Origin: a virus
Reading direction: 5' to 3' (one strand)
Virus record (IMG/VR): IMGVR_UViG_3300008624_000705
Coordinates: 1-29,916 of that record
DNA: 29,916 bases
Shown: positions 1 through 29,916 of the stretch, piece by piece
Numbering within the stretch: position 1 is the stretch's first letter
Layout of the letters: the number at the start of each line of letters is the position of its first letter
Made by a program: the position numbers and the translations under genes
The notes under the pieces: model-generated
Seen by the model: only the letters and a program-made list of their open reading frames with translations
Told to the model about the DNA's origin: nothing
The model's database searches: none

Positions 1-1139
1 AAACAACTTTGGATAAAATAAATAAAGATATACCTGTTTTGATTCATGAATATGATGAACAATTCGTTAAAAGTAATTTGGAAAGGTGGGGTAGAAAAGT
101 AATTGAATTAAAGCATGGAGAAAAGTTTCATTGTGGAGATGATTTAAATGTACATATTTTTGCGGCTGATGATTGTAATCCAGAAGTTTGTTTTAATTTT
201 TTTGGTTGTGGTAAATCTAAAAGTATTGATGGGGGATCCACTGGAATAGATACAATGGCTGTGATAGAGAATGGTGAAAATTATATTTTGAATGTTAATG
301 ATTGTCCATATGAGTTATCTAAGTTGTGTTTGGATAGGGTGGTAAATCAATTTAATAAAATAGATTTACTTTTAGTTGGATATGCTGGTGCTGGTTCATA
401 TCCACAATGTTGGCATTATAGTGATGATGATAAGTTAAATAAATATGGAATGGATAAAAAGAATCATTTTTTAAATATGGGGTTAGACTATATAAATCAC
501 ACCAAACCAAAATATTATATGCCTTTTGCTGGGACTTATGTTTTAGGTGGTAAGTTCGCAAAGTTGGAGAGATTTAGAGTTGTTCCTACATTGGATGATG
601 CTTTGAATTTTTATAAAAATAGGTGTGATGATTCTTTTGGTTTTTTATTAAATCCACTAAGTTATTTTGATTTAGACACAAAAAAGACTTCATCAGAATA
701 TGTTCCAATTGATAGAGAGGAACAGATTAAATATTGCGAAGAGATTTTGATACATGACAAATATGATTACGAATATGATGAAGAGCCAGAAGTTGGTCAG
801 ATAATGGAATTGATTCCTAAAGCTTACAAAAGATATGACCAAAAAAGAAAAGAACTTAGTTTTTCTACTGATACAAATATATATCTTTACCTTCCAAACA
901 ATAAAATGTTAAAAATATCTGCGGATGGTAGTGGTTACGATTTATTAGATAAAAGTGATTTTGATGATGAAAAGTATGTTACATATAAAGTTGATTCAAA
1001 ATTACTATATAGAATTTTAAGGGGGCCTAACTATGCACATTGGAATAATGCTGAGATAGGTTCTCATATACAATTTTCTAGAAAACCAGAGATATATGAA
1101 AGAAAACTATATTATTCAATGAACTTTTTCCATGGGTAA
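1..1139 (+). CDS. MBL-fold metallo-hydrolase-like protein, 5' end outside window
   Basis: The frame is open to the left edge, so the N-terminus is missing; a TTG at position 9 is the first possible start inside the window. The visible part resembles the C-terminal half of metallo-beta-lactamase-fold proteins found in sugar gene clusters, including CMP-Neu5Ac hydroxylase-like proteins. The supporting stretches are LLLVGYAGAGSYPQCW and PFAGTYVLGGK, plus a conserved Asp in NVNDCPY. The HxHxDH metal site would lie upstream and cannot be checked. It is followed after 3 bases by the DegT aminotransferase and belongs to the same sugar operon. It may modify a nonulosonic acid or its nucleotide form, but the substrate is inference. 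Family call fairly secure, function not. Confidence 0.6.
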   Translation, partial: TTLDKINKDIPVLIHEYDEQFVKSNLERWGRKVIELKHGEKFHCGDDLNVHIFAADDCNPEVCFNFFGCGKSKSIDGGSTGIDTMAVIENGENYILNVNDCPYELSKLCLDRVVNQFNKIDLLLVGYAGAGSYPQCWHYSDDDKLNKYGMDKKNHFLNMGLDYINHTKPKYYMPFAGTYVLGGKFAKLERFRVVPTLDDALNFYKNRCDDSFGFLLNPLSYFDLDTKKTSSEYVPIDREEQIKYCEEILIHDKYDYEYDEEPEVGQIMELIPKAYKRYDQKRKELSFSTDTNIYLYLPNNKMLKISADGSGYDLLDKSDFDDEKYVTYKVDSKLLYRILRGPNYAHWNNAEIGSHIQFSRKPEIYERKLYYSMNFFHG

Positions 1140-1142
1140 ATT

Positions 1143-2213
1143 ATGAAAGCATTCCAACCTACCATAACTAATAAAGATATACAATCTGTAACTGATGTAT
1201 TAGCTGAAGGAAATATTGCCTTCGGTTCAAATGTAAATGTTTTTGAAGAGAGATTTTCTGAATATTCTAATAAAAAATATAACATAGGTTTAAATTCAGC
1301 ATCATCTGCGTCTTATTGTTTGTTTGCTTATCTATATGATAAGTATGGTTCTTGTGATGTATATACACCATCAATAGGTTTTACTTCACCTGCATGGGCT
1401 GCTAAAAAGAATAATCATAATGTATATTTTATTGATGTTGATGATAATTTGTTAGTTGATTATGAATCTTATTGGAATGTTAGAAAGTGGCATTTGGAGA
1501 GACAATTTAATAGTACATTTAATAAATCTGTCTTTATGCCTGTATTGTATGGTGGTGTAAGTAATATAGATGGTTTGATTAAAAGAGTTAGGGATACTAA
1601 TTGGGGTGATATAATAGTAGTGGATTCTGCTCATTGTATTGAACCAACGATAGAATCAGATTACATATTTTTTTCATTCCATCCAGTAAAACCATTGTCT
1701 ATGAGTAGTGGTGGGATGTTGTCAACTGATGATATGGGTGCTTATGATTATATTTCTAAGTATAGAAATTTTGGCAGAGAGAATGTCGGTGATTCATATA
1801 ATATAGTAGATAATGGATTTAAATTTTATATGGATAATTTAAATGCTACATTGGGTATATCACAACTTGATACTTGTTTTGAAAATATAAAAATTAGAAA
1901 AAAGAACTTGAATTATTTAAAGAAAAATATTAAAGTGGGGGTTGGTTTTTTTACAAAACATGATGAAAAATCTTCTTATTATTTGGGAACTTTAATTCTT
2001 CAAATTAGCTCAAAGGATTTGAGAAAGAGATTGCGAGATAATGGGTGTGCCGCTGATTTTGCTTATCCATTTTTACATAAAACAAAATTTTGGGGAGGTA
2101 AACAACAATTATCTAATACTGAAAGTTTATATGATAGAATAATAAATTTACCAATTCATCAAAATTTAACTAAAGATGATTTAGATAAAATAATAGAGGT
2201 TGTTAATGGATAG
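1143..2213 (+). CDS. DegT/DnrJ/EryC1/StrS-family sugar aminotransferase
   Basis: This PLP-dependent aminotransferase would transfer an amino group to a keto-sugar nucleotide, as PseC or LegC do in pseudaminic and legionaminic acid synthesis. The 356 residues are near the usual family length. The PLP lysine is K183 in SFHPVKPLS, and D161 in VVDSAHC matches the Asp that contacts the pyridine nitrogen. The glycine-rich SSGGML segment follows the lysine, as expected. The ATG at 1143 lies 3 bases after the preceding stop, and the gene end overlaps neuB by 8 bases, so it is translated within the sugar operon. Which sugar it acts on cannot be read from the sequence. Confidence 0.85.
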   Translation: MKAFQPTITNKDIQSVTDVLAEGNIAFGSNVNVFEERFSEYSNKKYNIGLNSASSASYCLFAYLYDKYGSCDVYTPSIGFTSPAWAAKKNNHNVYFIDVDDNLLVDYESYWNVRKWHLERQFNSTFNKSVFMPVLYGGVSNIDGLIKRVRDTNWGDIIVVDSAHCIEPTIESDYIFFSFHPVKPLSMSSGGMLSTDDMGAYDYISKYRNFGRENVGDSYNIVDNGFKFYMDNLNATLGISQLDTCFENIKIRKKNLNYLKKNIKVGVGFFTKHDEKSSYYLGTLILQISSKDLRKRLRDNGCAADFAYPFLHKTKFWGGKQQLSNTESLYDRIINLPIHQNLTKDDLDKIIEVVNG

Positions 2214-3270
2214 AACATTTATTGTAGCAGATGTTGGTGCTAATCATAACAGAGATTTGGTTCAGGCCATGAGACTTATAGATGTGGCTGTTGATGCAAA
2301 GGTTGATGCTGTAAAGTTTCAGACTTATTCTTCGGAAACATTATATTCTAAATATACTCCTGATTTTGCTGGATATGAAAATATTACTAAATTAATAAAA
2401 GATATAGAGATGCCAAGGGATTGGCATAAAGTGTTAAAGTCTAAATGTGACGATAGTGGAATTGAATTTATGTCAACACCATTTGATGAGAAAGCTGTAG
2501 ATGAATTGTTTGAGTTGGGGGTGAAAAGATTTAAGATAGCTGGATTTGAATGCACTGATCCAAGATTTGTAAAATATGTTGCATCTACAAAATTACCACT
2601 TATTATTTCATTGGGTATCGGAACTAATGTAGATACTTTATTTAAAATTCAAAGGTGGATATTAGATTTGGATGAGGTGTTGGAAGTGCATTTAGGTACT
2701 TATGATTTTAGTGATAATCCAGATATAACTTACTTACATTGTAATAACGCTTATCCTACACCAATGGAAGATATAAATCTTGGACAAATGAAATCTATGA
2801 AATCTTATTGTGATTATCATAAGTGGTTTGCTAATACCAAAATTGGTTTGTCTGATCATACTGAGGGTATATTGATACCACCTATTGCTGTATCTATGGG
2901 TGCAGAAGTTATTGAAAAACATTTTACTTTAGATAGAAGTTTATCAGGTCCAGACCATTCTTTTGCTATAGAGCCAAATGAATTAAAAGAGATGGTTAGG
3001 AATATCAGATTAGTTGAATCATCGATGGGTGAGAAAAAAACAAAGTATACGGATAGTGAAGAGGATTTTAGTATGGCTAGAAGATCTGTTGTGGCTAAAA
3101 GGGATATTCTTATGGGTAGTGTATTAACGGAAGAAAATATAACTACTAAAAGACCTTTACTTAAAAATTCAATTTCGGCAACGAAATATTTTGACATAAT
3201 CGGAAAACAAATTAATGTTGATGTCAAAGAAGATGAAATAATATTAAAGGATATGATTTATTATGGTTAG
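2206..3270 (+). CDS. neuB: NeuB-family nonulosonic (sialic-type) acid synthase
   Basis: NeuB/PseI/LegI enzymes condense phosphoenolpyruvate with an amino-hexose to make a nine-carbon acid. The protein has 354 residues, close to known NeuB proteins of about 350. It has a TIM barrel (about 1-270) with VADVGANHN near the start and VDAVKFQTY at 33-41. GLSDHT (H218) and IEKHFT (H239) supply the expected metal-binding histidines. A C-terminal SAF/antifreeze-like domain starts near residue 290 (ARRSVVAKRDI, KRP). The ATG at 2206 is chosen over an upstream TTG at 2200. It overlaps the aminotransferase stop by 8 bases and overlaps the next gene by 8. The family is clear; whether the product is a sialic, legionaminic or pseudaminic type is not. 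Confidence 0.92.
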   Translation: MDRTFIVADVGANHNRDLVQAMRLIDVAVDAKVDAVKFQTYSSETLYSKYTPDFAGYENITKLIKDIEMPRDWHKVLKSKCDDSGIEFMSTPFDEKAVDELFELGVKRFKIAGFECTDPRFVKYVASTKLPLIISLGIGTNVDTLFKIQRWILDLDEVLEVHLGTYDFSDNPDITYLHCNNAYPTPMEDINLGQMKSMKSYCDYHKWFANTKIGLSDHTEGILIPPIAVSMGAEVIEKHFTLDRSLSGPDHSFAIEPNELKEMVRNIRLVESSMGEKKTKYTDSEEDFSMARRSVVAKRDILMGSVLTEENITTKRPLLKNSISATKYFDIIGKQINVDVKEDEIILKDMIYYG

Positions 3271-3796
3271 AGGAAAGAAAGTATATCTCTCATCACTTGA
3301 AAGAGAGAATCTTGAGCAATTAAGACAATGGAGAAATTTACCAGAACTTAGAAAATACTTTAGAGAGTACAAAGAGATAGCAAAAGAAAATCAATCTAAG
3401 TGGTATGAAAATAGAGTTTTGAATAACAATGAGCAAGTTGATTTTGAAATTCATGATAATGAAACTGGCAAGCTGATTGGACATTGTGGTTTATATTATA
3501 TAGAGTGGTTACATAGTTACGCTGAATTCGGCATTTATATTGGTGACGATGATTTTCGTGGTGGTGGATATGGTTCTGATACTTTACGAGCATTGATTGG
3601 TTATGGATTTAATGATTTAAACTTAAATAAAATTTGGTGTGAGGTTTATGATAATAATGAGGCATTGGAAATGTATAAGCATGTTGGTTTTGTTTATGAG
3701 GGTAAGATGAGGCAAAATTATTTTAATGAAGGCCGCTATTGGGATTCACACATACTTAGCATGTTAAGAGATGAGTATTATGAAAAATATAAATGA
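3263..3796 (+). CDS. GNAT acetyltransferase (RimJ/RimL or PseH type)
   Basis: A 177-residue GNAT-fold enzyme expected to move an acetyl group from acetyl-CoA to an amino group. The acetyl-CoA motif is FRGGGYGS in the middle of the protein. It is followed by the usual LNLNKIWCEVYDNN strand and the YKHVGFVYEG segment. Its place between neuB and a cytidylyltransferase suggests the PseH/LegH role, N-acetylation of the amino-sugar nucleotide in nonulosonic acid synthesis. That role is inferred from the neighbours, since GNAT sequence alone does not fix the substrate. It overlaps neuB by 8 bases and the next gene by about 17, which fits translational coupling. Confidence 0.8.
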   Translation: MVRGKKVYLSSLERENLEQLRQWRNLPELRKYFREYKEIAKENQSKWYENRVLNNNEQVDFEIHDNETGKLIGHCGLYYIEWLHSYAEFGIYIGDDDFRGGGYGSDTLRALIGYGFNDLNLNKIWCEVYDNNEALEMYKHVGFVYEGKMRQNYFNEGRYWDSHILSMLRDEYYEKYK

Positions 3797-4475
3797 TGTT
3801 TGTGTCATAGTGCAAGCTAGATTAGGTTCTCAAAGGATACCAAAGAAGATGATTAAACCATTTGCTGGTTCTACATTGTTGGATATATTATTTGAGAAGT
3901 TAAATAAATCTAAAGTTATACCAAAAAGTAATATTCATTTTTCGGTGTATGATGATGAGCTGGAAGAGATTGGCAGAAAACATAAATTAAACATATATCA
4001 TCGTTCAGAAAAATCTGCTAAATCGGAAGGTGATCCTCTTTATGAAATATTTGAATGGTTTGATGAATTGCCATATAAGTATTTTATAATTGTTAGTGCA
4101 TGTAATCCTTTGTTGAGGATAGAGACAATTGATAACTTTTTTACTAAGTTTATAGAATCCGATAAAGAAGGTTGTTTTGGTGTGTTTGAGAAAAAAACTT
4201 ATTATTGGAATAAAGATGGCAAAGCTATAACTGATTGGAAAGGTTCTACAAGATTAAACAGTAAATTTATAGATCCGATATTTGAAGCGGCACATTGTCT
4301 ATATGCTAGTAGAATGGATATAGTAGGTGACAATTTTTATATGGATACTAAATCACCTATAGAGCCAGAATTATTTGTTATGGATGAGTTAGAAACATTT
4401 GACATTGACTATCAATGGCAATTTGAAATAGGAGAGGTTATGTATGGAAAAGATAACATTTTGTATACCGAGTAA
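3780..4475 (+). CDS. Cytidylyltransferase (SpsF / CMP-nonulosonate synthetase-like)
   Basis: The protein starts with the nucleotide-binding pattern VCVIVQARLGSQRIPKKM, typical of the SpsF and CMP-sialate/CMP-KDO synthetase superfamily (xARxGSxRxPxKx). A following SACNPLLR segment resembles the conserved D/N-P-L region. Predicted role: activation of the NeuB product with CTP to a CMP-sugar. At 231 residues it has the usual length for a single catalytic domain. An in-frame ATG at 3771 would add three residues; 3780 is preferred because it leaves a shorter overlap with the acetyltransferase. The end overlaps the glycosyltransferase by 32 bases. Family call strong; substrate inferred from the cassette. 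Confidence 0.82.
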   Translation: MKNINDVCVIVQARLGSQRIPKKMIKPFAGSTLLDILFEKLNKSKVIPKSNIHFSVYDDELEEIGRKHKLNIYHRSEKSAKSEGDPLYEIFEWFDELPYKYFIIVSACNPLLRIETIDNFFTKFIESDKEGCFGVFEKKTYYWNKDGKAITDWKGSTRLNSKFIDPIFEAAHCLYASRMDIVGDNFYMDTKSPIEPELFVMDELETFDIDYQWQFEIGEVMYGKDNILYTE

Positions 4476-5634
4476 GTCTAACTTACGGTATTTAAAGACT
4501 TGTATTCCATCTATAAGGAAAAATGCTTATAGAGATGATCATGATATAATTGTATTTGTTGATGAAGATAATGATGGAACTATAGAGTGGCTGGATTCGG
4601 TAAAAGATGAATATAATTTTACTTATTCAGTAAATAATACAGATGGGTTATATGGAATAGGTAGAGCTTATGATTTTTGTGTAGAGAATTCCACCACAGA
4701 TATATTTATGATATTTCATGCAGATATGATGTTAGGGAAATATGCGGACTTAAAGGCTTTTAACCACCTGAAGAAAAAGACTGTGGTTTGTTCAACTCGC
4801 ATAGAGCCACCAATTCATCCAAATGCTGGAGAAAAGATTTTGGAAGATTTTGGGATGTGGCCAGAGGAGTTCAAAGAGACTGAGTTTGATGAGTATGTGA
4901 CTGAACATTTGGAAGATGATAAGATAACTAATGGTATCTTTGCACCTTGGATGATGTACAAAGATGAGTTCCTTAAGATAGGTGGTCATGATTATATGTT
5001 TCGCTCGGCAAGAGAAGATAGTGATGTATTCAATAGACTGTATTTGGCTGGTTTTGAGTTCATACAGCCCTGGAATAGTTTGGTTTATCATTTAACTGGT
5101 AGGGGTGGACAATTTCAACATGGTAAGATAACTCAGGAACATTCACAAAAAAGTGAAGAGTGGCAAAAGTTAATGAATAATTCAACAAAGGAGTTTATTC
5201 GTAAGTGGGGAACACAAGTTAAACACACACCATTGATGTTACCAATTGTTGCACCAAAGTACGACATTGGTTTTAAAGCTATGAATTGTAATATGGAGTT
5301 ATTGAGAGCATTAGAACCGTGGTGTAGTAAGATATATTTAGATACTGGTTCAGATTATATGCATGATTATAAAAAAGAAGAACAACCTAATAGTGATTTT
5401 GATATAGATGAAAAAATAAAATTGTATGGAAATGCTGATTTAACAAAATATCATGATATTGTGGTAGAATTTGATTGTAGAGAATTGACTAATGAAAAAT
5501 TTCAAATTTTAACTAATCTATCTGAAATGCTGAAAGATTCTGGAGAAATTGGTGAAATGGAATATGATATTTTTAAATTTAAAATTAAGTCGTTAGACAC
5601 ATATGAAAAAGATTATGTTGTTTATGTAGAATAG
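4444..5634 (+). CDS. Family 2 (GT-A) glycosyltransferase
   Basis: A 396-residue protein with an N-terminal GT-A domain: KITFCIPSKSNLRYLKTC is the first strand and helix, DIIVFVDEDNDGT follows, and IFMIFHADMML probably replaces the DxD metal site. A later segment with NGIFAPWMMYKDEF, GGHDYMF and REDSDVF matches the acceptor and catalytic region of family 2 enzymes. Residues beyond about 245 form a separate tail that I do not recognise. As the last gene of the sugar operon it is the best candidate to transfer the activated nonulosonate, or another sugar, to an acceptor such as a virion protein, host surface glycan or DNA. The acceptor is unknown. It begins inside the preceding gene. Confidence 0.78.
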   Translation: MEKITFCIPSKSNLRYLKTCIPSIRKNAYRDDHDIIVFVDEDNDGTIEWLDSVKDEYNFTYSVNNTDGLYGIGRAYDFCVENSTTDIFMIFHADMMLGKYADLKAFNHLKKKTVVCSTRIEPPIHPNAGEKILEDFGMWPEEFKETEFDEYVTEHLEDDKITNGIFAPWMMYKDEFLKIGGHDYMFRSAREDSDVFNRLYLAGFEFIQPWNSLVYHLTGRGGQFQHGKITQEHSQKSEEWQKLMNNSTKEFIRKWGTQVKHTPLMLPIVAPKYDIGFKAMNCNMELLRALEPWCSKIYLDTGSDYMHDYKKEEQPNSDFDIDEKIKLYGNADLTKYHDIVVEFDCRELTNEKFQILTNLSEMLKDSGEIGEMEYDIFKFKIKSLDTYEKDYVVYVE

Positions 5635-5664
5635 GTTATATTTATAAGTGTAATAGGAGTTATA

Positions 5665-5892
5665 ATGGACAAATTAGGTTTATATATTAATAATTTAATG
5701 ATGACAATTGTAGACAAAGAAGAGAAGTTTTTTTTAAGAAAACTTGCCTTTGAAGAATTGTTTAAATTAAAATCGGATACATCGGATTTTTTGGCAAGAT
5801 ATGTTGATGAGTTTGATGGGATACCCGATGAATTAAAAAGGGAAGAAAACAAAAAACAATTATTGTTTGAATTTGGAGAAAATAAAGAATGA
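5665..5892 (+). CDS. Small acidic helical protein, unknown
   Basis: A 75-residue protein that I do not recognise. It is rich in Lys, Glu, Leu and Phe and looks all-helical. An AGGAG Shine-Dalgarno lies 8 bases upstream of the ATG, one of the better ribosome sites here. It follows a 30-base gap after the sugar operon and so probably starts a new translation unit. Its stop overlaps the next start (ATGA at 5889). The reading frame is supported by the ribosome site and the tight junction, not by homology. Confidence 0.6.
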   Translation: MDKLGLYINNLMMTIVDKEEKFFLRKLAFEELFKLKSDTSDFLARYVDEFDGIPDELKREENKKQLLFEFGENKE

Positions 5893-6074
5893 AAGAACAA
5901 TTAGATAAAATCAGAAAAGCTGTTGATGGAATATATGATGTGTTGAATGTAACATTATATAAAAAATCTGGTGGGAATACCAGTAAAGATGCCGTTAATC
6001 CATCTGAATTAGTAACACCTTATTTACAGGATATTGCAAATAAATTGAGACAATTAGAGGAGATGGGACAATGA
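5889..6074 (+). CDS. Small helical protein, unknown
   Basis: A 61-residue protein with an N-terminal amphipathic helix (KEQLDKIRKAVDGIYDVLN), a Gly/Ser/Asn linker, and a second helix ending in NKLRQLEEMGQ. It resembles small coiled-coil accessory proteins of phages, but no family is recognised. It is joined to both neighbours by ATGA overlaps, which argues for a real cotranslated gene. Confidence 0.55.
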   Translation: MKEQLDKIRKAVDGIYDVLNVTLYKKSGGNTSKDAVNPSELVTPYLQDIANKLRQLEEMGQ

Positions 6075-6289
6075 ATGATCCAGCACAAGATAGATATGAT
6101 CCGCCACCCCTGGGAAGTGATTGGGAAGAGGATTTCTTTTCAGAAATAAATACTGGTGTTATTTTTAGATTATTTCCTAATAGTCGAGATAAGCAATATC
6201 GTAAAAGTAGTGATAATTTTGCGACTGATTTGAAAGAGCAAGTTGAAGTACAATTTCCTTCACAGGAAAAAGTATATGTCAAGTCGTAG
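6071..6289 (+). CDS. Small protein, unknown
   Basis: A 72-residue protein with an acidic, proline-containing start (DRYDPPPLGSDWEED) and a mixed charged C-terminus. No motif or family is recognised. The ATG overlaps the previous stop, and its own end overlaps the HNH-like gene by 14 bases. It is supported by gene packing only. Confidence 0.5.
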   Translation: MNDPAQDRYDPPPLGSDWEEDFFSEINTGVIFRLFPNSRDKQYRKSSDNFATDLKEQVEVQFPSQEKVYVKS

Positions 6290-6779
6290 TTTTGAAAAAC
6301 CAGTTAGAATACCGGGCAAGAAATTAGCCATAACAAAAAAAATGATTGAGGATGCTCAATCACAAACAAAATCAAATTCAGCTGCTTCCCGATGGTTGGG
6401 TATAAATTATTTAACTTTTAGAAAATATGCTAAGATTTATGGATTATGGGAAGCTAATTTAAATCCACATGGATTTGGTATAAAGAAAGGTTATGGTAAA
6501 TATCGAAAACCTTTGGATGAGATACTTGCAAAGAAAAATCGGAAGAATAGATTGAGCTCAAAGTATTTGAAAAATAGGCTGATAGGAGAAAAGTGGGTTG
6601 AAGAAGAATGTACTTCTTGTGCTTATAATGAGATGGTGTTGGGTAAAGATCATGTTTATTTGCGTTTGGATTTTGCTGATGGTGATAGGGATAATTATGA
6701 TATGTCAAATTTGAGATTATTATGCCCAAATTGTTTTTTATCATTTAATGGATGGTTTCCATCTGGGAAGAATTTTTGA
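6276..6779 (+). CDS. HNH-like (treble-clef zinc) protein with N-terminal helix-turn-helix
   Basis: A 167-residue DNA-binding or nuclease-like protein. Residues about 20-57 look like a helix-turn-helix (SAASRWLGINYLTFRKYAK). The C-terminal half has two CxxC pairs (C112/C115 and C150/C153) flanking a beta-beta segment, the treble-clef arrangement of phage HNH proteins. The catalytic histidine expected between the pairs is not obvious; the segment reads LDFADGD, followed by a conserved-looking NLRLLCPNC. It may therefore bind DNA without cutting it. The ATG at 6276 is preferred over an in-frame TTG at 6243, which would lie deep in the preceding gene. Related proteins are commonly labelled HNH endonuclease in T4-type marine phages. 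Confidence 0.65.
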   Translation: MSSRSFEKPVRIPGKKLAITKKMIEDAQSQTKSNSAASRWLGINYLTFRKYAKIYGLWEANLNPHGFGIKKGYGKYRKPLDEILAKKNRKNRLSSKYLKNRLIGEKWVEEECTSCAYNEMVLGKDHVYLRLDFADGDRDNYDMSNLRLLCPNCFLSFNGWFPSGKNF

Positions 6780-6955
6780 TGAAGAGAAAAAAACTAATTT
6801 TATTAAAAGATCATTTTACTTCAGATGGAGCTCTATATAAAGATGAAATTGTATATTTACATTCGGATGATGAAACAAATAAAAAATATAGAGTTGAATC
6901 TAAAATGGGTAAATTTTATACAATTGAACAAAATAAAGTAAAGGTATTAGAATGA
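6779..6955 (+). CDS. Small beta-rich protein, tandem paralogue 1
   Basis: A 58-residue protein starting at the TGATG junction at 6779; an in-frame ATG at 6752 lies inside the HNH-like gene and is less likely. The pattern DGALYKDEIVYL, YRVES, GKFYTI, VKVL looks like a small five-strand barrel of SH3 type. It aligns with the next gene at the D-G, K-x-x-I-V, Y-x-V-E, G-K-x-F and V-x-x-L positions, so the two look like a tandem duplication. Function unknown. Confidence 0.6.
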   Translation: MKRKKLILLKDHFTSDGALYKDEIVYLHSDDETNKKYRVESKMGKFYTIEQNKVKVLE

Positions 6956-7134
6956 AACAAGAGAAGGGTATTGTTGAAAAGGAAATTGCTCGTCCTGATG
7001 GTGTCATACATAAAACACAAATAGTTACTATTTTGCATGAGACAGCTATGAGTTATGCTGTTGAGTTGGATGGAAAGGTATTTCATAATATACCAAAACA
7101 TTGTGTAAGGAAATTAGATCCAAAAATTACTTGA
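6952..7134 (+). CDS. Small beta-rich protein, tandem paralogue 2
   Basis: A 60-residue protein overlapping the preceding gene by ATGA. It shares that gene's pattern: PDGVIHKTQIVTI, YAVELDGKVFHNI, CVRKL. Function unknown; a small SH3-like nucleic-acid or protein-binding barrel is possible. The -35 box of the next promoter overlaps its last codons (TTGACA at 7131), so the promoter is partly inside this gene. Confidence 0.6.
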   Translation: MKQEKGIVEKEIARPDGVIHKTQIVTILHETAMSYAVELDGKVFHNIPKHCVRKLDPKIT

Positions 7135-7159
7135 CATTTATCTTTTTTATATGTAAGTT
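7131..7159 (+). promoter_or_regulatory. Strong sigma70-like promoter, ATG at predicted start point
   Basis: TTGACA at 7131-7136, 17-base spacer, TAAGTT at 7154-7159. The ATG of the deformylase gene begins 7 bases after the -10 box, where transcription should start, and no Shine-Dalgarno is present. The predicted mRNA is leaderless. Member of a family of seven such promoters in this window. Confidence 0.7.
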
Positions 7160-7165
7160 AATCAT

Positions 7166-7786
7166 ATGAAAGAGATGATTAGATTTTCATATCATCAACA
7201 TGAAATAATAAATTGTTTCAAAGAGAATAATCCAGTTATAAACAAGAAACTGAGGGAGGTATCAGTAGATGAAGGATTACATATCGCAAAAGATTTATTC
7301 AACATACTCACGGAAAGGAAAGATGGCATTGGGTTGGCTGCTAATCAAGTTGGGATCAATGCTAGTGTTGCTGTACTTAATGTCCGCGAGCCAATTATCT
7401 TAATCAATCCTGTTATCGAAGAACAATGGGATGAGATTGATTATTATGAAGGATGTTTAAGTTATCCTGGAAAAGGAATCCACACTAAACGATATAAAAA
7501 CATTATCGTTAAGACGGAACAAGAAGAAAGTGGATGGTATTTTAGTGGAACTGAATCTTCTACAGAAGCTAAGGGGACTTGGGAAAAGGAAGGAAAGAAT
7601 CATGACCAAGAACAAAGGTTATTAGAAGCAATATGTGTTCAACATGAAATTGATCATTTAAATGGAATGACTATCCACGATAGGAAAATCGATACTACTA
7701 TTAGAAACGAAAATAAAATTGGAAGAAATGAACCTTGTCATTGTGGTAGTGGTAAAAAATATAAAAAATGTTGTGAGAGAAAATGA
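7166..7786 (+). CDS. def: Peptide deformylase with C-terminal SEC-C zinc motif
   Basis: Peptide deformylase removes the formyl group from the first methionine of new proteins. All three family motifs are intact: GIGLAANQ (54-61), EGCLS (95-99) and HEIDH (160-164), giving the metal ligands Cys97, His160 and His164. Between motifs II and III there is an unusual Ser/Glu/Lys-rich insert (about 118-150). The C-terminus carries a SEC-C motif, [18 protein letters not shown] (C191, C193, C202, C203), a zinc knuckle known from SecA and other proteins. Marine phages are known to carry short deformylases; a SEC-C fusion is less usual. The ATG at 7166 coincides with the predicted transcription start, so a leaderless message is expected. 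Confidence 0.93.
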
Positions 7787-8022
7787 AAATAGATACAAAT
7801 GATTTATCAGTTATGAAAGGATTTATGTCAAGTTATGGTTGGGTAAAAGGTAAGACAAGAACATCTATAGATTACAAATCAGTACCAGACCATATATGTA
7901 AGGATTTTGATGATGATTGTATTGACATTCCGCGAACATATTGGGAATGTTGGGAATATGATTCAGAGTGTGGCGTATGTCCTTTTCTTATACAAGAAGT
8001 TACAGAAGAAATGAATAAATAA
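7783..8022 (+). CDS. Small cysteine-containing acidic protein, unknown
   Basis: A 79-residue protein, not recognised. It contains five cysteines ([24 protein letters not shown]) that could bind metal, and an aromatic, acidic centre. It overlaps the deformylase stop by ATGA, so it is cotranscribed with it. Confidence 0.55.
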
Positions 8023-8024
8023 TA

Positions 8025-8234
8025 ATGGAAAAAAGTGAATTAAATAAAATAATAAAAGAAGTAAATAAATTAATGAAAAAATACTTAGGTGAAGGTAAAT
8101 TAGAAGATAAAATAGAAAAATTACTTAAAGATGGAATTGTAGAAATTATAGGTTGTGATGATGTTGGTTTTCCTATAGTTAAACCAACCGAAAAGGGTAT
8201 GCAAATATTTAGGGATAATTACATTAGTGTTTGA
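8025..8234 (+). CDS. Small lysine-rich protein, possibly winged-helix-like
   Basis: A 69-residue protein with two Lys/Glu-rich helices followed by KDGIVEIIGCDDVGFPIVKP and TEKGMQIF. This helix-helix-hairpin layout is reminiscent of a winged helix, but the call is tentative. It starts 2 bases after the preceding stop and overlaps the next gene by 8 bases. Confidence 0.5.
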   Translation: MEKSELNKIIKEVNKLMKKYLGEGKLEDKIEKLLKDGIVEIIGCDDVGFPIVKPTEKGMQIFRDNYISV

Positions 8235-8667
8235 TAAAACAATAAAACTTACAGGCGAATATCCTAGTGATTGGAAACCACCAAATACTATTGTTGATAT
8301 ACAAAAAACATTTGCAGCATTTGATTTCTATGATGGTAGAATGATAGGTGGGTCTAAGTGGCAATATTCAGAACTTCATCCGAAGGATTTGGTTGTATAC
8401 AATGCAAATGTATTGATGCCTGATTATGGTAAAGTGTGGTATGGTGATTTAAATCTTACAGAAGATTATTTAACATTGAGAGAAATTGCTCAAATATTAA
8501 ATACAGATTTATATATTTTGTGGGAAAGTGATGGAAGATTTGGTGAAGAAAATAACCCAATAGATGAATTGATGGAGAAGGCTGTTTGGAATACTAAAGA
8601 AGATATGCCAACTTTAGATTGGTTAAGTAAAAAAAGAAAGGCTAAATACGATGAAAGAACCACTTGA
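8227..8667 (+). CDS. Phage protein of unknown function
   Basis: A 146-residue protein starting at a GTG (8227) that overlaps the previous gene. It is rich in aromatic residues and has a mixed alpha/beta look, with no motif I can assign. The stretch LTLREIAQILNTDLYILWE could be a helical DNA-binding or dimer segment. The C-terminus is basic (KKRKAKYDERTT). It overlaps the next gene by 17 bases. Confidence 0.5.
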   Translation: MFDKTIKLTGEYPSDWKPPNTIVDIQKTFAAFDFYDGRMIGGSKWQYSELHPKDLVVYNANVLMPDYGKVWYGDLNLTEDYLTLREIAQILNTDLYILWESDGRFGEENNPIDELMEKAVWNTKEDMPTLDWLSKKRKAKYDERTT

Positions 8668-8926
8668 TTTGAGTAAAAAAAGACCTGGACCGTGGGACAA
8701 TGAAAAATTAAAATTGATTGATGAAAAATCTGGTGAAACATTATTGGAATGTAAAATTGGTGATAAGTATCATCAGTTACTTTTGGAAATTGGATTGAAT
8801 GTGATATTGGAAAGGGCAGTATCTGAGTATGAGAGTGGTGGTGATTTTTTGGAGTATGTAAAGAACAGGCCTATGCAAGAATGGGAATCAAAATTAGATA
8901 AAGAGTGGACACCATTAGATGAGTAA
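8651..8926 (+). CDS. Phage protein of unknown function
   Basis: A 91-residue acidic protein, not recognised. It begins with a basic, Pro-rich segment (DLSKKRPGPWDNEK), continues as likely helices (YHQLLLEIGLNVILERAV), and ends in an acidic Trp-rich tail. It overlaps both neighbours, which supports a real gene. Confidence 0.5.
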   Translation: MKEPLDLSKKRPGPWDNEKLKLIDEKSGETLLECKIGDKYHQLLLEIGLNVILERAVSEYESGGDFLEYVKNRPMQEWESKLDKEWTPLDE

Positions 8927-9434
8927 AGAATATCCAGATATAGTTGATTGGGAAGATTGTATTGAAGAGTGGGATTCTTATTATGAGAAATGGTATGTCA
9001 AGTATATCATTGGACCCATCGGTACTGCGTATAGGTGGTTGAGAGAGTGGCCGTATCGTATCAAATATTATATGCAGCGTGGTCGTAGATGTTGGTCTGA
9101 CCAAGATGCTTGGGCAATAGATTATTGGTTAGTAAGTGGTCTTATTCCAATGGTGGAGCGATTGAAGAAGGAGAAATTGGGAGTACCATCGTCAATGTAT
9201 AAAGATGAAGATAGCGTTAATGCAGTTTCAGTTCCAACTGATTTTGCTGATGTATTGGCAGAGCAACGATGGGATAATATATTGGGCGAAATAATTTATG
9301 GTTTGAAGTGTGCTAAGAAACTTCAAGATCTTGATTTTGATTACGAAGATGAGGAATTGGGAATGAGGTTATCAAAGAGTTCTCAGCGCTCACTTGAATT
9401 GATAGGAGAACATTTATTTGCCTTATGGGATTAA
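8919..9434 (+). CDS. Conserved phage protein with Trp/Tyr-rich N-terminus
   Basis: A 171-residue protein with a Trp/Tyr-rich, partly amphipathic N-terminus (YRWLREWPYRIKYYMQRG). It is followed by CWSDQDAWAIDYWLVSGLIPMVERLK and LGVP. This middle section resembles a widespread phage protein family of unknown function in which a D-x-W/D-x-x-L helix precedes a G-x-P turn. The C-terminal part is acidic and helical. No catalytic motif is seen. It overlaps both neighbours. Confidence 0.55.
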   Translation: MSKEYPDIVDWEDCIEEWDSYYEKWYVKYIIGPIGTAYRWLREWPYRIKYYMQRGRRCWSDQDAWAIDYWLVSGLIPMVERLKKEKLGVPSSMYKDEDSVNAVSVPTDFADVLAEQRWDNILGEIIYGLKCAKKLQDLDFDYEDEELGMRLSKSSQRSLELIGEHLFALWD

Positions 9435-9667
9435 AAAATGAAACAAAAGATATACCTGTATCCAATAAAGATACTGTCAAAGATTTCAACCAGGTGGCCA
9501 CTAAGAAGCCCGATGGTCAAGACAACGTGGTGGAAAAATCTAAATCTAAATCTAAATCCGAAGCTGGAAAAGGTGATAAACTCAGACGAGGAATCTCACA
9601 GAACAAGTGGGGGGAAAAGTGGGAAAAAATTTTTGGAGTCGGAAAACATAGGAAAGAAAAAAAATGA
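9425..9667 (+). CDS. Small disordered basic protein with GDK..IFG tail
   Basis: An 80-residue protein, highly charged and probably disordered, with Lys/Ser repeats (KSKSKSKSEAGKGDK). The C-terminal GDKLRRGISQNKWGEKWEKIFG resembles short phage proteins that pair a GDK-R start with an Y/W-x-x-I-F-G end. This is why I prefer this frame over a competing overlapping frame at 9438-9704. Function unknown. Confidence 0.55.
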   Translation: MGLKNETKDIPVSNKDTVKDFNQVATKKPDGQDNVVEKSKSKSKSEAGKGDKLRRGISQNKWGEKWEKIFGVGKHRKEKK

Positions 9668-9831
9668 AATCGCAATTAAAAGTAATAAAAGAGTTGGTGA
9701 ATAAATATCCTAATGATATGCAATTGGGAGCAGCTGTTAGAAGTTATCTGAATGAAAATTATTGGAGGTTAGAAATGAAGAAAAAAACATCACCTAAAAG
9801 TAAATGGGAAAGAGAGCTTGATAAGATATGA
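9664..9831 (+). CDS. Small basic protein, unknown (55 residues)
   Basis: A 55-codon gene from ATG 9664 to TGA 9831. Its start overlaps the preceding stop and its stop overlaps the next ATG (ATGA at 9828). The product has a helix (QLKVIKELVNKYPND) followed by a basic tail ending in KWERELDKI. An internal ATG at 9775 follows a good GGAGG-type ribosome site, so a shorter product is also possible. Confidence 0.55.
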   Translation: MKSQLKVIKELVNKYPNDMQLGAAVRSYLNENYWRLEMKKKTSPKSKWERELDKI

Positions 9832-10406
9832 AACAATTGATAAAAGATATATTGAAAGATGTGTCTAAAGGTCAACCTAATTTAGAATCTGAAGCTGCTA
9901 GAGAGGTGGTATCTAATTTAATTATGGCTGGTATAAAATCTAAAGGTTGGTATTTGAATTTAAATACAATTAATGGTGATTCCCAAATCGATGTTTGTAG
10001 GCATGGAAATTCATTAAACAGTAATTGTTCTGAATGTGATGAAGAGCAGGCTAGAGAATCTTGGGTATGTGAAATTTGTGGTAAATCTACATATGATGTT
10101 GATTATGATTATGTGGGTAGTGGAACTAACCACTTGGGATGTGAGTTAAAAATAGAAATAGATAATAAAGCCGGCATTAATCCAAATGATGATTCTGATT
10201 ATTATACAGGACCTGATGGTAGTTATGAAGTAGCAAAAGTATTAGGACATATGGATGAAGATGGAGAATTTATCACAGAAAAAGAAACATATTCAGTAGT
10301 TGAAAATTTGGGTTGGGATGCTAAAGATAAGAAACAGAAAAAGATTGGCACGATTACTAAGGATGAATATGATAAATTATATCCTTGGCATGAAGAAGAG
10401 GGGTAA
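9828..10406 (+). CDS. Zinc-ribbon-like phage protein, unknown
   Basis: A 192-residue acidic protein. The middle has a cysteine/histidine cluster: CRHG, NCSEC, VCEICGKS and NHLGC, which can form one or two zinc knuckles. The C-terminal third is acidic and Tyr-rich with several Gly-Trp turns. No catalytic motif is recognised. It may be a nucleic-acid or protein-binding adaptor. It overlaps the previous gene by ATGA, and a one-base gap separates it from the next. Confidence 0.55.
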   Translation: MKQLIKDILKDVSKGQPNLESEAAREVVSNLIMAGIKSKGWYLNLNTINGDSQIDVCRHGNSLNSNCSECDEEQARESWVCEICGKSTYDVDYDYVGSGTNHLGCELKIEIDNKAGINPNDDSDYYTGPDGSYEVAKVLGHMDEDGEFITEKETYSVVENLGWDAKDKKQKKIGTITKDEYDKLYPWHEEEG

Positions 10407-10407
10407 T

Positions 10408-10563
10408 ATGGATTATAAAAAAGAAAGAGATTTGCATTGGTTTAAGAGTGATTTTAGAATTAATTGGTTAAACTTTTTTGCATGGATAGTGTTTGTGCCA
10501 GTATTTGCTTTTTTTAGTTGGTATGGTTTATATAAATTAGTGATGTGGATGATGTATGGCTAG
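10408..10563 (+). CDS. Small single-span membrane protein
   Basis: A 51-residue protein starting at ATG 10408 behind a clear GAGGGG ribosome site. It has a charged N-terminus (MDYKKERDLHWFKSDFR) and one hydrophobic span (LNFFAWIVFVPVFAFFSWYG), ending in short aromatic residues. Function unknown; small membrane peptides like this are common in phage early regions. It overlaps the next gene by 8 bases. Confidence 0.6.
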   Translation: MDYKKERDLHWFKSDFRINWLNFFAWIVFVPVFAFFSWYGLYKLVMWMMYG

Positions 10564-10720
10564 AGATATATTTGGAAATAGAAGAGTAACTAAAGAAGAT
10601 TTGTATACCAAAAAAAGAGTAACTCATGCTGATGTGCGGGGTGAATATGTTAAAATGGTCATATGGATTTTAGCTGGGTATTTGTTTTTTCATTTTATAG
10701 TAATGGGGTGGGAGATATGA
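10556..10720 (+). CDS. Small single-span membrane protein
   Basis: A 54-residue protein starting at ATG 10556, overlapping the previous gene and ending in an ATGA junction at 10717. The N-terminal half is basic and soluble (ARDIFGNRRVTKEDLY). The C-terminal half is a single membrane span (MVIWILAGYLFFHFIVMGW). It forms a pair with the preceding membrane peptide. Function unknown. Confidence 0.6.
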   Translation: MARDIFGNRRVTKEDLYTKKRVTHADVRGEYVKMVIWILAGYLFFHFIVMGWEI

Positions 10721-10962
10721 AACATAAAGATTATATGAAATTAATGAAGACACCATTTGAAGAACTATCGTTAGAAGACCAAAGAAAACGGACTACTGAA
10801 TTTCAAAGACGAATGAAGATAGCAACAAAGTTTATGAGCGGTCTTAGAGATGGTAAGATAGATGAAGAATTTGTAGACTTGATGGAAGATGATGATCCGA
10901 TGAAAGAAACGATAGAAACAATAAAAATAAAAATGAATGATAATTTAGAGGCAGAAGCGTAG
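10717..10962 (+). CDS. Small charged helical protein, unknown
   Basis: An 81-residue protein with strongly charged helices (SLEDQRKRTTEFQRRMKIA) and an acidic C-terminal half. The start is set at ATG 10717 at the ATGA junction, rather than an in-frame ATG at 10663 inside the membrane-peptide gene. Function unknown. Confidence 0.55.
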   Translation: MKHKDYMKLMKTPFEELSLEDQRKRTTEFQRRMKIATKFMSGLRDGKIDEEFVDLMEDDDPMKETIETIKIKMNDNLEAEA

Positions 10963-11207
10963 TGGATAAATTACAAGAATTAATGACAATCACAATGGAA
11001 GAATGTGGTGAGTTGATTCAACAATGTAGTAAAGCTATTCGATGTAGCCATTATTACGGCAACGAAAATTTGGTAGAAGAAGTTGGTGATGTTATGTGTA
11101 TGATTGATATGTTACACGAATACGATATCATCAGTTGGACAGATGTAGATAATAGAGTATTAGAGAAGAAAAAGAAATTAATGAAGTGGAGTAGTTTGCT
11201 TGATTAA
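10962..11207 (+). CDS. MazG-like nucleotide pyrophosphohydrolase
   Basis: An 81-residue all-alpha NTP pyrophosphatase of the MazG/dUTPase superfamily, expected to cleave nucleoside triphosphates to monophosphates with magnesium. The metal motifs are visible: EECGE (ExxE, 14-17) and EEVGD (ExxD, 40-43), separated by a helix as in single-domain MazG-like proteins. It starts at a GTG overlapping the previous stop by one base. Phage MazG proteins have been suggested to act on housekeeping dNTPs or on alarmones; the sequence does not decide. It sits directly before IMP dehydrogenase, which points to nucleotide-pool control. Confidence 0.78.
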   Translation: MDKLQELMTITMEECGELIQQCSKAIRCSHYYGNENLVEEVGDVMCMIDMLHEYDIISWTDVDNRVLEKKKKLMKWSSLLD

Positions 11208-11208
11208 T

Positions 11209-12417
11209 ATGAAAACTTATTTGACATATGATGATGTAAACATAGTTCCAAAATATTCGGAATTGGAATCTCGTGATAAAGTAGATTTAACTACAAGGTT
11301 TACCAAGAATACGGTATTATCTATTCCAATAGTTGCGTCACCGATGGATACCATTTGTGAAGAAGATATGGCAAAGGAAATGATGGATTGGGGTGGAGTT
11401 GGTGTCATACATAGGTTTCAGAGTATTAAGGATCAAGCTCGTATGATGAGATCATTACATTATGAATGGGATAAATACTTTACACCTTTGAGTGGTAATG
11501 ATAACGAAGAAGAAAGAACTATAGATAAAGAATGGGATGAATGGTATAAGAGTGTAAAACATTGGAATCATCCACCTACTAAATCAGATTGGAAAGATTT
11601 AAAGGATAGATTTTATTGGACGGATTCTTTGATTCGTGATGAAAAGATTTGGTCTAAACGACCACTATGTGCAGCCATAGGAGTTACGGGTGATTATAAA
11701 GAGAGAGCTCAGGAGTTAGTTAAGAATGGATGTAATGTATTATTTATAGATATAGCACATGGACACCATTTGTTATTAAAAAATGTTGTTAAGGAGTTAA
11801 AGAATGAATTTGGACGAGATGTTGAAGTCATCGGGGGTTCGATTGCGACACCGGAAGCTGCCAGAGCATTATGTGAATGGGGGGTGGATGGCATTCGAGT
11901 CGGCATCGGTAACGGATCATTATGTGAAACGAGAATCAGAACTGGGGTGGGACTTCCTCAGATTACTGTTTTGTCTGATGTGTGTTCCGTTGCTGACAAT
12001 TATAGTGTTCCTTGCATCGCTGATGGTGGCGTTAGGTATGTGGGTGATGTGGCTAAAGGACTTGGGGCAGGGGCTGATTCGGTTATGCTCGGCTCTATTA
12101 TTGCTGGGACGAAAGAAACGCCAGGCGAAATTATAAAACAAGGAGAATGGCCTAATGAAAAGCTATACAAGAAATATAGAGGAAGTGCTTCTCTCGATAG
12201 TAAAGCTGACAGAGGAGAATCTAAAAATGTGGAAGGAAATTCTAAAATCATTCCATATAAAGGTAAAGTCATCCGCATTATATCTGATATTCGTGATGGT
12301 CTTGGCTCATCTTTTTCTTATGTTGGCGCGAGTGATGTATTGGATTTTCAATCGAGGTGCGAATTTGTTAGGGTTACATCCGCTGGAACGATAGAAGCAA
12401 AACCACATTTACTATGA
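11209..12417 (+). CDS. guaB: IMP dehydrogenase / GMP reductase family enzyme
   Basis: IMP dehydrogenase makes XMP on the guanine nucleotide pathway. This 402-residue version has a TIM barrel with the catalytic cysteine C239 in GNGSLCETR, followed by TGVGLPQ. Other family motifs are DIAHG (181-185), ADGGVRYVGDVAKGLGAGAD and a C-terminal FVRVTSAG typical of IMP dehydrogenase. The two CBS domains of cellular enzymes are absent, and a charged insert of about 55 residues (86-140) takes their place. The flap is altered: the usual YRGMGS reads YRGSAS, and the expected Arg-Tyr dyad reads DRGES. GMP reductase, which lacks CBS domains, therefore remains an alternative. Start chosen at ATG 11209. Confidence 0.85.
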   Translation: MKTYLTYDDVNIVPKYSELESRDKVDLTTRFTKNTVLSIPIVASPMDTICEEDMAKEMMDWGGVGVIHRFQSIKDQARMMRSLHYEWDKYFTPLSGNDNEEERTIDKEWDEWYKSVKHWNHPPTKSDWKDLKDRFYWTDSLIRDEKIWSKRPLCAAIGVTGDYKERAQELVKNGCNVLFIDIAHGHHLLLKNVVKELKNEFGRDVEVIGGSIATPEAARALCEWGVDGIRVGIGNGSLCETRIRTGVGLPQITVLSDVCSVADNYSVPCIADGGVRYVGDVAKGLGAGADSVMLGSIIAGTKETPGEIIKQGEWPNEKLYKKYRGSASLDSKADRGESKNVEGNSKIIPYKGKVIRIISDIRDGLGSSFSYVGASDVLDFQSRCEFVRVTSAGTIEAKPHLL

Positions 12418-12427
12418 AAAAAAAGAC

Positions 12428-12456
12428 TTAACAGGTTATAATTTGATAATTATAGA
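12428..12456 (+). promoter_or_regulatory. Putative promoter with internal inverted repeat
   Basis: TTAACA at 12428-12433, 17-base spacer, TATAGA at 12451-12456. A perfect 7-bp inverted repeat (TATAATT, loop TGAT, AATTATA; 12437-12454) overlaps the spacer and -10 box and could be an operator or a weak hairpin. A GGAG ribosome site lies 8 bases before the next ATG at 12481, so this is not of the leaderless type. Confidence 0.4.
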
Positions 12457-12480
12457 CAGAACATAGTTGGAGATTTTTTT

Positions 12481-12591
12481 ATGAAATTTATTATAGACTA
12501 TTCCACAATACCAAGCGTTACATATACAGACGTTTGCCTGCAATGGGTGACCGATACTTCATATTCAATAGAAGTAGTATACGGAGATTAA
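12481..12591 (+). CDS. Small protein, unknown (36 residues)
   Basis: ATG 12481 to TAA 12589-12591, preceded by a GGAG ribosome site and the putative promoter at 12428. The 36-residue product is Thr/Tyr/Val-rich (DYSTIPSVTYTDVCLQW) and probably beta-structured. The next gene begins 4 bases later. Supported by the ribosome site and spacing only. Confidence 0.45.
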   Translation: MKFIIDYSTIPSVTYTDVCLQWVTDTSYSIEVVYGD

Positions 12592-12595
12592 AATA

Positions 12596-12868
12596 ATGGG
12601 ACAAAAATCATGGCCTGAAGAAAGGTCAGAGATAGCTATATGGCTTTCTGGCTTTTTGGGAACTTATAAAAAATGGGTTGATAAAATTTTAGACAATGAT
12701 GATCATGAGGTAACTAAGAATAAAATAATCGATTTGTTGTCAGAGTGGATAGCTAAGTTAGAAGAAGAAAGAACAAAAATTATGAGAATGTCCGATACAT
12801 CACCTGAAGAAGAAACAACTTCTGCTAATGTACATGGTGATGATGATTATGCAGTTCCGCAAGATTAA
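12596..12868 (+). CDS. Small acidic helical protein, unknown
   Basis: A 90-residue protein with two helices, the first amphipathic (IAIWLSGFLGTYKKWVDKIL), and a disordered acidic C-terminal tail (SPEEETTSANVHGDDDY). No family is recognised. It lies 4 bases after the 36-residue gene and is probably cotranslated with it. Confidence 0.5.
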   Translation: MGQKSWPEERSEIAIWLSGFLGTYKKWVDKILDNDDHEVTKNKIIDLLSEWIAKLEEERTKIMRMSDTSPEEETTSANVHGDDDYAVPQD

Positions 12869-12906
12869 GATTTCACATACAAGATACAAGTAAGGAGGAC
12901 AGGTTA

Positions 12907-12945
12907 ATGGGTTCTACCTATTCAAAAGAATCTATAACACAATAG
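12907..12945 (+). CDS. Possible 12-codon leader ORF with strong ribosome site
   Basis: A very strong Shine-Dalgarno (AAGGAGGA, 12893-12900) lies 6 bases before ATG 12907. The frame encodes only MGSTYSKESITQ and stops at 12943-12945, 10 bases before the ATG of the beta-barrel gene, which has its own AGGAG site. This could be a leader peptide or the remnant of a larger gene. Confidence 0.4.
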   Translation: MGSTYSKESITQ

Positions 12946-12955
12946 GAGTGACGCG

Positions 12956-13732
12956 ATGAATACACTAAAATCAATCCTAACTACTATCTTCTTTTTGGGT
13001 GGAATTACTTTCGCACAAGAAGAAACTCAAGCACCTGCTTGGGGTGGTGAATTCAGTACTGATATTACTTTTGGTGATACAGTATCTTTCACTACACCAT
13101 ATACAGGTCTTTCGTATAGTGGTGAAGGGTGGAAACTTACATCGCATCTGTCAGAAGGTGGCGTGAATGTAGAAGAAGCATATTACAATGTAGATGCTAA
13201 AGTTACTTCCGTTACACTTGGACAACAGAGGGTTCCTTTTGGTATTGCCAATCCTTGGCACAGACCATCAGGTAATCCATTCGTTAGTGAACCAAGTTCT
13301 CAGGCTTATGCCGTTGGACTTGGAGCATCTACCGAATTTGCAGGTGTAGGTATTGCTGGATTTTACGGCGATAACCAATCATATTCCATGAGAACATCTT
13401 ATGGTTTAGCTGGTCATACTGCTGGGGTTTCTATCAATAGTGATGAAGCACGTCTATTGGACGCAAGTGGAACATTTTCATATGATTCATTTGGTTCAAT
13501 TGCATCTTATTTTGAGTATGATCTTAGTGAAGAAACGAGTGGGGACTTATGGTATAGAGCCGTAATCTCGCCGTCCTTTACTAAAGGTATCACTGCCCTT
13601 ATAGGATATTCATCTGTTGATGATGAAACCGAAACCATGTATGGTGTCGGTTATCATTATGGCAATTCTTACATTCGTTCAGAATTGTCCGCAGATGGAG
13701 ATGTTTCAGTACGAGTAAGTTATACCTTTTAA
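12956..13732 (+). CDS. Outer-membrane beta-barrel (porin-like) protein with signal peptide
   Basis: A 258-residue protein. Residues 1-20 are a classical signal peptide (short charged start, hydrophobic TTIFFLGGI core, cleavage expected after TFA or AQ). The rest shows alternating polar/hydrophobic strands with many Gly, Ser, Tyr and Thr residues. It ends in VRVSYTF, a C-terminal aromatic signal of the type read by the BAM machinery. LGQQRVPFG resembles a segment of phosphate-selective and related porins. The gene is visibly richer in GC than its neighbours: I counted 27 G+C in 13201-13260 against 17 in 10441-10500. Recent transfer from a host is likely. It has its own AGGAG site. A phage-encoded outer-membrane protein may alter uptake or block superinfection; that is inference. 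Confidence 0.8.
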   Translation: MNTLKSILTTIFFLGGITFAQEETQAPAWGGEFSTDITFGDTVSFTTPYTGLSYSGEGWKLTSHLSEGGVNVEEAYYNVDAKVTSVTLGQQRVPFGIANPWHRPSGNPFVSEPSSQAYAVGLGASTEFAGVGIAGFYGDNQSYSMRTSYGLAGHTAGVSINSDEARLLDASGTFSYDSFGSIASYFEYDLSEETSGDLWYRAVISPSFTKGITALIGYSSVDDETETMYGVGYHYGNSYIRSELSADGDVSVRVSYTF

Positions 13733-13744
13733 GTAAGGATAATA

Positions 13745-13787
13745 GGGCGGGAGGCTATAGGCCGTGAGTGTCAAAACTTACCCGCCC
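13745..13787 (+). other. GC-rich hairpin downstream of the beta-barrel gene
   Basis: GGGCGGG (13745-13751) pairs perfectly with CCCGCCC (13781-13787) across a 29-base loop. The downstream side is an A-run rather than a T-run, so it is not a standard intrinsic terminator for + transcripts. It may protect the 3' end or slow polymerase. It ends 22 bases before a promoter, giving a stem-loop plus promoter arrangement. Confidence 0.5.
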
Positions 13788-13809
13788 ACTAAAAAAGTGA
13801 AAATAAAGC

Positions 13810-13839
13810 TTGACTTATATTGCATTTCTTTGTTATATT
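13810..13839 (+). promoter_or_regulatory. Sigma70-like promoter, copy 1 of the repeated promoter element
   Basis: TTGACT (13810-13815), 18-base spacer, TATATT (13834-13839). The surrounding bases from 13791 on match the 75-bp repeats at 27456 and 27725 with a few changes. An ATG begins 6 bases after the -10 box, so the next gene is predicted to be leaderless. Confidence 0.7.
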
Positions 13840-13844
13840 TAGGT

Positions 13845-13946
13845 ATGGAAATGATGGTTACACTAACAATGATATTTTTGTACTTCTATTTTTTTATGGG
13901 GTACGCTGTAATAATTAAAAAAGGAACATATAAGGAAATAAAATGA
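13845..13946 (+). CDS. 33-residue membrane peptide, predicted leaderless
   Basis: ATG 13845 is at the predicted transcription start. The product begins MEMMVTLTMI and has a single membrane span (TLTMIFLYFYFFMGYAVII) and a short basic tail (KKGTYKEIK). The reading frame extends upstream to 13764, but those bases are the promoter and hairpin, so the short form is preferred. The end overlaps the lipoprotein gene by ATGA. Function unknown; it could be a toxin-like or regulatory membrane peptide. Confidence 0.5.
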   Translation: MEMMVTLTMIFLYFYFFMGYAVIIKKGTYKEIK

Positions 13947-14374
13947 AAAGGTTATTTTTAATAGTAGGAATGCTAGTTATTGGTTGTTCAGAAAACCCAA
14001 TGTATTCTGAATTTGTTGAAGATTGTGAATGTGATTTGAATATTTCAAGCACATTACCATATTCTGATGGGAGTTATAAATTAGAGTTTAATGCAGATTT
14101 AGCACAAACTTATACGATGTTGGATGCTTCAACTAATTGTGGATGGTCTCAACATCTTTCTTGGCAATCTGATTATGAATATAGAATTGAAAATGATTGG
14201 GTTAATTTAGTTAATCCATCAAGTATGACAGATGAAAATGGAAATGCTCATGTAATGTTTGCTGCGTGGGAAAATTTTATTGACTATACTGTTGCGGTTT
14301 ATTGTGGATATACTGATGATGATGGACATCATTATATGGATACTTTATATATTGAAATAGTTGATAACGAATAG
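13943..14374 (+). CDS. Predicted lipoprotein with Ig-like/beta-sandwich body
   Basis: A 143-residue protein. The N-terminus MKRLFLIVGMLVIGCSENP is a lipoprotein signal with an acceptable lipobox (VIGC, Cys15), so the mature protein should be acylated and anchored in a membrane. The remainder has several cysteines (CECD, TNCGW, VYCGY) and alternating strands that suggest a beta-sandwich. No family is recognised. Phage lipoproteins often act in superinfection exclusion, which is a reasonable but unproven guess here. It follows the membrane peptide in the same transcript. Confidence 0.65.
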   Translation: MKRLFLIVGMLVIGCSENPMYSEFVEDCECDLNISSTLPYSDGSYKLEFNADLAQTYTMLDASTNCGWSQHLSWQSDYEYRIENDWVNLVNPSSMTDENGNAHVMFAAWENFIDYTVAVYCGYTDDDGHHYMDTLYIEIVDNE

Positions 14375-14384
14375 GGGATTAGTA

Positions 14385-14624
14385 ATGAAGTATGTTCTTG
14401 TTGATAGATTTGATAATATAGTCGATACCAAAGATTTATCATCTGATGTTGGTGTCAAGGGGGCAACAACTTATTTTGTAAAGAGAAAACAAATTTCATA
14501 TGAAAATTTTACACAAATATGGAGAGTAATGACAGAAGACAGGTATTATGAAATATCGGAATCTTGTACAAGAAAATCATCAGAAGGGGAATTTGGGGAT
14601 TGGATTGACATAGAAAAATCTTAA
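14385..14624 (+). CDS. Small beta-rich protein, unknown
   Basis: A 79-residue protein starting at ATG 14385 behind a weak AGGGGAT site; an in-frame TTG at 14361 is less likely. It begins MKYVLVDRFDNIVDTKDL and has alternating strands and an acidic end. I see no motif. It is the last gene before a 127-base non-coding gap. Confidence 0.5.
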   Translation: MKYVLVDRFDNIVDTKDLSSDVGVKGATTYFVKRKQISYENFTQIWRVMTEDRYYEISESCTRKSSEGEFGDWIDIEKS

Positions 14625-14751
14625 TAGTTTGTCATTTTGTCATATACTTATAAGTGGTATAGATATTGTATATATTATATCGAATACCATCGCCAAATAA
14701 ATGGGATGGTAAATTAAGTTAGACGAAAGTTAACTACATAGGAGAAATAAA
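14625..14751 (+). promoter_or_regulatory. Hsp20 upstream region with two hairpins
   Basis: The longest gene-free stretch of the window apart from the tRNA locus. It holds a TTTGTCAT-type direct repeat at 14629-14643, an AT-rich tract (14660-14680) that probably contains the promoter, and a 7-bp hairpin, TACCATC (14685-14691) with GATGGTA (14705-14711). A second weak 5-bp hairpin (AGTTA/TAACT) follows near 14717-14737. AGGAG at 14741-14745 is the hsp20 ribosome site and is not covered by either stem, which argues against a simple RNA thermometer. I cannot fix the -35/-10 boxes with confidence. Confidence 0.4.
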
Positions 14752-15228
14752 ATGACTAAATTAGTTTTTAATCCACACGGTATCCCACATTTCGACAGGG
14801 ATAATTTTTTAACCCCATTTGATAAAATGTTTGACTCAATGATGGAAGCACAATTTCCTGAGATTGAACAACAGGTTGGTGTCAAACCATATCAAGGTTC
14901 AGCATATCCAAAAGTCAATGTATATGAATACGATGATAAAGTTGGTGTAGTTGCTGAGATTCCAGGTCTCGATAAGAAACAACTCAATGTAGAAGTTGAA
15001 GAGGGTGTATTAACCATCTCAGGTGATAAACATGGAGTTTTAGAAGAAGAAGGTGCTAAAGTAATTCGTAGAGAGTTAAAGGCTTCTTCATTCAGACGTT
15101 CTTTCGAACTTGGTGAATTACTTGATGGTGACAATATCAAAGCTAAGTTCATAGATGGGGTATTAACAATAGATATTCCGAAGACCGCGCCCGAAAAGCC
15201 CAAAAAACACTCAATTAAGATTGGGTGA
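14752..15228 (+). CDS. hsp20: Small heat-shock protein Hsp20
   Basis: An ATP-independent holdase chaperone of the alpha-crystallin family that binds unfolding proteins. In 158 residues it has an N-terminal arm, an alpha-crystallin domain (about 52-145) with VYEYDDKVGVVAEIPGL, the hallmark GVLTI near the domain end, and a C-terminal IxI anchor (IKI, 155-157). T4-type marine phages are known to carry hsp20. Here it has a good AGGAG site and its own upstream region. Codons and base content look more balanced than in neighbouring small genes, consistent with strong expression. Its stop overlaps the next GTG. Confidence 0.93.
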   Translation: MTKLVFNPHGIPHFDRDNFLTPFDKMFDSMMEAQFPEIEQQVGVKPYQGSAYPKVNVYEYDDKVGVVAEIPGLDKKQLNVEVEEGVLTISGDKHGVLEEEGAKVIRRELKASSFRRSFELGELLDGDNIKAKFIDGVLTIDIPKTAPEKPKKHSIKIG

Positions 15229-15407
15229 AAAAAATCATCCATATAAATGATGATTGTTATATGATACTCGGAGAGGTGTCAGCCGATACTAAATTGGATA
15301 ATGATGAATTGAAATCACAATATAGATTGGCTGACACCATTTTAAGAAATGGTAATAAACTTTTTATTTGTTCAAAAGTAATAGAAGCAGAATTTGAAAT
15401 GATTTAA
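15225..15407 (+). CDS. Small protein cotranslated with hsp20, unknown
   Basis: A 60-residue protein starting at GTG 15225, overlapping the hsp20 stop (GTGA). It starts KKIIHINDDCYMILGEV and looks alpha/beta. No family is recognised. Coupling to hsp20 suggests related timing but not necessarily a related function. Confidence 0.5.
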   Translation: MKKIIHINDDCYMILGEVSADTKLDNDELKSQYRLADTILRNGNKLFICSKVIEAEFEMI

Positions 15408-15411
15408 TGTC

Positions 15412-15441
15412 TTGACTTATATAGTTATATTTAACTATATT
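15412..15441 (+). promoter_or_regulatory. Sigma70-like promoter, ATG at predicted start point
   Basis: TTGACT (15412-15417), 18-base spacer, TATATT (15436-15441). ATG begins 6 bases after the -10 box at 15447 and opens a four-codon mini-cistron. Confidence 0.7.
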
Positions 15442-15446
15442 AGAGG

Positions 15447-15461
15447 ATGTTAAGGTTGTGA
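15447..15461 (+). other. Leader mini-cistron (MLRL) overlapping the next start
   Basis: ATG TTA AGG TTG TGA at the predicted transcription start. Its TGA overlaps the GTG start of the next gene (GTGA at 15458). The main GTG has no well-spaced ribosome site: AAGG is only 2 bases away, and GAGG would lie at or before the transcript 5' end. Coupling from the mini-cistron could therefore drive it. Confidence 0.4.
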
Positions 15462-15904
15462 AAAAAATTGATTATCCAGAATACACAGAAAAAGGAGTTA
15501 GATATATGATGTGCTCATCTCATTATTATATGAAATGCGATTGCGGGGAATATGTTGCTGTAGGTGAAGATGCAGTTTCAGTAAGATGTTCAACCGATGT
15601 TACGAGGTCAATGTTTAGAATGTTTCCTCTTGAAGAACCAAAGGGATACAAACCAACAGGACGACCAGCCGGTTGGCATTGGATGGCAGAGTTTGTAGAC
15701 AAAGATGGTAATGTATTTCATAAAGGTAAAGAACAACCCAAATTGAAGGGAACTTTGAAACCCACAAAAGTGAAAGCTAAAAGTAAAAATAAAAGGAAAA
15801 GAAGAACTAAGGAACAGATACTTATAGATAGACACAATGAGAAAAAGATGGAAGTGAAAAAAGCAATAAAAGAAAGAGATGATTATTTAAATCATCGATT
15901 GTAA
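15458..15904 (+). CDS. Cysteine-containing basic protein, possible zinc/nucleic-acid binder
   Basis: A 148-residue protein from GTG 15458. The N-terminal part has MMCSSHYYMKCDCGEY and a later Cys (VRCS), a plausible zinc knuckle. The middle has aromatic and Pro-rich stretches (KPTGRPAGWHW). The C-terminal third is very basic (KVKAKSKNKRKRRTKEQI) and would bind nucleic acid. No family is recognised. It lies between a promoter and the nuclease gene and is probably cotranscribed with it. Confidence 0.55.
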   Translation: MKKIDYPEYTEKGVRYMMCSSHYYMKCDCGEYVAVGEDAVSVRCSTDVTRSMFRMFPLEEPKGYKPTGRPAGWHWMAEFVDKDGNVFHKGKEQPKLKGTLKPTKVKAKSKNKRKRRTKEQILIDRHNEKKMEVKKAIKERDDYLNHRL

Positions 15905-15916
15905 CGGAGAAAGTAG

Positions 15917-16303
15917 GTGGGCAAACAAGTTAAGAAGCATGGATATAGTTGTAAGTTAGTCAGAGTTGTCGATGGAGATACTGCAGACGCTATGGTTGAT
16001 TTAGGATTTAATGTGTGGCATAAGGTGAGAATAAGATTTTATGGTGTTGATACTTGGGAAAGTAGAACTCGTAATTTAGACGAAAAGAAAAAGGGTTTAG
16101 CAGCAAAAGCTTATGTAAAGGACCTTTTAGAAAATTCTGATGATGGTAAATTTTCAATTATATCACATGGTGTTGGTAAGTATGGTAGAGTTCTTGGTGA
16201 GCTGTTTGTTAAAGGACATGATACTTCGGTAAATGAATTATTAAAAGAGAACGGACACGCATATGAGTATCACGGTGAAAAGAAAAAAGTATTTGGAAGT
16301 TAG
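15917..16303 (+). CDS. Thermonuclease-like (SNase) nuclease
   Basis: A staphylococcal-nuclease-fold enzyme expected to cut DNA or RNA with calcium. In 128 residues the motifs are clear: VRVVDGDTADA (Asp19 and Asp21), RFYGVDTWE with R40 and E48 eight residues apart as in the known catalytic pair, and KYGRVLGELF with R91 as the second catalytic Arg. There is no signal peptide, so it acts inside the infected cell. It starts at GTG 15917, 12 bases after the previous stop, behind GGAGAAAG. The nuclease may help degrade host DNA, which is inference. Confidence 0.85.
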   Translation: MGKQVKKHGYSCKLVRVVDGDTADAMVDLGFNVWHKVRIRFYGVDTWESRTRNLDEKKKGLAAKAYVKDLLENSDDGKFSIISHGVGKYGRVLGELFVKGHDTSVNELLKENGHAYEYHGEKKKVFGS

Positions 16304-16387
16304 AGATAAATTGTGGGTGGAGGAATTGGTCCACGTAAACCATTGGTTATAGTTGAGAAAGAAATAACAATTATTGAGGAAATTATA

Positions 16388-16567
16388 ATGAGTAGCATGG
16401 AAATATTTATTCAGATGAAAGAACAATGGGATGCGTTTGAAGTCGATCACCATAAGTTCGTAGAGAAAGGTAACAAAGCCGCTGGTGGTAGAGCAAGAAA
16501 ATCTATTGGTGAAATCAAAAAGTTAGTTACTGAGTATCGTAAAGCATCTGTAGCAGAATCAAAGTAA
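16388..16567 (+). CDS. Histone H1-like Hc1-family protein
   Basis: A 59-residue DNA-binding protein. The segment EKGNKAAGGRARKSIGEIKK, followed by a YRKAS and AESK end, matches the conserved part of Hc1 proteins (chlamydial HctA and small histone H1-like proteins common in Bacteroidota). The lysine-rich tail of chlamydial Hc1 is absent, so it has the short bacteroidotal form. The start is set at ATG 16388, which has a GAGG site 9 bases upstream; an in-frame GTG at 16313 lacks one. It could compact phage DNA or alter the host nucleoid. It also hints at the host group. Confidence 0.72.
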   Translation: MSSMEIFIQMKEQWDAFEVDHHKFVEKGNKAAGGRARKSIGEIKKLVTEYRKASVAESK

Positions 16568-16576
16568 AAAAAAAGC

Positions 16577-16605
16577 TTGACATTTTGAATAAAAAGTGTT
16601 AAGTT
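16577..16605 (+). promoter_or_regulatory. Strong promoter for the DruA-like/GHKL operon
   Basis: TTGACA (16577-16582), 17-base spacer, TAAGTT (16600-16605), the same boxes as the deformylase promoter. An ATG starts 6 bases after the -10 box at 16611. It separates the four-gene operon below from the Hc1 gene. Confidence 0.72.
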
Positions 16606-16610
16606 AAAAT

Positions 16611-16640
16611 ATGGTTATATTTCAAATAAAAAGGTTTTGA
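16611..16640 (+). other. Leader mini-cistron (MVIFQIKRF) coupled to the next gene
   Basis: Nine codons from the ATG at the predicted transcript start, ending in TGATG so that the stop (16638-16640) overlaps the ATG of the DruA-like gene. A usable AAAGG site 5 bases before that ATG lies inside the mini-cistron, so both independent and coupled initiation are possible. Confidence 0.4.
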
Positions 16641-17836
16641 TGGCGTTCAACGATTTTTTTGACGATCCCGATGAGTTTAATTACGATCGGGAGCGGGATA
16701 ACTTTATCGATAATATGAATATGTTGAAGGCTATGTCGGTTGAAGAGATTACTTTATATAAAAAGTGGCAAGAGTTGAACAAAGATGCCTATAAAATGGT
16801 AAAGAAGGCAAATAAGTTTTTCAATGTTGGTTATATGTTATGGAGTCCTACAGATATAAACAATAAACAACAGACTATTAAAGAGATAGAAGAGTTAGAC
16901 CCTTATGTGGAATATATTGAGCAGGGAAATGTTAAGTCCACAGATACTTGGGTTTCAGTAAGGAAGTTGATTCATAGTATGGAGTTTACTGCTAATCCAG
17001 GTAGGAATTTAAAATTCTTTATTAAAGATAGGAATACAGATAAAGTCTTAGGTGTTGTTTGTTTAGGGTCTGATGTTGTGTCAATTGGTGTTAGAGATAA
17101 ACATATTGGTTGGACAAAAGAAGATAAGTTGACTGATGGTAAATTGAGGCACACTTCTATTGCTACCACTATATGTTGTACTCAACCATTAGGTTTTAAT
17201 TTTTTGGGTGGTAAGTTGGTTGCTGCTATGACAACTAGTTCGGTTATAAGGAATAAATGGGAAGAACTTTATGATGAAACTTTAGTAGGCATAACCACTA
17301 CTGCTCTCTATGGTGTTCATTCAATGTACAATGGCATTCCACATTGGAAAACTCTTGGGGAATCTGTAGGTAGAATTTCTTTGAAGCCGGATGATTCAAC
17401 TTATGAAGTGTGGCATGATTGGTTGAAAGAGAATAAGAGAGATGAGTATTTAGAAAAAACTGTACAAAAAGAGGGAGTTGCTGGTCCAAGGACTGGGGTG
17501 AAGAGTATCATTATTCATATGATGTTTAAGGAATTGGGTATAAGAGCTTCAAATTATGAGCATGGTTTTAAAAGAGGTGTTTATTATTCAGATATATATG
17601 AAAATGGTAAAGAGTTTTTACAGAATGAGATACATGAAGATGAACTTATTATGAAGAAGAAGTTTACTGGTGATGTTGATTATATAAATAATTGGTGGAA
17701 ACCTAAGGCTATCAGAAGGTATACTAAGTTATTTGATGAGGGTAGATTAAAACCTGATAGATTATTTTATGCTGATGTTGTTGGTAAGACATGGGAACAA
17801 ACAAAGGCAAAGTATTTAAATGAGGTGGGTAGATAG
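16640..17836 (+). CDS. DruA-like (DUF4338) protein
   Basis: A 398-residue protein. The central region resembles DUF4338, the family of DruA from the Druantia anti-phage system: VLGVVCLGSDVV, RDKHIGWTKED, a GGKLVAAM segment, then WEELYDETLVGITTTALYG and WKTLGESVGR, in the order expected for the family (LG, RD-x-x-IGW, P.V..L, R..W.., ...LG...GR). The N-terminal 120 residues are acidic and helical, and the last 120 look family-specific. DUF4338 function is not well established; a DNA-related role is likely. It is followed without gap by a GHKL ATPase-nuclease. ATG 16640 chosen over TTG 16637. A remote family call made by eye. Confidence 0.62.
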   Translation: MAFNDFFDDPDEFNYDRERDNFIDNMNMLKAMSVEEITLYKKWQELNKDAYKMVKKANKFFNVGYMLWSPTDINNKQQTIKEIEELDPYVEYIEQGNVKSTDTWVSVRKLIHSMEFTANPGRNLKFFIKDRNTDKVLGVVCLGSDVVSIGVRDKHIGWTKEDKLTDGKLRHTSIATTICCTQPLGFNFLGGKLVAAMTTSSVIRNKWEELYDETLVGITTTALYGVHSMYNGIPHWKTLGESVGRISLKPDDSTYEVWHDWLKENKRDEYLEKTVQKEGVAGPRTGVKSIIIHMMFKELGIRASNYEHGFKRGVYYSDIYENGKEFLQNEIHEDELIMKKKFTGDVDYINNWWKPKAIRRYTKLFDEGRLKPDRLFYADVVGKTWEQTKAKYLNEVGR

Positions 17837-19434
17837 TGCTAATGTTAAAAAAATCATTTGGTGAAACTTTATACACAAGAGATGTAAAGTTTACAAAGAG
17901 AGGTAAAGATAGTTTAGGTGCAAGTCATTACACCATTCATACAGCTATAAAAGAGATAGTCAATAACTTTATTGTTGGTCTGACTTTTTTCCAAAGATAT
18001 AACAGACTTGTAAAAGGTCAAGTAGTTATTGATACTACAAATATGAAATTATATGTAATAGATGATATGACGGGTTGGGATGAAACAAGAATGACTGAAG
18101 CTATGGATATGGGAGTAAGTCTCCCAACACCTGCTATTATGTCTCGTTATGGAATGGGAATAAAATATTTCATTCCTTATCTTGGAGAACTTGATGAAAT
18201 TAGAACTTGTCGTGATGCTGATGTTAAGGATTACTTTTCAATGATAGTCGATGATACTTCTGACTATGTTGGACATAGAGTTGTAAAAAGCAATGAACCA
18301 CTAAAACGATTTAATGTTGAAACTCAAGATTGGGAAAAGTTTGATGGTGTTGGTTCAATGATAACCATTGATTTAAAGTCGAAACACTTCTTTAAAGATA
18401 AACGTATCCCAAAAAATCTTATTGAAAAATTTCAAGATTGTTATAAAAAATATTTAGGTAAAACAATATCACTTGAAGTGATTTGGTTGAAAGACGATAA
18501 AGTTGTATTTCATAAACATTGTCGAAAACATACACCACTAAAATCTGCTGAGAGAGTTGTTTTTGAGAAAGTTATTAATCCAGAGACAAATAAACCTTAT
18601 GAGCATATCGACAAAGCAAGAGTGATAGGGCCTGATGTTTGGGAACTTGATGAAATGTATAAATGTCCTAAGACTGGTTATATTGTGGACTTACAAATAG
18701 GTTTTGTTCCACACCCAAAAAATCTGCTCAAACATTATGAAGAAACTAACGACCCTAAATATTGTCCTGATACTTACAAAGATAATATTTACAGATATGG
18801 TGGTCAGTTTTGTGGATTGACTTACACTCAAGAAGGCGTCGGAATCTCAGGTGGAGAATTTTCTATGGATAGAAAAGCTGGTATCTATGGAACTATCGAC
18901 ATAATAAAAGGTATAGAAACTACAAGTGATAAAACTTCGATTGAAAGAACATTAGAACTTGATATCTTTGAAGACGAACTTACTGAGTTTCTTCGTAGTA
19001 AGAAAATATTAGTTCGTTCCACAGCGACTGCAAATCGTTATGATGAAGATGAGATGGAAGAACAACTAATGGAAAGATTAAGAGACTCATCTAAACTTAG
19101 AGAATATTTGGGTGTTGATGGATACACCTTTGATAATCAATACTCAGGTTGTACAAGTGGTATACCTGATATAGTTGCTCTTGATGGACTAAAGGTAGAA
19201 AAAGTCTTTGAGTTAAAAAAAGAGGGTGGTAAAGACTTACCATCAGCTCATTGGCAAGGTGCTTCATATTGTGTGGAGTTAGATAAAAAAGAGTTGATTA
19301 TAGTTGCACAAGACCAAGAACTACCATCAGAACAAAAAATTAAAGTAGACATTTGGAATGCTAAAGGTTGGAACATTAGATATGAACAATGGCAAACATT
19401 AGTTTCGGAATCAGTATTCCCAAAAGATAAATGA
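17836..19434 (+). CDS. GHKL ATPase fused to a PD-(D/E)xK nuclease domain
   Basis: A 532-residue two-domain protein. The N-terminus has the Bergerat ATP-binding motifs: N-box EIVNN (40-44), G1 DDMTGW (76-81) and G2 RYGMGIK (104-110), as in MORC, Hsp90 and MutL-type ATPases. The C-terminus (about 436-532) has a PD-(D/E)xK signature: GIPDIVAL (P444, D445), VFELKK (E459, K461) and AHWQGASY with Q474. The middle (about 120-430) is probably a transducer or beta-rich linker with several Cys. Such fusions suggest ATP-gated DNA cleavage. GTG 17836 overlaps the previous stop by one base; ATG 17842 is an alternative. Its end overlaps the next gene by ATGA. Motif assignment is strong, function unknown. 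Confidence 0.78.
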   Translation: MLMLKKSFGETLYTRDVKFTKRGKDSLGASHYTIHTAIKEIVNNFIVGLTFFQRYNRLVKGQVVIDTTNMKLYVIDDMTGWDETRMTEAMDMGVSLPTPAIMSRYGMGIKYFIPYLGELDEIRTCRDADVKDYFSMIVDDTSDYVGHRVVKSNEPLKRFNVETQDWEKFDGVGSMITIDLKSKHFFKDKRIPKNLIEKFQDCYKKYLGKTISLEVIWLKDDKVVFHKHCRKHTPLKSAERVVFEKVINPETNKPYEHIDKARVIGPDVWELDEMYKCPKTGYIVDLQIGFVPHPKNLLKHYEETNDPKYCPDTYKDNIYRYGGQFCGLTYTQEGVGISGGEFSMDRKAGIYGTIDIIKGIETTSDKTSIERTLELDIFEDELTEFLRSKKILVRSTATANRYDEDEMEEQLMERLRDSSKLREYLGVDGYTFDNQYSGCTSGIPDIVALDGLKVEKVFELKKEGGKDLPSAHWQGASYCVELDKKELIIVAQDQELPSEQKIKVDIWNAKGWNIRYEQWQTLVSESVFPKDK

Positions 19435-20216
19435 AAATATACATTCCAACTTTCAAAAGAGTACATAAACAAATAACATTTGTTAATTTACCAAATGATA
19501 TGCAAAAGAATGTTATTTTAGTAGTACAAGAGCAAGAGAGAGATGAGTATGATTATAATTGTGAATATTTGGTTGTTCCAAATAATATAGGTATTGCTAA
19601 AACAAGAGAATATATTTATAAACACGCTAAAGACTCTAGATTTTGTATGTGTGATGATGATGTTAAATTCATAAGAAGAAATGCTAAGTATTATGGTAAA
19701 GAATCCAATATGGAAAAGTCAAATAGATTGATGACAACCAAAGACTTTAATGATATGTTTTCTTTGTTTAATTCTTGGATGGATGATGGAGTGCCACAGA
19801 TAGGTAATAATGTTACTGCATTACCACCATCAGGTAAAGAATATACTGAGTTCACACCATTTAATTCAGTTCATTGTTTGGATGGGGCTGTATTGGAAAA
19901 GGAAGATATAGATCATGAGTTTGTACAGGTGGGTGAGGATTACCATTTGATGTTGGAATTACTTACGAGAGGATATAAGATTAGACGAAGTGATGAGTTT
20001 GTAATTACTGTAGATGAGGATTATGCGAGTGGGGGGTGTTCCACATTTAGAACTGCAGCATTACAATATGAAGAACATATTAAATTAATGGGGAAGTTTC
20101 CAGGTTTTGTCTATATGGCGGAGGAACTTTTTATAAATGATAAAAAAATTAGAAATTTTAGATATAGGTTAAAAGATGCCTATAAATCTTCAAAATATAT
20201 GAATGAGTTTTTTTAG
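19431..20216 (+). CDS. GT-A glycosyltransferase, TAGT-like
   Basis: A 261-residue protein beginning MKIYIPTFKRVHKQITF, with VVQEQERDEYD, NNIGIAKTREYI and the metal motif FCMCDDDVKF (D75-D77). This arrangement resembles the TET/JBP-associated glycosyltransferases (TAGT) of phages, which are thought to add sugar to oxidised DNA bases. A later GEDYHLMLELLTRGYK segment fits the catalytic-base region. The gene overlaps the GHKL gene by ATGA and is followed by another glycosyltransferase, so both are in one operon. A DNA acceptor is inferred from family and context; glycan transfer is possible. Confidence 0.65.
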   Translation: MKIYIPTFKRVHKQITFVNLPNDMQKNVILVVQEQERDEYDYNCEYLVVPNNIGIAKTREYIYKHAKDSRFCMCDDDVKFIRRNAKYYGKESNMEKSNRLMTTKDFNDMFSLFNSWMDDGVPQIGNNVTALPPSGKEYTEFTPFNSVHCLDGAVLEKEDIDHEFVQVGEDYHLMLELLTRGYKIRRSDEFVITVDEDYASGGCSTFRTAALQYEEHIKLMGKFPGFVYMAEELFINDKKIRNFRYRLKDAYKSSKYMNEFF

Positions 20217-20224
20217 AGGATAAT

Positions 20225-21586
20225 ATGATAAGAGATATAAATGATTATTTAGATGATAGATATGAACATGAACAATATGATTATAAGATATTGCTTTATG
20301 GGAACTATACTTATCGTGATAATTTGGAGGCTGATAGTTTGGTGGAGGTGTTACGGCATGTTCTACCTTATATGAGTAAACGATGGAATATACACTTCAC
20401 ACTTCTTATACCAGAATTTGTTAAGTCTTTGAATTTTCCAAATGTTGAACAGAGAATGTACACACTACCGACATATATCAATACAATGAGACAGCATTTT
20501 GATACAAAACAATTTATGTCACATGTTGATTGGAAGAGAAATGATTTTGACATAGTGTATTCACATTTGCCAGAACATACACTTCAGATGGCTAATTGCT
20601 TATACAATAATTCAAATCTCAAACCTAAATTTATTGGTTATTCACATTGGTTTGAGGTACCTGAAAATGCACCATACGGTGATAGGGCTGGAGTTCATAA
20701 GGATTTTCCTGCTAGAGCATTGTACGAAAGTGTGGCTGGTCTACTTATGATGGATGAATGTGGAGTAAATAGTAATTGGTTAAAACAGAAAACGATTGAA
20801 AATGCAGCTCATCATTGGAATGATAAAGTTATTAATAGATTACATGAGATTATTCAACCACATTATTTGGGTGTAGATAGAATTAATGTAAGAGATAAGT
20901 ATGAGGATAAAACAGTAGTGTTCAATCATAGAGGTGCTGGATATACTGGATGGGAATGGTTCGTTAAAGTGGTTGATGAAATTTGGGAACAAAGGCAAGA
21001 TTTTAAAGTCTATACTACATTAACACAAGTAGATAGACCTTGGAATAAAAAAGTTAACTGTGAAACAAGAAATGAGTATATGGATTTTTTATCTAATGTT
21101 AAATTTGGAGTGGGAACATTCCAGACTTATTCTGCTTGGAGTATTTCTACCACAGATGGATTCTCTGTAGGAGTTCCTTATTTGTTACCGAATAAATTAT
21201 GTTATCCTGAAATGACGAGTGTGGTAAAAGATCCTTATCCTTTCTTATATGATGATAGAAAAGATTTTAAGAATAAATTCAATACAATGTTAGATGGTGA
21301 GATAGATTACGATACTACTACATTAGCTAAAAATATGATGTGGGAAGAGCGTATATCAAAGTGGTTTAATAATTGGGATAATGTATTTAACTTAGATGCG
21401 GTACGTGAAACTGAAAGCGTATTGAAAATTAGGGATTTCATAGAGAGAAAGAGATTCGTAACTAAAAAAGAAATATTGGAATACCTTGGATGGGGTGTTA
21501 GAATAGGTTTTAATGGTTATAGGAATGCTCTCAGAAAGTATGATGAAATCAAATTTACAAAACATGGATATGAATGGAGAGATTAA
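20225..21586 (+). CDS. GT-B-like glycosyltransferase with C-terminal winged-helix-like domain
   Basis: A 453-residue protein. The N-terminal half has a Rossmann-like start (YKILLYGNYTYRDN) and a DIVYSHLPEH segment. The C-terminal lobe starts at TVVFNHRGAGYTGWEWFVKV and has STTDGFSVGVPYLLPNK, like donor-binding loops of GT-B enzymes. Residues about 400-453 (VLKIRDFIERKRFVTKKEIL, then a turn and KHGYEWRD) look like a small winged helix, which could aim the enzyme at DNA. It lies 8 bases after the TAGT-like gene with a GAGGA site. Sugar donor and acceptor unknown; the fold call is from motifs by eye. Confidence 0.6.
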   Translation: MIRDINDYLDDRYEHEQYDYKILLYGNYTYRDNLEADSLVEVLRHVLPYMSKRWNIHFTLLIPEFVKSLNFPNVEQRMYTLPTYINTMRQHFDTKQFMSHVDWKRNDFDIVYSHLPEHTLQMANCLYNNSNLKPKFIGYSHWFEVPENAPYGDRAGVHKDFPARALYESVAGLLMMDECGVNSNWLKQKTIENAAHHWNDKVINRLHEIIQPHYLGVDRINVRDKYEDKTVVFNHRGAGYTGWEWFVKVVDEIWEQRQDFKVYTTLTQVDRPWNKKVNCETRNEYMDFLSNVKFGVGTFQTYSAWSISTTDGFSVGVPYLLPNKLCYPEMTSVVKDPYPFLYDDRKDFKNKFNTMLDGEIDYDTTTLAKNMMWEERISKWFNNWDNVFNLDAVRETESVLKIRDFIERKRFVTKKEILEYLGWGVRIGFNGYRNALRKYDEIKFTKHGYEWRD

Positions 21587-21587
21587 A

Positions 21588-21740
21588 ATGAACAATTTTA
21601 TGAAGGCAATGGATACTCTTAAAAGCTGGATAGGAAGTTATGAGAGTTTAGATAATAAAAAAGTGCGGGAGCCCAAATGGGCACCAGCATCAGAGTTTGG
21701 TGCTCGTAAAAAACGTAAATATACAAGGAAAAAGAAGTAA
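21588..21740 (+). CDS. Small basic-tailed protein, unknown
   Basis: A 50-residue protein from ATG 21588 (two bases after the previous stop) ending in a strongly basic tail (GARKKRKYTRKKK) that should bind nucleic acid. The N-terminal half is a short helix (FMKAMDTLKSWIGSYESL). An in-frame ATG at 21513 lies inside the preceding gene. The stop overlaps the next ATG (TAATG). Confidence 0.5.
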   Translation: MNNFMKAMDTLKSWIGSYESLDNKKVREPKWAPASEFGARKKRKYTRKKK

Positions 21741-22336
21741 TGGTATTAGATAGTTTATTAACAGGAGTAATGTTATTCACTTCGTTTGCGGTGAGAACAC
21801 CAAATGTACAACCAAATCCAGATGATTATGAGGTTAGTATTGGGGTGAGTCATCCTGCGTATTACTTTAATCGTCAATGGGAGCGAGAACTTGGTGAACC
21901 TTATATTGATGATTTGGTTTGGTTGAAGTTAGATGCTAATAATCTTTATTTTAAACCAGAGTATATGGATAAACAAAGTCAGAAAATTAAGTATATGAAG
22001 ATGGACTGGCGTAGAACTTGGATTGGTGCTACATGGGGATTTACTACTCGTTCCACTAATGATGCATTGGATGAGTATGAAACATTTGCTTCAGTTGGTA
22101 TAAGTAAGAATAAGAAATATAGTAGTGATGTTATAGAAGTTGAAATATCATTTGATGGGTATCTACCACCTGATGAAAATGGTGAAACATATATTGAGAA
22201 TTTTGAATACGAAGATAAATTCAGAATATCTTGGAAACTTACAGAAAAAGTTAGGCTCTACAATAGTGGTGAAGTTGCCAAGCTTAAAGGTAAAGATTAT
22301 TATAAAGCTAAAATAGGGATAGAAGTATCGTTATGA
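21740..22336 (+). CDS. Beta-rich protein, possibly exported, unknown
   Basis: A 198-residue protein. Residues 6-18 (LLTGVMLFTSFAV) are hydrophobic and could be a weak signal peptide or anchor, but no clear charge precedes them. The rest is beta-rich with repeated aromatic strands (WIGATWGFTTRS, VEVEISFDGYL, YYKAKIGIEVSL) and may form a small barrel or sandwich. I do not recognise a family. ATG overlaps the previous stop; the end overlaps the oxygenase gene by ATGA. Confidence 0.45.
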   Translation: MVLDSLLTGVMLFTSFAVRTPNVQPNPDDYEVSIGVSHPAYYFNRQWERELGEPYIDDLVWLKLDANNLYFKPEYMDKQSQKIKYMKMDWRRTWIGATWGFTTRSTNDALDEYETFASVGISKNKKYSSDVIEVEISFDGYLPPDENGETYIENFEYEDKFRISWKLTEKVRLYNSGEVAKLKGKDYYKAKIGIEVSL

Positions 22337-22983
22337 GTCAACCCGTAAATGTTATGCAATATCCAGATTATTTAAATGAAGGGTTGGGTCTAGTTGAACC
22401 TATAAGATTAAGCAACCCATTAGTTTTTAAATCTCATTATGATGGGGATTTAAAACCTATGATGGATGAAGTTGATATATTATTTAATCAGATTGAATAT
22501 GGGAATATAGGTTTAGAGACTGGCAAAGCTAAAAGTACAGTAGACTTGGATAATCAATTACATATTAATCCAAAATTTGCAGATTATTTTAAATGGAGTC
22601 TACCAAGAATAAAAGATGTTTTATCAATGTGGTCTTATGAAGTTAATGAATCATATGGCGTTGGTTGGGATTTTAAGAAAACTTGGGCTAATGAGCATTT
22701 AAAAGGTGGAGAAACCCTTGAACATCATCATGGGACAACAACTTTAGTTTTAACCATGTACCTAAACAAAGATAATAATTCTGGAGATATATGGTTTATG
22801 GATCCTGAATTTATGATAAGAGCTAATGAGTATAATTCATTAGCTGCAGTAGGATGGAAAGCAATACCATGTAAGATTGGGGATGTCTTTATGTTTCCTG
22901 GTTGGTTATTACATAGGTCGGGAATGAACTTTTCTGATAGTAGGAGAGTGGTTTTAACATCAAACATTGAAATAATAAGGTAA
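22333..22983 (+). CDS. 2-oxoglutarate/Fe(II)-dependent oxygenase
   Basis: A 216-residue double-stranded beta-helix oxygenase. It has the WANEHLKGGETLEHHHG segment with candidate iron ligands H131-H133, SGDIWFMDPE after it, and FPGWLLHRSGMNFSDSRR with the distal H194 and the Arg (R204/R205) that would bind 2-oxoglutarate. This matches phage oxygenases of the TIGR02466 type. The substrate could be a protein or nucleic-acid base; it lies 750 bases after the glycosyltransferase pair but not in a clear hypermodification order. It is coupled to the upstream gene by ATGA. Confidence 0.75.
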   Translation: MSQPVNVMQYPDYLNEGLGLVEPIRLSNPLVFKSHYDGDLKPMMDEVDILFNQIEYGNIGLETGKAKSTVDLDNQLHINPKFADYFKWSLPRIKDVLSMWSYEVNESYGVGWDFKKTWANEHLKGGETLEHHHGTTTLVLTMYLNKDNNSGDIWFMDPEFMIRANEYNSLAAVGWKAIPCKIGDVFMFPGWLLHRSGMNFSDSRRVVLTSNIEIIR

Positions 22984-22987
22984 TAAA

Positions 22988-23731
22988 ATGATAAAAGAAT
23001 TAACAGCAGAACAACTTGAAAATAATTGGGATAAACTTATTGATTTAATCAATACTACATTTGAAGGCGAGAGATTAACAAATATGTTGGAGATGTATGA
23101 TTATTTTGAAGAACGAATGGCTTTAGCACCTGCCAGTGGTAGAGAACATTATCATAGTGCCTATGCTGGTGGTTATGTTGAGCATGTTTTGAATGTTACA
23201 GAATTTGCTATTCAATTGGCTGGGGTATGGAAGACAAATGGTGCTACTATAAATTTTACTCATGAAGAATTGGTGTTTGCTGCTCTACATCATGATTTGG
23301 GTAAGGTTGGTGATTTGGGTGAAGATTATTATATTATAAATGATTCAGATTGGCATCGTAAGAACCAAGGGTTAATCTATAAACATAATCCTAACTTACA
23401 GTATATGACTGTAACTGATAGATCTATTTGGTTATTACAACACTTTAATATCAAAATGACAGATAATGAGTATATTGGGTTAAGATTGACAGATGGGCTT
23501 TATGAAGAAGCTAATAAAAGTTATTATATAGGTTGGACACCAGAGAGATCATTAAGAACCAATATAGCTTATATATTACATCAGGCTGATAGTATGGCGA
23601 CTCATATTGAATTTGATATGTGGAAAAGGGGTGATTGGAATACACCACCACAAAAACCAAAAGTAAAAGAGGAAGTTACAGAGAAGTCTAAGAAGGCTAA
23701 CGAATTATTTAAAGAATTATTTGATGATTGA
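22988..23731 (+). CDS. HD-domain phosphohydrolase
   Basis: A 247-residue metal-dependent phosphohydrolase. The HD motif is ALHHDLGKVGDLG (H101, H102, D103), preceded by GGYVEHVLNV with H66. The layout resembles YhaM-type 3'-5' exonuclease HD domains and HD proteins of T4-type marine phages. A C-terminal Lys/Glu-rich tail follows. The substrate (nucleotide or nucleic acid) cannot be told. It begins 4 bases after the oxygenase stop, and its end overlaps the J-domain gene by 8 bases. Confidence 0.75.
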   Translation: MIKELTAEQLENNWDKLIDLINTTFEGERLTNMLEMYDYFEERMALAPASGREHYHSAYAGGYVEHVLNVTEFAIQLAGVWKTNGATINFTHEELVFAALHHDLGKVGDLGEDYYIINDSDWHRKNQGLIYKHNPNLQYMTVTDRSIWLLQHFNIKMTDNEYIGLRLTDGLYEEANKSYYIGWTPERSLRTNIAYILHQADSMATHIEFDMWKRGDWNTPPQKPKVKEEVTEKSKKANELFKELFDD

Positions 23732-24245
23732 TAAGGATTTAGAGAAAAAAAAATTAAATGCTGAATACAAATATTTAAAGGCAGAGTTGGAATATCAACA
23801 ATCAATTTTTGATTCAGCACGAGGTAATTTTGATGATTACTTTAGAGATAAGTTAGATGCGGTGATGACAGGACAGGCTGCAGAAAAAGCTAAATCTGAA
23901 AAACCTAAATTGGAGAGGAAAGAAGAGGTTGATGTCATATATAAAAAGTTAGCACAAAAAGTTCATCCTGATAAAAAGACTGGGAACCATAAAGATTTCC
24001 AAAAATTAAAGGATAATGTTGATAGCTATGATTTGGATGGTTTAATTGATATGGCTCAGAAATATGATATTGATATTGAAGAAGAGATAGATGAAATATC
24101 TTATTTATCTGTACAGATTCAAATGATAAAAGAACAACTTGATACTATGATGAAATCTCTTGTGTTACAATGGCATAATACTTCTGAAGAAAAGAAACCA
24201 CAACTTGAACAGATGATAATGTTTCAGTTTGGAAAAAAAGTTTAA
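23724..24245 (+). CDS. J-domain (DnaJ-like) protein with coiled coils
   Basis: A 173-residue protein. The hallmark HPD tripeptide (81-83) lies in YKKLAQKVHPDKKTG, after an N-terminal Lys/Glu-rich coiled coil (1-65), and a second long helix follows. J-domains recruit and stimulate DnaK (Hsp70). The usual zinc and C-terminal DnaJ domains are missing, and no DnaK lies in this window, so host DnaK is the likely partner. Phages are known to use host chaperones for replication or assembly. Start at ATG 23724, rather than the TTG at 23721. Confidence 0.75.
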   Translation: MIDKDLEKKKLNAEYKYLKAELEYQQSIFDSARGNFDDYFRDKLDAVMTGQAAEKAKSEKPKLERKEEVDVIYKKLAQKVHPDKKTGNHKDFQKLKDNVDSYDLDGLIDMAQKYDIDIEEEIDEISYLSVQIQMIKEQLDTMMKSLVLQWHNTSEEKKPQLEQMIMFQFGKKV

Positions 24246-24254
24246 TTGTTTTGT

Positions 24255-24273
24255 ATTTTCCGTGGTGGAAAAT
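24255..24273 (+). other. Short hairpin after the J-domain gene
   Basis: ATTTTCC (24255-24261) and GGAAAAT (24267-24273) pair perfectly across the loop GTGGT. No T-run follows, so it is not a classical terminator; it may be a 3' stabiliser or weak terminator. AT-rich sequence follows up to ATG 24311, without a clear -35 box. Confidence 0.4.
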
Positions 24274-24310
24274 ATGATGGTATATGTAATATATTATATT
24301 TATTATTGAT

Positions 24311-24562
24311 ATGAACGGACAAGATAAGAAAGATTTAAATGTGATATTAGAAAGAATGGACCAAGCCGATAAGGATAGAGATAAGATTCATCAAGACATT
24401 AAGTTCATTAAAGAGAATTTATTCAATCCACACAAAGGATTATGGACAGAGACTAAAATGAATTCCCAATTTAGAGAGAATACCGGTAAGTGGAGAAATG
24501 TATTAGGTGCTGGATTTTTTGCTTTATTGATTGATAGGGTATGGAGTTATATTGGTTCTTAA
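24311..24562 (+). CDS. Small coiled-coil protein with C-terminal membrane segment
   Basis: An 83-residue protein. The first 60 residues are charged and coiled-coil-like (ILERMDQADKDRDKIHQDI, FIKENLF). The last 20 are hydrophobic (NVLGAGFFALLIDRVWSYIGS) and may be a tail anchor. The layout is reminiscent of XhlA-type holin helpers and other small phage membrane proteins, but no lysis gene is nearby, so the role is unknown. No ribosome site of good strength is seen before the ATG. Confidence 0.5.
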   Translation: MNGQDKKDLNVILERMDQADKDRDKIHQDIKFIKENLFNPHKGLWTETKMNSQFRENTGKWRNVLGAGFFALLIDRVWSYIGS

Positions 24563-24598
24563 TAAAAGTTTTATTTAAAATAAGTAAAGGGTTATATT

Positions 24599-24880
24599 GT
24601 GGCATTTTTTAATAAGAAAAAGAAAAAATCAATTTTACGGGGTGATAGAAGAAATCCTTGTAAAATATACATAAATCAATATACTGATCTTGGGTTGGTG
24701 AGAAGAGAAACATTCGGTTTTGTGCAAGAAAGAAACAATAAGGCTCAAATGTATTATGTTATGACTGGCAACGATGGTGATAAGCTGTGGTATCCATATA
24801 GTGATATAGAATTAATTAAAGGTCATTGGACAAATAAAAAAAGAAAAACTGAAGAGGATGATGTGGATGAACAAAAATAA
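24599..24880 (+). CDS. Small basic beta-rich protein, unknown
   Basis: A 93-residue protein starting at GTG 24599, with AAAGG 8 bases upstream. It has a basic N-terminus (FFNKKKKKSILRGDRRNP), a middle of alternating strands (CKIYINQYTDLG, TFGFVQERN, YYVMTGNDGDKLWYPYSDIE) resembling a small SH3-like barrel, and a charged tail. Function unknown. It may be distantly related to the two tandem paralogues at 6779 and 6952, but similarity is weak. Confidence 0.5.
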   Translation: MAFFNKKKKKSILRGDRRNPCKIYINQYTDLGLVRRETFGFVQERNNKAQMYYVMTGNDGDKLWYPYSDIELIKGHWTNKKRKTEEDDVDEQK

Positions 24881-25229
24881 TATAGTTGATGTTTTAACTT
24901 TTTTTTATTTATTGTTAGCTCTGATAATTCTTTTGGTTTTGGCTCATGGATGTGTTAGTAATTTGACATATAAAGGTGATACTGTAAGTGGTGTAGTTCG
25001 TGTTCCCACAAAGGTAACGAGTTTTCCTTTAAAAGATCATAAAGGTGAGTTACATAAATACAAAGATAACATTGATAGTTTTATATTTCCACGAGATAGT
25101 AAGAAACTTACTCAATATTGTGCATTTCATTTTGAGTGGGAAGATATTAGAGCGGTTTATAAAAAGGATAAGTACGGTGAATGGGGTTATTCGTATATAG
25201 TAAAGAAAAATAAAAAAAGTTGGAAGTGA
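24867..25229 (+). CDS. Membrane-anchored protein or lipoprotein, unknown
   Basis: A 120-residue protein with an N-terminal hydrophobic stretch (VLTFFYLLLALIILLVLAHG) directly followed by Cys. The LAHGC context is not a good lipobox, so an uncleaved membrane anchor is as likely as a lipoprotein. The soluble part is beta-rich and basic (SGVVRVPTKVTSFPL, ending in KKNKKSWK). Start ATG 24867 has GAAGAGG about 9 bases upstream and overlaps the previous gene; ATGs at 24858 and 24861 are alternatives. Confidence 0.5.
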   Translation: MNKNNIVDVLTFFYLLLALIILLVLAHGCVSNLTYKGDTVSGVVRVPTKVTSFPLKDHKGELHKYKDNIDSFIFPRDSKKLTQYCAFHFEWEDIRAVYKKDKYGEWGYSYIVKKNKKSWK

Positions 25230-25242
25230 TTTCAAAAAGATC

Positions 25243-25272
25243 TTGACTTGTATGGTGTTTTGTTGTTAAGTT
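25243..25272 (+). promoter_or_regulatory. Sigma70-like promoter for the phosphatase gene
   Basis: TTGACT (25243-25248), 18-base spacer, TAAGTT (25267-25272). An ATG begins 8 bases after the -10 box at 25280 and reads only ATG AGT TAA, two bases before the ATG of the phosphatase gene (25291). Confidence 0.65.
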
Positions 25273-25290
25273 TATGAAAATGAGTTAATA

Positions 25291-25746
25291 ATGAAAAATA
25301 CAGTTATATTCGATTTGGATGGTACACTTGCCATCATAGATAAAAGACGTGAGTTGTCTCGTAAATTTAATGGTAAGATTGATTTTAAGATATTACACGA
25401 TCCGTCTAACATACATTTGGATGAACCAAATGAGCCTGTGATTAAAATGGCACAGATGTTTGCGGAAGATGGTTTTAATATCTTTATATTTTCAGGTCGT
25501 TCAGATAAAACTATGTTTACTACTAAGTCTTGGTTAACTCATAATAAAGTACCATTTCATAAGTTGGTGATGAGACCACATAAAACAATGAACTTTATTC
25601 CTGATGAAATATTGAAAAGAGATATGTTGGATACTCATGCAGATATTGATGATGTATTTTTAGTGGTAGATGATAGACAGAAAGTGGTTGATATGTGGAG
25701 AAATCTGGGACTTACGGTATTTCAGGTAGCTCCGGGAGACTTTTAA
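25291..25746 (+). CDS. HAD-family phosphatase, PNKP/PseT phosphatase-like
   Basis: A 151-residue HAD phosphatase. Motifs: DLDGT (D8, D10), IFSGRSD (S68) and VVDDRQKVVDMWRNLGL (D127, D128), with K109 as the possible motif III lysine. The overall order resembles the 3'-phosphatase domain of phage T4 polynucleotide kinase PseT. The kinase domain is absent, so it may repair 3' ends of nicked DNA or RNA, for example cut tRNA, alone or with another gene. A tRNA gene follows at once. No strong ribosome site precedes the ATG. Confidence 0.75.
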   Translation: MKNTVIFDLDGTLAIIDKRRELSRKFNGKIDFKILHDPSNIHLDEPNEPVIKMAQMFAEDGFNIFIFSGRSDKTMFTTKSWLTHNKVPFHKLVMRPHKTMNFIPDEILKRDMLDTHADIDDVFLVVDDRQKVVDMWRNLGLTVFQVAPGDF

Positions 25747-25750
25747 ATAT

Positions 25751-25821
25751 GCGGGTGTTGTATAATGGTATTACCCCAGCCTTCCAAGCTGGTGATGTCG
25801 GTCCGATTCCGACCATCCGCT
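25751..25821 (+). tRNA. tRNA-Gly, anticodon TCC
   Basis: A 71-base cloverleaf. The acceptor stem GCGGGTG (25751-25757) pairs with CATCCGC, with one G-T wobble. The anticodon arm is CCAGC, loop CTTCCAA, GCTGG, giving anticodon TCC that reads GGA. The T arm GTCGG, TCCGATTC, CCGAC is intact. The discriminator is T and no CCA is encoded. The base content is much richer in GC than around it. Confidence 0.93.
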
Positions 25822-25849
25822 CAAAAATATATTTGTATTTAGGATTTTT

Positions 25850-26332
25850 ATGGATGTTTTAGTTCCTGATAGAGAATCTATATTGTTACGATTGGGTAGA
25901 TTGCGTGATTTGTGTGTAGAAACAGAGAGGGATAATCCTACAGATTCTCATTTATTTAGTAATCAATATGTAAATGTTGAGGAGATGATAGATGAAGTAA
26001 GAGAGATACATACTGGTAGGAAAGCTCTGGATGTGGATAGCGAAAGAAAATTGATGATTGATATTATGAAAAGGGCAAATAAAATATGGAAGATTAGAAA
26101 TAAAGTTAAAAATGGTGAAATTAAAGATTTAGATTTATTAGAGGTACATGAAACAGTAGAAGAGTTTTTATCTGAACCAGATGTTCAAAAAATAAATGCC
26201 ATTAAATATTATAGAGAAGTGATGACAACACATTTTGATGAAAAGGTTGGGTTGAAAGAAGCAAAAGATTATGTAGATGCTGTTCATAATGATATGAAGA
26301 ATAGGCGGATTGCTAATGAGCCTAGGCTGTAA
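25850..26332 (+). CDS. Helical protein with ribosomal L7/L12-like C-terminal segment
   Basis: A 160-residue protein. Residues about 114-145 contain INAIKYYREVM, then VGLKEAKDYVDAV, closely resembling the L7/L12 C-terminal domain pattern (xIKxVRxxxGLxLKEAKxLV). The rest is acidic and helical with no clear match (RLGRLRDLCVETERDN and a Lys/Arg-rich middle). In L7/L12 that surface contacts translation factors, so a role touching the ribosome is possible but unproven; the motif may simply be a common helix pair. ATG 25850 has AGGA 5-6 bases upstream. Confidence 0.55.
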   Translation: MDVLVPDRESILLRLGRLRDLCVETERDNPTDSHLFSNQYVNVEEMIDEVREIHTGRKALDVDSERKLMIDIMKRANKIWKIRNKVKNGEIKDLDLLEVHETVEEFLSEPDVQKINAIKYYREVMTTHFDEKVGLKEAKDYVDAVHNDMKNRRIANEPRL

Positions 26333-26542
26333 GTGGTACACAACAAAGAGTTAGCCAAGTATTTACGGAAACGGATGGAAACACAAGACCAAGTAAATAC
26401 TATATTTCATTTGATTAAAGTTCCAACCGAATCTGAGTTGGAGTTTTGGATACAACAATTTAAGACAAAAGATTGTTGCGGACATTCAGAATGGTCGGAA
26501 ACATTTCAGAGAAATATTTGGATTAAAGATGAAGAAGATTAA
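26333..26542 (+). CDS. Small protein, unknown
   Basis: A 69-residue protein from GTG 26333, immediately after the previous stop. It has a basic helix (NKELAKYLRKRMETQDQVN) and a C-terminal DCCGHSEWSETF segment with two Cys and a His. No family is recognised. It overlaps the next gene by 14 bases. Confidence 0.5.
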   Translation: MVHNKELAKYLRKRMETQDQVNTIFHLIKVPTESELEFWIQQFKTKDCCGHSEWSETFQRNIWIKDEED

Positions 26543-26711
26543 ATGGACATGGGAAGAGATTTATAAGTTGGGTAGAAACTCATATGATGCTGGTGTACGA
26601 ATGGAATGTGAGAGATTAGCAGTTAAGATAGTAAAAGGTATACCATTAATAGAGAATGACATTAGATATTTAAATAGAATAAATGATAATATTCTATCCA
26701 AAACTACCTAA
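26529..26711 (+). CDS. Small protein, unknown
   Basis: A 60-residue protein, basic and helical (WEEIYKLGRNSYDAGVRMEC). Both ends overlap neighbouring genes, the next by 29 bases. Function unknown. Confidence 0.5.
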   Translation: MKKIKWTWEEIYKLGRNSYDAGVRMECERLAVKIVKGIPLIENDIRYLNRINDNILSKTT

Positions 26712-26907
26712 TGGAAATATACTGTGGAGTTGTGATAACTGCGATAACACAGCGGAAGTATCAGCGCCGGATACCAACGCTGTAGCATTAATATGTATGT
26801 GTGATGGTAAGGTTCATCCAGAATGTAACAACGATTGGTATTATAAAGGATTGTATTGGAATAGAATTCCAATGGAAAATAGAGAAAGATATAGAAAGGA
26901 TAGGTAA
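26683..26907 (+). CDS. Small zinc-finger-like protein
   Basis: A 74-residue protein. CDNCDNTAEV followed by ICMCDGKVHPEC gives a C-x2-C ... C-x-C-x4-H-x2-C cluster that could hold one or two zinc ions. The C-terminus is basic (MENRERYRKDR). The ATG at 26683 overlaps the previous gene by 29 bases; an ATG at 26711 would start directly before the cysteines and is an alternative. No family is recognised. Confidence 0.5.
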   Translation: MIIFYPKLPNGNILWSCDNCDNTAEVSAPDTNAVALICMCDGKVHPECNNDWYYKGLYWNRIPMENRERYRKDR

Positions 26908-26910
26908 CAT

Positions 26911-27177
26911 ATGAAGATGGATAGAGCATACTTTAAGGAGAAGCATACAGGGAAGAAAGCGGGGGCACAGATGACAAAGTGTTGTAATCAGTCTCGTGAT
27001 AGGGATATTTTAAATAAGAAGAATCCAGAAGATTGGGAATTGATGGAAGCGTATTGTGAGAAGAGTCTATCACAATCTTCAGGAACAGAATCTATTGAAA
27101 TTGTGTGTTGTAAGAAATGTGGTAGGTTAATGAAGTATGTAAGTATCTTAAGATCGGAATATAGAGCATATGAATAA
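26911..27177 (+). CDS. Small zinc-ribbon-like protein
   Basis: An 88-residue protein. MTKCCNQS and EIVCCKKCGRLM make a plausible four-Cys ribbon, with a charged helical linker between. The N-terminus is basic (KEKHTGKKAG). It overlaps the next gene by 8 bases. Function unknown. Confidence 0.55.
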   Translation: MKMDRAYFKEKHTGKKAGAQMTKCCNQSRDRDILNKKNPEDWELMEAYCEKSLSQSSGTESIEIVCCKKCGRLMKYVSILRSEYRAYE

Positions 27178-27466
27178 ATATTTAAAAAAATTAAGACATT
27201 TACAACACACTATGATTCATTGGGCGGAGGAAAATAAGATTCGTAAGAATAAAGGGAAATTCCAAATACCAAATCGTAAAGATGATATGGAATGGAAAGA
27301 TGATTTTAAATATGTTAATAAGTTAGAGATGGATTTAAATGATGATATGCCACACCCATCAAGATTAAATAATGATGAAATGAAAATGTGTAATGAGTTG
27401 TATAGGTTTTATAGTCAAGTATATATACCAAAACGAACATTTATTAAAGATATGTTAAAAAAGTGA
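27170..27466 (+). CDS. Small basic helical protein, unknown
   Basis: A 98-residue protein, Lys/Asn-rich and helical (YLKKLRHLQHTMIHWAEENK), with an acidic middle. Its last residues and stop (KK, TGA at 27464-27466) lie inside the first 75-bp repeat. The same KK-stop ends the next gene inside the second repeat copy, so the repeat supplies the 3' end of both genes. Confidence 0.5.
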   Translation: MNKYLKKLRHLQHTMIHWAEENKIRKNKGKFQIPNRKDDMEWKDDFKYVNKLEMDLNDDMPHPSRLNNDEMKMCNELYRFYSQVYIPKRTFIKDMLKK

Positions 27467-27530
27467 AAATAAAGCTTGACTCGTATTGCATTTCTTTTGT
27501 ATCTTCATATATGAAAAAAAGAGGAAAAAC
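27456..27530 (+). repeat. 75-bp direct repeat with promoter, copy 2
   Basis: Identical over 75 bases to 27725-27799. It holds the end of the preceding gene, a promoter, and a start codon reading MKKRGKT. The core from about 27461 to 27513 also matches 13795-13847 with several differences. The two perfect copies are 269 bases apart and flank one small gene. Confidence 0.95.
27476..27505 (+). promoter_or_regulatory. Promoter inside 75-bp repeat, copy 2
   Basis: TTGACT (27476-27481), 18-base spacer, TATCTT (27500-27505). ATG 27511 starts 6 bases after the -10 box. Drives the small gene at 27511. Confidence 0.72.
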
Positions 27531-27735
27531 GATGGAAAGGCAAATGGATATATTTGATTTACCCTCTGAATGGCACGATGTGTTTAACTCAACTCCCACT
27601 CCTTATCCTTATAAATATGCAAATAACATATCTTTAGATGCTTATGTAAGAATGATAACCTGTGGTAAGGGATATCCAAATGGTAAAATACCATCAGAAG
27701 TAGTTGAAAGATATAATAAATGCATAAAAAAGTGA
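27511..27735 (+). CDS. Small protein bracketed by promoter repeats, unknown
   Basis: A 74-residue protein from ATG 27511 at the predicted transcript start. Its first residues MKKRGKT are encoded by the repeat. An ATG at 27532 lies behind a GAGGA site (27521-27525) and gives a 67-residue form (MERQMDIFDLPSEWHDVF). The product has an acidic start, a Pro/Tyr-rich middle (NSTPTPYPYKY), then SLDAYVRMITCGKGYPNGK. No family is recognised. Because the repeats flank it, the gene could be lost or gained by homologous recombination. Confidence 0.5.
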   Translation: MKKRGKTMERQMDIFDLPSEWHDVFNSTPTPYPYKYANNISLDAYVRMITCGKGYPNGKIPSEVVERYNKCIKK

Positions 27736-27799
27736 AAATAAAGCTTGACTCGTATTGCATTTCTTTTGTATCTTCATATATGAAAAAAAGAGGAAAAAC
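27725..27799 (+). repeat. 75-bp direct repeat with promoter, copy 3
   Basis: Identical over 75 bases to 27456-27530. It supplies the last codons of the preceding small gene and the promoter of the HExxH/VWA gene. Confidence 0.95.
27745..27774 (+). promoter_or_regulatory. Promoter inside 75-bp repeat, copy 3
   Basis: TTGACT (27745-27750), 18-base spacer, TATCTT (27769-27774). ATG 27780 starts 6 bases after the -10 box and opens a nine-codon mini-cistron. Confidence 0.72.
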
Positions 27800-27809
27800 A
27801 ATCAAATGA
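27780..27809 (+). other. Leader mini-cistron (MKKRGKTIK) overlapping the VWA gene
   Basis: The repeat-borne start MKKRGKT continues for two codons and stops at TGA 27807-27809, overlapping the ATG of the VWA gene (ATGA at 27806). At the twin repeat the same leader is fused in frame to the gene. A GAGGA site (27790-27794) lies 11 bases before the main ATG, rather far. Confidence 0.45.
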
Positions 27810-29758
27810 AAAATTACTCCCCATATTCTTCTTTTTGGTTTGATAAAAAAGATACTGACATTGATGAATTGTTAGGTATTGAAAAGGAAAAACCAAAGAA
27901 GAATTATATTCAGATGGCTTCAAATCAAAGGGCTATCGCTAATTTTGTTCGTATCGTAAGTGGTAAGAATATTCCTGTCAACTATACAACTCGTGGAGAT
28001 TCTTATACAGATGGGAAAAATGTTACTATTTCAGGTAATGTGAATGAGAAGAGTTTCGACCACATTGTTGGTCTTGCACTTCATGAAGGTAGTCATATTG
28101 CTTTTAGTGATTTTGAGGTTTTGAAGGATGCAATCAGAGGAGTTCCTGATAGTTGGAGTTATGAAGAAGCATCATTTTTCAAAAATATGATTAATTTTGT
28201 TGAAGATAGAAGAATTGATACTAAGGTATTTAAATCTTCTCCTGGATATAAAGGTTACTACCATAGTCTTTATAAAAAGTATTTTCAAAATAATGCGATT
28301 AAAAAAGGGTTGAAATCAGGTGAGTTTCGTGAGTTGGATATCGAAAGTTATGAATTTCGTATCTTAGGTTTTATGGTAAAGGAATCAGATTTAGATGCAC
28401 TACCAAAACTTCGTGAAATCTACAATATGATTGATTTGAGAAATATATCGAGATTAGATGGTAAACAAGATGTTGTTAATCTTGCTCTTGATATATGTAG
28501 TTTGGTTTTTCCAATGATTCCTAAAGGTGAAGGAAATTCTAACGGTTTACCAGAAGATGGTTCAGAAGAGTCAGAAAGTCCAGAAGGTGATGGTTCTCCT
28601 AAAGGTAGTGGTGATGGTACTGAGGTTGATACTGGTGATGCTGAAATGGTTCCTGATGATGGAAACTCTTCTGATGAAACCATTGAATATGAAGAACTTA
28701 ATGAAGCTCAGAAAAAATCACTTCATAAGGCTATTGAAAAAATGAAAGATTTATTGGATGGAAAAGCACCAAAAAGTAAACTTACTAAAAAAGATGCTCA
28801 GATGGTTAATTCGATGGCAAAGAGTGGTGCTGAGTTAGTTGAAGTTGGTGATAAGGGTTCATTAGGTACAACAAAATGTGTTGTTATTCCTAATTATACT
28901 CAAGATATGATTGATTCAAATGCTTTTGATTTTTGTCAGAAACCTTGGATGTACAATAAAGAGAGTATTTCTGAGAGTAGATATGGAAAACCTATTTATG
29001 AAGGTCTTCGATTAGGAACTGTTTTGGGTAAAAAACTTAAAGTTCGTGGGGAAGAAAGAGATTTGATTTTCACTCGGCAGGATACAGGAAGGATTGATAA
29101 AAGACTTATCTCTGAGTTGGGTTTTGATAATGAAAGAGTATTTTCACAGACTTTTACGGAAAGATATAATAAAGCTAATCTTCATATTAGTATTGATGGG
29201 TCTGGTTCAATGAGTGGTCAGAAGTGGACTGATGCTATCACTTCTACGGTAGCTATTGTAAAGGCTGCTGAAATGGCTGGAAATATTAGAGTTGTTGTTA
29301 GTTTCAGATATACAGATGATAGACATCCTGTTTTGTTGATTGGTTATGATTCTAATAAAGATAAGATAAGTAAAATAAAGAAATTGTGGCCATCACTTAG
29401 GGTTTGTGGAACAACTCCTGAGTCACTTTGTTATGAAGCTATGATGAAACATTTCTTAAGTCTTTCGAATAGTGATGATAATTACTTCATCAATTATTCA
29501 GATGGGGCACCTTGGTTTGGTAATGATGATGTACATTATTCTGGTGGGGATGCGATTAGACATTGTAATAAAATGCTAAAAGTGATTCGTAATAATGGAA
29601 TCAAAGTATTAAGTTATTTCATTAGTGAAGGTAATTACCATAGTGATTCGGATAGAACAACTTTTAATAAGATGTATGGTAAGGATGCAGCTTTCATCAA
29701 TACTAAAAATATGATGGAAGTAGCCAAAACAATGAATAATATGTTTCTGGCGAAATGA
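27806..29758 (+). CDS. Large protein with HExxH metallopeptidase-like motif and VWA domain
   Basis: A 650-residue protein. An N-terminal region holds HEGSH (H93-H97), an HExxH zinc-peptidase-like motif within LALHEGSHIAF. A low-complexity acidic Gly/Ser/Asp linker (about 250-300) follows. The C-terminal von Willebrand A domain has the MIDAS motif DGSGS (from D464), with GTTP (Thr 536/537) and SDG (Asp566) as the other metal contacts. The layout resembles VWA/CobT-like proteins of large marine phages, which elsewhere pair with MoxR AAA ATPases; no such ATPase is visible here. It may remodel or process proteins. Start ATG 27806; a longer frame from 27755 would run through the promoter. Its TGA overlaps the next ATG. 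Confidence 0.75.
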   Translation: MKNYSPYSSFWFDKKDTDIDELLGIEKEKPKKNYIQMASNQRAIANFVRIVSGKNIPVNYTTRGDSYTDGKNVTISGNVNEKSFDHIVGLALHEGSHIAFSDFEVLKDAIRGVPDSWSYEEASFFKNMINFVEDRRIDTKVFKSSPGYKGYYHSLYKKYFQNNAIKKGLKSGEFRELDIESYEFRILGFMVKESDLDALPKLREIYNMIDLRNISRLDGKQDVVNLALDICSLVFPMIPKGEGNSNGLPEDGSEESESPEGDGSPKGSGDGTEVDTGDAEMVPDDGNSSDETIEYEELNEAQKKSLHKAIEKMKDLLDGKAPKSKLTKKDAQMVNSMAKSGAELVEVGDKGSLGTTKCVVIPNYTQDMIDSNAFDFCQKPWMYNKESISESRYGKPIYEGLRLGTVLGKKLKVRGEERDLIFTRQDTGRIDKRLISELGFDNERVFSQTFTERYNKANLHISIDGSGSMSGQKWTDAITSTVAIVKAAEMAGNIRVVVSFRYTDDRHPVLLIGYDSNKDKISKIKKLWPSLRVCGTTPESLCYEAMMKHFLSLSNSDDNYFINYSDGAPWFGNDDVHYSGGDAIRHCNKMLKVIRNNGIKVLSYFISEGNYHSDSDRTTFNKMYGKDAAFINTKNMMEVAKTMNNMFLAK

Positions 29759-29916
29759 AGAGGCATGTTCCATTAAAACAAATTTGGGATACATTTAATA
29801 TAACACCAATGTCTGCGGACGAATTTAAAGCAAGAAGAAAACCACAAGTGAGACATACACATGTAGGTAAATTGAAGATACTTCAAATGCAGATGGAGAA
29901 TTGGGCTTGGGATATG
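29755..29916 (+). CDS. Unknown protein, 3' end outside window
   Basis: A frame open from ATG 29755 to the right edge (54 codons visible), starting in the stop of the VWA gene (ATGA). The visible part begins MKRHVPLKQIWDTF and is basic, with DEFKARRKPQVRHTHVG. Not recognised. Tight coupling to the VWA gene suggests a shared function. Confidence 0.5.
   Translation, partial: MKRHVPLKQIWDTFNITPMSADEFKARRKPQVRHTHVGKLKILQMQMENWAWDM

Follow-up and report, generated by a model that had tools for sequence, protein, structure and literature searches.

A sigma-70-type promoter class in a T4-like phage clade, with an ATG near the probable transcription start that serves as gene start in a subset of genes and as probable upstream AUG at most other such sites

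Promoters and reading frames of the window

The stretch of DNA analysed here (29,916 nt, 'the window') is a fragment of a T4-like phage. Its plus strand has seven matches to cTTGACW-N17/18-TAnnTT; there are none on its minus strand, and none when the pattern is read backwards as a control. The seven sigma-70-type promoters, all identified by pattern match, are as follows:

7131..7159, plus strand: TTGACA-N17-TAAGTT, peptide deformylase gene
13810..13839, plus strand: TTGACT-N18-TATATT, divergent copy of the promoter repeat at 27.5 kb
15412..15441, plus strand: TTGACT-N18-TATATT
16577..16605, plus strand: TTGACA-N17-TAAGTT
25243..25272, plus strand: TTGACT-N18-TAAGTT, gene for a PNK-like phosphatase
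27476..27505, plus strand: TTGACT-N18-TATCTT, repeat copy
27745..27774, plus strand: TTGACT-N18-TATCTT, repeat copy, VWA-protein gene

We use 'gap' for the number of bases separating the -10 hexamer from an ATG. The original prediction placed an ATG just past the -10 box of each promoter, and all seven are present with gaps of 5-7: 6 for the ATG at 7166, 7 for that at 25280, and 5 for those at 13845, 15447, 16611, 27511 and 27780. The spacings it gave (6, 6, 6, 6, 6, 7 and 8) agree with the measured gaps if the count includes the A of each ATG. The 25243 promoter has an additional ATG at gap 1. The reading frames opened by the seven ATGs are:

7166..7786, plus strand: peptide deformylase (PHROG 2890, E 6.7e-27), ATG at gap 6, start at 7166 or in frame at 7175
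13845..13946, plus strand: 33-codon hydrophobic ORF (small membrane ORF) from a gap-5 ATG, with a homologue in two relatives (G002 and G025)
15447..15461, plus strand: 4-codon mini-ORF from a gap-5 ATG, its stop overlapping the GTG at 15458 (GUGA)
16611..16640, plus strand: 9-codon mini-ORF from a gap-5 ATG, its stop overlapping the Shine-Dalgarno-led start at 16640 (UGAUG)
25280..25288, plus strand: 2-codon mini-ORF at gap 7, ending 2 nt before the ATG at 25291
27511..27735, plus strand: ORF from a gap-5 ATG, in frame with the ATG at 27532
27780..27809, plus strand: 9-codon mini-ORF from a gap-5 ATG, its stop overlapping the Shine-Dalgarno-led start at 27806 (AUGA)

As had been argued, an ATG is only rarely expected by chance at a given site: the ATG rate in the window is 0.0335, which gives 0.097 over three positions. 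On this basis P is ~9e-6 for five independent cases and ~8e-8 for seven, values that are post hoc for the window.

The promoters resemble host sigma-70 promoters and are therefore probably early. Promoters that look host-type and early do not favour the idea that these ATGs suit an infection in which ribosomes are altered. A promoter of the Bacteroidota type, TAnnTTTG, was also considered and is not favoured, the two bases after TAnnTT being mostly A or T in the 131 sites described below.

The best matches of the capsid protein (~50%) are in Microcystis phage Mel-JY01, a 484 kb uncultured phage and the Flavobacterium immuto phages. Promoter counts, with the control in brackets, are 0 (1) for Mel-JY01, 0 (0) for Flavobacterium immuto_3-5A, 1 (1) for Rhodothermus phage RM378, 3 (4) for uncultured phage LR756508 and 2 (0) for Pelagibacter phage HTVC008M. 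The promoter was not found in any of the 13 MAG contig stretches that carry a relative of the capsid gene, whose labels are mixed, and a search of bacterial genomes with the IMP dehydrogenase gave no relative.

Position of the ATG across relatives

The window and its relatives together provide 131 distinct promoter sites, and the sites from other contigs form 106 clusters; pattern hits were left out when they lay <40 bases from where a sequence begins upstream or <150 bases from where it ends downstream. ATG is found 34 times at gap 5 and 10 times at gap 6, against ~3.6 per position. Thus, 44 of the 131 sites have a start-point ATG (gap 5-6) and 87 do not. Scoring the distance to the next ATG in relatives, as had been proposed, confirms the enrichment outside the window, with an ATG at gap 5 or 6 in 28/106 clusters against 5.8 expected (p 2e-12). 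There is a second peak at gap 26 (21 sites) and gap 27 (10 sites), made up mostly of Shine-Dalgarno-led starts, and G is enriched at positions 15-17.

Orthologous promoters can be compared gene by gene. Of 98 different regions lying upstream of orthologues, 22 match the promoter, all in other contigs, and scoring was limited to them; an ATG lies at gap 5-6 in 13 of these, against 1.2 expected, and at gap 5-8 in 16. All three promoter-bearing deformylase orthologues have it at gap 5-6, as do all five copies of the 25243 promoter, where it is the gene start in three. Relatives that keep both boxes and lack the ATG had been named as evidence against the original prediction, and the result is divided: the ATG is present in most copies overall, but it is absent (gap 5-8) from four of six copies of the 16577 promoter (gene start 16640) and two of three of the 15412 promoter (gene start 15458), the third of these having it at gap 5-6. 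The ATG is thus dispensable at some promoters.

The sequence past the -10 box is initiator-like, approximately A-A-R-R-T-A-T-R, ending in TAT(A/G). This raises the alternative that the ATG is mostly a by-product of a polymerase that prefers to start at TATR in an AT-rich genome, with ribosomes ignoring the TATG unless it is a gene start. In its favour, ATA is also frequent at gap 5 (22 sites, compared with 34 for ATG), many relatives have TAGGTATAA or ATAGTATAA, and 23 of the 44 sites have a Shine-Dalgarno-led start of their own. However, an AT at gap 5 is completed to ATG in 28/55 clusters, compared with 46/207 at gaps 9-22, and the proportion is 16/35 within Shine-Dalgarno-led sites. GTG is absent at gap 5 even though GTA occurs there eight times (TTG occurs once); the pooled Fisher test of AUG against GUG gives p 0.018 for all sites and 0.08 for cluster representatives, with independence in these A-T-G tests, as in the tests of frame below, lowered by related promoter copies. 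The signal at the start point may be AUG-specific. Given also the frames that stay open up to the gene (see below), we regard the by-product explanation as unlikely.

A further 100 sites, which do not fit the strict pattern, have 12 ATGs at gap 5-6, with ~1.25 per position at gaps 7-22. These were set aside as a replicate because only 4 of the 12 are in a promoter-like (A-rich) context and at least 4 are one homologous coding stretch.

Genes that begin at the start-point ATG

Judged from reading frames and N-termini, the start-point ATG is the real start codon only in a subset of genes. At 17 of the 44 sites, the gap-5/6 ATG opens a frame of at least 28 codons, and gaps 17-49 contain no Shine-Dalgarno-led start. 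When a wider start range is allowed, three of the 17 (13810 in the window, L240:7999 and L251:5580) gain such a start. The start finder, also used for the frame comparison below, can mistake an internal in-frame ATG for the main start of a gene that really begins at its first ATG. The subset includes genes for peptide deformylase, the PNK-like phosphatase, UvsE, a homologue of T4 endonuclease V, DNA polymerase and the VWA protein, and one unnamed (EYVD) gene.

Several of the N-termini can be checked against other proteins. Those of the deformylase, PNK, VWA and EYVD genes agree with the N-termini of orthologues; the VWA-protein gene is leaderless in one relative (G032). DNA polymerase begins with MYQNI at gap 5 in G010, identical to the N-terminus of leadered orthologues; in G001 and G002 the orthologue has its start at gap 32, and no Shine-Dalgarno was called for it. 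T4 endonuclease V has a catalytic N-terminal threonine, and the gap-7 ATG of its homologue gives a protein whose alignment with it begins at the first residue of both. For UvsE, the match to solved structures begins only at residue 48, and its N-terminus therefore rests on the agreement of three phages.

The three genes said to start at 7166, 13845 and 27511 are less certain. The ATGs do open ORFs there, but relatives or a Shine-Dalgarno sequence point to 7175, 13854 and 27532. Deformylase orthologues in G002, G018 and G021 begin at gap 5-6 with MKKVINC or MNKVINC, and comparison with relatives suggests a possible start at 7175 in the window, 9 nt in frame past the start-point ATG; either way, the deformylase gene of the window is probably leaderless or nearly so. 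The 13845 ORF overlaps the gene at 13943, and its homologue in G002 and G025 (58% over 24 residues) is a second cistron that starts at the equivalent of 13854, again 9 nt in frame past the start-point ATG. For the 27511 ORF, for which no homologue was found among the other loci compared, the ATG at 27532, with an AGAGG Shine-Dalgarno at 7-nt spacing, is the more likely start.

Start points of sigma-70 promoters usually lie ~7 bases past the -10 box. This spacing, the common purine at gap 7 (A 0.38 and G 0.34 in the 131 sites) and the evidence for 7175 and 13854 would fit transcription starting 1-3 bases later, at a purine at gap 7-8. The gap-5 AUG would then be outside the mRNA, and in-frame internal starts or read-through transcripts would be used. 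We consider this very improbable: DNA polymerase, PNK and the G002 deformylase, all with a gap-5 ATG, have no alternative start that fits their orthologues, and by eye no usually spaced Shine-Dalgarno is seen upstream of their starts.

Start-point ATGs ahead of Shine-Dalgarno-led genes

The Shine-Dalgarno-led start behind the ATG at 23 of the 44 sites, a few of which are close copies, is exemplified in the window by 16640, 27532 and 27806. The original prediction also described four mini-frames of 2-9 codons ending at or near the main start, and these are present as described, with 4, 9, 2 and 9 codons. In its full form it held that the start-point AUG is a general ribosome-loading device, the mini-cistrons being coupled to the gene through stop/start overlap. 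Some loci show such contacts repeatedly, with altered lengths. At 16640, UGAUG in the window is matched by UAGUG in G002 and G025, UAGUG from gap 12 in G026 and UAG-AUG in G030, with overlap or abutment absent in G022, G032 and G033; at 27806, the AUGA of the window recurs in G002, in an 8-codon version from gap 8. In E. coli, the 5'-uAUG of ptrB can affect how ribosomes bind at the gene that follows it (PMC4965119).

Across the set, overlap or abutment is no commoner than in controls (5/26 compared with 6/47 virtual-frame controls, p 0.5; 20/141 with three virtual frames), and coupling through overlapping stop and start is rejected as a general rule. Together with the 87 of 131 promoters that have no ATG at gap 5-6 and its absence in some relatives at the same gene, this makes the full model improbable. 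What stands of the claim that start-point AUGs load ribosomes is that they are enriched and are the true start of several conserved genes.

A different property does distinguish these leaders. They are open and in frame with the gene in 16/26 cases, compared with 6/47 controls (11/141 with three virtual frames per control site), and the direction is unchanged in a stricter version with a narrower start range (10/17 compared with 6/44). Against a composition-shuffle null, the 11 in-frame cases give a product of 0.0066; one of these is not open, and the ten that are open give ~0.017.

Interpretation

Our preferred reading, to which we give a probability of about 0.64, is that the sites belong to one class of sigma-70-type promoters, in which the start-point ATG is the gene start in a subset and an upstream AUG at most others. 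The class would belong to a clade of uncultured T4-like phages and would probably act early. Transcription most likely starts within the initiator-like stretch past the -10 box, where about a third of the sites have an ATG. In the subset, this ATG would be the gene's own start codon and the mRNA leaderless or with a leader of ~0-2 nt; if so, the mRNA must use leaderless initiation. At most of the remaining sites, translation of the gene would begin at a Shine-Dalgarno-led start, typically ~21 nt downstream of the start-point ATG; the latter would be a 5'-terminal upstream AUG, in frame more often than controls and perhaps translated at a low level.

A bolder version, which we advance only tentatively and think unlikely, is that the whole clade uses a promoter cassette of which a start-point AUG is an integral part. 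Small changes in the 20-30 nt past the start point would be enough to switch a gene from leaderless expression to leadered, mostly Shine-Dalgarno-led, expression or back. Where a gene has both starts, the 5' AUG would stay in frame, letting the two feed one protein.

On the preferred reading, the sites are a large natural set in which a gene can be leaderless in one phage while its orthologue, with a promoter of the same class, is leadered in another, so that shifts of a gene between modes of translation initiation become directly testable. Gene starts may also need correction, because gene callers guided by ribosome-binding sites could put such starts in the wrong place.

Comparison with known systems

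Leaderless genes and 5'-terminal upstream AUGs are already known; the present case offers many examples of an established form of expression and not a new mechanism. Among the matches listed in a search of the leaderless-mRNA and phage literature, which left most subscription journals outside its range, no paper concerns this phage clade.

The E. coli 5'-uAUG study describes mRNAs of Shine-Dalgarno-led genes that have a further AUG at the 5' end or no more than 3 nt from it, and short uORFs, including that of rhaB (8 codons, ATGA overlap); out-of-frame cases were chosen (PMC4965119). The phage sites are similar in having an AUG near the probable 5' end, short uORFs and a Shine-Dalgarno-led gene downstream. 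They differ from the E. coli set in being phage-borne, in sharing one promoter class, in being more often in frame and in being known from sequence alone.

TA-led leaderless bacterial genes, as presented in two surveys, have a -10 box ~12 nt upstream of the start codon and no Shine-Dalgarno (PMC3160421, PMC12340547). The subset here shares both features. Unlike the genes in those surveys, which cover bacterial genomes, these add a strict TTGACW -35 box, and some of their orthologues have a promoter of this class but a leadered mRNA.

For Thermus phage phiYS40, a review reports leaderless mRNAs together with a rise in IF2 and a fall in IF3 (PMC3594737). Both cases are phages with a set of leaderless genes, but the promoters here look host-type and probably early.

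Phage lambda provides the simplest parallel, cI being a phage gene that starts at the 5' AUG of its mRNA. Its leaderless mRNA was a control in the E. coli 5'-uAUG study (PMC4965119). Lambda cI is a single gene, whereas at least seven gene families are involved here.

Start-point ATGs behind one promoter class

The window is a 29.9-kb phage fragment of 32% GC. A related contig of 131 kb (G001) is identical to it in the three proteins compared. The T4-type major capsid protein of G001 is most similar, at about 50%, to those of Microcystis phage Mel-JY01, an uncultured 484-kb phage and Flavobacterium immuto phages; a second relative (G002) is 73% identical in the VWA protein. Each relative carries 15 promoters of the sigma-70-type class cTTGACW-N17/18-TAnnTT, all on one strand, with 1 control match.

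Seven such promoters, each with an ATG at the presumed transcription start, had been predicted in the window. All seven are found on the + strand, with 0 matches on the - strand and 0 to a reversed control pattern, and the gap at each, the number of bases separating the ATG from the -10 hexamer, agrees with the predicted figure.

7131, +, promoter of the deformylase gene (7166-7786), gap 6
13810, +, promoter before the gene at 13943, gap 5
15412, +, promoter before the gene at 15458, gap 5
16577, +, promoter before the gene at 16640, gap 5
25243, +, promoter, gap 7
27476, +, promoter before the gene at 27532, gap 5
27745, +, promoter before the gene at 27806, gap 5

Given how often ATG occurs in the window itself, a post hoc calculation puts the chance of five independent start-point cases at ~9e-6. 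A survey of the window and loci from other IMG/VR contigs (256 sequences, 1.94 Mb with overlaps) gave 131 distinct promoter sites, or 119 after clustering. ATG occurs at 34 of the 131 at gap 5 and 10 at gap 6, at 0-9 for each other position to 25, and then at 21 for gap 26 and 10 for gap 27. Among clusters excluding the window and its near-identical contigs, 28/106 have ATG at gap 5-6, with 5.8 expected. The observation is correct, and wider than could be seen from the window. A set of 100 non-strict sites, considered as a replicate of the peak, was set aside, only 4/12 cases being promoter-like.

Downstream of the -10 box, the base profile reads approximately A, A, R, R, T, A, T, R; an A-rich stretch follows, and G is enriched at positions 15-17. 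From this profile and the ATG counts, a typical site has a TATR start region, a Shine-Dalgarno sequence some 10 nt later and an ATG ~21 nt past the start point.

AUG or initiator

Triplets at gap 5 include ATG (34), ATA (22), ATC (4) and ATT (2), so A-T is favoured there whatever base comes next. G follows AT in 28/55 clusters at gap 5 vs 46/207 at gaps 9-22 (p 7e-5), and in 16/35 at gap 5 among Shine-Dalgarno-led clusters (p 0.006). GTG is found 0 times at gap 5 vs 8 for GTA, a pooled contrast that reaches only p 0.08 on cluster representatives. Both an AUG preference and an initiator preference seem to act at gap 5.

Probable leaderless gene starts

Sites with ATG at gap 5-6 number 44: 17 open a frame of at least 28 codons and lack a Shine-Dalgarno-led start at gap 17-49 (in 3 of these, a search over a wider range does call one), 23 have a Shine-Dalgarno-led start behind the ATG, and 4 have short frames and lack a Shine-Dalgarno start at gap 17-49.

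Homology supports the N-termini of several start-point-ATG genes. The catalytic group of T4 endonuclease V is the amino group of Thr2, Met having been removed. In G002 a gap-7 ATG opens a protein aligning residue 1 to residue 1 with that enzyme; given the role of Thr2, its start can hardly be elsewhere. The DNA polymerase of contig G010 begins MYQNI at gap 5, the same N-terminus as its orthologues in G001 and G002, which have the same promoter class, the ATG at gap 32 and no Shine-Dalgarno called. In three contigs (G023, G024 and the one with locus L114) the PNK-like phosphatase begins at gap 5; in G002 and G019 its start is Shine-Dalgarno-led. G032 has the VWA protein in leaderless form; in G002 and the window that protein has a Shine-Dalgarno-led start and an AUGA mini-ORF. 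UvsE has an identical start at gap 6 in three contigs, with solved structures aligning just from residue 48.

In G002, G018 and G021, peptide deformylase begins at gap 5-6. The window protein is 10 residues longer; since orthologues of its type begin near M-I/T/R-R-F-S, 7175, three codons on, is an alternative start. By eye, it also has a cysteine-rich C-terminal tail, which three aligned relatives lack. The small membrane ORF at 13845 is a parallel case, its G002 homologue being a second cistron that starts at the equivalent of 13854.

Upstream AUGs before Shine-Dalgarno starts

Frames of cluster representatives were compared with virtual frames placed at sites that lack the ATG. Mini-frames had been proposed to be coupled to the gene by stop/start overlap; frames ending at the gene start are not enriched (5/26 vs 6/47 controls, p 0.5). 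Frames that stay open and in phase as far as the gene are (16/26 vs 6/47, p 3e-5; stricter count 10/17 vs 6/44, p 7e-4), while 4/26 vs 27/47 end before the gene start and 1/26 vs 8/47 run past it out of frame (p 0.14). In-frame extension is enriched, a result weakened by related promoter copies and A-rich leaders: under a shuffle null, the product for the 11 in-frame cases is 0.0066, or ~0.017 for the ten open ones.

Orthologous promoters

For the window genes, the analysis covered 98 distinct regions upstream of orthologues from other contigs, and 22 of these carry a promoter. ATG stands at gap 5-6 in 13 of the 22 (1.2 expected) and at gap 5-8 in 16 (2.3 expected).

Orthologous promoters with ATG at gap 5-8
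Deformylase: 3/3
PNK-like: 5/5
VWA: 4/4
Gene at 13943: 1/1
Gene at 15458: 1/3
Gene at 16640: 2/6

Relatives keeping the -35 and -10 boxes thus keep the ATG at most genes but clearly dispense with it at two, those at 15458 and 16640. The gene at 27532 has no orthologue among the gathered loci of other contigs.

Mechanism and precedents

Host-type RNA polymerase most likely starts at or beside the A of TATR. If the ATG of the gene itself lies at the start point, ribosomes would have to use leaderless initiation; if a Shine-Dalgarno sequence follows, the gene would be read from there and the 5' AUG would be an extra, possibly weak, start. The original prediction, in which a start-point AUG loads ribosomes and mini-frames are coupled, is half right: leaderless starts find support and stop/start coupling does not.

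A study of E. coli 5'-uAUGs reports that these can bind 70S ribosomes, that their translation in 13 cases ranged over 0.09-99.7% of that of the downstream gene, and that effects on downstream expression varied (PMC4965119). Surveys of bacteria define leaderless genes by a -10-to-start distance that is the same as here (PMC3160421, PMC12340547). A review describes leaderless mRNAs together with changed IF2/IF3 for phage phiYS40 (PMC3594737). The start-point-ATG promoters add a large new case to phenomena already known, and it is of extra interest that orthologous genes differ in translation mode under one promoter class.

Promoter copies and neighbouring features

The window holds repeats of a 90-nt cassette made up of an A-rich upstream element, the promoter, the start-point ATG and a Shine-Dalgarno sequence, its copies showing 93% and 67% identity.

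27456-27545, cassette copy
27725-27814, cassette copy
13790-13879, cassette copy

This repetition, with a further copy of the promoter core in G001 (38568-38598), beyond the window's range, suggests mobile promoter cassettes.

Class promoters with no clear ORF soon downstream lie in G001 (C1:34979-35009, 44953-44983, 45072-45101) and G002 (C1:32857-32887, 42758-42787), their downstream sequences partly alike by eye between both phages; these are possible small RNA genes. The 81-kb contig G010 has 23 class promoters (11 forward, 12 reverse), mostly in two opposed arrays (C1:55800-76200; loci L231, L232) with often similar cores.

Two further features were noted in the window.

1143-5634, aminotransferase-, NeuB-, acetyltransferase-, cytidylyltransferase- and glycosyltransferase-like genes (translations, by eye), a block predicted as if for nonulosonic-acid-type sugar synthesis
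25751-25822, tRNA-Gly (TCC) gene, directly 3' of the PNK-like phosphatase gene
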